This document shows positions 1-64,000 of a stretch of DNA of 64,000 nucleotides, piece after piece. The notes under the pieces were generated by a model. That model was not told where the DNA came from. It ran no database searches and saw nothing but the letters and a program-made list of their open reading frames with translations. Each line of letters begins with the position of its first letter. The stretch's first letter is position 1. This stretch comes from Halichondria panicea (lineage: Eukaryota; Porifera; Demospongiae; Suberitida; Halichondriidae): contig NC_087377.1 of NCBI RefSeq assembly GCF_963675165.1, positions 4,293,042-4,357,041 on the forward strand, in the 5' to 3' direction. The position numbers and the translations under genes are program-made.

Positions 1-283
1 ATTTTCAACCATCAATTCTGCACACAAATTTGCCTCTTATAATTATAGTGCAATAAGTGCAGTAGTTGTTTAAAGGTGGTTTCTACCGACCACCATGCAC
101 CATCAGAGTCCTATATATACATTGACTATATAGCTTCTTTTGATACATGCAGTTGTAATCGTAGGAGGGTCAGGCTCTTCTGTAGTACCAAATGTGAATA
201 TTTCTTAAGAAATCGGTCCTCCAAAATATCTACTTCCAGTATTGAAACGTTTCATCCTCACCCCCCCCCCCCCACACACACAG

Positions 284-3202
284 GTTCTATCTACTCAGAC
301 AATGCGCTGCGTGCTGGTGGTATGAACGGAGAGTGTGTGAGAAGTGGAGCTGTGATTGCTGTGAAGACACACAAGTCCATTCCTGTCTCATGGACAGCTG
401 AGGATAAACCCAGTATGGCCGCTAACAATACAGACTCGAAGGTATATGGATAAAATCGTCCATATACGGTTACAGTAACTATATTGTGCTAAGTTTTTAA
501 AACCTTATACTACTGCATATAAGTTGCTCTAGCTCCATACTACATGTCTATTGTGGTGTCCCTATAAGCAGGTCACCCTCTTTAATACAGCTAGCCAGGT
601 TAATCGGCCCCAAAGTCTCATAGCATGCATGGTTGTGTTTGGACCTGCATGTACTAGCAGGACACCTCTGTATTATAGCCACTGTTGGTCTACCCAAGGG
701 AGGACCAGTATAGACAGATTTTCTAGCTTTTTAGAACCACTGTGATATTACGTTTGATTGCTAAACAGTAGCGTTTGAATTCAAAAGTTAAGAGTGCAAG
801 ATAAGACTTTGCTAACAGTCTCTCTACTCTTGTATCAGATTAATTTATCCTCCACTCTTCATGCACACACTGCACTCCCATACACACAGAAACCTGCATA
901 CGGTTCAGCCATTCTGGTAGTGCGTAACCCATTCCACGCTCTAGTGGCCGAGTGGAGCCGACTTGCCGGGAACTCTCACGATCACACTAGCCAGGTGTCC
1001 AGAGACTCTTTCGGTGAGAGAAAATTTAGCGTACAAAATTTTGGCCATTTTACAGAGGTGGCCTTTGTTGTGTTTTGTACACAATATTCATCGACTTATT
1101 TGAAAGTACCCCCCCTCCACTCTATATAGGAGGAAACACAAAGTGGAACTGGTTTATTAAGAGCAAGCTATCCGTGTGGCAGGCGTACTTCAAATACTGG
1201 GTAGTGGGTGCGGCCAATCATCGTGTCCTGGTCGTTCGGTGAGTGTGCGACTATAATAATAGACATGCAGAGAATCAGGGTGTCTAATTATTGGGTATTA
1301 TAGGTCAGGGTCTAATTATGAATACCGTATATGCTCGATCAGAGGCCGCTCTTGTATAAAGGCCGCACTCAAATAGTAGCCTCCCTTGCTAGCAAAATGA
1401 AACATTTAGTAGCCGCTCTCAAATAGTAGCCTCAGTGAACTTTGACTCTAGCATTTCTGCACGTGGCAGCAAAAAAATATTACTATAATTATAGCAGCAT
1501 AGATATAAGAGGGAGAGGGATGGGAATCACTACGTAAATAGCATTGACGATCTGCGTTTCGGTCAATGTTTTCTTCTTTATTTCCTCCAACCCATGCTTT
1601 TAGCTAGTACTAGGCTATAAACTAGCTACTGAGCTCCATGTATTAGCAATGGCTAGTGGAACAGTCACAACAAGGTAGCAGCAATAGTTAGTGAGACCCT
1701 CCAAGCAGTAAAAAGCAGCTTGGACAGCAAATTCTTGAGAGGAGCTCTGTCTGTACCGTTGAGTATTCCAGTACAGTCACAGACATGATAGAGAATTATG
1801 GAAATGTAGCAAAGTTCTGTCGTAAATTACTGTGCCGATACGATGAACCAACTATCAATGAATACAAAGAGACATGTACCTACATTCAATCATTGATGTA
1901 ACTTTCTAAATGGGTACCCAAAAGTCTGCTTTTAAAAACCAGCTTACTAAGACAAAAATGAACATTACTTACCAACCTAAAGCCAAGTGGCTTTGATTTT
2001 ACTTGCATACAATGCCCAGCTACTTAAGAAAGAGGGAATCATTAATATTTTGGGCTCTAGTCACAGCCTCTCCTTGTAGAAGGTACACAAAGCCACTAGA
2101 TAGAGCCGAAACGATAATACAACACTCAAAAAACTGCCTTTGAAAGTTTTCAAGCTCTTGGTGAGATACACAACGCTTCTATATGATGCACAGTAGGCGT
2201 GGATGCTCAGCACAGGACTAAAAGTCCCAGTGGGGAGCTGTGAATGATAGTAATAACATTTCCCGCTGGGTTGGCGGGGTGTCTAGAGCCGAAACGCGGA
2301 TCAACTTTTGGCATTACACAGAAGTGATTGTGCGCACGTGCTCCGTTTCCCATCCCTCTCCCTCTTAAGTTATATCTATGATAGCAGCTAGCTACATGTA
2401 CGTAGCTACAAGTAGCAGCTTGTTAGTGCTTCACAAAGACTTTCTCATGGCAGAGTTCAAGTTTATGCAGGTGAAAACAACTTTTGATGACAAACTAAAT
2501 TATCTGGAGCTAATAAACGCCGCTCTTGAACAGTGGCCTCTCTTGAATTGTAGCCTCCTCTTCCAGAAAATGAAACATTTAGTAGCCGCGGCTCCTGATC
2601 AAGCATATACAGTATGCGTATTAGTTTCCCCAATGCCTGCTATTTTGCAACCGTACTGATGCAACCCTGCATGGGCTACCTGTTCCCATAGATTCGAAGA
2701 TCTGAAGACAGATGTTGTGGCTACGGTTACAAAGATGCTTGATTTCCTCAAGTTCTCGTACAACGATAAAGAGTTGGCAAGGAAGCTAAGCGAGGACTTT
2801 GGAACATTCAAAAGGTACCCTTGAAAAACACCAGCTCTACAGCTTTGTAATTTTTCTGAGAATTTGCTGTTTTAGTACTATCTTTGATGGTCGATAACCT
2901 GGGTTAGGAACAAAGAATGCATCTTGTAGCTCTTTGACAAGCTATATAGGCCTATCAAATCGTTTAAGTTATTGATTGCTTTCGGACCCAAATCTTTTGT
3001 AAAAGCGTGGGCTACTTGCTATTTTGTATTTTGTATTATTATGTGTGCATTATCATTACCTAGGAAACACAAAGATGATCAGTTTGACCACTTCACAGAG
3101 GATCAGAAATCTCTCGTCAGGAACGCTATAAGCAAGTCTATTGACTACCTCCGGGAAAATAACCATGGAAACACTTTAGGTATTGAAGACTATCTGAACT
3201 AA
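284..3202 (+). CDS. WSCD-like sulfotransferase, 3' part (5' end outside window)
   Basis: Five exons join in phase: 284-441, 890-1013, 1130-1238, 2692-2814, 3064-3202 (stop TAA), giving 216 aa. All introns are GT-AG. The protein reads like the C-terminal sulfotransferase domain of WSC-domain-containing (WSCD1/2) proteins: a GSIYSDNALRAGG segment, AVKTH, then AILVVRNPFHALVAEWSR (the RNP loop that in sulfotransferases contacts the PAPS 3'-phosphate), W-rich KWNWFIKSKLSVW, VLVVRFEDLKTD (the R-x-EDL strand), and a C-terminal helix region ending GIEDYLN. Family members are Golgi-type membrane proteins that transfer sulfate from PAPS; the substrate here is unknown. The first visible exon starts in phase 1, so upstream exons (including the 5'-phosphosulfate loop and any WSC domains) lie left of the window. 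The long third intron holds a TIR element. The last exon is duplicated twice downstream. Family call fairly sure; exact subfamily less so. Confidence 0.8.
541..708 (+). repeat. MITE-like interspersed repeat (family R2)
   Basis: This stretch in intron 1 of the sulfotransferase gene matches 46262-46402, 54896-55043 and, inverted, 62246-62422. Shared landmarks are a TTGTGGTGTCCCTATAAGC-like start, CAGGTCACCCTCT, TTGGACCTG and ATAGCCACTGTTGGT. One complete copy starts CAGTGAAA and the inverted one ends TTTCACTG, which suggests short terminal inverted repeats. No coding capacity. Confidence 0.6.
1322..2627. mobile_element. non-autonomous DNA transposon with long inverted repeats, in intron 3 of the sulfotransferase gene
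   Basis: The left end (CCGTATATGCTCGATCAG, then GGCCGC and AAATGAAACATTTAGTAGCC) recurs inverted at the right end (2570-2627). A second inverted pair lies further in: AGAGGGAGAGGGATGGGAA at about 1508 against TTCCCATCCCTCTCCCTCT at about 2347. Together the arms cover roughly 200-280 bp on each side. I see no transposase reading frame inside. The target-site duplication is not clear. Confidence 0.6.
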
Positions 3203-3466
3203 CCGAATCACAATTTCAAAATCAATTAATCATCTGTACTTTGATACCTGTCTATAATAGCTAATAATTATTGTTTCCCGGGCCATTAATTATTCTAATC
3301 TATAGCTAACAAAATAGTGGTGGTGTACAGTGTCACTATTAAATATAGAATGCAACTTGACTATAACAAATTGGCATGCATGATAGAATTCATGATTACC
3401 ATGTTTGGTTATTTTGATAAGAGTCTACTGTAGTATTAGAAGTAATGCAAACTAATTGACAATAAT

Positions 3467-3982
3467 ATGGCTGCATTAATGGAGAGAGAGCAACTACTGA
3501 TCAAGCCAACAGGACACAGCACCACTGTCCCTAACTCCCCTATTGCTAAGCTGATGTACTACTTTCATTGTGTGTGCAGTTGTGTTGCTGATAGCGATGA
3601 CCCCTCTATTCAGCGATTGAGAGCATTCCAAACCAACTACAATTCGCTCTCCAGTGAAGAAGTATCGACACTTCTGACTTTATGCTTAGCTCTCAGCCCC
3701 GACAAGTTGATTAATAGTGTCTTCTTCTTGAATGAAGATATTAATGGAGCAAACAAGTTCTTTGAAGTGAGTGCAGTTTCTACGAAACTTCTTGTTTCAG
3801 AGTCTCTGCTTATTGGAGGGCAGAGGAAGAGAGTGCAAAAAATAATGATGTTCAAGAAAGAGTGGCTAGAGAGGAGCTATAATTATTCAGCCACTGAAGA
3901 GTTTTATACCGTCTACTTCGTGCTGTACCATTTTGTGACCAGATTAGATGTGCATGCCTATAAACACATAATTATAGTGTGA
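3467..3982 (+). CDS. CaaX-array family protein, copy 1 (C-terminus frameshifted)
   Basis: Intronless frame of 171 codons starting MAALMEREQLLIKPTG. It follows its intact relatives at 9002, 18129 and 21727 through KKEWLER. It then departs: DNA reads CTATAATTATTCAGCC where copy 18129 has CTATATTCAGCC, a 4-nt insertion that shifts the frame. The ancestral CaaX end (CCTIL) is still present in the DNA at about 3924-3940 but out of frame, so the predicted product ends ...HAYKHIIIV and should not be prenylated. It could be a soluble variant or an early pseudogene. No known domain recognised; the shared core has a Cys-rich stretch (CVCSCVADSDDPSI) and a conserved LCLALSPDKLINSVFF segment. Confidence 0.6.
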   Translation: MAALMEREQLLIKPTGHSTTVPNSPIAKLMYYFHCVCSCVADSDDPSIQRLRAFQTNYNSLSSEEVSTLLTLCLALSPDKLINSVFFLNEDINGANKFFEVSAVSTKLLVSESLLIGGQRKRVQKIMMFKKEWLERSYNYSATEEFYTVYFVLYHFVTRLDVHAYKHIIIV

Positions 3983-3985
3983 TCA

Positions 3986-4300
3986 TTAGGATGGTGAACA
4001 TCTGTCCACATTGTATAATTATACAATCGAAACTCAACATGACATTGTGTATTGTATATACTACTGCATGCATGATTGACGTACAGTACTCCCAAATTGA
4101 GCATTGTACAATATTGTACAATGTATAACAATTAAAACACACATGGCTTGCATGCATGCATGACTCATAAAACGTATAATTATACAATGCATGAACAGAT
4201 GTCTGCACCATCCTATATTCACCATGCATGTTTAATATAGGGCCGGGTGCACATGTACATGCATATGCGTGGTGAACATCTGTCCATGCATTAATTGTAC
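3986..4300. repeat. foldback repeat built on GGTGAACATCTGTCC
   Basis: AGGATGGTGAACATCTGTCC with TTGTATAATTATACAA at the left recurs inverted about 190 bp on (ATACAATGCATGAACAGATG...CACCATCCT), followed by another forward GGTGAACATCTGTCC. Related copies: 18668-18975; fragments near 11545-11640, 20630-20690, 21026-21050, 22503-22540 and 25070-25205. Probably a MITE that multiplied partly with the CaaX gene duplications. Confidence 0.55.
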
Positions 4301-4382
4301 AGTAAGAGTATAATGATTTCAACTGGTATATATAAGGAAGTGAATACATTTAAGAACACACAAACAGGTATAGATGAATAAA

Positions 4383-5402
4383 CAAATAATCTATGTTTAA
4401 CCATGCTGTATCAGTTTTACGCAGGATTTGTAGAGTTCTATAATTGTCTATAGGCCCTGATAAATTATGCTCGGAATAATAGCATAATAGGTGTCTAAAG
4501 AATAATTGGGAATAATAGGCATCAATGTCCATTTTTGGTAAAGATCATTACATTAAGTTTTGCATAACGATGTTTTCATGACAAAAATGCTAAAGTTGAA
4601 TATTATATGGATCAATTCAAGTCGGCAAGATAACACTGAGAATCTTGTTATTATATCGTGTGTCAGTTGTTGCTGTGTTTATGCATGTCTACGTCAAAAT
4701 TTTGTATAATTAATATGTCGCATTTTTTGGACTTTTTATGAGAATAATCGGATTTTTTATGAGGCACATTTTTTAAGAATTATATAGAATAATGGGTGAA
4801 AAAAACATTGTTCTACTCAGGGGGAAGAGTCGAGATGAAAGTCTGGCAGCCAGGTGACGTCCAAACGGTCAGTTATTCGTTCCACCAACTTGTCTAGTCC
4901 TGCTTGCACTGCTACTATACTACTGCTACTCTTCCTACTACTACTATACTGCTACTCTTCCTAGCTAGTCAAAGGTTTCTTTTTTTCTTTTTTTTTTTTT
5001 AACTACATATGCACAAAGAGACATCAAAGCTTACATCAAAGGACACAGATTTTTAGCCTACTTGACTGATAAGGCCGTTACCTAGACTACAGTTTGTTTG
5101 TCAGGGAGGAGCTCACATACAACTTCATCTAATTCATCATAACAATTCGTTACCGTTGTTGTAATTTCTACAACAGATTGCCAAGGAAAGAGTTAAACTA
5201 TACTCTCACAAGTGAAGATAACACGTGACCCTTTTCACTCTTGCAATTGCATGTTCGTGTTCACAGAAACATTCAAGTATGCCTGAAGCCCTGAACATGA
5301 TAACATTCACATCACTGCATGTGTCGTACATAATTATAGCGAATAATTATAACTCACACAGACTGACAAGCAAAATTAGTAACTATGTTGATTCCAATGC
5401 AG
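4383..5402. other. no gene seen
   Basis: AT-rich. Holds a short TAC/TGCTACTCTTCC-type tandem repeat at about 4910-4968 and a poly-T tract at 4980-5000. It may contain missing 5' exons of the helicase-like gene that follows, but I find no Walker A (GxGKS/T) codon pattern in it. Confidence 0.4.
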
Positions 5403-6575
5403 GTGGCATTTTTTTCTTCCAAGGGATTGTCCTCGGCACTAGTTTCAGGAGAAAATGTGGACATTGAAGTTACAAGATGGTGTGTGCAGAGGTGCGTATC
5501 AGTTAATTTTCTTTACGCCAGAGATGATCATTGGAAACCGAAAGTGGAGAAAATTGCTGGAAGGCGATGTTTATGCTAATCGTTTGAAGGCCTTTGTGAT
5601 TGATGAGGCACATTGTGTGAAGAAATGGTAAGCCACATAACAAATGCACTTGTATATATTATACTCGTAATTATAATCTTAAGTAGGTAAATAATGATAT
5701 AATTATTGTTTTATAGGGGTGAGACTTTTAGGCCTGTCATGGATAGAATTGGTGAAGTGAGAAGCCTATTACCAATAGGTGTGAATGTAATGGCTGTTAC
5801 AGCGACAGCCACAAAAACCATTCGTTACTCTGTCAGCAAGACAATCGGGCTAAAGTCACCCTATGTAATCACAAGATCTCCTTCTAAAAAGAATCTCTTT
5901 TACTGTGTTGGAGTGTTTAATGGAGTTGAAGAAACGTTTCGTCCATTAGCTCGGAAGTTGAAAAATGTGCGTGTTGCCTTCCCAAAAACAATCATTTACG
6001 GTCAGTCGTTCAGTATGTGTGCAAATATATACATTTTTCTTCGGAGAGAGTTAGGCACCAATTTCACAGAGCCTGTTTATGCTCCTGATGTACCCTATTT
6101 CCGCATGGTAGACATGTTTACTAGCGTTACAGATGCTGGGCACAAAACAGAAATTATACAGTTATTTAAGAAAAAAAGCAGCCTGAGAATTGTTATTGCC
6201 ACAATTGCCTTTGGTATGGGGGTAGATTGCGCTGATGTGAGGCAAATAGTTCATGTTGGCCTGCCGGATGACAATAGTTCTTACATTCAAGAAACTGGTC
6301 GGGCTGGCAGAGATGGACATCTGTCATCAGTCACACTACTTCAAGCAACCACTCACCACCCTGTTGATACGGACATTAAAGAATATGCCTCAAACTGTGA
6401 TAAATGCCGACGCGATTTCCTATTCACAGATATGGATAATTACGTTCACAACGATATGGGTAGTAAGTGTGTTTGTTGTGACATTTGTGCCAAGCTATGC
6501 TTTTGTGGTAACTGTGAAACCAATATGATACATTTTACTAAGCTTACTAGATCTACTACTATTTATTTTGATTAA
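5403..6575 (+). pseudogene. RecQ-like DNA helicase, 5'-truncated and frameshifted
   Basis: Exons about 5403-5627 and 5717-6575 (stop TAA), joined in phase (WG across the junction). Helicase motifs in order: VIDEAHC (motif II, DExH), VMAVTATAT (III), KTIIYGQS (IV), IVIATIAFGMGVD (V), QETGRAGRDG (VI). A Cys-rich end follows (CDKCRRDFLF, CVCCDICAKLCFCGNC), typical of the RecQ-like proteins expanded in cnidarians and sponges rather than of cellular BLM/WRN. In the first exon the frame reading SKGLSSALVSGENVD must change to the frame reading GAYQLIFFTPE near 5480, an apparent frameshift. Motif I (Walker A) is not found upstream. Probably a relic of a mobile-element-linked helicase. The 286-codon second exon is fully open, so recent decay or an unrecognised splice remains possible. 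Confidence 0.7.
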
Positions 6576-6661
6576 TTGCGCGTGCAATCGTACTTTTTTT
6601 ATAATGCTTGATGATTGGGAAAAGTCGTATTACGCTTTCTTTGAACTGTAAAAAAATCAAA

Positions 6662-7077
6662 CTAAAATTTATCAGGCAATTTGGTTAAAATCCAGGTCAT
6701 TAGTTCATCTTTAGTTTTGGAATGTAGCACATTCCTAACACGTGGGAACGTTAGGTGCTTTCGGTTATCTTCTACTATAAACCCACGAGACTTCACAAGT
6801 TCCTCGGCTCCAACTTCGATATCTGTTTGTGTATTAGGTTTTGCTTGTCTACTACTTGAATGTGTAATACTGTTATCTTCATCAAACTGATCAAGCAGTG
6901 GTGATATTGTGCCGATTGCCCTCCCAGTTCTTTGAATTGCCTTAGCTATTCTATTAACACCTTGAGCTCGTATGCATGTCTTGGCAATTTTATTTAGATG
7001 TTCCATATGTAAATCACCCGCAATATTCATCCCTGGCTTACCATTCATGTTTACGAACCGACTCCATATTAGCTGTG
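6662..7077 (-). pseudogene. DUF6589-type protein, C-terminal exon
   Basis: Minus-strand open frame behind an acceptor (TTTCAG at about 7078-7084), reading QLIWSRFVNMNGKPG, then NIAGDLHMEHLNKIAK, then QRTGRAIGTI and ending LPDKF. The W-x-R-x-VN...GDLHMEHLN pattern is what I know from the C-terminal part of DUF6589 proteins, which are common, repeat-like genes in non-bilaterian animals and fungi. Its 3' end faces that of the RecQ-like helicase, 86 bp away, so both may come from one mobile element. No upstream exons found before the TATG microsatellite. Confidence 0.55.
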
Positions 7078-7091
7078 CTGAAAGTAATTTT

Positions 7092-7137
7092 TGTATGTAT
7101 GTATGTATGTATGTATGTATGTATGTATGTATGTATT
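7092..7137. repeat. (TATG)n microsatellite
   Basis: About eleven uninterrupted TATG units. It sits directly upstream (on the minus strand) of the DUF6589 fragment. Confidence 0.9.
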
Positions 7138-7865
7138 ATATCAATGTTTCCAGTGAAGAAGTAGTGTTTATAGCTATAGAGTTTGCATGTTTCAGTTTAA
7201 CTGAGAGTGTGCAGTCAATAATAATATTATAATTAATAATTACAGAATATTCACAACCAGCAGTTAAGGCCCAAAAATATGAAAATTGCAGCCTTAACTC
7301 CTCGTTGAGATTGAATTTAATGCATCTATAGGTAGCTAACTAATAATTGAGATGTTTCCAAGTCTATAGATAATGTGATAATGTTACTATATGAGTACTA
7401 GTCAGATCAGTTCCACAACCAAAGCAGTATATGGAGATGGGGTGCGCCATTATTAACGTAGAACAGCACAATAATTAGTGGAGACAGAATCAGAACTGAA
7501 GCCATGTGGACTCTAATTAACACCTGAGCTCTGTGGTCAGGAGCGCGCCAATATTAACAATATTCATAGTTAGTACGCGGTGCAGCAGAACAAATGCTAG
7601 ATAGGGCTGAAACCCGTCCCCCCATTTTTATGGCCGGGGACGGGCACGCCCATCTAGTTTGGGACAGCCAGCACTGCCGGTAACTAGCTGGATCCATGGA
7701 ATAGCGAGTGGCCGTACTTCAGGGTGAGTTTTGTGCAGTAAACATATAGCTAGCATTCCGTGCCAAGCCAAATGGCCGGTATATCGAGGTGGCCGTACTT
7801 CAGGGAGCCGGAATAGCGAGAGTCTACTGTAATTATGTAAGAGCTGCTGGCTGCTTGCATGGCAT
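7138..7865. other. no gene; fragments of a transposon terminus
   Basis: AT-rich. GTGGCCGTACTTCAGGG occurs at about 7709 and again at 7792, the second followed by GGAATAGCGAGAGTCTACTG, which resembles Tc1/pogo-type terminal sequence (CAGTAGACTCTCGCTATTCC read from the other strand). No intact element or frame. Confidence 0.4.
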
Positions 7866-8906
7866 TAGCCTCGATCCCAGGCCGAGTTTTCGCTTTTACA
7901 ACGGTTAGGCGAACGGTTACTAGTTGTCTGCGCATGCGTCAAATTTTCATTGTATTTGTGGTCGGCAAAAATATTTATAATCGAAATTTGTACACAGAAA
8001 ATGCACAGAGTGAGTACACAAAAGATGCACACAGAGAGCTGCTTCACAAGGGCCTGGGGAGTTGCCAGTTGTGCTGCAGCACGATTACAGTGCCTCAGGG
8101 CAACTTCAGGATGATTGAATGCCTTCAAATTATGTTTCAAAAAGATTTAGCAGGCTGCTGGACTTCTCTGATTCTAGGCCCCAACTCGTAATTCTTGAGA
8201 AAACGTAGATTCTCTTGATGCCTCTGTCAGTCTGAGCTACCCAGCAACGCTCGAACGAGCAGGTCATACTCCAGTCCTGTAAGTATAGGACAATAATTAC
8301 AAAGACGGTTAAACCCTTACCTCAAACTGTCCAGTCTCGTCCGTTAGTATAGCCAAGCAGAGCACTGTTGGGATAGCTGGATATTAGCCATTGCTCCTGT
8401 ACAGAGAAATAGACATTCTTAATACGCGTAGATCTATATTAAATTTCTCGTATTAAAGTGTCATTGTCGACGAGCTGATGATGGCAGCACCAAGTTCTCT
8501 AGCTCACACTCTTCACTTGATCCACCATATTAATGATGAAACTATAGTCTACCTAGATCTTGCCAAACATGAACAAGATTTGATAGCACAGGGCCCACAC
8601 AAAAATATCTGACCTTAACAAGCTTGACAAAGCTTTATACCTCTCTATACCTCTTCCCTTGTTGTTCAGTCTTCAGAGTAATGTTTTCTAAGCTTCAGAG
8701 AAGAGAGAAGCTTTAGCTAAGAGCCATTCCAATAATGATAAAACGGAAACTAACTTCTAGTACACGATAGTACACGAATATAAATGTCACGAAAGTGAAC
8801 GAGAATATCCATTTGTCAGAATCTGACGCATGCGCAGACAACTAGTACCAAGCCTAGTTGTTTGCCTAACCGTTATAAGCGAAAACTCGGCCTGGGATCG
8901 AGGCTA
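7866..8906. mobile_element. non-autonomous TIR element, TAGCCTCGAT family, inserted upstream of CaaX copy 2
   Basis: Inverted arms of about 75-80 bp: left 7866-7940 (TAGCCTCGATCCCAGGCCGA, then TTTTCGC...GGTTAGGC...TAGTTGTCTGCGCATGCG), right 8825-8906. The left flank GAGCTGCTGGCTGCTTGCAT is the sequence expected just upstream of CaaX genes (compare 12141 and 18061), so the element split the upstream region. CATGGCAT occurs on both sides and may be the target duplication. The TIR start is shared with the element at 59359-59962. No transposase frame. Confidence 0.65.
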
Positions 8907-8930
8907 CTAGCATCATGGCATGCAGCACTC

Positions 8931-8985
8931 TATAAATTCTGTGTGGACCACACAGTGATTCAGAAAGTGATATATTATAGCTACT
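8931..8985 (+). promoter_or_regulatory. conserved promoter block of CaaX copy 2
   Basis: TATAAATTC immediately followed by TGTGTGGACCACACAGTGA and AAAGTGATA, ending about 20 bp before the ATG. Equivalent blocks precede copies 3, 4, 6 and (more diverged) 5 and 7. The TATA-like box lies about 70 bp upstream of the ATG, consistent with a core promoter and a short 5'UTR. Confidence 0.55.
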
Positions 8986-9001
8986 GTCTTGTAAATTGAC
9001 A

Positions 9002-9511
9002 ATGGCTGCATTTCTGGAGAGAGAGCAGGTGCAGATCAAGGCAACAGGAGGCAGCACCACAGTCCCTAACTCGCCTATTGCTAAGCTGATGTACTACTTT
9101 GAATGTGTGTGCAGTTGTGTTGCTGATAGTGATGACCCCTCTATTAAACGATTGAGAGCGTACAAAACCAACTACAATTCCCTCTCCAGTGCTGAAAAAT
9201 CTGCACTTCTGACTTTATGCTTGGCTCTCAGCCCTGACAAGTTGATGAATAGTGTCTTCTTTTTGAATGAAGATATCAATGGAGCAAATAAGTTCTTTGA
9301 AGTGAGTGCAGTTTCCACAAAACTTCTTGTTTCAGATTCTCTGCTTATTGGAGGACAGAGGAAGAGAGTGCGAAGTATTATGATGTTCAAGAAAGAGTGG
9401 ATAGAGAGGTACTATCTTCAACCATTGAAAAGTTTCGTGGAGTCCTCTCAAGGGTCCAACCGATTAAGACAGCCAGAACAAGATACTTCGAGCTGCTGTA
9501 CCATTTTGTGA
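9002..9511 (+). CDS. CaaX-array family protein, copy 2 (intact, 169 aa)
   Basis: Single-exon frame starting at the ATG in GACAATGGC (A at -3, G at +4) and ending SSCCTIL. The last four residues C-T-I-L form a CaaX box; Leu at the end predicts geranylgeranylation, and the preceding Cys could be palmitoylated, so the protein is probably membrane-anchored. Layout: a charged N-terminus (MAAFLEREQVQIK), TVPNSPIAKLMYYF, a Cys cluster (CVCSCVADSDD), LCLALSPDKLMNSVFF, FFEVSAVSTKLLVSDSLLIGG, QRKRVRSIMMFKKEWIER, then a variable linker (GSNRLRQPEQDT). No transmembrane segment or signal peptide. I do not recognise the family; function unknown. Compared with copies 5 and 7 it has a 10-14 residue longer tail. 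Confidence 0.75.
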   Translation: MAAFLEREQVQIKATGGSTTVPNSPIAKLMYYFECVCSCVADSDDPSIKRLRAYKTNYNSLSSAEKSALLTLCLALSPDKLMNSVFFLNEDINGANKFFEVSAVSTKLLVSDSLLIGGQRKRVRSIMMFKKEWIERYYLQPLKSFVESSQGSNRLRQPEQDTSSCCTIL

Positions 9512-10485
9512 CCTATAGATGTGCCTATAATTTTATACAAACATAACCGATAACAGCCAGAACAAGATACTTTAATTTGCTGCATGCTGTATCATTTTTG
9601 ACATAGATGTACCTAAACACATATAGCTATAACGCTTATATTAACTACTGTCACAGTGTAAAACTTTCTGAGTGTCTTATAATTGTAGCATGCTTCTCAC
9701 AGGACGTGATGATTTTCTTTATATCTGTTGGTGTGTGCTTCACAGAAATTTATGACAACTGAAAAATGGTATAATTTATATAATCATTGCTGCTATAAGA
9801 CTAAGTGTCATCTTCAGTTTGTTCTATCTGCTCCTTGATCTATAGTCATATACGTCAGGATTTAATTAATGAATATGTGTGATACAATGCTAACTCATGA
9901 ACAAATCCTATAGGTAAAAAACAATTAACATACATGCATGCTCATGTGAATGCACTGTAAATATGATGTAAATACATAATACGTATCAACATTTATAATA
10001 TAGAGTGTAAGAAAATGTTGATACTGCATATTAAGTGCGTCGACATTTACTATAGAGTAGTATACAAGTAAATGGATACGCATTACGTAAATAATTATTT
10101 GGCTACGGAAGGTGGCCATCTCATACGTGATCAGAGACGTTGAGGAGAAGATAAACCGATCGGGGGTGAACAAGCTCTGCTTTGACCACACCCACCAGCA
10201 CCTACGTTACAATAGTATTTCTGTCAGAATAAAATGTTATGCGTTTGCAGGCACATGCGCATGCATCATTGTAAGAATGGTAGTCCGTACACGATTTCTT
10301 TCTGGTTCCCTTTCGGTTTAGCTCTGAGTGCCTGGTTCTGGTGTGGATTGCTGGCTTGCTCAGCCTGCTGTACAGATGAGAAGGCTTGCCTTGCCTTGTT
10401 GGCTGCATGACTCAGTAAAACGGTTGGCTGGCTCTATATTGCATGCTGGTGTATTGACCAGGGCGGTATATATATATAGTCACCC
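9512..10485. other. no gene seen
   Basis: AT-rich flank. Contains fragments of the CaaX 3' flank (GCCTATAA...CATAACCGATAACAGCC repeats the 3' end of copy 2) but no reading frame with family similarity. Confidence 0.4.
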
Positions 10486-10556
10486 ATAAATTCTGTGTGG
10501 ACCACAAAGTGAATTAAAATTAAAGTGATAGATATTAACTGCCTTGTAAATTGAAA

Positions 10557-10918
10557 ATGGCTGCATTTCTGGCAACAGGAGGCAGCACCACAGTCCCCTG
10601 TTGCTAAAGCCTAAGCTGATGTACTACTCTGACTGTGTGTGCATGCAGTTGTGTTGCTGATAGCAATGAGCCCTCTATTAAGCGATTGAAAGCGTATGTG
10701 CATGCAAGACCAACTATATACACTTCCCTCCCCAGTGGCGAAAAATCTGACTTTATACGCTTGCATGGCTCTCAGTCCTGACAAGTTGATTAACAGTGTC
10801 TTTTTTTTCTTCTTGAATGTGATGGGTTCTTTGAAGTGAGTGCAATTTCTACAAAACTTCTTGTTTCAGTGTTTCTGCTTATTGCAGGGCAGAGAAAGAG
10901 AGTGCAAAAATTATAATG
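10557..10918 (+). pseudogene. CaaX-array family, copy 3 (decayed)
   Basis: Starts with the family context (TTGAAAATGGCTGCATTTCTGG) and a good upstream block at 10487-10540 (ATAAATTCTGTGTGGACCAC). It then lacks the EREQ segment, carries several indels and stops (CTGTTGCTAAAGCC), and has lost the middle of the gene. Recognisable pieces: AAGCTGATGTACTAC, CTCAGTCCTGACAAGTTG, GGGCAGAGAAAGAGAG. The 3' end is replaced by a degenerate tandem repeat. Not coding. Confidence 0.75.
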
Positions 10919-10937
10919 GTAAAAAAAGAAGACCATG

Positions 10938-11110
10938 CCGGTATTTATAAATGTCCATGAGTATTTATAAACTTGAATTAATGTCCATTAGGTATATGCA
11001 AATACTCATGGACATTTCAAGTATAAATACCCATGGACATTAAACACCCGCATGGGCATTTATAAATACTAATGGACATACATAAAATACCCATGGACAC
11101 AATTCTAATA
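10938..11110. repeat. degenerate tandem repeat around CATGGACATT
   Basis: Four to six imperfect copies, in both orientations, of a unit containing AAATACCCATGGACATT (forward or as AATGTCCATGAGTATTT). It abuts the truncated end of pseudogene copy 3. Confidence 0.55.
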
Positions 11111-12170
11111 AATATAATTATACCCACTAACATTTTTAAATACCTGCATATTATTATACCCTTGTACCATGATGTGCTCTGACACTATAAGGAATATCAA
11201 TTCACTCCAGGGTACAAATCCCATGTACCCTTCTAGGATGTACATGGTTAATTAAATGTGGTCAGCCTAAGGACCCTCTCTTTTAAACAACACTTATTCT
11301 ATACCTTACAACAATTGTGGAAAGCACAAAAATGGTGAAGATCAATTCTTCAGTATCCAATCAGATTATAAATGGGTTGGATAACAGCTTCTAATCAATA
11401 GATGTTCATAGTTACAAGCACTATACCTGTACCATGGTATGGACATCTGTGTGTGTATTGTTTGTAACTAACCTCGTGCGCCCTCGGGAATACATACAAC
11501 TGCCCTCGGTATAGATTCAATACACCCTTAATATCATCCATGGTACAACTATATTACATGTACAACAATTGAAACACATGACTCATAACGTACAATGTAT
11601 GGACAGATATATGTCCATATATCCTGCACTCTACTGTTGTAGTAACTATGAGTTTTCATCTTGTAGGGTACCAAGGGCGTATATAGTAAAGATATACGCC
11701 CGGATTGCATTTATCCCTGTGTTTAGGTCAAGATTATAATTATATACACTCTCAACTTATCTTAAATATAATTAGCCAACAAATAGTGAAGGTGCATGGC
11801 AGGATAAAACCATGAACAGTGCACGGGGGGGGGGGGGGCGGGGAAAGCTTCCCAAACACTTCAGCTTCCCCCCAAACAGTATTAATAGCTCACCCCTAAC
11901 AAATTGCTTTGCTATTAATTACTGTATACTTTTGTCACTCCATACTTACATTACTAACTATAATAATTCATCCCCCCACCCCCCCCAAAACATTTAGATA
12001 GAACCTTGTCAGCATTGTATTTAGCTATTATGGCTTGGGGTTTTGGATCTATAAAGGGCAACTGGACTATAATAATACATGACATCATTGTTACCAACTT
12101 TGGTAAATCTATATATAAAATGATAATGTCATAATAATATTAAGAGCTGCTATAGCTGCTTGCTCTATCA
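11111..12170. other. no gene seen
   Basis: AT-rich spacer with a fragment of the GGTGAACATCTGTCC foldback family near 11545-11640, a poly-G tract at about 11826-11838 and C-rich tracts near 11971-11987. Confidence 0.4.
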
Positions 12171-12221
12171 AAATTCTGTGTGGACCACAAAGTGAAAGTG
12201 ATACTATTTTGCAAATTGACA

Positions 12222-12717
12222 ATGGCTGCCATATTAGAGAGAGCAGCTACTGATCAAGCCAACAGGATACGACACAACTATCCCTAACTCCCCTGTTGCT
12301 AAGCTGATGTACTACTTTCATTGTGTGTGCTGTTGTGTTGCTGATAGCGATGACCCCTCTATTCAGCGATTGAGAGCATACAAAACCAACTACACTTCCC
12401 TCTCCAGTGCCAAAAAATCTGCACTTCTGACTTTATGCTTGGCTCTCAGCCCTGACAAATTGATTAATAGTGTCTTCTTCTTGAATGAAGATATTAATGG
12501 AGTAAACAAGTTCTTTGAAGTGAGTGCAGTTTCTACGAAACTTCTTGTTTCAGAGTCTCTGCTTATTGGAGGACAGAGGAAAAGAGTACCAAAAATTATG
12601 ATGTTCAAAAAAGAGTGGATAGAGAGGTAATTGAAGAGTTTTGTGGAGTCCTCTCAAGGGTCCAACCGATTATTAAGACAGCCAGATACTTCGTGGTGCT
12701 GCTGTACCATTTTGTGA
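12222..12717 (+). pseudogene. CaaX-array family, copy 4 (pseudogene)
   Basis: Well-conserved upstream block (12173-12215) and ATG context. A 2-nt deletion after MAAILER shifts the frame into an early stop. The body from LMYYFHCVC to KKEWIER is open (12307-12630) but ends at once in TAA, because the segment encoding YYLQP is deleted. The downstream DNA still carries the CaaX-coding end (GCTGCTGTACCATTTTGTGA). Confidence 0.75.
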
Positions 12718-14238
12718 TTTATAATTATAGATGTGCCTATAAATTATTATACAAACACAACGCTTATAACTGTATAGTGTGCAATTTTACAGTAGTCATT
12801 AATGGATTAATTTTAACGTGTGTGCTGATTGCATGTGTGATTATAATTATAATCGCATGTTGTCCTATTATTCACTGTGATTCGTACAGTGATTAATTGC
12901 GTATCAGTAATTGCACGTCGTTAAGGCAGTAATTGCACGTCATCATTAACGACGTGCAGAATGTCCTTGAAACTGCATCACAAACGATTAACAATCAATA
13001 GTATGGCTATGTGCGCTTGCTAATGCCTCTCGCCATGTTTTGCTTTCGCTCAAAAGTATTAGAGCGTTATAGAAGAGGTAAATAATTTGCAATGTGCTTT
13101 GATTGTTTCACAAGAAAGGGGTGTCCACAGTTAATAGTGCATACTGATCGTCTTAAATGGCCTGTAGCCAAACAGTGGGAGCAAACCTTTGTCAGCAGTA
13201 GTCTGTGAGATAAGATAGACAGAATTCAATCACAGAAAGTAGTGTCTATAAAAATTAAGAAAAGGTTGGTTTGTGGCTTACCAGGGCCTCAACAAAGAAA
13301 AAAATTGATGCTGCCAAGATCTGGGGTTCAAAATGGATTCTCTTACAAATGTAATATTGAGCGCGCATGCGCATTACATCCAGGAATAAGGGGTGTGTGC
13401 AAGTTCAGGAGTGAAGCTAAATACAGGAATATTCCAATGATGTAATTGCCTGCAAACCATAAATAACATTTAAACCCAGTCTCCATACTCACTCTGGTGG
13501 AAAATTAGGTGGGAATTAGCTGTAAGACAAGGTATAGTATTGTATATGTGCTCTCACTGAAGCTTTATAGTACTGGTGCAGTTCGTTCTGTGTTGTACCA
13601 AGGGCATATATGCCCCTTGGTTGTATTTAATAAAACACAAGTATAGTCTATCTATGTATATCTACAATTGCAAGGAATCTTCGTCATCGGTATTGACTAC
13701 ATTGAGCGCTATAGATCTAGTGTATGCTATCAGCAACATCAGGAGTGTATGAAGAGGAGTATCCAACTGTAGCAGTTGTAGTGTAAACCAGGTTCCGATA
13801 TGAGTATGTCATATACCATGTCACTATCAGACCTCATCTAAGTGGGTAGGTGTAATGGTTAATTAGTTAAAATGATATCAGCATACACACGCATGGTCTG
13901 CTGTGGTTTGTACCTCCAGCCCACATTTAATGGCTAACAGTTTACACAACTACAAGTGTTAGTAACATAAATTGTCAGTTTGATCTCTAAAAACTCCATT
14001 CCATTCAATACCAGATGTCATCCACCGCCGTTCTTCAGAAACTTGTCACACACTGAGTGGCTATAGGTATCCACTATGGCATGACTGGACAAGAGCCAGG
14101 AGAATCAGAGCTTCATGAGCTTCATGAGCTTGATTAGGCTGGAGTGGAGGCTAGAGCTTGATGATCATGCACGGGGAAGCCATCTTTGAGTAATAAAATT
14201 GAAAGGTCAAAGTTTGGAATGTTCCCACTTTATTATTA
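12718..14238. other. no gene seen
   Basis: Spacer. It holds a small inverted repeat at about 12912-12956 (GCACGTCGTTAAGG against CATTAACGACGTGC). Short frames here have no recognisable similarity. Confidence 0.4.
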
Positions 14239-14370
14239 TGCCTCGGTGCGCATGTGCAAGCAAGGTATACGGTAGTGTGTTTGTGTGTCTGTGTCTGTGT
14301 GTGTCTGTGTGTCTGTGTACGTACGTGTGTGTGTAGACTGCTACAGCTGCTCAAGGGGATGAATTAAGAG
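14239..14370 (+). repeat. TIR-element family R1, 5' end fragment
   Basis: Begins TGCCTCGGTGCGCATGTGCA, then AGGTATACGGTAGTGTGTTT, a TG-rich tract and TAGACTGCTACAGCTGCTCA, as in the longer copies at 28676-29225 and (inverted) 60226-60838. Only the end is present. A further inverted end lies at 24177-24310 and a 3' end at 22545-22605. Confidence 0.65.
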
Positions 14371-14646
14371 TTTCTATAGTAGGGTTTCCACACAAAAATC
14401 TGATCTCTACAAAATGGTGTTTTGAGTGATTGTGCATACAAAGCAACTAAAATAAAGCACGCAGCCAAAAATTCGCATTGAAATACCTTTTCTTTCTTGC
14501 ACAATAGCACCCGTTAACTCTCACCACAACTATGCGCTTGCATGCAATATTTCCACTCTAAAGAAAGCACACTTCAAAGTTAAATTTCAAAACTTTTGTT
14601 GAAGCATAGATAAAGGAATATTGTGCTGCAATTCTACACTTCAAGG

Positions 14647-15497
14647 TACAGGGTTTTGCAGAATTCTTGCAACAGGGCTAAACAGACACAGCAATGACTT
14701 CCATATATGGAAGTCAAGTCAACTGCTGACTTAAAATATTGCGTGTACTATGCAGGGTGTCATACTGCTCATACAGAGGAGGGATATGATTATATCCCTC
14801 CTCTGGCTCCAATCCCCCCCCTAAAATGTGCATTTAAGTACTGAGTTGTATTTGAGTGTCCATAGCGGTAGGGTATCGAAATAACTGTTGACCTTTTTTT
14901 TTATGTTCTGGTGATGTTTCAAATGGTAATGTTTGAAAGTCCCCTCTCTAATTGCAATTGTATGACACTCTGGTATGTGTATAATTATTTGAATGGCTTG
15001 AATTGAAAGTTGTCCTGTGAGCCTAAAAGAGAGCATCACAAGATCAGGAGGATATCCTGACAAGATTTAAGGTGGTGCATGGACGGTGTACCAGGTGGAA
15101 ATGTCGTAAAGTTGATGACAAGACAATTTGCTTCAACTGTGTGCAGAACTGTTGCTCTTTTCAATGACACCCTGATAAGCATTTCCATGGTGCACCACCC
15201 ACCACCTTAATTAAATCTTGTGAATAAGCTGATGCTCTCTTAAGGCTCCAGGACATCTTTCAATTCAAAATACAGATACCTGCACATGTACAATAATAAA
15301 AGTAATAATAAAATTAATAGTAAAAGTCAGCAGTTGACTTCCATATATGGAAGTCATTGCTGTGTCTGCTTAGCCCTGTTACAAGAACTCTGCAAAACCC
15401 TGTACCCAAAATATTATAGTCAGCAGTTGACTTCCATATATGGAAGTCTTTGCAGTGTCTGTTTAGCCCTGTTGCAAGGATTTTGCAAAACCCTGTA
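14647..15497. mobile_element. foldback element with long nested inverted repeats
   Basis: Ends are TACAGGGTTTTGCAGAATTC at the left and GCAAAACCCTGTA at the right. The arm contains the palindrome GACTTCCATATATGGAAGTC, present once at the left and twice at the right (15327-15404 and 15418-15497). An inner arm (GAGCATCACAAGAT...TTTAAGGTGGTGCA) recurs inverted at 15190-15265. A separate near-perfect hairpin, AGAGGAGGGATAT with ATATCCCTCCTCT, lies at 14777-14806. No coding frame. Confidence 0.65.
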
Positions 15498-16212
15498 AGT
15501 AGTTTAGAGCAGAATTGAACAATTGTATTTAGTTGTCAAAGCCTGATGTATTTTTACAACTATACAACCAAAAATTGAAAATGTTGTTTTGATACGTTCT
15601 AGAGTTGACTGCATGCAGGTATTGACCTTAGTACATCAGTAAAATAGCCAATTCAATAGGTAAAATATCTCTTTCCAGGTCAATCGCACACAATCTGGAA
15701 GGAACTTTAGTTTGCATCTGAGCCCAACCCACCAAATTAGCTTGATTTTATCACCGCCCCCAATGAAGTGGCTATGGCTTAGTAGAAATGGGAGTGGGTC
15801 AATGGCTGTGCACAAACTAACCATCGATTTTTATGCCTTGCTGCTGCCTCGATGGAAGTATGTGTGGCCTTTATAAAAGCTGCACTCTGGTCAACTAAGC
15901 TGCTTAGCGCATGTAGACTGTTGTTGCTTGTGTCCACTTGTGAAGTGCCTGTGTACACAAATTAATGGCTTGCTGCTTCCTCTTTGAAAATATTCTATGG
16001 CTACGTCCAGAAGGTCTACCAATGGATACTACTCAGTCCTACATGCTGTATAGCTGGTTTTAAACCTTTTTTTTTTTTTAAGTGTCCTAATTGGAGCAGA
16101 ACTTCAAAGGATAATCGCATTTATGATACTATCCAATCTACCACAGAATCCAATATCATCCAACATTCACAAGTTGATAGCACGCTCCCTCCCAGCTTGT
16201 TATTGTAAGACC
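15498..16212. other. no gene; repeat related to 40575-40800
   Basis: About 15975-16205 shares AAGTGTCCTAATTG, ATCTACCACAGAATCCAATA and GATAGCACGCTCCCTCC with 40670-40800. This is an interspersed repeat without coding potential. The rest shows nothing I can name. Confidence 0.45.
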
Positions 16213-16221
16213 AATAAAGGG

Positions 16222-17412
16222 CAGAGGAGGTTGGACACAAATCATCATGACGCCTTCAGTCATGTGATAATTATAAACCTTTATAGAATTCCTTTGAGGG
16301 TCAAAGGTGAGAATGTAAAAGCTTATCAGAAGCAGGGATAAAGTAAGTGCAAGTAAGAGCTTGGAGAACGCTAAAGAGAAACAGATTAATGGTGCCCTGA
16401 CCTCCTCTGCTCATATAGATCATAATCCTGTTAAACAAAAATTGGAAAAGTGTCAAAAAAATCTAAATACTAGTCTAGATCCATCTTAGTCTCCACTAGC
16501 CCCGGTTAAAATTGGGTCTGGAGAACTTCCTATCAACGAGTTGTGTAAGGCCTTACGTGGCTAATAGTAAATAGTGGTCACAAATAATATTATTCATAGT
16601 TGATGACCACAGTGTGATTACAATAATGTGAAAACCACAGTTCTGCCATAGTTGAGAAACTCTAGAGTCCTGCATGCTCAGTGCTCAAATCGAAATAGAT
16701 CTACCATGCAGGTGTAGGAGAGAAGCTATAGCAACTACTAGAGTCACTAGAAAGATCTAGACTGAGCTGAAACCAGGCAGTTATGTTTTAAGGTTCTCAT
16801 GGATTCAGTTTTCAGAGCAAAAGATGCAAATCAAGTCTCATTAATATTTGCAGTGCTGCCACTTGAATATAGATTGCTGATTTCAGGTATAGATCTAGAT
16901 GTATTATAGTAGGAGACATCCTTGAAGCTACAACTCAGCTCTTGCTTCTGTGCAACTACCCATGGAACTTCTCTCTCTTTCTGTGATCTTTTCTGGGATA
17001 GTCTTACAGCATAAATAAACCATTATTGTCAGTTGCATCTAGCTGGAAACTGTAGCAAGTTGGGCAACAAGAAGGCTGCTTTGCATAACTTCTTTTCCTT
17101 CTTTTTGCCTCCATTGACCGCAGTGGTTAACACGCCGAGAAATCTGTACATAGGAAGTTCACCAGACCCATGTTATCGACCTAGCGTTCAAATAGAAAAC
17201 ATCCGGGGATGGCTGCGCGAGACTAGATCCATCTTGGAATCTTTTCAGCAGTGTAGGGAAGGTGAGAGGGCGGTGGGAATGCTCCTAGACCACTTCTGGC
17301 TACTTGCAGTGTCTCCGCACAGCTTACAAAACAGTGGAGCATAATCGGCCATTTTAATTAGAGCGCACGTGATAAAACCTGACGGTGGATGACGGGTGTC
17401 CAACCTCCTCTG
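16222..17412. mobile_element. MULE-like non-autonomous element with 9-bp target duplication
   Basis: Terminal inverted repeats CAGAGGAGGTTGGACAC (16222) and GTGTCCAACCTCCTCTG (ending 17412), flanked on both sides by the perfect direct repeat AATAAAGGG (16213-16221 and 17413-17421). A 9-bp target duplication is typical of Mutator-like elements. The same 10-bp terminus CAGAGGAGGT is used by the 100-bp palindromic elements at 27032 and 51822. The 103-codon frame inside (17033-17344) shows no transposase features. Confidence 0.75.
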
Positions 17413-17692
17413 AATAAAGGGATATGACTGTAAATGACTGTAGATTGCTAAAAATCAATTTGAGCAAAAGGGGGGTTCCTTTGCTCCGGCCCTTGGATCT
17501 CCCCCTGGATCCGCCACTGACAAGTTAGAATGCACTAGAGTAAGTAACCAATTTTCGCCAGACATCTATAATCGGCGGCTATATTGCAGGTTTGTATACA
17601 GCGGTTTACTATAATTAATCGTTGTATTACACCGGCTCAAAGAATGCTGATGTGTTGAGTGTACTATTATGTGTGGCATTCTCGTTACCTAG

Positions 17693-17831
17693 GAAACACA
17701 AAGATGATCAGTTTGACCACTTCACAGAGGATCAGAAATCTCTCGTCAGGAACGCTATAAGCAAGTCTATTGACTACCTCAAGGAAAATAACCATGGAAA
17801 TACTTTAGGTATTGAAGACTATCTGAACTAA
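17693..17831 (+). pseudogene. orphan copy of the last WSCD-like sulfotransferase exon
   Basis: Behind an intact acceptor (ACCTAG), the 139-bp exon 5 of the gene at 284-3202 is repeated almost unchanged, reading KHKDDQFDHFTEDQKSLVRN and ending GIEDYLN before TAA. One Arg codon is now Lys (LKENN). No other sulfotransferase exon lies upstream, so it is a passenger of the CaaX duplication, not a gene. It could still serve as an alternative 3' exon only if transcription from the 5' gene ran through about 15 kb. Confidence 0.75.
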
Positions 17832-18073
17832 CCGAATCACAATTTCAAAATCAATTAATCATCTGTACTTTGATACCTGTCTATAATAGCTAATAATTAT
17901 TGTTTCCCGGGCCATTAATTATTCTAATCTATAGCTAACAAAATAGTGGTGGTGTACGGTGTCACTATTAAATATAGAATGCAATTTGACTATAACAAAA
18001 TTAATTGGCATGCATGCATGATAGAATTCATGATTACCATGTTTGGTTATCTGATAAGAGAGTTGCTGGCTGC

Positions 18074-18112
18074 TTGCTATCTGTCTGAACAACAAGTGAA
18101 AGTGGTACTGTC
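18074..18112 (+). promoter_or_regulatory. upstream block of CaaX copy 5 (diverged)
   Basis: TCTGTCTGAACAACAAGTGA and AAGTGGTACTGTCTGCAAA correspond to the TCTGTGTGGACCACAAAGTGA block of other copies. The TATA-like box is not preserved here. Confidence 0.4.
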
Positions 18113-18128
18113 TGCAAACTAATTGACA

Positions 18129-18596
18129 ATGGCTGCAATAATGGAGAGAGAGCAGCTACTGATCAAGCCAACAGGGAACACAGTGATTGTCCCTGACTCT
18201 CCTGTTGCTAAGCTGATGTACTACTTTCATTGTGTGTGCAGTTGTGTTGCTGATAGTGATGACCCTTCTATTAAACGATTGAGAGCATTCCAAACCAACT
18301 ACAATTCCCTCTCCAGTGAAGAAGTATCGACACTTTTGGTTTTATGCTTGGCTCTCAGCCCTGACAAGTTGATTAATAGTGTCTTCTTCTTGAATAAAGA
18401 TATCAATGGAAGAAATGAGTTTTTTGAAGTCAGTGCAGTTTCCACAAAACTTCTTGTTTCAGAGTCTCTGCTTATTGGAGGGCAGAGGAAGAGAGTGCAA
18501 AAAATTATGATGTTCAAGAAAGAGTGGTTAGAGAGGAACTATATTCAGCCACTAAAGAGTTTTGTGCCGTCTACTTCGTGCTGTACCATTTTGTGA
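18129..18596 (+). CDS. CaaX-array family protein, copy 5 (intact, 155 aa)
   Basis: Single-exon frame from the ATG in GACAATGGC, starting MAAIMEREQLLIKPTG and ending STSCCTIL. It has all conserved blocks of the family: SPVAKLMYYFHCVCSCVADS, LCLALSPDKLINSVFF, SAVSTKLLVSESLLIGGQRK and FKKEWLERNYIQPLKSF. The CaaX box (C-T-I-L) predicts geranylgeranylation, with a neighbouring Cys. No intron, signal peptide or membrane segment. It lies in segmental copy B beside the orphan sulfotransferase exon. Relative to copy 7 it differs mainly around EEVSTLLVL and NKDINGRNEFF. Function unknown. Confidence 0.75.
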   Translation: MAAIMEREQLLIKPTGNTVIVPDSPVAKLMYYFHCVCSCVADSDDPSIKRLRAFQTNYNSLSSEEVSTLLVLCLALSPDKLINSVFFLNKDINGRNEFFEVSAVSTKLLVSESLLIGGQRKRVQKIMMFKKEWLERNYIQPLKSFVPSTSCCTIL

Positions 18597-18667
18597 CCAG
18601 ATTAGATGTGCATGCCTATATACTAACACATGCATAATTATATAATAGTATAGTTATAGTGTGATCA

Positions 18668-18975
18668 TTACACATTATTAGGATGCATGGTGAACATCTG
18701 TCCACATTGTATAATTATACAATAAGATAGTCTTATGTGTAAATCGAAACTCAACATGACATGATTGTGTACATATACTGCATGCATTGTACAAAAATTA
18801 TTGCACAACTATTAATAATGTACAACAATTGAAACACTTGCATGCATGCATGACTCATATAAATTAATAATTAACGTACAATGCATGAACAGATGTCACC
18901 ATCCTATATTCACCATGTTCAATATAGGGTGCACCTAGCTGTGGTGAACATCTGTCCATACATTGTACAGTAAGA
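18668..18975. repeat. foldback repeat, GGTGAACATCTGTCC family
   Basis: Same arrangement as 3986-4300: forward GGTGAACATCTGTCCACATT, inverted ATGAACAGATGTCACCATCC, then a second forward unit. Confidence 0.55.
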
Positions 18976-19634
18976 GTAATGATTTAAACTGCATGCATTG
19001 TATATAAGGAAATGAATACATTTAAGGAACACACAAACAGGTATATAGATGAATAAACATGTTAGCTCCCTAACAAATTGCATTGCTATAACTGTTTTTT
19101 GCTGCATGTATATGGGCCCCATGCATATACTTAATTCATATCCCCCCAAACAGTAGATTGAACCTTGTCACTATAATTATAATGGTGGCCTGGAGCATTG
19201 TGTCTACTATAATTATGACAATTAACATACAGCAACATAAACTATATAGGAACCATGTTTGGTGCTATAATAGTTGGGTGCAAAGATTTTGTGCATCTAT
19301 AGATCTAGAGAATAATTATGATGGAAGTGTACTTTGCTGGGCTGCTTGCATATACAATAAGTTATAACTATTCATGCATCATGCATGCATGTAAATCTTT
19401 ACATGTAATTGCATGTTTTCCAAGTTTAAGAAATTTGTTCATGGGTTAGCATTGTAGATATAATATGCCACACAATCAGCACACACGTTAAATCCATTAA
19501 TACCTAGATCTACTAGCTATAATTAATAAGACACATCATAAAAATTAATGTTACACTGTAGTTATAAGCGTTATTATAATATAAAATATATAATAAATAT
19601 ATAATAGTATTAGGCACATCTAATAATTATATGG

Positions 19635-20159
19635 TCACAAAATGGTACAGCAGCACCACGAAGTATCTTGTTCTGGCTGTCTTAATCGGTTGGACCCTTG
19701 AGAGGACTCCACGAAACTCTTCAATGGCTGAAGGTAGTACCTCTCTATCCACTCTATCTTGAACTTCATTATTTTTTGCACTCTCTTCCTCTGCCCTCCA
19801 ATAAGCAGAGACTCTGAAACAAGAAGTTTCGTAGAAACTGTGCTCACTTCAAAGAACTTGTTTACTCCATTGATATCTTCATTCAAGAAGAAGACACTAT
19901 TAATCAACTTGTCAGGGCTGAGAGCCAAGCATATAAAGTCAGAAGTGCAGATTCTTCGGCATGCACTGGAGAGGAAAGTGTAGTTGGTCTTGTACGCTCT
20001 CAATCGCTGAATAGAGGGGTCTCATCGCTATCAGCAACACAACAGCACACACAATGAAAGTAGTACATCAGCTTAGCAACAGGGGAGTTAGGGATAGTCA
20101 CTGTTTGTCCTGCATGTTGGCTTGATCTGTAGCTGCTCTCTCTCCAGAAATGCAGCCAT
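19635..20159 (-). pseudogene. CaaX-array family, copy 6 (inverted pseudogene)
   Basis: The only copy on the minus strand. It starts MAAFLEREQLQIKPT but an altered segment gives a stop soon after (NSDYP then stop). A further frame change lies at the ATGAGACCC site, and IC-rich sequence interrupts the TLC segment. The 3' part is open and keeps WCCCTIL at the end, so decay looks recent. The promoter block is very well kept (20170-20217 read on the minus strand: TATAAATTCTGTGTGGACCA). Confidence 0.75.
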
Positions 20160-20164
20160 TGTTT

Positions 20165-20217
20165 AATTTACAAGACAGTATCACTTTCACTTTGTGGTCC
20201 ACACAGAATTTATACAG
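20165..20217 (-). promoter_or_regulatory. promoter block of CaaX copy 6
   Basis: On the minus strand: TATAAATTC, TGTGTGGACCACAAAGTGA, AAGTGATACTGTC, then the ATG. It is nearly identical to the copy 2 and copy 4 blocks although the gene body is broken. Confidence 0.5.
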
Positions 20218-20339
20218 TGCATGCATGCATGCAAGTAGCCAGCAGCTAGCTCTTATATATCACATAATTATTTATATCCTTTCTAAATTCTTGGTAACAA
20301 TGAATTTTATCATGCATGCATGCCAATGTTAATGTATAT

Positions 20340-20695
20340 AGTCCACCTACAGTTGATTTTTAGACCCAATATAATTATACCCACTATATACGTATAACAG
20401 TGATACCACCTTGCAAATGTTACAACAAAACGACGTTTTGTTTTTGACGAACAACAGAAATACTACATATATAAAATGGAACGTAGCCAAATAATAATAA
20501 TGATGTATCAACATTTACTAATAATATTATACTATACTAGAGTTATAAACGTTATATGTGTTTGCATGCAGGCACATCATTGAAATACTTGACTCTTAAT
20601 TAAATATACATATATATACACATATACAATGGACAGATGTTCATGATCACCATTCCATATTCAACATCCTATAGGATATGGTGAACATTAGTCTT
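20340..20695. other. no gene seen
   Basis: AT-rich spacer with a fragment of the foldback family (GGACAGATGTTCATGATCACC). Confidence 0.4.
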
Positions 20696-21025
20696 GAATA
20701 CCAGCCGGTTCTCATTGTAAGCGTGGGCGGGAGAGAACCGTCTGGTGACTCTGGGCATACTTTTCTGTCGTCGGACAGAATGTGGGTAGAGTATATTCAT
20801 TGGAGCCTTACCTGCAAAAGAGTATATTCATTGGAGCATTACCCACAAGAATGTAAGATAGCTTCGAGAATGCAACCGCTCTATACAACACTTCTATTTA
20901 AATTGTGGATTATTATCCACGTGGTTAACAGGATGATTACATTCCTGACTGACAGAGCGTTCTGCCCACAGTCACCAGACAGTTCTCTCCTGCCCACGCT
21001 TACAATGAGAACCGGCTGGTATTCG
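20696..21025. mobile_element. MITE with long TIRs, nested in a foldback repeat
   Basis: Left arm GAATACCAGCCGGTTCTCAT, then TGTAAGCGTGGGCGGGAGAG (20696-20765), matches the right arm 20963-21025 inverted. GGTGAACATTAGTC at the left and GACTAGGTGAACATCTGT at the right suggest insertion into a GGTGAACATCTGTCC repeat. The interior has a direct repeat, AGAGTATATTCATTGGAGC twice. Confidence 0.65.
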
Positions 21026-21345
21026 AGACTAGGTGAACATCTGTACATTAAAAGTCATGTATTTCAACTGCATAATTATTAATAGTACTAAGTGAATACA
21101 ATAATTAAGCAACACATGCACAAACAACTGAGTAGATGAATACAGAAAAGCAATTTTCACATTCTGTTATAGAGGAGTGAGTGGTATATACCTATTTTCC
21201 CCAAAATGCTAAGCATTCAATGGCAGCCATGCAGGGCCTACGTGGTGCATGGGCTAATGAATTATTATTGATATGCATGCATGTGCGTTGAGGGCGGATA
21301 CAATCATGTTTGTATAATTATGTGTATTATTATTCTGGTTACCCA

Positions 21346-21455
21346 AGAAACACAAATTTATATTATCAAGAAATTTCCTGTTAGGAACGCTATATATAAT
21401 TATACACAAATCCGTCGACTACCTCATGCAGGGAGAGTAACCATGCATGGAAAAT
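21346..21455 (+). pseudogene. decayed third copy of the last sulfotransferase exon
   Basis: AGAAACACAAA, TGTTAGGAACGCTATA, GTCGACTACCTC and AACCATGCATGGAAA line up in order with exon 5 of the gene at 284-3202, with insertions and deletions that break the frame. Confidence 0.6.
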
Positions 21456-21672
21456 CACTTTTCATTGTTATTCTTGTTCTTATTTAGCCAACGAAAAGGT
21501 GGTAGTGTCACAGTGACTATAATTATTATATGGTTGCCTGGGGTATTATTATTAGGGTACAAAATGCATATCATTGGCATGAGATCGAATTCATTGTTTA
21601 CCATGTTTGGTAATCTATAGATAACCATGCATGTGATAAGACATTTTGTGTAGCTGCTGCTTCCATTATTCT

Positions 21673-21720
21673 GTCTGGACAACAAAGTGAAAGTGATAGA
21701 ATTATTATAATTATAGTGTC
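21673..21720 (+). promoter_or_regulatory. upstream block of CaaX copy 7
   Basis: TTCTGTCTGGACAACAAAG, then TGAAAGTGATAGAATT, about 15 bp before the ATG; similar to blocks of copies 2, 4 and 6. Confidence 0.45.
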
Positions 21721-21726
21721 TGAAGA

Positions 21727-22206
21727 ATGGCTGCAATAATGGAGAGAGAGCAGCTACAGATCAAGCCAACAGGATGCAACACAACTATCCCTGACTCCCC
21801 TATTGCTAAGCTGATGTACTATTTTGATTGTGTGTGCTGTTGTGTTGCTGATAGCAATGACCCTTCTATTAAGCGATTGAGAGCGTACAAGACCAACTAC
21901 AATTCGCTCTCCAGTGCAGAAGTATCTGCACTTTTGACTTTATGCTTGGCTCTCAGCCCTGACAAGTTGATTAATAGTGTCTTCTTCTTGAATGAAGATA
22001 TTACTAGAGGAAACAAGTTTTTTGAAGTCAGCGCAGTTTCTACGAAACTTCTTGTTTCAGAGTCGCTGCTTATTGGAGGGCAGAGGAAGAGAGTGCAAAA
22101 AATTATGATGTTCAAGAAAGAGTGGTTAGAGAGGAACTATATTCAGCCACTGAAGAGTTTCGTGCAGTCCTCTCAACAAAATACTTCATGCTGTACCATT
22201 TTGTGA
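21727..22206 (+). CDS. CaaX-array family protein, copy 7 (intact, 159 aa)
   Basis: Single-exon frame starting MAAIMEREQLQIKPTG and ending QNTSCCTIL. Family blocks: SPIAKLMYYFDCVCCCVADS (five Cys within a few residues), LCLALSPDKLINSVFF, EDITRGNKFFEVSAVSTK, LIGGQRKRVQKIMMFKKEW and LERNYIQPLKSFV. The C-T-I-L end predicts geranylgeranylation and membrane attachment. A decayed sulfotransferase exon lies just upstream, as in copies 1 and 5, showing that it came from the same duplication unit. Function unknown. Confidence 0.75.
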   Translation: MAAIMEREQLQIKPTGCNTTIPDSPIAKLMYYFDCVCCCVADSNDPSIKRLRAYKTNYNSLSSAEVSALLTLCLALSPDKLINSVFFLNEDITRGNKFFEVSAVSTKLLVSESLLIGGQRKRVQKIMMFKKEWLERNYIQPLKSFVQSSQQNTSCCTIL

Positions 22207-22544
22207 CTATATAATTATATATATATATAGATGTGTCAACCGCTAGTAACTATATTGTGTCAGTAAAGTATATAATGTCTTATTTGGTTGCACATGCATG
22301 CATAATTAGTCTTGAGTTATCCAGAAAAGAAATATTAAGCATGATTGTGATTATATATACCATAGTGAAATTTTCGAGGCAGCGGACTTATAATTATTTT
22401 GTGGAATGGCCTCTAAAAGCATTTCAGCTATATACAGTATTATGTGCTACAAAGTTAACCCATAATTATATAGCTTTATATATAAGGAGAGTGAACATTA
22501 ATTAGGATGGTGAACATCTGTCCAGTGCATACATGTGTATAAAA

Positions 22545-22605
22545 GCTATTCATAGCTTTATGTTATGTAGGCATCAGCATGCACCTGTGGTGCTTTCATT
22601 ATAAT
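22545..22605 (+). repeat. TIR-element family R1, 3' end fragment
   Basis: TTATGTAGGCATCAGCATGC and ACCTGTGGTGCTTTCATTAT match the 3' end of the R1 element at 29170-29225. Confidence 0.5.
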
Positions 22606-22662
22606 TATACACTATTCATTATAATTTATATATGTAGGTGCACGTGCTTGACAGTGACTTAC

Positions 22663-22701
22663 CTGGTCCCTTGAGATGCTTCGTTTGCCTCAAAGTAGCG
22701 C
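22663..22701 (-). pseudogene. short phase-1 exon copy (inverted block)
   Basis: 39-bp exon-like unit between AG (ACATACACAG) and GTAAGTCAC, reading ATLRQTKHLKGP in phase 1-1. It matches the exon at 50345-50384 but has length divisible by three. Part of the inverted duplication; no terminal exon nearby, so probably a relic. Confidence 0.45.
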
Positions 22702-23286
22702 CTGTGTATGTTAACGTGTATCTACAAGTGGCAGGGGCATAACTAGAGGAATGAGGCAGACCGGGTGCTTGCTCCGCAAAAATAATGGTTGACTGGAAAC
22801 TGCACCCACTAATTTTAACTCATAAAAGCTCATGTAAATGGCAGTAGTATATAACTGCTTCGTCATGAGACAATGATTATATAGAGCTCATTTTCTGCTC
22901 ATTCTAATTGGCTACCTGTATGGATTTAGCTAGCCAGAAATTATAGCTAGCCAGAGCTATTAAAAGCTAGTGAGGTAAGTCACATGACAGTTGAAGTTCC
23001 GCAATATTTCAAGCTGTATAATAGTTACGCCCCTGAGTGGTACCATGTATACATGTGCCCTAAAGCGCCCTAGCAATAGCAATAGCAAGCAACTTTAGAC
23101 TAGTTTGGCCAAAGCTGGGCTCTGTAAAGTCCTAGTTTGTTGAAGGGGCTCACACAAAAATGTGGCTTGAAACCACACTCTAAGGGACAGTCTCAGAATT
23201 TAGTTAATGACAATCATATATATAGCTAAGAAATGTGGGCTGCATGGGACCATGCACTTGATGAGGCCTTCATAGTGATGACTTAC

Positions 23287-23331
23287 CTATAGTCCTTTGA
23301 GATACTTTTTGTGCCAATATTACAAAAGCAC
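23287..23331 (-). pseudogene. short phase-1 exon copy (inverted block)
   Basis: 45-bp unit between ATGTGCAG and GTAAGTCATC, starting AFVILAQK in phase 1, homologous to 49741-49785. The two differ by small compensating indels near the 3' end. Confidence 0.45.
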
Positions 23332-23632
23332 CTGCACATTTATGCCAAAAAAATGTCACGTCAACATAATTATAGACACAAAAGTTGAATAGACTTACAT
23401 GATGTTGTTTTGATGAACATTTTTAGTCCTTGAGTTCCTAATGTGCATGGCGATATATACAATTATAATAGTATTATGTTTTCCATAATTAATTAACCCT
23501 ATAATTATGTTATATGCTGCATAGTTATGGACACTAACTTGACCCTTTGACCCTAACGTTGAAGGTTACAGTAACCCCAATCTTCTATAGGCTGGAGGTG
23601 TGAGAAAAGTTACAACAGGCGGATAACTGGCC

Positions 23633-23671
<39 letters not shown>

Positions 23672-24176
23672 TAATAGTTGAAGTGCATGCAGCCATCCTC
23701 ACACACTGCACAAACACTTCACTATAGTGGTCATCGTTGACTGCACTTCAAAAGTAACTTCTGCCAACCACCTCACCAACCTGAAATCCTACAATTATAC
23801 AAGTCAGTGCATGCTTGCAATGCAAGTGTACATTATGTGGTCTCATCACTAAGGCTTTCACAGGAAGTATTTACAGCTAACCGGCTGCTAAAATCACTGT
23901 CTCAAACCAAGTTTGTCTTTTCTTAGGTTTTCTTGCAGACACGTGTCTCACGGGAGAAATTAAGGTGTGGGAGATAAATTAGGGTTTGCGAGATATAATT
24001 ATAGATTAATGTTAGCAAATAATTGACTGTGGCCTTCATGCAGCTGTCTATGTACAGTGTTGTCTAATTATAATCACTTACCTGCATGGTGACCCCACAA
24101 GGAGGAGTGCATGGGAGATAATCCTCAAATCCTTTTTCTATAGGAATGTGTTTTGTAAATGGAGGTTTTCAAGAAA

Positions 24177-24310
24177 ATGAAGCCTATATATAGAAACTCT
24201 TACATGTACTCATGGATCCTTGCAATTGAGCATATACAGCTATAGCATTCTACACACACACATGCACACTATCGTATGTACCTCGCTTGAGCATTCACAT
24301 CATGGCATAA
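24177..24310 (-). repeat. TIR-element family R1, inverted end fragment
   Basis: AGCCTATATATAGAAACTCT, GATCCTTGCAATTGAGCA, an ACACAC tract and TACCTCGCTTG match the inverted copy at 60720-60838. Confidence 0.5.
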
Positions 24311-24539
24311 CATCAGTGGATATAATTTCACTCTCAAATGTGTCCTTGAAGTCTGATGTCTACTCTTCTGGTACCACCAACTTTACCTGACACTATAAAT
24401 TATTTCCTGAGTTGAAAATAATGCGCTTTGATGTCAAAGACAAACCACCGATTATTATAGGGTGACCACATGCATGCACTAGACAAATTTCACTATAGTG
24501 ATTAACCATGCGTACATGGTGTCTCTCCCCTCCCCCCCA

Positions 24540-24690
24540 CACACACACACATGTAGGCTCAATACTATTTGTAAGGTGCATGTGCGTGCACTACCGCCCC
24601 CTATATATATAGTGATATGGATGGACGAGGACCTACTGAGAGACTTAATTAACTGCTTATATAAACTGCATGGAAATGCTTCACAGCACA
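24540..24690 (+). pseudogene. SDAD1 exon 13 fragment, inverted
   Basis: Plus-strand DNA reads [10 protein letters not shown], as in exon 13 of the SDAD1 gene (53636-53462, minus strand), preceded by a recognisable RLNT...V...V.. segment broken by a TA-rich insertion. It continues the inverted block 22630-24145. Confidence 0.65.
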
Positions 24691-25254
24691 TGGCAAAAGT
24701 GTAGTAGGTAGGAAATATGTTGTCAAGAACAAAATGTCATTTCATGCTCAGGTCTCAAAAGGTCCCTTTGTCCCATGCAGTGCATGCAATAATAATTATT
24801 ATAATACCATATATACTGGCACTGCATGCTATAGACTATATTATTATAGGAACCATCATGCATAATTATTATGTTTGGGTGCAAAGCTTATAATTATAAT
24901 TATTGCTATTATAATAATTATTCCTTTGATCTCAGATCAAAAGGCAGTAAGTATTATGTATATTATACTGATACTGTTCATTTACTTTCTTGAATTATAC
25001 GACTATATAATTATGCAATTTTAAGAAACTAGAATTAATCGATTCAGTTACATTCATTAAACAACTTATAGGATGCGTGCATGGTGATGAACATCTATCT
25101 GCATGTTCATTGTATAATTATTATCATTGACAATCAAAACTCAACATGTGTATAATAATTATACACTATACTTTACAACATGCAGTACTCACAAATTGAT
25201 GTATGGAGCACTCTGGCACTCACACCACACACAGCTAGTACGTGTAGATGTAGT

Positions 25255-25548
25255 CCAGTTGCCCAATCATCCCAGCCTATAGTCCCGCTGTTTTCTATAT
25301 GATGGTATAGAGAGCTATTTATATGTCATCAGCGTATATCACTTTTTTATTGATCTATAGTTGGTTAATATAAATCAAAAAAAGTAAGGGGCCTTAGTAT
25401 GGACCCTTGGGGCACTCCTGATATTCCTGAAAGATGATTTGATTCCGCGCCATCAAGTACCACAGCTTGTGTTCTCTCTGATAGGTAGCTTTGAATCCAC
25501 CTTATTTTGACACTGTATAAAAGAGATCATTCCAAGCTTTCTGGCTGC
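25255..25548 (-). pseudogene. non-LTR retrotransposon reverse transcriptase fragment
   Basis: Minus-strand DNA reads SERTQAVVLDGAESNHLSG, then GVPQGSILRPLTFF, stops, and VIYADDI, the catalytic YxDD box of reverse transcriptases. The S-GVPQGS-L-P block is characteristic of LINE-type RTs. Several stops and frame changes make it dead. Confidence 0.75.
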
Positions 25549-27031
25549 ATTTTGTGTATTGCACTGTGGTCACCTGTTAGCTTTGATGCACCACCATGCA
25601 GGCTTCACTGTGCAATTTGCACTACTGCAGTTTCTCAAACATGCAACAAACAGCCCATACATGATGAATATTTTTGCAAAGAGTGGGTAATGATCGACCA
25701 TGATTGTTGTTAAAACCGATCTGTGTGTGTACTTGTGTGTGTGTCTGTGTGTGTGTGTTGACAATTATTTTTTAATGTCGCATTCTAAATTTAGCCACTC
25801 CCTAGCCTTGATTGTAGCCCATTGGAAAATCAGTGTTTTTAAGCGGCCTGAAATCGAAGCAAGTAGACTCCGTAAAGTTACCTCTAATTAGACGCGACTT
25901 TCTAAATATGCGACACCAGGACTTAAATATTATTTTTTCAACCTCCAAACAAAGCGACCTCTGGCTTCATAATTATTAAAAAGTGTCGCTCTAAATCGAA
26001 GTCTTACGGTAGTGATAACAAGCCAAACATCGTCCAATCTAACTAGCTAATTATTATCAATAGCAAATCAAGGCTGCACCAATTATTCATTAAATTCTAG
26101 TATATGTGCATGTTTGTGCGATTCATTCATCGGACATTAAATTTACCATAATTAGCAATTGGAATATGATCACAAACTTCTTTAGTTAATCAGAGGAACA
26201 AATTGACTTACCTCAAATGGAATAGTGTGTGTGTCTGTTAGCCATTGGTTTGGGTTCTCATACTCTCTGATATTTTTCAGAGGCCCTAACTCCTAACAGT
26301 AACTTTTGCTTCCTCCAAATTGACCATAATTAGATGTAGATCTAACTAACCACATGATCCACCCATCTAGCCCTATAAGAAGTGCCATTGTTTAGGCCAG
26401 TATATTATACTTGCTCTACTGCTCCTCTGAGACCATTAAGGTGCACTCCTCCTCACACACACAATGTATATACATATGCATAAACTGTACAACTAAGAAG
26501 AAAAAGATCATCACTGACGCCCGGGATCGAGGGATGAAAGGATGAAATGCATAATCATGTCAATCGTTCCAGACTAGTTATACGCTGCACACTGCATTGA
26601 ATTCACTTGCATTGATGGCCATTCAACAGAAAATTTCAATCACCATTACAATTCGGATTTCAACCACAAAATTGCTTGGAAATATTAATTCATGAACATT
26701 AGAATTGTTACTGATTACAGATAATTATAATTATATAATTACACACAGTCCTATTTTCTATGTTTCTGTTTGAGCAGCGACTTCCTAAGTGCCATTTGCT
26801 TTTCTCTGAATGACTTTTTGCTCTTGCCTCGAACTAGTCTCTTTTGTTTCTGCATTATGAATGCTTTCTTCTTGTTTTTGTCTTTGTTGGTGGTACTTGT
26901 GAGGATTGAGCTTGTGCCTCTTGGTGCCAAACTTGTTCCTATCCTCTCGACCACTCTGTGGTTGTGTGTGTGTGGGTGGGGTGTTAATGAATATTATATA
27001 TACATTGTACTAGTTCACTATAGGCTAGAAG

Positions 27032-27131
27032 CAGAGGAGGTACAACACGCGTGCCTTGATTTAGTAATTTGCCTCTGCAATAATGTTGAGCGTGGGCGGA
27101 TAATTGAGGCACGTGTTTTGTACCTCCTCTG
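27032..27131. mobile_element. 100-bp palindromic MULE-like MITE
   Basis: CAGAGGAGGTACAACACGCG at one end, TACCTCCTCTG at the other, almost self-complementary throughout. Flanked by GGCTAGAAG (27023-27031) and GGCTAGACG (27132-27140), a near-perfect 9-bp target duplication. Same insertion as 51822-51921 in the active SDAD1 gene, so it predates the locus duplication. Confidence 0.7.
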
Positions 27132-27972
27132 GGCTAGACGTCTAATCATAGTGTGTGTGTAAACAGTAGTTAATTAGGTTTGCATTTCAAGTGAGGGGAA
27201 AAGGGTTATATCTAAAAGGCTATAATTATGTACACGTATACTTTTATACTCTCCAACCGCGCATTCTTATCATACTTCATCTTGACATGATCCAAGTGTC
27301 ATAATGGCGGCCTCAGGCAGTAGTTCTCCCTCCCCTTCTCTACGCTCCTCCTGCTGAGCTAGCAACTCTGTCAGTTGACGTTTAACGCCACGTCTCGGGG
27401 CTAGCTTGAAGGAGAGTTGTTTTTGACGTATCCATGGTGGTGCGAAACTCCTCCTGAGTCAGGATCTGTGTGTGTGTGTAGGAGGGTTATGTGGTATAAG
27501 CAATCAATTATTTCGAAGTAGTGAATTCGACGAATTGGTTTCATTGTGGGTGTCTAAAAGAAGAAAATCGTGCTGACTAAGAAAAATAAGACACCTCTCT
27601 ACAGTACACTCACTCTGGACTGAGCAATGTCAGCAGCACGCTGCAGTCCCTGCTCCTTCACTTCTTTCAACATCTCCTTTGGTGCCTTCACTTCACCACC
27701 GCTAAACTGCACCTTCTTCACAGCGCTCCTACCAGAAGATGTTGAAGGTTCGTCTTTATCCTGGAACGGAACGGAACCACCCTCACGGTCCTCCACGTAT
27801 TGAGGGCTGCGCGGTTCAGATTCTGATTCACTTTCAGACTCCTGTTCCACCCAGTCATCGCTCTCGTCTTAACTGATTCCAGTTCTAGTGTATGCACGCC
27901 ATTGTCGGAGTCATTGTCGTCCGTTGCTTGTGTGATGGATATCGATCCATTCTCCGTAACTATCATCACCTA

Positions 27973-27974
<2 letters not shown>

Positions 27975-28013
<39 letters not shown>
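27975..28013. repeat. (GT)n microsatellite
   Basis: GT dinucleotide run beside the exon 15 copy of the SDAD1 pseudogene. Confidence 0.85.
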
Positions 28014-28017
<4 letters not shown>

Positions 28018-28675
28018 CACTGAGAGGTAGTACATGTAAAATATCCACAAATACGAATGTCAATAAGCACATAATAATTATCTAACATGTACAGTGGCCG
28101 AAATTAATATAATTCAATTAAGCACATAGCACATGCAAGACTACACGTAACATGTGGTAGACTATACAGAGTTGCTTTGTATTATTTGGGCCGTACATGT
28201 TGGTACTCACTGTCGTCTTGGATACTCTCTCCTTCATCGTCGTTGCTAGCCTGGTCTGAGTTCAGATCCACCAAATCTGTTCCGGGTATGATCTCAGCCG
28301 CTCTTACTTTACCGCAGTCCTTGGAGACAGTTGCGGACTGAGACTGAGTGGGTTTGCCCTGTATCAGATAATGAGGGGAAGAGATATTAAAAGGAGCTTA
28401 TCAATAACATTTTATTTGGTGACCATAACAAAATTTAAACCCCAGAGTGCTTTAGATAACATACATAATTATTGATCCAGCATGTCAGTATCGTATAGCG
28501 AGTAATTTTCGTAGAGTAAAATATTGTGGGAAAGCTGACTTCCATGAAAACGTACGTGGTTTACCAGAACGCATGCAATGCAATGCAGTGCAGGCCATGA
28601 AATTTTTGCACACGAAAATCAGCGCGTTTGAGTTGAACAAAAATTTTTTACCCCACGAAAATTACACCATGATTA

Positions 28676-29225
28676 TGCCTCGGTGCGCATGCGCAAGCGA
28701 GGTATACGGTAATGTGTTTGTATGTCTGTGTGTGTGTGTGTGTGTCTGTGTAGACTGCTACAGCTGCTCAAGTGAATCAAGTGCAAGTAAGAGTTTATAT
28801 AGGCTTCTAGTCATGTTTACTTGGATTTTAATTCGTGGATTTGCAAAATAATGCTTCGTTCTCGAGTTATGCCTAGTTTTGCTTACTTGGAATGCCATTG
28901 CAGCCTTTTCAGAAGAGCACGTAGCCAAATTTGTTTACCGAGTGTTACTACTCTACTTAGTAGTTAGCTCTGCACTAGAACGCCAGCTATTGGTAGCTTA
29001 CGAAGAGAGCTGCAAGGCTCTGCTGATGGCAGCCATTAATTTTAGACTTGAACTTTTGGCATCAATCGTTTTTAACAACAATCATGGTCGATCATTACCC
29101 ACTCTTTAAGTTTGCATGCAGCAAAATCAAAAATGTTCATCAGTATAAAAGCTATTATTAGCTTTTTGTTATGTAGCTTTGGCATCTCCACCGAGGCATC
29201 AGCACCTGCGGTGCTTTCATTATAA
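28676..29225 (+). mobile_element. TIR element, family R1 (most complete forward copy)
   Basis: Starts TGCCTCGGTGCGCATGCGCA and ends CACCGAGGCATCAGC plus CTGCGGTGCTTTCATTATAA. The short TIR is TGCCTCGGTG. Body landmarks: TACAGCTGCTCAAG, TTCTCGAGTTATGCCTAG, GGTCGATCATTACCCACTC. A 600-bp inverted relative lies at 60226-60838. The frames inside (for example 28879-29109) are not conserved in that copy. Confidence 0.65.
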
Positions 29226-29289
29226 TGGTAGTCCAATTTAATGCATGTATAACGGGAACTTCATCTAGATACCCCCCCCCACACACACA

Positions 29290-29456
29290 CACTGTTAAAA
29301 ATGGGTAGTTACAATAGCACCCAAAGTGCTATGCCAACACTCACCTAATGGTGCTATCACAACACTAAGAGTGCAGTCGTAACTGCTACGTGTTACTAGA
29401 ACAATAAAGGGTGCTATTATACACTTAAAAGTGCTTGTGGAACATTTTAAACAGTG
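29290..29456. mobile_element. MITE with internal GTGCT...ACAC repeats (family R5)
   Basis: Ends CACTGTTAAAAATG and ACATTTTAAACAGTG. Between them GTGCTAT and its complement alternate every 20-30 bp. Related sequence at 32350-32630. Both copies sit beside CA-rich simple repeats. Confidence 0.55.
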
Positions 29457-30603
29457 TTGTGCATGCACTTACCTAGTTGTTAAAATCATATTACTCTAAC
29501 TATACACCAGATGGTGTTACTCAAATAAGAATTGTGTGATTGTAGCACTATACATGGTGCAATGTAAGCACCTCTACAAATCACCTGCATGCAAATCAAG
29601 GCCAGTCTATAATGATTCATGTAGTTGCATGTGTAAATAAATAGTTGCTTATATAGTAACAAACCCGTTCCATTAAAATAGTTGAATCTGGTATAATTAT
29701 TATACCTTTGTATTCAAGCATGCAAGTAGATTATAATTATAGTCACCTTATTTATTATACTTATTCAGTATAAATTCTAATCACATGCGTAATTATGTAT
29801 ACAGGGGTGAAGCAGCACACTTGTACTGATGACGAAACAATCGGCCCTGTGAGGAACTTTCCAAGAAAAAATTAGTGCACTTTTCAAGTGTACCGGCAAT
29901 ATTTTAGCTATTCAGTATTTATAACTTATGTGATGAACCAGTACTAGTTATCATTATTAGTTACTGTAACTATGTGTTTGAAGTTGCAACATCTATTGAG
30001 GACTAGACTATGTGCATGTCACGCTAATGGACAAATTAATGCCCAACAATAATTATTAACAATTCAATCGTCTGAAAAATCATACATCCTGTATTTAGCA
30101 AAGTAGCTGGCTTATAGTGTGTTCTTTCTACTCGTACAGTTGCCCTGCAAATTTAACTCTTACTTTGCTCCCACCCCTCCCCTCTTCCATGCAAGGGCAT
30201 ACACTGATGATATGATCATAATTAATTGATGCCGGAGCACAGACTCAAATGCGTGGTGGGTAGCCAAGACTACATAAACAAAACAAAATCGTGGGTGGTA
30301 GACGTGCAGCACTGATCTCACGTGAACCTTGTGATAGACAGCTGCCTGCATGAGAGTCTCTGCACACAGCTGCGTGCACCTTAACTGTACGAAGGCGCCA
30401 GGCCGGCCTACTCTAGCTCTGTACTGTGCTCTGGTACTACATGGACTAAGTTGCTAGATGTACTACACTGCAAGATGGCACACTGCTTTGACTCGGAACT
30501 ATAGAGTAAGTTGCTGCAAAACCATTGTTGTGCTAAAAAGCTTGACATAGACAGACTGCAAGTCTACTACTCACTACTATAATTGTAACTATATAATAAT
30601 TCT
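29457..30603. other. no gene seen
   Basis: AT-rich spacer; short frames only. Confidence 0.4.
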
Positions 30604-30936
30604 TGTTGGGCTTTGTGGGCAGCTGTCCGTCAGTCTGATATGTTGGGCTTTGTGGGCAGCTGTCCGTCAGTCTGATATGTTGGGCTTTGTGGGCAGCTGT
30701 CCGTCAGTCTGATATGTTGGGCTTTGTGGGCAGCTGTCCGTCAGTCTGATATGTTGGGCTTTGTGGGCAGCTGTCCGTCAGTCTGATATGCTGGGCTTTG
30801 TGGGCAGCTGTCCGTCAGTCTGATATGTTGGGCTTTGTGGGCAGCTGTCCGTCAGTCTGATATGTTGGGCTTTGTGGGCACTTGTCTGTCAGTCTGATAT
30901 GTTGGGCTTTGTGGGCACGTGTCCGTCAGTTAGATG
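30604..30936. repeat. 37-bp minisatellite, nine units
   Basis: Unit starts TGTTGGGCTTTGTGGGCAGC and ends CAGTCTGATA. Units begin every 37 bp from 30604 to 30900; the first seven are nearly identical (one C for T at 30790), the last two diverge (CACTTGTCTG, CACGTGTCCG). 37 is not a multiple of three and all frames carry stops over the array, so it is not coding. Confidence 0.95.
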
Positions 30937-31118
30937 TATGTTGAGCGTTAGGAACACTTTCCTGTCAGACTGGTTTTTCGCACGTATCTACATTTGCATA
31001 CAAATCATCATAATTATAATTTTTGTCTTCCAATTATAATTTCCAATGACAACAAGATAATGGTTGTTTCTTACAAAATTATCGCATCGTAAGAGCTATA
31101 GGTACTCTTTTCATGCAG

Positions 31119-31430
31119 GGTTCATGGAGTCGAGCTATTTAAACAAGGTTAAAGAATATGCGTCGCAAATTGAGATTCAACATCTGTCCAAAGATAAACC
31201 ACTGCTCTTTAAAAGGAATAGTCCAAAAACAAAGCGTAACAAAGGTGCTATCAGGAGTGATATGATCGACCAGCAGTTACAGATGTGCGTATATACTTAC
31301 CTTCTATCCACCACTGACCAATTATGTCTATGTAAGTTCACTATTAATCATTATTGTGTTCAAGCATATAGCTGTAAATGTTTGCAGTAGTAATAGAATT
31401 TTTTGAAATTACAGGAAAAGATACCTATAG
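31119..31430 (+). CDS. hypothetical 3' exons of an unrecognised gene
   Basis: An exon-like frame at 31119-31284 follows TTTCATGCAG and reads FMESSYLNKVKEYASQIEIQ, then a Lys-rich stretch (NSPKTKRNKGAIRSDMIDQQ). With donor GTGCGT and acceptor TTACAG, the next exon (31415-31430) would add MKRYL and a stop. The sequence is highly charged with helix-forming spacing but matches no family I know. No upstream exons found. The model rests on frame and splice signals only. Confidence 0.25.
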
Positions 31431-32282
31431 ATTTACTTTTGAGGAAAATTGGAAAGAATTCGAACAAAGGAGAACAATGTTAAGCTACAGGAGCTGGTTG
31501 AAGACTATGCAGTCACTGGTGCAGTCACAATCTAATGGTAAATACAAACCCATATCTTCAAACATACATTTTTTTTTATTCAGTTCTGAAGATAATACTG
31601 TAAGAAGAAGGATGCAGTACAAATGATATTTGTCAAGCTGCTGCTCCACGTATGTAATGCATAAACAGTTACAAATACTTGATACTTGAGAACAGATTCT
31701 TCTGTTGCCCTTGAATTCATCCTGTGTGGGGGGGTATATGCTTATTATAACGAGAATAACCCTGTCATCATACATAATTATATAATTATACACAGTAATG
31801 CATGCACACTGGGTATTTGGAAGAGGTGACAACAGTTGTTAAAGTGTTAGGCTTTCGGCTTATTTGAATAATTGTCTCCTACTCACTTATATCACTGCCT
31901 ACTGTTTTTGTGAGCCCCATCCTTATCCCATCATAATATATACATGCAGGTGGATGACATGCAACGTTCGTTCAAGGTAGAAAAAGTGCTATTGAATCTG
32001 GATCAATGAACTACTTCGTCATCGTAGAGAAAGAAGTGTATGAAGTAGATTCATTCTATGAAACTCTTGTACTATGTTTTTGACATTTTAGTACCCACGT
32101 GCATGTCTGCATGGCACCCTTTTATTTTTTATTTTTAAGGTCCCGAACTGCCTAAGTGTATTGTGGTCGTAGTTATTAAACACTTTATGAGGTTATAGGT
32201 ATACATATCTTCATACTTTTATTGTATGCTATCGTGATGCATATCATTATACACATGCTATAATTATGTTACGTCATTTAAG

Positions 32283-32368
32283 TCAAGTGCATGAGCTTAT
32301 CGAGAAGTGCAATAAGCATGCATGCAATATTTTATGCTTTGCATAAAGAGTAGCAATGACAACTGTAC
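32283..32368 (-). CDS. possible terminal membrane exon (minus strand)
   Basis: Behind ACTACAG the minus strand reads TVVIATLYAKHKILHACLLH and ends ISSCT, entered in phase 1. The short hydrophobic stretch followed by basic residues resembles the membrane exons at 45630-45748 and 50780-50871. It lies against the R5 repeat at 32350-32630. Could be chance. Confidence 0.2.
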
Positions 32369-32629
32369 CTGTAGTAACAGCAGCACCCATCCCCAGTGCT
32401 TTAATAACACCATTGTAGGTGTAGTTGTAAAAGTTACACACAGTTTGGAGTTGCAGTAACTCCAAGAAAGTGCAAGTACAGCACATTTTCATGCTGTTAC
32501 AACTCCAAAATGAGTGTTTTAATAACACTAAAATCTGGTGCTGTAATAACTCCATATATGAGTGCCATATTTGGTACAATGGTTTTACCCCACTTTTGGG
32601 TGTTACAATAGCACCACATTTTTAACAGT

Positions 32630-32630
<1 letters not shown>
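32350..32630. repeat. R5-family repeat with alternating GTGYT...AACAC motifs
   Basis: CAGTGCTTTAATAACACC, GAGTGTTTTAATAACACT, GGTGCTGTAATAACTCC, TGTTACAATAGCACC and similar units recur about every 30 bp. The right end is ACATTTTTAACAGTG. Confidence 0.5.
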
Positions 32631-32660
<30 letters not shown>

Positions 32661-32681
32661 CACATACGCACACGCACACGC

Positions 32682-32727
<46 letters not shown>
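32631..32727. repeat. CA/CG-rich simple repeat
   Basis: CACGCACG units passing into (CA)n. The cysteine-valine or histidine-threonine frames here are artefacts of the repeat. Confidence 0.9.
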
Positions 32728-33046
32728 TCAACCTAAATACCGCTCCCCTATACACACGCACTTTGCATGTTAAGAGAGTGTCTAAATGCCAGGTATATAG
32801 ACATTTTTGACAGCATTGCCAATAGATTTCCAGCCATGAGCCTATAGAAATAACCAACCTTGATAGTTGTTCTGTTTTCCTCCTGCGTGACGATCTTCCT
32901 CATGCCGAGCAACGTTTAACTCGTCCTATAGGTGCATGGTTGGGAGTAACAAAATTATGATTACAATTATAGCAGCAAAGAAAGTATTTTCCAGCTATTA
33001 AAAAATTGAAGTGCATGTCCATAATTATGTAGGAGAATTATGAGTA

Positions 33047-33198
33047 CAGTGGAGCCCCTCTTAACGGCCACCCTTAAAGAAAGGCCAACTGTGATATAAA
33101 AGTCAAGTACCAATTGAAATTACAACCCCTCAACAAACGTCACCTCTGCATGCATGTATATATATATAGCGGCCAATTCCTATAAAGCGGTTCCACTG
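33047..33198. mobile_element. pogo/Tc1-like MITE (family R3)
   Basis: Ends CAGTGGAGCCCCTCTTAACG and GCGGTTCCACTG; interior GGCCACC, AAAGAAAGGCC, CAACCCCTCAACAAA. Lies between the exon 8 and exon 7 remnants of the SDAD1 pseudogene, at the position matching the MITE at 55691-55820 in the active gene. Confidence 0.6.
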
Positions 33199-34312
33199 AA
33201 TGTATCTCTGGACCCAATCATTGCACTACTTATAGTGTCACTCTGAATATCGTATCAGTCTATAAGCTCTAACCTATATACCAGCCGGGTAATAATAATT
33301 ATATCAGATCGAGTTACTGTCAGCTGCAGTTAAAACAATTACTACCTATAGGTATCGTAAGTATCGACTGATTGAGTATATTGTACATTGTTGCAAAAGT
33401 ATAGCTTCAAGTAAAAACACACTTACATCCTTCCCACCCTCACACACCGCCCCTTCATTTCTACTGGACTCCGCTCCCTTATCATCCACTTACTTGTCTC
33501 CGTTCACAGTCTTAGCGTCATTCCTAGAGTGTGCAGAGCCTCCAAGTATATGGTTTTTTCCGTATTTATATGGATTTCTGTCTTCTAATACGGTTATACA
33601 GAATTAACTGCAAAAATACGGATATACATGTAGATCTATACAAGACTAGAAGTGACTTTTTGTCAGCTTACAGAATAAGTTAACTATATAGTTGACAGCG
33701 AAGGATCTAGTAGCATCCCTACAGCTGTAGTAGCTCTATGCCCTATGCTGGTAGTGAGTCTGATACTGAAAGACAGCTATAAATTTATCTTGATCTTGTA
33801 AACATGTCTATGCATGGTAAAACCAAGTCTCACTTGCCACGCCCCTTTATTAAAGGGGTGTGGCAATTACAACGCCACTAAACAGCATTTCATCTCATTT
33901 CCTGTGTTTTATACTCATTAAATACGGAAAAATGAGCTGATTAATACTGAAAAGAAAAGTTTCTACTTGGAAGCTCTGCATGAGTGTGCATGTGTGTGTG
34001 TCCATGGGAGGGAGGGAGTGTGTGTGTGGTGTACGTATATAAGTTTATACCCTCGAAATATACCTAATAATTATATACAATTTCAAGGTTATAATAAGCT
34101 GAAAATAGTAGCTAGTCAAGAACACATGCACCATGCATGCATGCTTGGACAAGCCACAACATTTCCACCCACTTCATTATACTGTATAGATACTATAGAG
34201 ATTGTGTCTTACCAAATTTATTCTTCTCAAACATTTTAACCCAGTGACATCCGTGCTGCTATGGGACTGCTGTTTGCAAGCATGGTGTACATAAATGACT
34301 GGAGGCCCTGCA

Positions 34313-34319
34313 TGTGTGT

Positions 34320-34360
<41 letters not shown>
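34313..34360. repeat. (GT)n microsatellite
   Basis: GT run directly behind the exon 6 remnant of the SDAD1 pseudogene; the active gene has a shorter GT run at the same place (56950-56968). Confidence 0.85.
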
Positions 34361-34362
<2 letters not shown>

Positions 34363-35225
34363 TACAGCTGTAAAGCTTTGTGGGACATCATTATAGTATC
34401 ACAAAACCCTGGAATGTAAAGATATAGTACATAACCCACTAGAGACCCTGCATGTGCGTTAGGAAGGGACTTTTAGTGGAAGCTTTAATTGTGGGATATC
34501 ACCAATAATAGTATTCATACTGTCAAACCCTGGCATGTACATGTAAACAGGTAGAGATCGTATTCGATAATGCGCCGCCCCCGGCCGCCACGTGGTACGA
34601 GAACGTGGTCTAGACTGTTCTAGAAAAAAAGAGTTAATATTATATGCTTTGCAGAATCGTACATGAATTTCGTGGTCGTGGTGAGGATCTTATGCAAGAT
34701 AAGGTATACCAGGATACCTATCAGTCCTCCCTGTATCAGTCGATCCTAATTTATATACTGTATTACTAGAATATTTTGCGGGTGAAAACCTTTGCGAATG
34801 AGCCAACTCAGCAGAAAAATTGACCCTTTAATGTGCAATCTAACTGTTACGTTCTGGCAAGGATCGTGTGTAATTATCAGTGCTACCAGTACTAATTTTG
34901 GGATTTTATTTTGCGTAACGTTCGCATAATTGATGCTCGCAAAACATTCTAGTAATACGGTATATATAATTATGTTACGTCTTCTGATTGAGTAGCTCAA
35001 CTTGTGTCATCATACAACTTAACAAAACCTTCAAAGTACCCAGTCAGAGCATTACGGCATCCATCCATGCATGTCTTACTTTTAGTCCTCTAGTGTTATT
35101 GATTATGTATACTCAATATTATGGCACACGTATAATTATTGCATTGGTTAAAAGAGCAGCTGCCTACAGAAGTGAAGTCGATCACGTCAGTAAGTCAGTA
35201 ATTCGTGTAGTCCGAAGGAACGAAG

Positions 35226-35487
35226 ATGGAGTCCATTGAAAATATTTTTGGTGAGCACAAGTTACACAACACATAATGTATTGAGTTCATCATCCTCTTC
35301 CCTCTGTATAACAGGGCAATACACACGCTTCATTTGTGGCACTGTTGCTGCAGTGGTACTGGTGCCGATGAGTCTGGTCGTGGTGTTCATTTTATGCAGA
35401 CAGAATCACAAGCTGCCACTACAGGCAATTGACAGTGGGGAAAGCTCTGAGATGGTGTGCTCTCGTGATTGTTATGATACTCCATAA
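35226..35487 (+). CDS. small single-pass membrane protein, copy A (65 aa)
   Basis: Exons 35226-35250 and 35315-35487, GT-AG intron in phase 1. The protein starts MESIENIFGQYTRFICG and has one hydrophobic segment (TVAAVVLVPMSLVVVFIL), then CRQNHKLPLQAID and a tail ending CSRDCYDTP. Basic residues follow the membrane segment, so the tail is probably cytosolic; no cleavable signal is evident. The paralogue at 42621-42880 keeps exons, splice sites and frame with mostly conservative changes, which suggests selection on the protein. It is also possible that exon 2 is the last exon of a larger receptor gene and the ATG exon is coincidental. Family not recognised. Confidence 0.5.
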
Positions 35488-36425
35488 CAACCACGAAAAC
35501 AGAACCACCTAATGCCGACATTTATTGCTTATTAATTGTTTCCATCTTCATTTACATCATTAACCACCATCTGATTCACTTCATTTTAGCTCAATATCAA
35601 ATATTTATCTTGTGTGCCTGTTCCCTGTACAATTTAATCGATATTGATCATTAAACCTGATAGGTGGTATACTATAAAAGGATCGTCAAAGGTGAAATCG
35701 CCATAACATCACTACTGCACATTGTCTTATTAGTGCATGCACACTATGTAAGAGTAAGATCGACCACGAAAGACGTTCAGGTTCACTTCAAAGGAAAACT
35801 TGTAATTATGTACATGCATGCATGCATACACTCCCAAGATTATCTGCATATCCATCTATGACCTCGAGCTATGACAACCGGCCATGTCATGCAGCATTAT
35901 CAGATACAAACAGGTCTTCTTTAAACACATGCAATTATAGCGTATATACCCACAAACAGAGATTGCTTGTGGTGTGAAAAACACAATTCTTCACGTATAG
36001 CTAGCTAGCCAATATACGTTGTTGTGACAATAGAGGCACTAAATTAAATACTGAGTATGATTATCGTGTCGTAATCTCAATGCTTGTCATGATACATATA
36101 TAGGTAATAAATAAAATATGTACATGCTACGCAGGTTGAGTCAACCCCAGAGAGAAAGAGAGAGAGAGTTTAACACACATATATATATACACAGACTGAG
36201 TTAACCATGCATGGACTGTGTTCTTTTGCTGGCAATTATGCTCTGTGCTTATACGTATACGAGCACCTTAAACTAATGAAACGCACACACAGAACCATTG
36301 AACATATAGTGCATGAAAAGCTATATTCTTGAACCACATTCTATGATGTGAAAAATCCTCGGGTATCTAGAATCGAATTATTACAATGTTTTGCGAGTAT
36401 CAAACATACAAGTACACATTCACTT

Positions 36426-36885
36426 GATCATTAAACTGATAAGAGGTGGTACTATATACAAGGATCGTCAAAGGTGAAATTGCTATAACATCACTACCAC
36501 ATTGTCTTATTAGTGCACACTATCAAGAGTAAGATCGACCACGAAAGACATTCAGGTTCACTTCAAAGGAAAACTTGTAAGAGACACATGTATGTACATG
36601 CACGATATACTCCCGAGACTATCTGTATATCCATCTATATGACCTCAAGCTATGAAAACTATGACAGCATCAGTTCAATTGCAATTAGCGCATACCCACA
36701 AACAGAGATTGCTTGTTGTGTAAAAAACACGATTCTTCACGTATAGCTAGCTAGCCAACACACGTTATTGTGATAATAGAGGCACTAAATTAAATACTGA
36801 GCATATCGTAGCATAATCTCAATGCTTGTCATGATACATAGGAAGTAAATAAAATACGTACATCCTACGCAGGTTGAGCCAAGAC

Positions 36886-36938
<53 letters not shown>

Positions 36939-37060
36939 CTAAACACATACACAGACTGAGTCAACTATGGACTGTGTTCTTTTGCTGGCAATTATGCTCT
37001 GTGCTTGTACGTACAAGCACCTTAAGCTAGCGAAATGCACACACAGAACCATTGTATGCT
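36426..37060. repeat. local tandem repeat of 35640-36290
   Basis: GATCATTAAACTGATAAGAG, AAGATCGACCACGAAAGACA and GCTGGCAATTATGCTCTGTG recur in order. Found only within unit A. Includes a (GA)n run at 36891-36934. Confidence 0.7.
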
Positions 37061-37468
37061 ACTAAATAGTCAGCATGAAAAGCTATACCTGAACACACAT
37101 TAGTATACGTATATCTTTGCATTGGATGTGAAAAATCCTATAGAAAGTAGCTAAATCGATATCGAGTTACTACAATGTTTTGCAAGTAACAAACATAATG
37201 CGAACTTTAATTACAAGTGCCATTGGCTTATTAGTAAAATAAGATCGCAAAACGTAAATCGCAAAGTGTTACATTTTATAAGGCTCATTCGCAAACGTTT
37301 TTTCGCTTGCAAAAACCTTGTTGTAACACGATACATGGTTGGGTAAGGTTTATATTGTAGCCTATGCACATTACTATATGGACAGCTATAATTATGTACA
37401 ACAGTATACTTATACATTCTCTCACATAGCAGTAACCGTGTACTTCCAATATTTAAAAACCTTTGCAG

Positions 37469-37647
37469 CGTTTTCAACGCTCTTTCTGTATGTCCTGTAT
37501 AAAGTACTCGACAAAGTGTTGACTGACAACAACTGTACATTCCCCTTGTGCCCATGCTACCAACCTCCTGATGATCATCACGATGATGACTCTAACACGG
37601 CCTACCAAACAGGGCCTTACAGACAAGCCAAAGAGAAGCCTGACTGA
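37469..37647 (+). CDS. terminal membrane exon, 58 aa, acidic-tyrosine tail
   Basis: Behind acceptor CCTTTGCAG the frame (phase 1) reads FSTLFLYVLYKVLDKVL, a short hydrophobic segment, then TDNNCTFPLCPCYQPP, an acidic DDHHDDDSNTAY stretch and QTGPYRQAKEKPD before TGA. Two tyrosines lie in NTAY and TGPY contexts. Upstream exons are not identified. Copies at 43306 and 47609 are broken by stops and frameshifts, so this is the only open one. Confidence 0.35.
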
Positions 37648-37699
37648 TAGTACAATACAATGCAAAGGCAAAAGCAAAACTGCTAAACAATTATACAGG

Positions 37700-39678
37700 G
37701 AAACGATTGCGTGTAATTATAAGCTGCACTAATAAAAGATTGAAAGTAACTTATTATAGTGTACGCATACCTGCCATCCATTTGTCATGATCTGATACAG
37801 GGAATACTTTCATAATTATTATAGAGTAAGAAACAGTTTAAAATCTGAATTTCACAAGCAACAAAACAAGCTTCCTGGTACTTAAACCATACTATTATAA
37901 ACTATTATGCCATCAAGTCGATTCCTTTCATGGAGTCAACATATACTACACATTTCTTCCTATTCACTTCCTTTGTTCGCTTGAATGATCTGATATACAG
38001 ATCTAGATATGCCATTCAAGGTACATTAGGCTCAGTATACACTTTGTTATCATGCTTATACGTCACGAATCATATGCACCAATTCAATTGAGATATACAT
38101 GTAATTATGACACGAGCGTCTCAAATTAGGCTAAAAGAAAATGATGTGCACAATGAATTATTATGATGTGCTGAATCAGCAGGCATGGATCTACTTAGAC
38201 CATGTGTACACAGCTTATAACTGTAGAGTATAATTATAAGCATGCCGGATCAGAAGATGAACTCTTCAACGGTTAATATAATTATGCTGACTGTGCGTGT
38301 GTGTCAAACTATATAGAGTCTAGTATGTCAAAGGGACCTGTGTATGATGGAGAAGGCAGTTACTATATACAGCACCATGCATGTGACGTGGCCTGCTCAT
38401 TCAGTAATTGCTAAACGTGCAGTACAAGACTTATTCACTACAATACGTGAAAGTTACTTGCTAGTTTAGCCTTTTATAGCCTAGCCTAACCACGTCGTAC
38501 CTCCTCTGGCAACAAGTGGGTCATGTGTGAGATCACCATACACATGTACGCATAAAGTTGAATTTCGTCAGAGCTCTGATAAACAGGCTGTGCATGCATT
38601 GCAATTGGGATTGAGAAACCATAATAATCTACACATAACTAAGTTACTCACTTACTCAGAGTTATGTCCATCGACATTATTCGTACAATCCACGAATCAA
38701 GTTGGCTGTCGGGTATACATATAGCTAGAGGGCTAAATTACTTCTCTTAAGCCGCCCCTAAAACTGAGTGCACCCACTTTGTGGGTTGATACAAAGCCAT
38801 ATAAGGGTATGTGTATGGTCATTTATTGTTACATGAGGTCACTATAATATTATAGGATGCAGTGCATATGGCAAAGAGGGTCACAATAATAATTATACGT
38901 GACTTCAAATCAATGGCTTAATTATACGATGGATGAATCAATTAACACACCATACTGTTATGCAACTATAAAATCTTTGCAGTGTTTACAGATGGCTCCA
39001 GGGTTTCATTTCAGAAATTATTAGTGTCTGGCATAACAAAGTGTCCATGATCTCCAAAAACCAGGGAAAACCCCATGCACAGATCCCCCTCACAGCTAAA
39101 ATCCTGTATGAAAGCTAGCTATAGCTATATAGCTATGCTACAATAATTATAGGCTGTGATTATGATTTTGTAAGTTAGCTAAAAGCTGTATGACATTATT
39201 ACATGCGTGTATATAGAACTCATGTGTTCTAATAATACTATGATTGTCATAATATACTCACTTCACTGGGTACATGTCATCCGTTTGGTCTCACTCATGC
39301 AGTTCTTCCACATGATGTATAATGAACAGAAATTTAAATCATTATTTAAACTGCTTCTACTGACTATGACTGAGCAACTGATTAGCCAACTAAATAAACC
39401 CATAGAGAACATGTATGGCTTCCTATATAAGGCATCGGTGCCAACTTCCCCAGCCAAATTCCAGGGACAAAACATGCCTGCTACCGAAGGAGGCAACTTT
39501 TGGGAAATTCACAATAATTTAGGCACATAACTCTGATTTTTTCAGTGCAAGGCAACAATTCATACCTTCTTCCATGTTTTTCATACAAAAAAATGTGAAA
39601 TGTTGTGGGATGCTTCAGGCTCAGCTCTGATGTGGCTTCACTAGCTCACTGACATGCCATAACAATAATGACTCATCA
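37700..39678. other. no gene seen
   Basis: Repeated DNA of unit A (partners in 43550-48260). The longest frame, 39207-39530, is not kept in the paired copy near 48130-48300, so I do not call it a gene. Confidence 0.45.
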
Positions 39679-39819
39679 GTTAGACACTGTTTTGGAGATG
39701 TCTATGGGATTTAAAAGCCCAAATGCACTGATTTAGTATCCCGAGCATAAGAAGCCCTCAGCCACTAAAGTGGCTGAGGGCTTCTAAATCACATGGACAC
39801 CAACAAAACAGTGTCTAAC
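39679..39819. mobile_element. hairpin MITE
   Basis: TIRs GTTAGACACTGTTTTGG and CAAAACAGTGTCTAAC, flanked by TCA on both sides (3-bp duplication, PIF/Harbinger-like). The centre is a near-perfect 34-nt hairpin (GAAGCCCTCAGCCACT / AGTGGCTGAGGGCTTC, 39751-39784). A diverged relative without the perfect hairpin lies at about 62779-62920. Confidence 0.65.
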
Positions 39820-40574
39820 TCATTCAATTACTAGTGTGCATGCCCAAACCTTGCCCTCGATGCTTGACTACGTATACAATACAATTACTTGGCAATAGAA
39901 TACTAGGTATACTAAGTAAGTTGCAGGTATACTAAGTCCCATAGTATACCTGCTCTGAGGCACTTTTCCCATGTACTTCCCATGTAGATCTTATCAGTGT
40001 CTAAGTAAAGTTAGCCCCACCCACTTATTGGCTGATCAAGGTAGCTAGCTTCAAGTTTTCTTGTTTCTGTTCATTGTTTTAACAAGGGACAGGGGTGCTA
40101 ATTTTGGGACTGTCCCGGCCAATTCAGGACAGTTGGCACCTATATATGCTAATTAAGGGATTCACTTCGTGGTCAAAATTAAATTACCAGTAGCCAGATC
40201 CTCTATTGTGCACTTGAATGCTCAGCCATTTGTTCATGCATGCACACAGGCTCAACTGAGGAAGAGTATATCCAACTCTGCAACAGATGTATTTGGAAAG
40301 TAACGTGACTTTCGATCCTCTGAAACGCGCAATCGATAATTTTAATGACGATTTGGATTATTGCTGCCTCGAGGCAAGCAGAGGTTCCGGGCACTCGGAT
40401 TGGTGAGTTATTACCAGCAGGAAGTCACGTCGCTCTCCAAATATATTTTGATGCAAGGTAATGCTTAGTTCGACGCTCTCTCTCTTTTTATGGATTCTTG
40501 ATCAAGGATATAATTATACTAAAAGGAAGCAATTAAGTTGAAGTGCATGCAGTCTATACTGTTAATTGTAGCTG

Positions 40575-40800
40575 AACTATATTATGCAGGGCCACACGAA
40601 GAGATATTTTAAAAAAGGTTACTAAAAGCTCACAAGAGGCTGTTTTCCTTGGCTCTGTCAGCCACTTTAAGTACATATTAAGTGTCCTATAATTGAACAG
40701 CTCAGCACAATAATTGCATTCATGACAGTATCTAATCTACCACAGAATCCAATATCAACATTGACAAATTGATAGCACGCTCCCTCCCTAGCGTGTTGTG
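40575..40800. repeat. interspersed repeat shared with 15975-16205
   Basis: AAGTGTCCTATAATTG, ATCTACCACAGAATCCAATA and GATAGCACGCTCCCTCC in common. Confidence 0.5.
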
Positions 40801-42620
40801 TACATTTACAATAATTTGACCAGTAAAGGGATAAATACTAAAATAAAATGCCTCAGCACTTTTCTCTGCAACCAAAAAACGTGCAAGGCTCATTCTCCTA
40901 TAAGGATGCTAGTCTCATGAATCCGCCGCCCTTCTTTTGGGAAGACCGTCTGAGCACTCTTTACATGAACTCATGGGTCACCAACGTGACCAATGAGATT
41001 GCTCACAAGTATCAGGTGACTTGATTGGTTTTGAATCTAATAAATACATCCCTTCTGAAGAGTCGGGACTTTGTGCATGTATTAGCTCTAGAATACCATG
41101 GTTATCCAAGTAGTAAGAAACCATGAATAGGAGGCAGCAAATAATGAAACTTTACATGCGGTTGCATGAGCAGCAATTAAGCAGTGTGGCTGACAGAGAT
41201 AGCGGATGTGGTTATATTTTTGTGGTTTTGTTAGCTTGTACATGCAGTGACCGCAATACATTCAATTGTGCTATGACTTCAAGTGAAGAGTGCTCAGACG
41301 TTCCTCCCTATGAGGTGCGACTGATTTATGAGACTATATAAGGATGCATGGCTTAGATAAGTCCTTCAATTCTACGTCACCATGCATAGATGGCTTCATT
41401 TTTATTTATTATATTTTTGCTTTTGCAGTACATTTGTAGTGAGTTTGAACTGGAATATTTTGTGCCAAGCCATTGTTGGTCCATGCCAATGTTATAGCAA
41501 AAGTTTATGCCCTTGAAATTATACCCAATATACGATATCGAGCTTATAATAAGCGCTATATATAGACCACACCATGCATGCATGGATAGAGGCACAACAT
41601 TTCCACTTATATAATTGAGCCTGTACAGATACGATAGAGATTGTCTCTTACCCAATTAATATTCTTCTTGCACATTTCAACCTAGTGACATCCGTGCTGC
41701 TATGGGACTGCTATCTGCCAGCATGGTGTACATGAACGACCGGAGGCCCTGCATGTGAGAGAGACAGTGACTTTTAGTAGTAGCTTTGTGGGATATCATT
41801 ATAGTATCACAAAACCCTGGAATGTAAAGATATAGTACATAACCCACTAGAGACCCTGCATGTGCGTTAGTTTAGTGGAAGCTTTATAATTGTGGGATAT
41901 CACCAATAATAATCATACTGTCAAATCAGGTAGAGATCGGCATTCGATAATGCGCCGCCCCCGGCCGCCACGTGGTACGAGAACGTGGTCTGCATGGATT
42001 GTTCTAGAAGAAAACAGTTAAAGACCAAAACATTATAGGCTACGCAGAATCGTGCATGAATTCGTGGTCGTGGTGAGGATCTCATGCAAGATAAGGTATA
42101 CCAGGATACCTATCATGTCAGTCCTCCCTGTATCAGTCGATCCTCATTTACTGTACGTATTACTAGAATATTTTGCGGGTCAAAAACTTTTACGAATAAG
42201 CCAACTCAGCAGAAAAATCGACCCTTTACGATCTAACCATTGCATTCTAGCAAAGATCGTGTGCAATTTCCAGTACTAATTTTGGGATTTTATTTTGTAT
42301 TTCTTACTAGAATGCTCGCAAAACATTCTATAGTAAGTAATACGGTATAATAAATAATTATATTACGTCTTCTGATCGAGTAGCTCAACTTGTATCATCA
42401 TACAACATAACAAAAACCTTCAAAGTACCCAGTCAGAGCATTACAGCATCCATCTATGCATGTCTTACTTTTAGTCCTCTAGTTTTATTGATTATGTATA
42501 CTGAATAAATGATGGCACACGTATAATTATTGCATTGGTTATAAGAGCAGCTGCATGCCTACAGAAGTGAAGTCAGTCACGTCAGTAAGTCAGTAATTTG
42601 TACAGTCCGAAGGAACAAAG

Positions 42621-42880
42621 ATGGAGTCCATTGAAAATACGTTTGGTGAGCACAAGTTAGACAACACATAATGTATTGAGTTCATCCCTCTTCCCTCTGT
42701 ATAACAGGGCAATATACACGCTTCATTTGTGGCACTGTTGCTGCAGTGGTACTGGTACTGATGAGCCTGGTCGTACTGTTCATTTTCTGTAGACAGAATC
42801 AGAGGCTGCCACTACAGGCAATTGACAATGGGGAAAGCTCTGAGATGGTGTGTTCTCGTGATTGTTACGACACTCCATAA
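42621..42880 (+). CDS. small single-pass membrane protein, copy B (65 aa)
   Basis: Exons 42621-42645 and 42708-42880, same phase-1 intron as copy A. It reads MESIENTFGQYTRFICG, a membrane segment (TVAAVVLVLMSLVVLFIF), CRQNQRLPLQAIDN and the tail CSRDCYDTP. Relative to copy A, Pro in the membrane segment becomes Leu and other changes are conservative (V/L, L/F, H/Q, K/R, S/N), with no stop or frameshift, whereas nearby exon copies in the same duplication are broken. Function unknown; same caveat about an unseen larger gene. Confidence 0.5.
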
Positions 42881-43305
42881 GAATCACGAGCAGTAATGAA
42901 AACAGACCCACCTAACGCCGACATTGATTACTTATTGTTTCCATTTACTTGTCATCATTAACCACCATCTGATTCGGTTCATTTTAGCTCAATATCAAAT
43001 ATTTATCTTGTGTGCCTGTTCCCAGCACAATTTATCGATTCATCATTAAACTGATAGAGGTGGTACTGTATTACAAGGATTGCCAAAGGTAAAATTGCAT
43101 AGCATCAAAGTGTTACATTTTATGAGGCTCATCTGCAAACGTTTTTTTCGCTTGCAAAACCTTGTAGTAACACGATACACGGTTGGGCAAGGTTTATTGT
43201 AGCCTATGCACGTCACTATTATTATATGGACAGCTATATGCACAACAGTATAATTCTCTCACATAGCAGTAACTGTGTACTTCCAATATTAAAAAACCTT
43301 TGCAG

Positions 43306-43495
43306 CGTTTGCATAATTATGGTCAGATGCGAGGAAGCAAGAGTTAGTTAAGTGCTCGACAAAGTGTTGACCGACAACAACTGTACATTCCCTCTGTGTC
43401 CATGCTACCAACCTCCCGATGATCATCACGATGATGACTCTAACACGGCCTACTAAATAGGGCCTTACAGACAAGCCAAAGAGAAGCCTGACTGA
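43306..43495 (+). pseudogene. broken copy of the 37469 membrane exon
   Basis: After TTTGCAG the frame hits a stop within four codons (insertion CATAATTATGGTCAGATGCG). Downstream pieces (GTGTTGACCGACAACAACTG, CCATGCTACCAACCTCC) remain, and GCCTACTAAATAGG has a second stop. Confidence 0.65.
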
Positions 43496-44693
43496 TAGTA
43501 CAATACAATGCAAAGGCAAAAGCAAAACTGCTAAACAATTATACAGGGAAATGATTGCGTGTAATTATAAGCTGCGCTAGTAATAAAAGATTGAAAGTAA
43601 CACGCATACCTGCCATCCATTTGTCATGATCTGATACAGGGAACACTCATAATTATTATAGAGTAAGAAACAAATTTAAAATCTGAATTTCACAAGCAAC
43701 AAAACAAGCTTCCTGGTACTTAAACCACACTATATAAACTATTATGCCATCAAGTCGATTCCTTTCATGGTCAACAGCAGACAACATATACTACACATTC
43801 TTTCCTATTCACTTCCTTTGTTCGCTTGAATGACCTGGACAATATAGATACTTTATACAGATACTGCCATTCAAGGTACATGGATATTCCTCCGTATACA
43901 TTTTATTTCGCTTGAATGACCTGGACAATTACAGATACTTCATACAGATCTATACTTATACAGATATTCTTCATTATACACTCAGCTGATTGTAATACTT
44001 GTAAATAATAGCAAGGAAACACATTACCCCCAAACTCTTTGCACACTAGGTAACAAACAGGTTAGCACAGCTGTAGATACCATATTCGACTAAAGTATTA
44101 CTTCTAAGTTTTCAGTGACGTCACTCCGAAATTAATATGAACCACGTGTGTGCTTTTGCAACCCAACAAAAGCTAAGTTTGGTGATACAGTGTTATTTGC
44201 AGACCCTGAGGCACTGTTAAGATGTAAGCCAACTGCAAATACCACCTGGCACAAGGCCTTATAGCCATAAGCAGCCACATAATGTACGGCACTTATACAG
44301 TTAATAGCTAGCCCTCGGACCAACACTGCATGGGTCTCCCTCTTCCCACACTTAAGTCACACTCAAAACTAAGAATGGCTGCATGCATATACATAAGTAG
44401 CACACTGCAAGAGAATTGCAGAGGAGGCCATTTTAGCATGCAGCAGTAGTATGAATGGAGCCTGCCCTTTAATCAAAAGTTCAAAAGGTCAAAAGATCGC
44501 TGTATTAAAAAATCTACATTGTAGTGAGTAATCACACATTAACTATTATAACAAAAGAATAATACCAATTTGGGGTGCAGGTACGTGTACGTACCAGGTA
44601 AGTTATCTGAAGGAGATGGTGGCAACAAAATACTTCGTAGCACTATAGGTAAGTGCCTGGTATCAAAAGCATAATTATGTGGTAATTCCATGC

Positions 44694-45560
44694 CAGTCTG
44701 CCCTAAGACCCCCAACTTTTCAGTATTTGTAAGACAAGACAGGAAAAACATACCACAAGTATTTTAATGGTATTCACAACGATGACATCACAAAAACATT
44801 GTTTTAATGAAATTCATAACGATGACACCCAACAACTCTGCCAGATTGTAGTGAAGGGTGATTTTTTCTGAATTTCCAAAGCTCATAACACAAACCATTT
44901 ACTGAACTAGAACTTGTTACTAGGAGACAAATTAGTTCAATATGGAATGTATTGACTCAGCAAGTTTGGACTAGATTGAGATAGTGTGAACAGCTTGCGC
45001 AAAAATTCAAAGATAGCTCAATCTGAATAGTCTCTGTGGTTGGTGGAACTCATGGCTGCATATCTCCAGATGTGAAAGAAACCAGTGACTGTCTAAAATA
45101 TCAACTAGTGCATCTGATGCATGTGCATGCTTAGCAGCAAGCTAGAAGGCTTGAAGCCATTCATGATGAGTTCTATGCTATTGCCAAGTTGTGTATTTAT
45201 GTCAAAGTTTGTGTAACTGCTTTGCAAACACCATTCATTTGTATGGCATTTACCTTGAATATGTTGTTATTCAGATCCTTCTTAATTGTTCAACCAATTT
45301 TTAGCTTGCTACGTCGAGGTGAACAGCTTACTAAAAAATTCGAACTTTCCGCAATCATTTAACACAACTTTATGCTAGTTTGACCCAAATTCATAATTTA
45401 AAGTGTTTATCGTATCTTCTTATTACATATTTCAACTTAGATAGCTCTAAAAACCTTTATTTTTTATCAGAAACAAAGAAAAACTGTTCTCATTAATATA
45501 TTCATGAGGCAACTTGTAGCACTTCCTGTCTTACAACATTTGGGGTCTTAGGGCAGACTG
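44694..45560. mobile_element. non-autonomous TIR element
   Basis: TIRs CAGTCTGCCCTAAGACCCC and GGGGTCTTAGGGCAGACTG, the homology continuing inward (TGTAAGACA...GACAGGAA). Flanked by TGC on both sides (possible 3-bp duplication). Present in unit B only, so inserted after the tandem duplication. No transposase frame. Confidence 0.7.
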
Positions 45561-45629
45561 TGCTCTCACTGATAACAGTATGTGTGTTCATGACACTTTT
45601 ATTTTACATGCGCATGCACACATTAACAG

Positions 45630-45748
45630 GTGCTATAGCCGGGTGTGTGGTTCTGGCATGGATGGCTTTAAATAGATTGCTATCTGGAACCAAGGGACCG
45701 ATAAAAGAAGAGACTATTGTAAACCACAGAAGTCAAAGCATGGTATGA
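45630..45748 (+). CDS. terminal membrane exon, 38 aa
   Basis: Acceptor context ACATTAACAG, then a phase-1 frame reading AIAGCVVLAWMALNRLLSG, then TKGPIKEETIVNHRSQSMV and TGA. Its first bases (GTGCTATAGC) and acceptor match the short exons at 50345-50621, so it belongs to that exon family but has its own tail and stop. Upstream exons unidentified. Confidence 0.35.
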
Positions 45749-46261
45749 ATATGGTATCACATGACCACAGACTCTAACAATAATCATTGGTTCCGAAGCT
45801 AATTACTAATTTTGTTATTTATAATTATCGTATTCATACGTCACGAATCATATGCACCAATTCAAAGGAGATACATGTAATTATGACACGAGAGTATCAA
45901 CTCAAATTAGGCTAAAAGAAAATGATGTGCACAATGAATTATTATGATGTGCTGAATCAGCAGGCATGGATCTACTTAGATGCATCATATAACTATACAC
46001 AGCTTAACTGTAGAATAGTACAATTATATATAATTTTAAGCATGCCGTACAATAGGATCAGAAGATGAACTCTTCAAGTATAATTATGCGCCATGCTGAC
46101 TGTGCGTGTGTGTCACACTATATAGAGTCTAGTATGTCAAAGGGACCTGTGTATGATGGAGAAGGCAGTACAATATATAGCACCACGTGACGTAGCCTGC
46201 TTCATTCAGTAATTTTTGAACATGCAGTATAAGATTTATTCACTACAATACGTGAAACTTG

Positions 46262-46402
46262 CTATAGTGTGGTCACCTTATAAACAGATCACCCTCTATA
46301 ATACAGCCATGGCAGATTAATGGACCCCTCAGCCTCCATAGCATGTATTTGGACCTGTGTTAGCAGGCCTCCTCTTTATTATAGCCACTGATGGTCTGTG
46401 AC
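46262..46402 (+). repeat. R2-family MITE
   Basis: TGTGGTCACCTTATAAACAG through TATAGCCACTGATGGTCT; see 541-708. Confidence 0.6.
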
Positions 46403-47608
46403 GACTATAGACATTGTACTTTAATTTAGCCTAATTTAGCCTAACCACGTCGTACCTCCTCTGGCAACAAGTGGGTCATGATCACCATACACATGTACGC
46501 ATAAAGTTGAATTTCAAAATAGAGTCAGAGCTCTGACAAACAGGCTGCATTGCAATTGGGATTGAGAAACCTTAATAATCTACACATAACTAATTAAGTT
46601 AGTAATACTCACTTACTCAGAGTTATGTCCATCGACACTATTCGTACAATCCACGAATCAAGTTGGCTGGCTGTATACATAATTATAGCTAGAGGGCTAA
46701 ATTACTTCTCTTAAGCCGCCCCTAAAACTGAATGCAACCACTTTGTGTTGATACAAAGCCATATAAGGGTATGTGTATATAATGGTCGTTTATTGTTACA
46801 TGAGGTCACTATAATATTATACGATGCAGTGCATGGCAAAGAGGGTCACAATAATAATTATAATGTACGTGGGTCTCAAATCAATGGTGTAATTGTACGA
46901 TGAATCAATTAACCATACTGTTATGCATGGAGGATTGTATGCGGGAATATATGAATGGGTGCTTTCGTAATCCGAAAGATATAACGAATGATCAACCCAC
47001 ACAAGAAAAGGAAGATATTCAACTGATACTGGACTAGCTAGCTGCTTGGTTCCCTAATTAATTTGAAATGCACAGAGCTATATAGCACCACCCACACACA
47101 CCTTAAGTTAATGAGCGGTACATAATACCTCAACAGGCTTCGACCTATAACAGGCATCGATCTGAATACTATATCAGCAGCGGATCCAGGGCTCTCTAAT
47201 GCGCATGCTCATTGCTTAGGAAAAATGACGACCTTTTTTTTTTTAGTAAAATGGAACCTACCTTTCAAATTCCTGGTTCCGCCACTGCGTATTATAACGG
47301 GAAAATTGGGTACATTTTATCGAAGATTGCCAAATTAAAGTTTATCGGTGGACACAACGTTATTGCCGTAGTAGCTATGCCTGAGACGCCAAATTAAAAA
47401 CATCAATTTGGTTCACACGGCTCATTCGCCAAATAATTATAATACTCAGCCAAATTTTTCTATTATACGGTATAATTATGTGTGTAAACGGAAAGTCTAT
47501 ACTCACATGTGCATGAACGTTAACAAATACGACTAGAATGGCTATACATAACTACTGCTACAATATGTGGGGAGCTACCAATTAATGTTTCAGTTAAAAC
47601 CTTTGCAG

Positions 47609-47755
47609 CGTTTGCGATGTTCTTTCTGCATTTTCCTAGACAAAAGTGTTGACTGACAACAACTGCACATCCCCCTTGTGCCCATGCTACCAACTTCCTG
47701 ATGATGATCACGATGATGACCCTAACACAGCCTACCAAAGAGAAGCTTGACTGAC
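47609..47755 (+). pseudogene. second broken copy of the 37469 membrane exon
   Basis: Same acceptor (CCTTTGCAG); reads FAMFFLHFPRQKC and then a stop, because sequence around the TAC/GTC codons is deleted. The acidic region (GATGATGATCACGATGATGA) and the AAAGAGAAG end remain. Confidence 0.65.
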
Positions 47756-48924
47756 AATTGAAATGGAATGCGTGTACAGCCATTAGCTGGTAGAACTGTT
47801 CAAGGAGGTGAGTTTGGCAAAACGTTTAAGTGCGTAGGGTGATAATAATGTATATAATTGTAGTGAATCTGTTACAGATGATTTAAATAGGCTCCATGCA
47901 GGGTTTCATACAGAGGGGGGGGTCCCCCTAGAAATCTATTAGTGTCCGGCATAATAAAATGTCCATGATCTCCAAAAGCCAGGGAAAACCCCATGCACAG
48001 ATCCCCCGCCCAGCTAAAAATCCTGTATGAAAGCTAGCTAGCTATATAGCTATGCTACAATTAGGCTGCATGTGATTATGATTTGTAAGTTAGCTAAAAG
48101 CTGACATGTATCATTGTTACATGCATGTACATAAAACTCTATAACTCACTTCACTGGGTACATGCCATCCGTTTGGTCTCACTCATACAGTTCTTCCACA
48201 TGATGTATTATGAACAGAAAATCCTCATTATACTGCTTCCACTGACTATAAGCAACCATTAGCCAACTAAATAAACAAACCGTAGAGTAGCATGTGTGGA
48301 TTCCTACCTAAGGGATTCACTTCATGGTCAAAATTAAATTACCAGTAGCCTATTCAGATCCTCTATTGTGCACTTGAGTGCTCCAGCCATTTGTTCATGC
48401 ATGCACACAGGCTCAAAGGAAGAGTATAATTATCGAACTCTGCAACAGATGTATTCGGAAAGTAATGTGACTTTCGATCCTGTCTGAAATGTGCAATCAA
48501 TAATTGGCAATAATAATGCCTCGAGGCAAGCAGAGGTTCCGGGCACTCGATCGAATTGGTCAGTTATTACCAGCAGGAAGTCACGTCGCTCTCCGAATAC
48601 ATTTTGATGCAAGGTAATGCTTAGTTCGACGCTCTCTCTCTTTATATGGACTCTTGATCAAGGGTATAATTATACTAAAAGGAAGCAATTAAGTTGCATG
48701 CATGGATATTTACGCACAATTAAGCCACTAACCGTAAAGGCGTACGTATATTGTTACTCAAAGCTATATATATGACTGCAAGAGTACTATAGCTAGGCAC
48801 ACTTATACTATTTGAATACACCTCAGGCAAAACCTGTTAATTGTTGCCATGTACCCCGAAAGAGAATCCTGGTGTAAATATTTATACCAGCATTCAATCA
48901 TTCTTATTATGAATAAGAAAGGAA

Positions 48925-50425
48925 AGTAAGGATTTGAGGTACATTACCTCCCACACTCCTTGGTCTAAGTGATTATAAACAACACTGTATTGACAGCTGC
49001 ATAAAGACCACAGTCAATTATTTGCTAACCTTAATCTATATCCCGCAAACCCTAATTTATCTCCCGCACTTTAATTTTTCCTCGTGAGACACGTGGTATG
49101 CAAGAAACCCTAACAAGAGCAAGCTTGGTTTGAGACAGTAATTTTAGCAGACCTCTGAGGCATTACTAAAGGTAAGCAGCTGTATAAATACTGCCTATGA
49201 AAGCCTTAGTGATGAGACCACATATAATGGTACACCTGCAAGCACTGACACTTGTACAATAGAAAATAATAGCAGAGGATTTCAGGTTGGTGGAATTGGC
49301 AGAAGTTAAAACTTGAAGTACAGTCAACCAATTAATTGCATTAGTGAAGTAAAAGATACATGTTTGTACACATGCAATGTGTGAATGAGGATGGCGGTTC
49401 TGCAACCAACCTGAAATCCTCTCTATACTAGGCCTTTCCCAACACATTATTAAGTAGTTAACAAATATAGCTACAGGTATATAACCTTCAACGTTAGGGT
49501 CAAAAGGGGTCAAACCAGAATAACGTTAATGCAGAGGCTAATCGCTAAATCGAGACACGCGTGTCGTACCTTCTCTGGGGTCAAACCTGTAACCTAGGGT
49601 TGAGTTATCAAAAACATTGGAATTGTTTCCCATGCATGCAGGAAAAGATGTTCATCAAAACAGTATCATGTAAGTTACTATCCCATTGTGTGTCTATGTT
49701 ATGACACTTTTTATGTAAACATACACGTGTATACATGCAGGTGCTTTTGTAATATTGGTGCAAAAAAAATATCTCAAGGGACTAGGTAAGTCACTATGAA
49801 GTGAAGCTAGGCCACATCAAGCGGTCTCAGCTCACTGTTTGTAGCTATAGCTAGGTAAAGACTGTCACTATTGAAACTAAATTTTGAGACTGTGTCTTTG
49901 ATAATCGATCTAATTAGAGTGTGGTGGTTTCAAGCCAACATTTTTGTGTGCGTCTTTAATAAACAATTAAACACTAGGACCTTACAGCCCAGCTTTGGTC
50001 AAAGTAATTTGCTTATATTGTTATGGGGCTTTAAGCACATGACACCACTCAGGAGCGTAGCTATTGAACTGCAAGTGTGATCTAGCTGTGACTCACCTCA
50101 CTAGCTTTTCATAGCTCCGGCTAGCTAAGTATATAGAATGAGCAGAAAATGAGCCCTCTATCACTGTCTTGTTGATGAAGAAATAGCTAACTGCCATTTA
50201 CACGAGCTGTGACGCGTTAATTAGTGGGTGTGGTTTCAGGCCAACCATCTTGTGGGGGCGCAAGCGCCCGGTCTGCCTCTTTCCTGTAAAATTTCTAGTC
50301 ACGCCCCTGCCACTTGTATTTTAGATACACGTTAACATGCACAGGTGCTACATTGAGGCAAACGAAGCATCTCAAGAGACCATGGTAAGTCACTGTCAAG
50401 AACGTGCACCTACCTATATATATAG
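48925..50425. repeat. segmental duplication, partner of inverted block 22630-24145
   Basis: Includes the first two exons of the phase-1 exon row and a MITE (ends GGAGCGTAGCTATTG / CTAGTCACGCCCCTG). A CTCTGG-type MITE end lies at about 49540-49578 (CGAGACACGCGTGTCGTACC), related to the palindromes at 27032 and 51822. Confidence 0.65.
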
Positions 50426-50871
50426 CGTATCTATATCACTTGTATTTGTTAACATGAACAGGTGCTACAATGATGCAAACGAGGGGACTAGGTAAGTCAC
50501 AACCATGCAAGCATGCACCGACTAACAGTGTGCATGTCTATTCATAAGATACATGACGATGTTAACATGCACACAGGTGCTATAGTGTGGCGAACAATGT
50601 ATCTCAAGGTCAAGGGACTAGGTAAGTCAGCACAGGGGCTATTATACGTGTAGTCGTGAAAAGGAATTACCTTGTAGTAACACTTGGTAAGTCAGTATCA
50701 CTATTTATTAATAATATCTGACAGGTATGCGGTCTGTGTTCACGACTCTTCGCCTATAATTTCTATATGCACACAGCAGGCGTTGGTGTTGCAGTCATAG
50801 CAGGAGTCATCATGTCAAAGATACGTAGTGATAACAAGCCAAACATTGTCCGATCTAACTATAATTATTAG
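49741..50871 (+). CDS. row of short phase-1 exons with a terminal membrane exon
   Basis: Exon-like units with acceptors such as TTAACATGCACAG and donors GTAAGTCA: 49741-49785 (45 nt, AFVILVQKKYLKGL), 50345-50384 (40 nt, ATLRQTKHLKRP), 50462-50491 (30 nt, ATMMQTRGL), 50577-50621 (45 nt, AIVWRTMYLKVKGL), 50636-50686 (51 nt, AIIRVVVKRNYLVVTL) and the last, 50780-50871 (VGVAVIAGVIMSKIRSDNK...SNYNY, stop). All are entered in phase 1; four of the five internal ones are symmetric, so any of those can be skipped or included without a shift. Each encodes Gly-Ala, a short hydrophobic stretch and basic residues. This looks like alternative membrane or juxtamembrane cassettes of a gene whose 5' exons are not identified. 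The 40-nt unit breaks the frame if included. No family recognised. Confidence 0.35.
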
Positions 50872-51548
50872 CAAATCAAGACTACACCAAATTGATTCAG
50901 TACGTGTTTGTGTAATTCATCCGACATTAAAATTATACAATTGCAATTGGAATTATGATTATCACTTTAATCAGGAGGAACTTGTTGACTCACCACAAAT
51001 TAATGGAATGATGACTGTTTGTTTCTGTTGGCCATAATATTATTGGTTTGGGTTTCCATACTTCTCATGTCTGATATCTTTTTGGCCCTAACTCCTAACC
51101 TTTGCTTCCTCCCATCTGACCACAATTATGTAACTGGCCACATGATCCACCCATGTATGTAGCCTAAAAGGAATGCCATTGTTCAATTATACTTGCTCTA
51201 CTGCTTCTGATACCATTAGTTGAAATTATGGAACACACACACAGTGTATAATTATTATATACACCGTTACATCTATCATCAGGGGATCGAGAAATTTTCA
51301 ATGGCAAATATTGCCAGTGTAACAAAATGTGTATAGTCAATAGTGTATACATTGTATAATTGTTCTAGATGAATGGACTAGTACATTGTACGCACTGAAT
51401 TCACTTGCATTGATGGCCATTCAAACAGAACATTTCTATATCACCATTACAATTCAGATTTCAAACCACAAAATTGCTTGCATTTACAACTTCATGAAAT
51501 AGCGTGCATTGAATAATTATACAGATAATTATGTATATAATAATTGTT

Positions 51549-53663
51549 CTATTTTCTATGTTTCTGTTTGAGCAGCGACTTCCTAAGCGCCATTTGCTTT
51601 TCTCTGAATGACTTTTTGCTCTTACCCCGAACAAGTCTCTTTTGTTTCTGCATCATGAATGCTTTCTTCTTGTTTTTGTCTTTGTTGGTGGTACTGCTGT
51701 GAGGATTGAGCTTGTGCCTCTTGGTGCCAAACTTGTCCCTATCCTCTCGGCCACTCTGTGGTAGTGTGTGTGTGTGTGTGTTAATGAATATTATATATAC
51801 TAGTTCACTATAGGCTAGAAGCAGAGGGGGTACGACACGCGTGCCTCGATTTAGCAATTAGCCTCAGCAATAACGTTGAGCGTGGGCGGAAAATCGAGGC
51901 ACGCGTGTCGTACCTCCTCTGGGCTAGGAAGTCTATATCTATAGTGTGTGTAAACAGTAGTGGTTTTCTCTTAGAATAAGGTTTGCATTTCAAGTGCTTA
52001 ATACGTACCTTAATACTCTCCAACCGCGCCTTCTTATCATACTTTATCTTGACATGATCCAGTGTCATAATGGCGGCCTCAGGCAGTAGCTCTCCCTCCC
52101 CTTCCCTACGATCCTCCTGCTGAGCTAGCAACTCTGTCAGCTGACGTTTAACGCCACGTCTCGGGGCTAGCTTGGAGGAGAGCTGTGTCTGACGTATGGT
52201 GCGAAACTCCTCCTGAGTCAGGATCTGTGGGTGTGTGTTCGTGGTGTGGTGTGTGTAGTGACGTTGGATGGGGTGGGTGGTATTAAGCAATCAAAGTGAT
52301 TGATTTGGTTTTTGTGGGTGTCTATAAAAGAAAATCGTGCCGACTAAGCAAAATAAGATACATCTTTCTACAGTACACTCACTCTGGACTGAGCAATGTC
52401 AGCGGCACGCTGCAGTCTCTGCTCCTTCACTTCTTTCAACACTTCCTTTGGTGCCTCCACTTCACCACCGCTAAACTGCACCTTCTTCACAGCGCTCCTA
52501 CCAGTAGAGGTCGAGGGTTCGTCTTTATCTTGGAATGGAACGGAACCACCCTCACGGTCCTCCACGTATTGAGGGCTGTGCGGTTCAGATTCAGATTCAG
52601 ATTCAGATTCCTGTTCCACCCAGTCATCGCTCTCGTCTTCTGATTCCAGTTCTAGTGTATGCACGCCATTGTCAGAGTCGTTGTCGTCACTTGCGTGATG
52701 GATATCGATCCATTCTCCGTAACTATCATCACCTGTGTGTGCGTGTGTGCAGCATATGCAAAACTGAGAGGCAGTACATGTACATGATCCAAAATCCAAT
52801 GTCAATAAGCACAAAAGGCCATCACAAACAAACAAACCAAACGACTACTATAACCCATGGCCGCCCACGCGCCTCAGGTTAATAAGCACATAATAATTAA
52901 TAACAGTGTAAAGTAATATAATTGCACACAGCATAAGAATACACGTAACATGTAGTAGCTAGAATAAAGAATGGCTTTGTATTGTTTGAGCCGTATAGCT
53001 AAGCTATGTTGGTACTCACTATCGTCTTGGATACTCTCTCCCTCGTTGTCGTCGTTGCTAGCCTGGTCTGAGTCCAGATCCACCAGTTCTGTTCCGGGTA
53101 TGATCTCGGCCGCTCTTACTTCACCGTAGTCCTTGGAAACAGCTGCGGACTGAGACTGAGTGGGTTTGCCCTGTATCAGATAATCAGGTGGAGGGATCGA
53201 TAAAAAAAACTTCAAAATACTAAAATATCAAGTTCATTATGAACTCCCGATAATGTACATACCGTATCATTTTGATTCAGCATGTCAGTATAGTCTAATG
53301 TATTATGAGAACTTCACCTAGACCCCCCCCCCCCCCCCCCCACACACACATTCAACATACATGTTGACACCCCTTCACACACATTCAACCACCATACACA
53401 CACACAGATTTAGCACGCGAGTGAACTTTACCTAAACACACTCCCACACACACACACGCACCCTGTCCTTCCTATGGAGCATGCCGGGCTGGATGTTCCG
53501 AAAGAGCTGAATCAGTGATCTGGAGGCCATCATGACTCCTTTGTCCTTGTAACTCTTATAGGCAGTCAAGTCTCTCAGTAGGTCCTCGTCCATCACTAGG
53601 GGGCAGCGCACACACACCTCACGCACAGTGTTGAGTCTGTGAGGGTGTGTGAGAGAGAGAGAG

Positions 53664-53700
<37 letters not shown>

Positions 53701-56700
53701 ATGACACATTGATTGTTTAAACCCTGTACACAGTGGAACCACTGGCCACCCCTAAAGAAAGGCCAACTTACATGTAACTGCAGCTATAAGCTAGGCCAGG
53801 TCCCAAATAAACAGTACAAAACAACCCCTCAATAAAGGCCACCTCCGTATAATAGCTAAATCATTGTTTTACAAAGATTATAATTATACATGTAAAGCAT
53901 TAAGGGACTCCACTGTATCACTGTACTACTTAGTGTCCCCATATATCAGAGGGCTGCATGAACACAGTGAGTCAGTTCAAACAGCTCTAACTGATATCGG
54001 GTGATTATGTGGGCAGTGAAATAATGCCAGTCACCCACGGAGGAAGAGTGAGAGGTTCAGAGTTACTGCCAGCTGCTGTTCAAACATTACCATAATGATA
54101 AAACTACATGTAGCTCCCTAAATAATTATAATTAAAAAGGCTCCTTTGTATAGGTTAACTAATTTTGTATAAGAAATAAGTTGTCAGTACAAAAATTAAG
54201 GAATGGCTGATGCACAAAAAGAAAGAATAGGTACTGTTAGAGAGGGAGCTGCACTATACTCACCCGACTACGATGACCTCCGAGGAGTTCCTCTCTGACA
54301 CAAAGTTATACACCACCGCTCTCAGGGTCGGCTGTAGTATCTGTAGGGGAAGTGACAATATTCAATGTACGTGGTGCATACATGTTTTTTTTTTTATCAG
54401 TAGCCCTTATGTATTTACACATTCAATGCTCAATTATGTTGCAATAATAAACAGTGGATTCCCTGTGAAATAAAGACACCTCTTACAAGCAGGACCGAGT
54501 ACCAACCCAATAGAAGAACATTACAATAACTGAGCTACTCACATCAGGAGGTACTAACTCATGACAGGCCTGCGCTAGGAATGTCAGTATCCTAGTAACG
54601 TCCTTTTGATGTGGTAGCAGAAATCGTTGAAGATACGGATAGTAGTTGAACACAAACAGCTGCACAAGAAAATAAAGATAATGATAAAACTCTTTTTCAT
54701 AAAAATACAAATTTAACGTGCCTGGTGTAGACCAATCAAACGAGAGATCAATGACATCATCATCATTCGAATAGCAAATTTCTCACGAGTTTTCTCGAGA
54801 ACTTTAAAGAGTTTCTCAGCAAAATCCTGAGGGGGGGAGGGAATAATTATTAAAGGAAGATAAAAAAAATTGTTTTTTTTATCCATATACATGTACAGTG
54901 AAATTTGTCTATTGTTGTCTACGCTATAAGCTGGTCACCCTCTATAATACAGTCAGGTTAATGGGCCCCAAAGTCTCCATAGCATGTGTTTGGACCTGTG
55001 TTAGCAGACCACCCTCTTTATTACAGCCACTGTTGGTGTACCCATGCATGCAAGAGGTGATTACTATAACCACGACATAATGATGACATCATACCAACTC
55101 ACCTGGGGATCGTGAAGCAGGTGCAATGCTGAGAAACACGACTGCTTTGGACCTTTGCGCCTCTTCTGGTGTTTCTGTAAGAAGTTGAACACACTGTTAC
55201 AGTAAATAAACTTTGAAAAGAGACGAATACATTTTATGCATTTCTGAATAACAGGAAACGATATGGACACACTGGTCGGTGGTGGTGGGCATAACCTAGA
55301 TAAACATGACCACCTTTTAGGCCTATAGTTTACTACATAATACTGTATAGCGGATAAATTTGGTGAGATGTTGTCTGTAGACCACTTTGAAATTTCTGGG
55401 TACATCACTAGACAGGATGACATTTCTGACCAACAACGCTTCTAGACTTCCAAGCCATGAGCTTATAGAGATCACTAACCTTGATAGTTGCTAATGCCTT
55501 TTCTATTTTCCTCCTCTGTTTTTTCCCCTTCTTGGTGACTTGCTTGGAGATAATAATCTTCCTCATGGCAACGTTCGACTCGTCCTACAAGTGATGGGAG
55601 TAACACAAAATAATGATTACGTAATTATAACAGCAACAAACAAGTGCTTTTTAATATTCAAATTGAACATTATTATTATTATTATGAATACAGTGGAGCC
55701 CCTGAGGAAAGACAATAATTTATAAGCTAGGTCTCAAATAAACAGTTTGTTTATAATTATAACAACCCCTCAACAAAGACCACCTCTGTTAGCCAAAAAC
55801 TCTGTACAGGGACTCCACTGTATCACTGTACTACTTAGTGTCCCCATATCACAGAGGGCTGCATGAACACAGTGAGTCAGTTCAAACAGCTCTAACTGAT
55901 ATCGGGTGATTATGTGGGCAGTGAAATAATGCCAGTCACTCACGAAGGAAAAGTGAGAGGTTCAGAGTTACTGCCAGCTGCTGTTCAAACATTATAGCTA
56001 CATGAGCACGTGCTTCGCAAATGACGTTTTTTATAACTATTGAGTTCTGTACACTACAGCTATAATTGGAATTATAAATACCGTATAGCACGAACATTTC
56101 GAGGCACTTATATTTTGTGGAATATGGCCTCTAAAAGCATATCCTTGCACAAAGCAAGCCACAACTTTAAATCTTTGCACGTTATAGCAGATAATTCTAA
56201 TTAAAGAACAATTTTCGTGGACTTAATTTTCGTGTAAGATTGCTAACTCACGAAATCCACGAAAATTAAGCCCCTTGAAAATTTCGCGCTATACGGTATA
56301 AAATAAATCTTAAATTCACTTCACACCTATCACACTCCTCCCTTACTCACCTCACTGCCGCTGGACTCCGCCCCCTCATCATCCGCCCCCTCGTCTCCAG
56401 AGAGAAAGAACTTGAGAGCAGTGGACACTATTCGAGAGATAGGAGAGAAGCAAGCAGTGCTGACCACGTTCACAGTCTTAGCGTCGTTCCTGGAGTGTGT
56501 GTGGGGGGAGTGATGTGTGTGTGTGTGGGGAGTGGTGTGTGGTTAGTAGCGTAGAAAACTGATACCAGTACATTAAGTATACGACGTATGACATCATTCT
56601 CTCTTAACAGAAACAGTTACACACATACAGAATATGGGTAGTGATGCTAAGACCTGAAAAGGTTATACTTATCGAGCTTCTAATAAGCTGACAAAAATAA

Positions 56701-58316
56701 ATAGACCAGCTTGGATATAAATGACAAAAAAATTAAATTATGGTAATTAAGGCTTTCCGCTATACACAGTCATACAGTCGTGTAGGATTAGTCTACAGTG
56801 TACATTTATGAACAATATTGATACTGTAGAGATTGTCTCTTACCAAATATTTTTCTTGTACATTTCCACCATTATGTCCAGTGACATCCGTGCTGCTATG
56901 GGACTGCTGTCTGCCAGCATGGTGTACATGAACGACTGGAGGCCCTGCATGTGTGTGTGTGTGTGTGTATAGGTAGCAGCTAGCTCTAACTTTAAGGCAA
57001 AAGGCAAACTTCGTAATAATAGCTGTAGATATACACTTTTATTAGTATACTATAGAGAATCTCCTGCCTAGAACATTTTCCACCACACGAAAATAACCGG
57101 CTACACGGTTAGTATCACACAACTCTGGGATGTAAGCATTGTATATTTGACAATTAAATGTAGTGAACATGATAACTACACACGCGTATAGCTAGCTGGG
57201 AGATTAAACCACAAGAGCTTACCCTGTTAACTTTGTTGTTCTTGTGCTTTGCGTTCATCCTCTTCATATCAGCCACGATATGATTGTACAGCGTCTGTGG
57301 TGGATAATAAGTAACACAATCATGACTAATTTATACTCTAAGCTCTACATATAATGGTGTACTGGCTCTATGCGACGTACCATTCTGAGCACTTTGTCTT
57401 GACATCTGAACAGCTCAAAGAACAGCTCCAGCAAACTACATAGATACAAACAAACCAATGAAACGCATATACTAATTATTGCAGGCATGGTAGGCGGTTG
57501 GTACTACCAAGGGCGTATAACTCGACCTATTTGGCCTAATCAAGTCATAAAAGATGTGTGTTAAATTGAGATTGAGGATTGAAAATAGTCACACCACTTT
57601 AAAAATTCTAGGTATTTATTACTGTTGATTAAATTTATACAGAGGCAGTATTATTTTTTGACAAGGGTTTTTCAATAAGAAACAAGATTATGATATTAGA
57701 TAAGGTTCAGTTTTCTCACCTCTGGGGGGCAATGAAGCTCTTGTTCCTCATGAGTATTAACCCTCGACAAAGGGTTAAACGGACGTCCGGATCAAGGATG
57801 GGGGCGTGTTTTCGTAGCAATGATTGCAGTTCGGCGGGAAAACCTGCCATGTCATCAGGGTAACAGCAACACACCTGTTGTGTGATCGAGACGTATATAA
57901 GAGATAAATAATTATTATTGTAAAAAGGGCCTGCTATAAATGTACTAGCTTGTAAAGGGCTTGTATTAAACTTGTAAGAGATTTGATAATTAAGGATTTA
58001 CAGCTTGTATATAAGTTCCTAGTTACTTGACTGAGGAACATGATGAGCTCCTCCAGCCGAGAGCTCTGTTGTGAGGGGTTGATGAGGAACAGTTGCAGCA
58101 GTGACTGGTAGTGATGGTACTGCTGCAAGAACTGCCAGGGAAGGTGCCATTTTTTATAATTATGACCAAATTTAATACTTATGTACCAGTAAACACAGTA
58201 AGCTACTGAGTGATGGTTACCTCATCCTTGTAGAGGTCACCATCTCTCTTGATGAGGTTCTGCAGCTGGGGCAGGTTGGTAGGCAACTGGTTCCTTTGTC
58301 GTACAGTCCTTTCCAT
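51549..58316 (-). CDS. SDAD1: SDA1 homologue, ribosome biogenesis (complete, 17 exons, 765 aa)
   Basis: Exons (minus strand, 5' to 3'): 58316-58221, 58131-58027, 57874-57720, 57435-57381, 57294-57223, 56944-56844, 56489-56351, 55584-55480, 55174-55103, 54826-54722, 54659-54543, 54340-54264, 53636-53462, 53170-53020, 52732-52383, 52224-52009, 51755-51549. All phases fit. Diagnostic SDA1 blocks: [17 protein letters not shown] near the N-terminus, [94 protein letters not shown], an acidic middle region ending GEWIDIHH, and a basic tail ([20 protein letters not shown]). SDA1 proteins are nucleolar/nuclear factors for 60S subunit maturation and export. Slightly longer than usual vertebrate SDAD1 because of the acidic exon 15. 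Introns are GT-AG except the one after exon 10, which appears to be GC-AG. Confidence 0.93.
51822..51921. mobile_element. 100-bp palindromic MULE-like MITE in SDAD1 intron 16
   Basis: CAGAGGGGGTACGACACGCG to CGCGTGTCGTACCTCCTCTG, nearly perfect inverted repeat. Flanks GGCTAGAAG and GGCTAGGAA indicate a 9-bp target duplication. Orthologous copy at 27032-27131 in the pseudogene. Confidence 0.7.
53324..53352. repeat. poly-C / CA tract
   Basis: About nineteen C followed by CA units, inside SDAD1 intron 13. The same tract bounds the duplicated block at 29271-29290. A (GT)n run lies at 53670-53696 beside the exon 13 acceptor. Confidence 0.85.
53731..54097. repeat. R3 MITE plus flank, SDAD1 intron 12
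   Basis: The MITE (CAGTGGAACC ... GGGACTCCACTG, 53731-53915) with about 180 bp of flank (CTTAGTGTCCCCATAT, AACTGATATCGGGTGATTAT, GAGAGGTTCAGAGTTACTGC) is repeated at 55691-55998. Confidence 0.65.
54896..55043 (+). repeat. R2-family MITE in SDAD1 intron 9
   Basis: Starts CAGTGAAATTTGTC and includes GGTCACCCTCTATAATACAG and TTACAGCCACTGTTGGT. Confidence 0.6.
55691..55998. repeat. R3 MITE plus flank, SDAD1 intron 7
   Basis: CAGTGGAGCCCCTGAGG to GGGACTCCACTG (55691-55820), followed by the flank shared with 53915-54097. The two intronic copies are closely similar over the flank, which points to copying within the gene. Confidence 0.65.
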
Positions 58317-58651
58317 TCCCAACAAAAGTGGGTTATTCGCCACGTGGGTACGACACACGCGCATGCGTGAAGCCTGGCAAAGACCAAAAAGATGGGTGGG
58401 GCTAGCTCGCAAAATTTGAATCAACATAGCAAAAATTAACAAGCTAGAATATCGTTCATCAATATAATTATGAAGAATTATTATCTTTACTGTTCTCAAA
58501 GTTAGTTTCGGATCTGTGACAGATTGGTGATTGTCCACGAGTTAAAATTTATGCAATAATTGAAAACACACACAACTGCACTGTCAATCCTATATACAAC
58601 CTACTGGTTGTACTAATACGACTTCATGTAAGGAATTTTGTAAAAACTGTT
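58317..58651 (-). promoter_or_regulatory. SDAD1 promoter region with E-box and NRF1-like motif
   Basis: The 335 bp between the kinase stop codon and the SDAD1 ATG contain CACGTG (58341-58346), a Myc-type E-box, and CGCGCATGCGTG (58358-58369), one mismatch from the NRF1 consensus YGCGCAYGCGCR. Both lie 25-55 bp upstream of the ATG. Such sites are common in promoters of ribosome-biogenesis genes in animals. The transcription start was not determined. Confidence 0.4.
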
Positions 58652-61600
58652 CTAAACAGAAGTTTCGTAAGAAGATCGTCCGTGCAGTACATTAGCATAT
58701 CCAGTGGTGTCGACCGGCTTCATGCCTCGAGATTCGTACTCTGGCAGTGGAGATTGTTGAGGGTCACTGTTGAAATGGTGAGCTGAGTCAGTAACTTGTT
58801 CGACTGGATTTTCCTGTAACTCGTGTTCACTTCTCAGCCCATAAGCGAGATTGGTTTCCGTGGTTACTTGTTCAGCGTGTAACTGATCTTCGGCACTTAA
58901 CCAGTATGCAGCATTCTCTTCCATAGCAACCTCCTCAGCAAGTTTTATCTGCTCTTCGAGTGAGAGGACAGCTTCGGATCCTAACCCGTATGCAGTATTT
59001 GTTTCTATGGCAACCTCCTCAGTAGCAGCCTCGGCAAGTTTCCTCTGCTCTTCGAGCGAGAAGACATGATCATACTCTGCAGAAAAAAGTAAACACTTCA
59101 ATTCTAAATCTGGACACTTCATGCAATAAAAACAATACTGGTAACAGTTTTTCAAGTAGGTTCAAAGTTTAATGCTGCAGTGAGTATACTTGCACAATAA
59201 CAAGCCACTGAACCACAGAGCTGTGACAGGTAGAGTTCTAGACTCAGCTTTGTGGTTTAGTAGCGTGAATATGAGTACCCATTTCAACAACTTTAATGAT
59301 ATTCAACCTAGTACGTGACTTGAAAAGCACTGTAACAGTCTGAGATATAGATTGCTTATAGCTTCGCTTCAAGGCCGATTAAAATACAGCCTGGTACCTA
59401 TATATTGCAGGGGTGATAGTGCGCATGCACTTCAAATTACCCAGAATATGGGTAATCGTACTACGAACGTAAAACCTTAGTAAATTATACCGGAAATTAG
59501 TCCGTTTACTAAGAATATGTTCCGTAATACTTTATCTCTATGACTAAGTTCTGTGAAGCTGTGGCTTATGCCGTCCATTGCGTTGGTCTAGAAGGCTTGA
59601 ATACTAGTTTTAAGACAGAAAAGGCTCTCATCTACGTCTAGGATGGTCCTATAGCTGGGTAGTCTTCGCGAGTAGCAGTTTTGAGGCACCATACACTTCC
59701 CATAGTATGTACAGATCCAAGGTAAGATATCCTGACCATACAACCGTCATAGAGGTCGATGAGAGCCTCTTCTGGCTTCTGACTAGTGTAAAAGCCTTCT
59801 GCAACAACGCAATAGAGAGCTAAGCTGATGTACAAAGATAGAAAATAGATGAGAGAAAGAAAAAGGGGATTACCCAGATTCTGGTGAATAAACTAACGCA
59901 TGCGCACTATTACCATGCAATAGGTACCAGGCCGTATTTTAATCGGCCTGGAATCGAGGCTAGATTGCTTACTGTGTTCATCCTCAGTGATGGGGACTAG
60001 CTCCATGTTCAGTTCCACGTAGCCCACCATGGTGCTCAGAACTTTCTCCAACTCGGCTGCTAGCTCATCGAAGGATGGCCTCTCGTCAGAATCCTCGTAC
60101 CAACATGTGGTCATCAGCGAGATCCTGTAGTAACAATCAGACAAATGAACGACACTATATATACAATCAAATTAAGTTGCCATGTGACATGCTTTCATAA
60201 AATAAAACATAAATTATAGATAAAATGAAAGCACCGCGCGGATGTTGATGCCTCGGTGCATGGAGGTGCATGTCAAAGCTATACTAGCTATTTAGCCTTA
60301 GCTTTTATACACATAATTATAATTATTATCACGATGAACATTCTTGCATAATAATTAATTTTGCTGCATGCAGGCAAAATCCAGAATCGCAGGGAAACCC
60401 AAAGAGTGGGTAATGATCGACCATGATTGTTGTTAAAAACGATCGATGCCAAAAGTTCAAGTCTAAAATGAATGAGTGCATCAGCAGCTATAGAGCCTTG
60501 CAGCTCTTTTTCACTCTTGCAGCTACCAATAGCTATAGCGTTCTATAGTGCAGAGCTATATGTAGTGTAGCAACACTCGGTGAACAAGTTTTGCTACGCA
60601 ATTTTCTGAAAAGGCTGCAATGGCATTCCAAGTAAGCAAAACTAGGCATAACTCGAGAACGAATTAAGCATTATTTTGCAAATCCACGAATTAAAATCCA
60701 AGAAAACATGACTAGAAGCCTATAATTATAGAAACTCTTACTTGCACTTTATTGATCCTTGAGCAGCTGTAGCAGTCTACACAGACACACACACATTACC
60801 GTATACCGTATACCTCGCTTGCACATGTGCGAAGCATGAATCACCTGCTATAGTTTGCTAGTCAATATATATACACTAACATATCTGTAGAGCAGGCAAT
60901 ATTCTGGGGAGGTTCCAATCTCTTGCCCTCTCTGAGTAGAGCCACTAGGGACATTGGGTCCACTCCAGGGTAGGGGGTCCGGCCACTACTGAAGACCTCC
61001 CATACAGTCACACCATACGACCACTGCATTAACAAATTTCACACAGTTTTTTTAATTTGTAAAGTTAATCAAGCTTCGAGAGCACAAAACTGAACACAAT
61101 ACTGTATGCCATAATTATTTACTTGCCCTCCTTGATTAAACGCTCATCTCGTTTAAACACCCATTGTAAAAGATCTGTGTCTGTCAAGAAACGTCCTTCT
61201 TGGGGCGTAGCACTGTGGGTGGAGCTGAAGTACGTAGCACGTGGAACCAGTTGCAAGCATTGCATGGCAGCATATAATAATAGTGATAGCAAAGAGAGAG
61301 ATACCGACACCGAGAGAGAAACACCACTCCAACGACTTATTAAGATAAGCTGAGAGCTGTGGCAGCAGCCAAGAATAATATAACTGTTGCTGTGCAAGAG
61401 TTTGAAGTAGACATAACAATAACCGCCCGTTTCTAATAAGCACCCATCTCGTTTAAACGCCTCCTCTACAGATGTTGCTAGGAGATAAACACCAGGGCGT
61501 TTAATCAAGTAAATACGGTAGACTATCATACATATAACTGGAGTAATAGAGCATTACACATGCAGTGTCCCGTAACTAATAGCAATTAACATACCACATC

Positions 61601-63908
61601 TGTCTTCTCGTTGAATATAGCATCATTTAGACTCTCCATTGCCAACCATTTGTACGGCAGTTTGACTCCCTCAGTTTCACCCTGTCTGAAGTATCCTTGC
61701 GCATACGTGTCCTCGGCCAGACCAAAATCACCAACTTTGACGTCACCATTTGAATCCAACCTACGAGAATAATTATTTCATGAACATTTGCTGACCTATA
61801 ATGATCAAACATGAAATAATTATGTGTAAATCCTCCATATTACGTATACTGTGTGCACTCGTGCAACATGCAGCAAATAAGATCAGACAAACCAATTCAG
61901 TGCCTCACATGCAGTTCCTGGCAGCCAAGTCTCGATGGACAAACTTGTGCTGAGCAAGATAGGCCATTCCAAGAGCTATCTGATGACACATCTTCAACAA
62001 CAGCTTCCTCACAGCTAACACCTATAATTATTTACGAAAACAAAATATTTGGATCCAAAAAAGCAATCGCTAATTTAAACACATGCACCATTTGATAGGC
62101 CTTTCAAATGCATTCTTTATGTTTGTAATCGGATATTCCTAACTCAAGTTATCGATGCTCAAAGGTATCAACACCATTAATAATATTTTCAGAAGAAATA
62201 GTATCTCAGTACAATGAACCATGTTTCTATATCTAATGGCCATCCTTGGTAGACAACAGTGGCTGTGTAACAAAATGGAGGCCTGCTAATTAACACATGC
62301 AGGTCCAAACACATGCTATGCATGGAGACTTTTGTGGTCCATTATAACAGGGCTGTATAAAGGGGTGGCCTGCTTACAATAACATATATAAGGTGACCAC
62401 AACAAACAGGTTTCACTGTACAGTGTCACCACAATATATAGATGTTTCACTGGGTATATACTGTAACCATAATTAATTATAGACAGGCTTCATCGTAGTC
62501 AAACTATGATTTGGCATGGAGTTCAAATATGTACCTTCTCAGAATCCTCTCCTTCTGCCAACTCTAGCGCAGATCTCTCTTTCTTCAAGTAGTCTAGTAG
62601 ACTCCCGTTGGTCATATACGGCATCACCATGGAAACACCAGGTCCAGCGTCGAGACACACCCCAATCAGGGGCATGACGTGAGGGTGGTGGAACTCTTGC
62701 ATCTTAGTGATCTCACTCACCATGCTCTGTACATCACTCTGAGTGAACAGACCTGAGGGAGGTGGAGGGGGGTATAGACACTGTTTTGGAGGTGTCTATA
62801 ATTATATAAGCCCAAAGGCACTGCTTTAGTATCCCAAGTGTAGTGAGGATACTATATGCAAGTACCTAAATCACATAAACACCATATTTGATGCTATAAT
62901 TATATAGTGCTCACGAGAAAACCCTGCCCTGGCTACAATACAATCGCTAGACGCGGGAAGTATAAGTTATCGGTATACTATGCTACATAATTATAGTACT
63001 TTGTACTTTTGGAAACAGCTGTGAGCTGGCTAAGGCTATCATGGCTAGCTTTCAAATTCAATAGTCCTGTGGTCTTCGCTGATTTAGAATACACCGCGAA
63101 CAATTATACCCACGAATTTAATATCGCATGCATGCAAAAGTTACCATGCATGTAGTCTCATGAATCAGTCGCACCTTTGGACAGTAATAGATTTCTCATG
63201 TATGTATCAACTAGTGTGTAATACTATAGCAAACTGACAGCAAGAAATCAAGAAAGAACCAAACTGGAATTCTCTATACGATATAATGTAATACGCAAAT
63301 CTTTTTTTGACAGAACGCATGCATGAATATAGAACAGCTATAATTATACCTTTCAGAGTCTTCAAAGCCACGCCCCTCATGGCAACGTTGTTCCAGTCCA
63401 TTAGTAGTCCTTTGTATACAATCCCAAATGCTCCTGGAATATAGATTGATCAAATTAAACTGACAGAGAACTCATTTTATGAATCTACAAATATGGTTAT
63501 TTACCTTGACCGACTGCATCTTGCAGTTTCAGATTGGAGCTGGGAATTCTCATTGATTCTGGAACATATTTCACGATCTCTCGCATTTGATAATCTGCAT
63601 GCAGACATACATAATTATATATAGTCAGAAGCAGATGGAGTGTCTTACTACGCAGATTTTGTATCGTCTATACAAATCATGCCATATACACTGCTATAAG
63701 TGCTGCTCATGATAATCACTATTATTAGCATTATCAGCCACACATGTACAGCACAGAGCACATTACAAGGAGTGTGGTTAAGACGATTGTGAATCCGCAA
63801 TACTCTGCATAATATAGTAAGACGCTCCATCACCTCACATACTCCTGTTATAGTATACAATACTGATACATACCCATAAGAGTACTTCGATTAGACAGCT
63901 TCCTCATT
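58652..63908 (-). CDS. tyrosine-protein kinase, probably receptor type (3' part, 474 aa visible)
   Basis: Exons (5' to 3'): 63908-63874, 63594-63505, 63433-63350, 62752-62535, 62021-61909, 61760-61595, 61023-60881, 60124-59973, 59076-58652; all phases fit. Kinase motifs in order: [11 protein letters not shown] (glycine loop), VALKTLK (ATP-binding Lys), MVSEITKM (helix C Glu), [34 protein letters not shown] (tyrosine-kinase catalytic loop), [11 protein letters not shown] (DFG), [26 protein letters not shown] and [15 protein letters not shown]. All catalytic residues are present, so an active kinase is expected. The kinase style ([15 protein letters not shown]) is like animal RTKs of the MET/AXL kind. 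The 140-residue tail carries three repeats with NTAYGL, NAAYWL and NLAYGL plus GYANV, a Grb2-type SH2 site (YxN). The ectodomain and membrane segment should lie beyond the right edge. Confidence 0.88.
59359..59962. mobile_element. MULE-like element with perfect 9-bp target duplication in the last kinase intron
   Basis: The right TIR read inward is TAGCCTCGATTCCAGGCCGA; the left arm (59359-59430) matches it with a few changes and continues TTAAAATAC, CTGGTACC, ATAGTGCGCATGC. Flanks are GATTGCTTA (59350-59358) and GATTGCTTA (59963-59971). Same family as 7866-8906. A 64-codon minus-strand frame at 59638-59835 (starts [16 protein letters not shown]) lies inside and is not evidently coding. Confidence 0.8.
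60226..60838 (-). mobile_element. TIR element, family R1, in kinase intron
   Basis: Inverted counterpart of 28676-29225: TGAAAGCACC, GATGCCTCGGTGCATGG, GAGTGGGTAATGATCGACCA, ATAACTCGAGAACGAATT, GAGCAGCTGTAGCAGTCTAC, TATACCTCGCTTG. Confidence 0.65.
62246..62422 (-). repeat. R2-family MITE in kinase intron
   Basis: Inverted copy: CAACAGTGGCTGTGTAA, AGGTCCAAACACATGCTATG, GGTGACCACAACAAACAGGT, TTTCACTG. Confidence 0.6.
62779..62920. repeat. diverged relative of the 39679 hairpin MITE
   Basis: TAGACACTGTTTTGGAGGTG, AGCCCAAAGGCACTG and TTTAGTATCCCAAG match 39681-39745; the hairpin centre is replaced. Confidence 0.5.
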
Positions 63909-64000
63909 CTATAAAGAGAGAGATTAACCAATCAACAATACACAACACGATTGCCTCGGTATAGCTAGCTATAGTTCAAGTGCTGCAAACACTGTTGGGG

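What the first reader, a model, noticed from the sequence alone, without database searches (positions are those of the whole stretch)
3467..22206. Tandem array of an uncharacterised CaaX-tailed gene family
Seven copies of one intronless gene lie within 19 kb: three intact, one with a changed C-terminus, three pseudogenes, one of them inverted. Intact products are 155-169 aa, have a Cys-rich core, no membrane segment, and end CCTIL, a CaaX box predicted to be geranylgeranylated, with a neighbouring Cys for possible palmitoylation. That suggests a membrane-attached signalling or defence factor under birth-and-death evolution. I recognise no domain. Motifs and copies are seen in the sequence; lipidation is inferred from the CaaX rule.
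Basis: partly seen in the sequence, partly recalled or inferred. Interest (0 to 1): 0.85.

Follow-up and report, generated by a model that had tools for sequence, protein, structure and literature searches.

The report
Sponge cluster of lipid-anchor gene copies
A stretch of what looks like a sponge chromosome carries seven copies, some intact and some broken, of a small gene with no relatives found so far, whose protein probably gets a fat-like anchor on its tail that ties it to membranes; what it does there is still unknown.

Summary
Seven copies of one gene without introns in its coding region lie at 3467-22206: three intact (9002, 18129, 21727; 169, 155, 159 aa), one with its tail lost to a frameshift (3467), two pseudogenes (12222; 20159, inverted) and one relic (10557). 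Genome searches found one further copy, 2.2 Mb away: intact, 168 aa, 55-58% identical, with saturated synonymous divergence, ending CIIL where the window copies end CTIL. A CaaX box is thus kept across an old split. Both tetrapeptides are published as fully geranylgeranylated by human GGTase-I in yeast, and this genome has a clear GGTase-I beta exon. Pairwise dN/dS among the four open window copies is 0.22-0.52, so they were constrained. No convincing match in Pfam, NCBIfam, PHROGs or PDB sequences, and no relative in the viral, phage or prokaryote searches; animal proteins could not be searched, and two fold predictions were too poor to use. A silicatein-like exon suggests a sponge. Best reading: a small cytosolic protein tethered to membranes by geranylgeranyl, in a tandem birth-and-death family. 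A signalling or defence role is untested. A side observation, an excess of palindromic octamers, with short insertions that make them, may be the more unusual one.

The parts
3467..3982 (+). copy 1: core intact (3467-3880), 4-nt insertion at about 3881-3884 shifts the frame, new tail of about 33 residues, CaaX lost; its DNA relic is out of frame at 3921-3938
9002..9511 (+). copy 2: intact, 169 aa, ends SSCCTIL
10557..10931 (+). copy 3: degraded relic with many indels, 3' end lost
12222..12717 (+). copy 4: pseudogene (2-nt deletion near the start, premature stops), tail DNA for CCTIL still present
18129..18596 (+). copy 5: intact, 155 aa, ends TSCCTIL; shares a longer duplicated unit with copy 1
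19635..20159 (-). copy 6: inverted pseudogene with several 2- and 4-nt insertions, tail DNA for CCTIL still present
21727..22206 (+). copy 7: intact, 159 aa, ends TSCCTIL
3032..3466 (+). upstream block shared with 17660-18128 (95% over positions 1-392 of the 434-base query); with the genes and 3' flanks it makes a duplicated unit of about 1.4 kb (3032-4384 / 17660-19059, 82%)
17660..19059 (+). second copy of the duplicated unit

Best explanation
The cluster is a tandem, expanded family of genes with single-exon coding regions for a small (155-169 aa) soluble protein: a conserved core of about 140 residues, a linker of variable length and composition, and a C-terminal CaaX box ending in Leu. 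GGTase-I geranylgeranylates the CaaX cysteine, the usual Rce1/ICMT steps follow (general knowledge), and the protein is held on the cytosolic face of membranes, where I think the core acts as an adaptor or scaffold. The array arose by DNA-level tandem and inverted duplication, perhaps with some exchange between copies; some copies stayed under purifying selection while others decay. Shown: the copies, the duplication, the conserved CaaX box, the constraint, a GGTase-I beta exon in the genome. Inferred from published work on the same tetrapeptides: geranylgeranylation. Inferred only: membrane residence and an adaptor role.
For: Seven copies in 19 kb and one paralogue elsewhere. The paralogue is intact, has a single-exon coding region and ends CIIL; C, I and L of the box are kept although synonymous sites are saturated and the linker differs. 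dN/dS: 6 of 6 pairs among the four open window copies are below 1 (0.22-0.52; Fisher p 0.023 to 1.6e-5, uncorrected); in 4 of 4 pairs with the paralogue dS is beyond correction with dN 0.35-0.45. GGTase-I beta exon on C7, E 1.6e-38 to the type-1 beta subunit against 5.7e-9 to type 2. CTIL and CIIL are among the sequences fully shifted by human GGTase-I in yeast (PMC11152559, passages); CTIL is necessary and sufficient for geranylgeranylation of OAS1 (PMC8357416, passages). Shared flanks show DNA-level duplication.
Against: No transcript or protein data. No fold: two models with mean pLDDT 42.6 and 48.6; the second had no PDB match at E <= 0.001. In the core alone the 9002/18129 pair has dN/dS 0.69. 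Copy 1 lost its CaaX yet stays open, so either the tail is dispensable in that copy or it is a young pseudogene. The same yeast paper tested CTIL and CIIL with human farnesyltransferase too, so farnesylation is not excluded. A CaaX box alone may not set the location: OAS1 common part plus CTIL looked cytosolic and nuclear. The hydrophobic stretch at residue 68 of the paralogue leaves another membrane contact possible.
Confidence: 0.7

Rival explanations
1. The family is an innate-defence effector that CaaX tethering brings to membranes where pathogens replicate, as with OAS1 p46; tandem birth-and-death follows from an arms race.
For: Tandem array with pseudogenes and some signs of exchange between copies; the same CTIL tail as OAS1 p46; residues 1-20 are the most variable part of the core, mean pN 0.163 against 0.012-0.078 in the other 20-residue blocks.
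Against: No defence domain found (PADLOC was not run). Pairwise dN/dS is below 1; even in residues 1-20 pN (0.163) is below pS (0.229). No immune gene was recognised nearby, but the look was partial: 20 of the 155 open stretches were scanned against Pfam, plus the proteins; matches were a mobile element and one sub-threshold SDA1 match.
Confidence: 0.17
2. Only the distant paralogue is a working gene; the window array is a set of decaying copies, some still open by chance.
For: Four of seven copies are broken; the open copies are fairly young (dS about 0.2-0.3).
Against: Three copies keep full frames and CaaX boxes, and dN/dS is below 1 in 3 of 3 pairs among them (0.29-0.52; Fisher p 0.023, 5.2e-4, 1.6e-5, uncorrected).
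Confidence: 0.1
3. The family derives from a mobile element or virus, and its copies spread as cargo.
For: A helicase/DUF6589 mobile element and a high-copy repeat lie inside the array.
Against: Only eight copies were found in 131 Mb, seven of them in the array; no relative in the pattern-based scans of viral and prokaryote contigs or in phages; the mobile element and the repeat occur in many other places without the gene being found there.
Confidence: 0.03

Closest known systems
OAS1 p46 (prenylated antiviral RNA sensor)
   Same: C-terminal CTIL, the same tetrapeptide, shown to be geranylgeranylated (passages)
   Different: No convincing Pfam domain is found here; these proteins are much smaller (recalled size of OAS1)
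Ras/Rho/Rap small GTPases (RhoB-like CC-a-a-L tails; tail detail recalled)
   Same: Linker followed by a CaaX box ending in Leu, with a neighbouring Cys in the window copies
   Different: No P-loop GxxxxGK[ST] in 6 of 6 sequences and no Ras-type Pfam match
Heterotrimeric G-protein gamma subunits
   Same: Small proteins with CaaX ending in Leu (recalled)
   Different: No G-gamma Pfam match; about twice as long (recalled size)
Guanylate-binding proteins
   Same: CaaX-tailed members, often in tandem clusters (recalled)
   Different: No GTPase-domain match; only 155-169 aa
Taxonomically restricted Cys-rich protein family of reef corals (PMC2652719, search listing only)
   Same: Lineage-restricted family in an early-branching animal
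   Different: Secreted, by my recall; here no hydrophobic N-terminus is seen and the tail is a CaaX box

Membership tests
CaaX proteins (GGTase-I substrates) | C-terminal C-a-a-[L/M/I], no residues after X | tested here: met
   CTIL in 3 of 3 intact window copies, CIIL in the paralogue, each directly before the stop; not in copy 1, which is frameshifted
CaaX proteins (GGTase-I substrates) | covalent geranylgeranyl on the Cys | not testable with these tools
   inferred from published data for CTIL and CIIL and a GGTase-I beta exon in the genome
Ras/Rho small GTPases | P-loop GxxxxGK[ST] and Ras domain | tested here: not met
   0 of 6 sequences; no Ras match up to E 1 in Pfam
G-protein gamma subunits | G-gamma domain | tested here: not met
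   no such match up to E 1 among 6 sequences scanned against Pfam
OAS1 p46 | nucleotidyltransferase/OAS domain | tested here: not met
   no such match in Pfam
Guanylate-binding proteins | GBP GTPase domain | tested here: not met
   no such match in Pfam
any family of solved fold | sequence or structural match to the PDB | tested here: inconclusive
   no sequence match (0 up to E 10; best E 1.7); the model is too poor for its fold search to count

The most novel reading that the evidence does not exclude
A sponge-restricted family of geranylgeranylated proteins with an undescribed fold, kept by selection as one old gene plus a fast-turning tandem array: a new class of membrane-tethered adaptor, whose tail-less copy 1 is a natural soluble variant.
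Probability: 0.2. Interest if true: 0.6.

Novelty: new member of a known kind. Interest (0 to 1): 0.4.

Why it matters
CaaX-tailed families outside the known GTPases and enzymes are few (general knowledge), and a tandem family with one divergent paralogue gives a clean set for asking what a prenyl tail adds to a protein of unknown fold. For sponge biology it adds a constrained gene family without a known domain. If the core proves to be a new fold or an immune adaptor it would matter more; nothing here shows that yet.

Tried and rejected
Family libraries: Pfam for the copies (best E 0.15), NCBIfam (best E 0.0058 to a hypothetical-protein model, in 2 of 6 sequences), PHROGs (best E 0.072, in 1 of 6): nothing convincing. 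PADLOC was not run. PDB sequences: 0 up to E 10 and two at E 1.7 and 2.5. Viral contigs: 22 stretches matched one of two peptide patterns, 0 confirmed; prokaryote genomes: 167 stretches, 0 confirmed; phages by tblastn: none. The pattern scans would miss distant relatives.

Structure: two predictions from window proteins, mean pLDDT 42.6 and 48.6. Foldseek on the second gave 100 matches up to E 10 (50 shown) and 0 at E <= 0.001. Several of the targets shown are winged-helix proteins by their titles or my recall, as the predicted order helix-helix-helix-strand-strand would suggest, but all have E of 1 or more, so I give this no weight. The viral fold library and pdb_via were not used.

Gene conversion: longest run of identical variable sites, 15 pairs of six window copies, 2000 shuffles: 18129/21727 p 0.002, 3467/20159 p 0.033, 12222/20159 p 0.046, the other 12 pairs above 0.05. 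Only the first survives correction for 15 tests. The tree of the copies is poorly supported (bootstrap 45-86) and puts the long-branched paralogue inside the window copies, which I take as an artefact.

Literature: searches on CaaX/tandem/sponge/geranylgeranyl, prenylation/Amphimedon/CaaX and sponge lineage-specific tandem intronless families listed nothing that I recognise as this family; I saw listings of part of the matches in one open-access library, so this does not show that it is unpublished. Searches were for the organism; no species was identified. (palindromes; RecQ/DUF6589 elements) were read as listings only.
Full report
What is there. The window lies at 4293042-4357041 of an 18.1-Mb contig in a 131-Mb genome of 39 contigs. 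ORF listing and tblastn of the copies against the window confirm seven copies of one gene: intact at 9002-9511 (169 aa), 18129-18596 (155 aa) and 21727-22206 (159 aa); a frameshifted copy at 3467-3982; pseudogenes at 12222-12717 and, inverted, 20159-19635; a relic at 10557-10931. Searching the whole genome with copy 9002 (10 places) and with the paralogue (9 places) returned these seven, two of them or one of them in two pieces, and one more gene, C1:6531664-6532170 minus, about 2.2 Mb away. In both searches all first-look candidates were scored (10 of 10, 9 of 9); the tool warns that counts are lower bounds.

The paralogue. It is one open reading frame of 168 aa, starts MAA like the window copies, has no intron in the coding region, is 55-58% identical to the three intact copies and ends CIIL. 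Synonymous divergence to 4 of 4 window copies tested is beyond Jukes-Cantor correction, while dN is 0.35-0.45. The stretch from the PLK motif to the end is 15, 19, 29 and 29 residues in 18129, 21727, 9002 and the paralogue; the paralogue's linker is Arg- and Pro-rich and aligns poorly with the others, yet each ends C-[T/I]-I-L. The Cys before the CaaX Cys is present only in the window copies. So the CaaX box is a conserved feature of the family and the second Cys is not.

Copy 1. Its 'changed C-terminus' is a frameshift: a 4-nt insertion at about 3881-3884 shifts the frame, and the DNA that encodes CCTIL in the other copies is still present at 3921-3938, out of frame.

Selection. Nei-Gojobori counts (copy 3467 by its first 138 codons, stop codons dropped, copies 12222, 20159 and 10557 not included): for the six pairs among 3467, 9002, 18129 and 21727, dS 0.198-0.312, dN 0.054-0.127, ratio 0.22-0.52, Fisher p 0.023 to 1.6e-5, uncorrected and on rounded counts. 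Restricted to the core, 9002/18129 rises to 0.69. By 20-residue blocks, mean pN is highest in residues 1-20 (0.163, with pS 0.229) and lowest in 101-120 (0.012, with pS 0.206); in 21-40 both are low (0.073 and 0.094).

How the array grew. Copies 3467 and 18129 share a unit of about 1.4 kb (82% overall). Its upstream part is 94-100% identical in 60-base windows from -420 to -120 before the start, the last 120 bases before the start only 68-78%, and the coding part 83-95%. The upstream block was found at these two places plus one 80% match over 160 bases on C3. A flank more alike than the gene, and runs of shared variable sites, suggest exchange between copies; the evidence is modest. I saw no sign of retroposition: flanks are shared at the DNA level.

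Does the cell have the enzyme? Pfam Prenyltrans matches fall on C7, C9 and C10 (11 pieces). The C7 exon is closest to GGTase-I beta in the PDB (E 1.6e-38 and 2.1e-38, against 5.7e-9 for type 2 and 9.1e-9 for the best farnesyltransferase). I did not classify the C9 and C10 pieces. In passages of PMC11152559, CIIL and CTIL are among the four sequences of a 22-member set that were fully shifted by human GGTase-I in yeast; the same paper also tested them with human farnesyltransferase and found the shift still present without it, so GGTase-I is the likelier but not the only possible enzyme. In passages of PMC8357416, CTIL is necessary and sufficient for geranylgeranylation of OAS1, but the common OAS1 part plus CTIL appeared cytosolic and nuclear, so a CaaX box need not decide the destination.

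What the core is. I do not know. The family libraries, PDB sequences and the viral, phage and prokaryote searches gave no convincing relative, and two structure predictions from 5 and 6 closely similar sequences were too poor to use. No animal protein collection was available, so relatives in other animals cannot be excluded; this is the main gap.

Organism. A short exon on C2 is closest to silicatein alpha among PDB sequences (E 9e-12; the next, cathepsin S, 1.4e-8) and carries Ser where most of the other C1-peptidase stretches carry the catalytic Cys. Silicateins are, by my recall, sponge proteins, so a sponge is likely but not proven. The sizes of 117-292 Mb in the 10 sponge genome notes listed (starts of abstracts) do not speak against it.

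Verdict. The constrained, CaaX-tailed family is real; the signalling or defence role is a guess. I file it as a new, unnamed member of the broad kind 'CaaX-tethered proteins'.

Noticed in passing
whole window; also L027-L030 and L004-L008: Palindromic octamers exceed a second-order Markov expectation: ATAATTAT 107 against 4.5, CATGCATG 42 against 2.3, TGCATGCA 45 against 3.2 in the window. All 8-nt palindromes without dinucleotide repeats: 565 against 270.6 in the window, 330 against 166.1 in L027-L030, 121 against 64.8 in L004-L008; the mirror-repeat control also exceeds expectation (299 against 243.5 in the window, 240 against 154.0 in L027-L030), so part of the excess is not specific to palindromes.
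   Followed up: partly
3881-3884, 10557-10931, 19635-20159, 3936-4384 / 18593-19059; L006: Short insertions, often of 4 nt, that create such palindromes (TGCATGCA, TATAATTATT, AGCTAGCT) recur in decaying copies and flanks, as if a repair process or element excision adds self-complementary tetramers; one of them took the CaaX box of copy 1 out of frame. Not general: in 6 copies of the 407-bp repeat, 1 of 4 minority insertions made a new palindrome.
   Followed up: partly
5700-7140: Helicase_C stretch (E 7.9e-12; RecQ-like by my reading) and, on the other strand, DUF6589 (E 2e-9): part of a mobile element, 99% identical over 1385 bases to copies on C3 and C1, 66 matched pieces in the genome, the window's own included. 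It sits between copies 1 and 2.
   Followed up: partly
8500-8906: High-copy repeat just upstream of copy 2: the 40 scored places of 931 candidates, the window's own included, are 87-100% identical over positions 1-407. Its true ends were not determined.
   Followed up: partly
L027 (C1:6520000-6529999): Near the paralogue lie two oppositely oriented sets of exons with Rieske domains (E 1.2e-10 to 8.1e-7 in 4 of 4 stretches scanned), which look like neverland-type sterol desaturases (name recalled).
   Followed up: partly
14645-15497: Local inverted and direct repeats of about 70-100 nt at 86-96% identity.
   Followed up: no
51811-52290: Open stretch on the minus strand with a sub-threshold match to the SDA1 domain (E 2.6e-5, 25.2 bits against a cut-off of 27.8); possibly only an acidic low-complexity match.
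   Followed up: no
C8:493345-521186: Seven Peptidase_C1 stretches in tandem, each in an open frame of 422-502 residues without stops; one has Ser at the catalytic position of the GSCWAF motif (L051).
   Followed up: no
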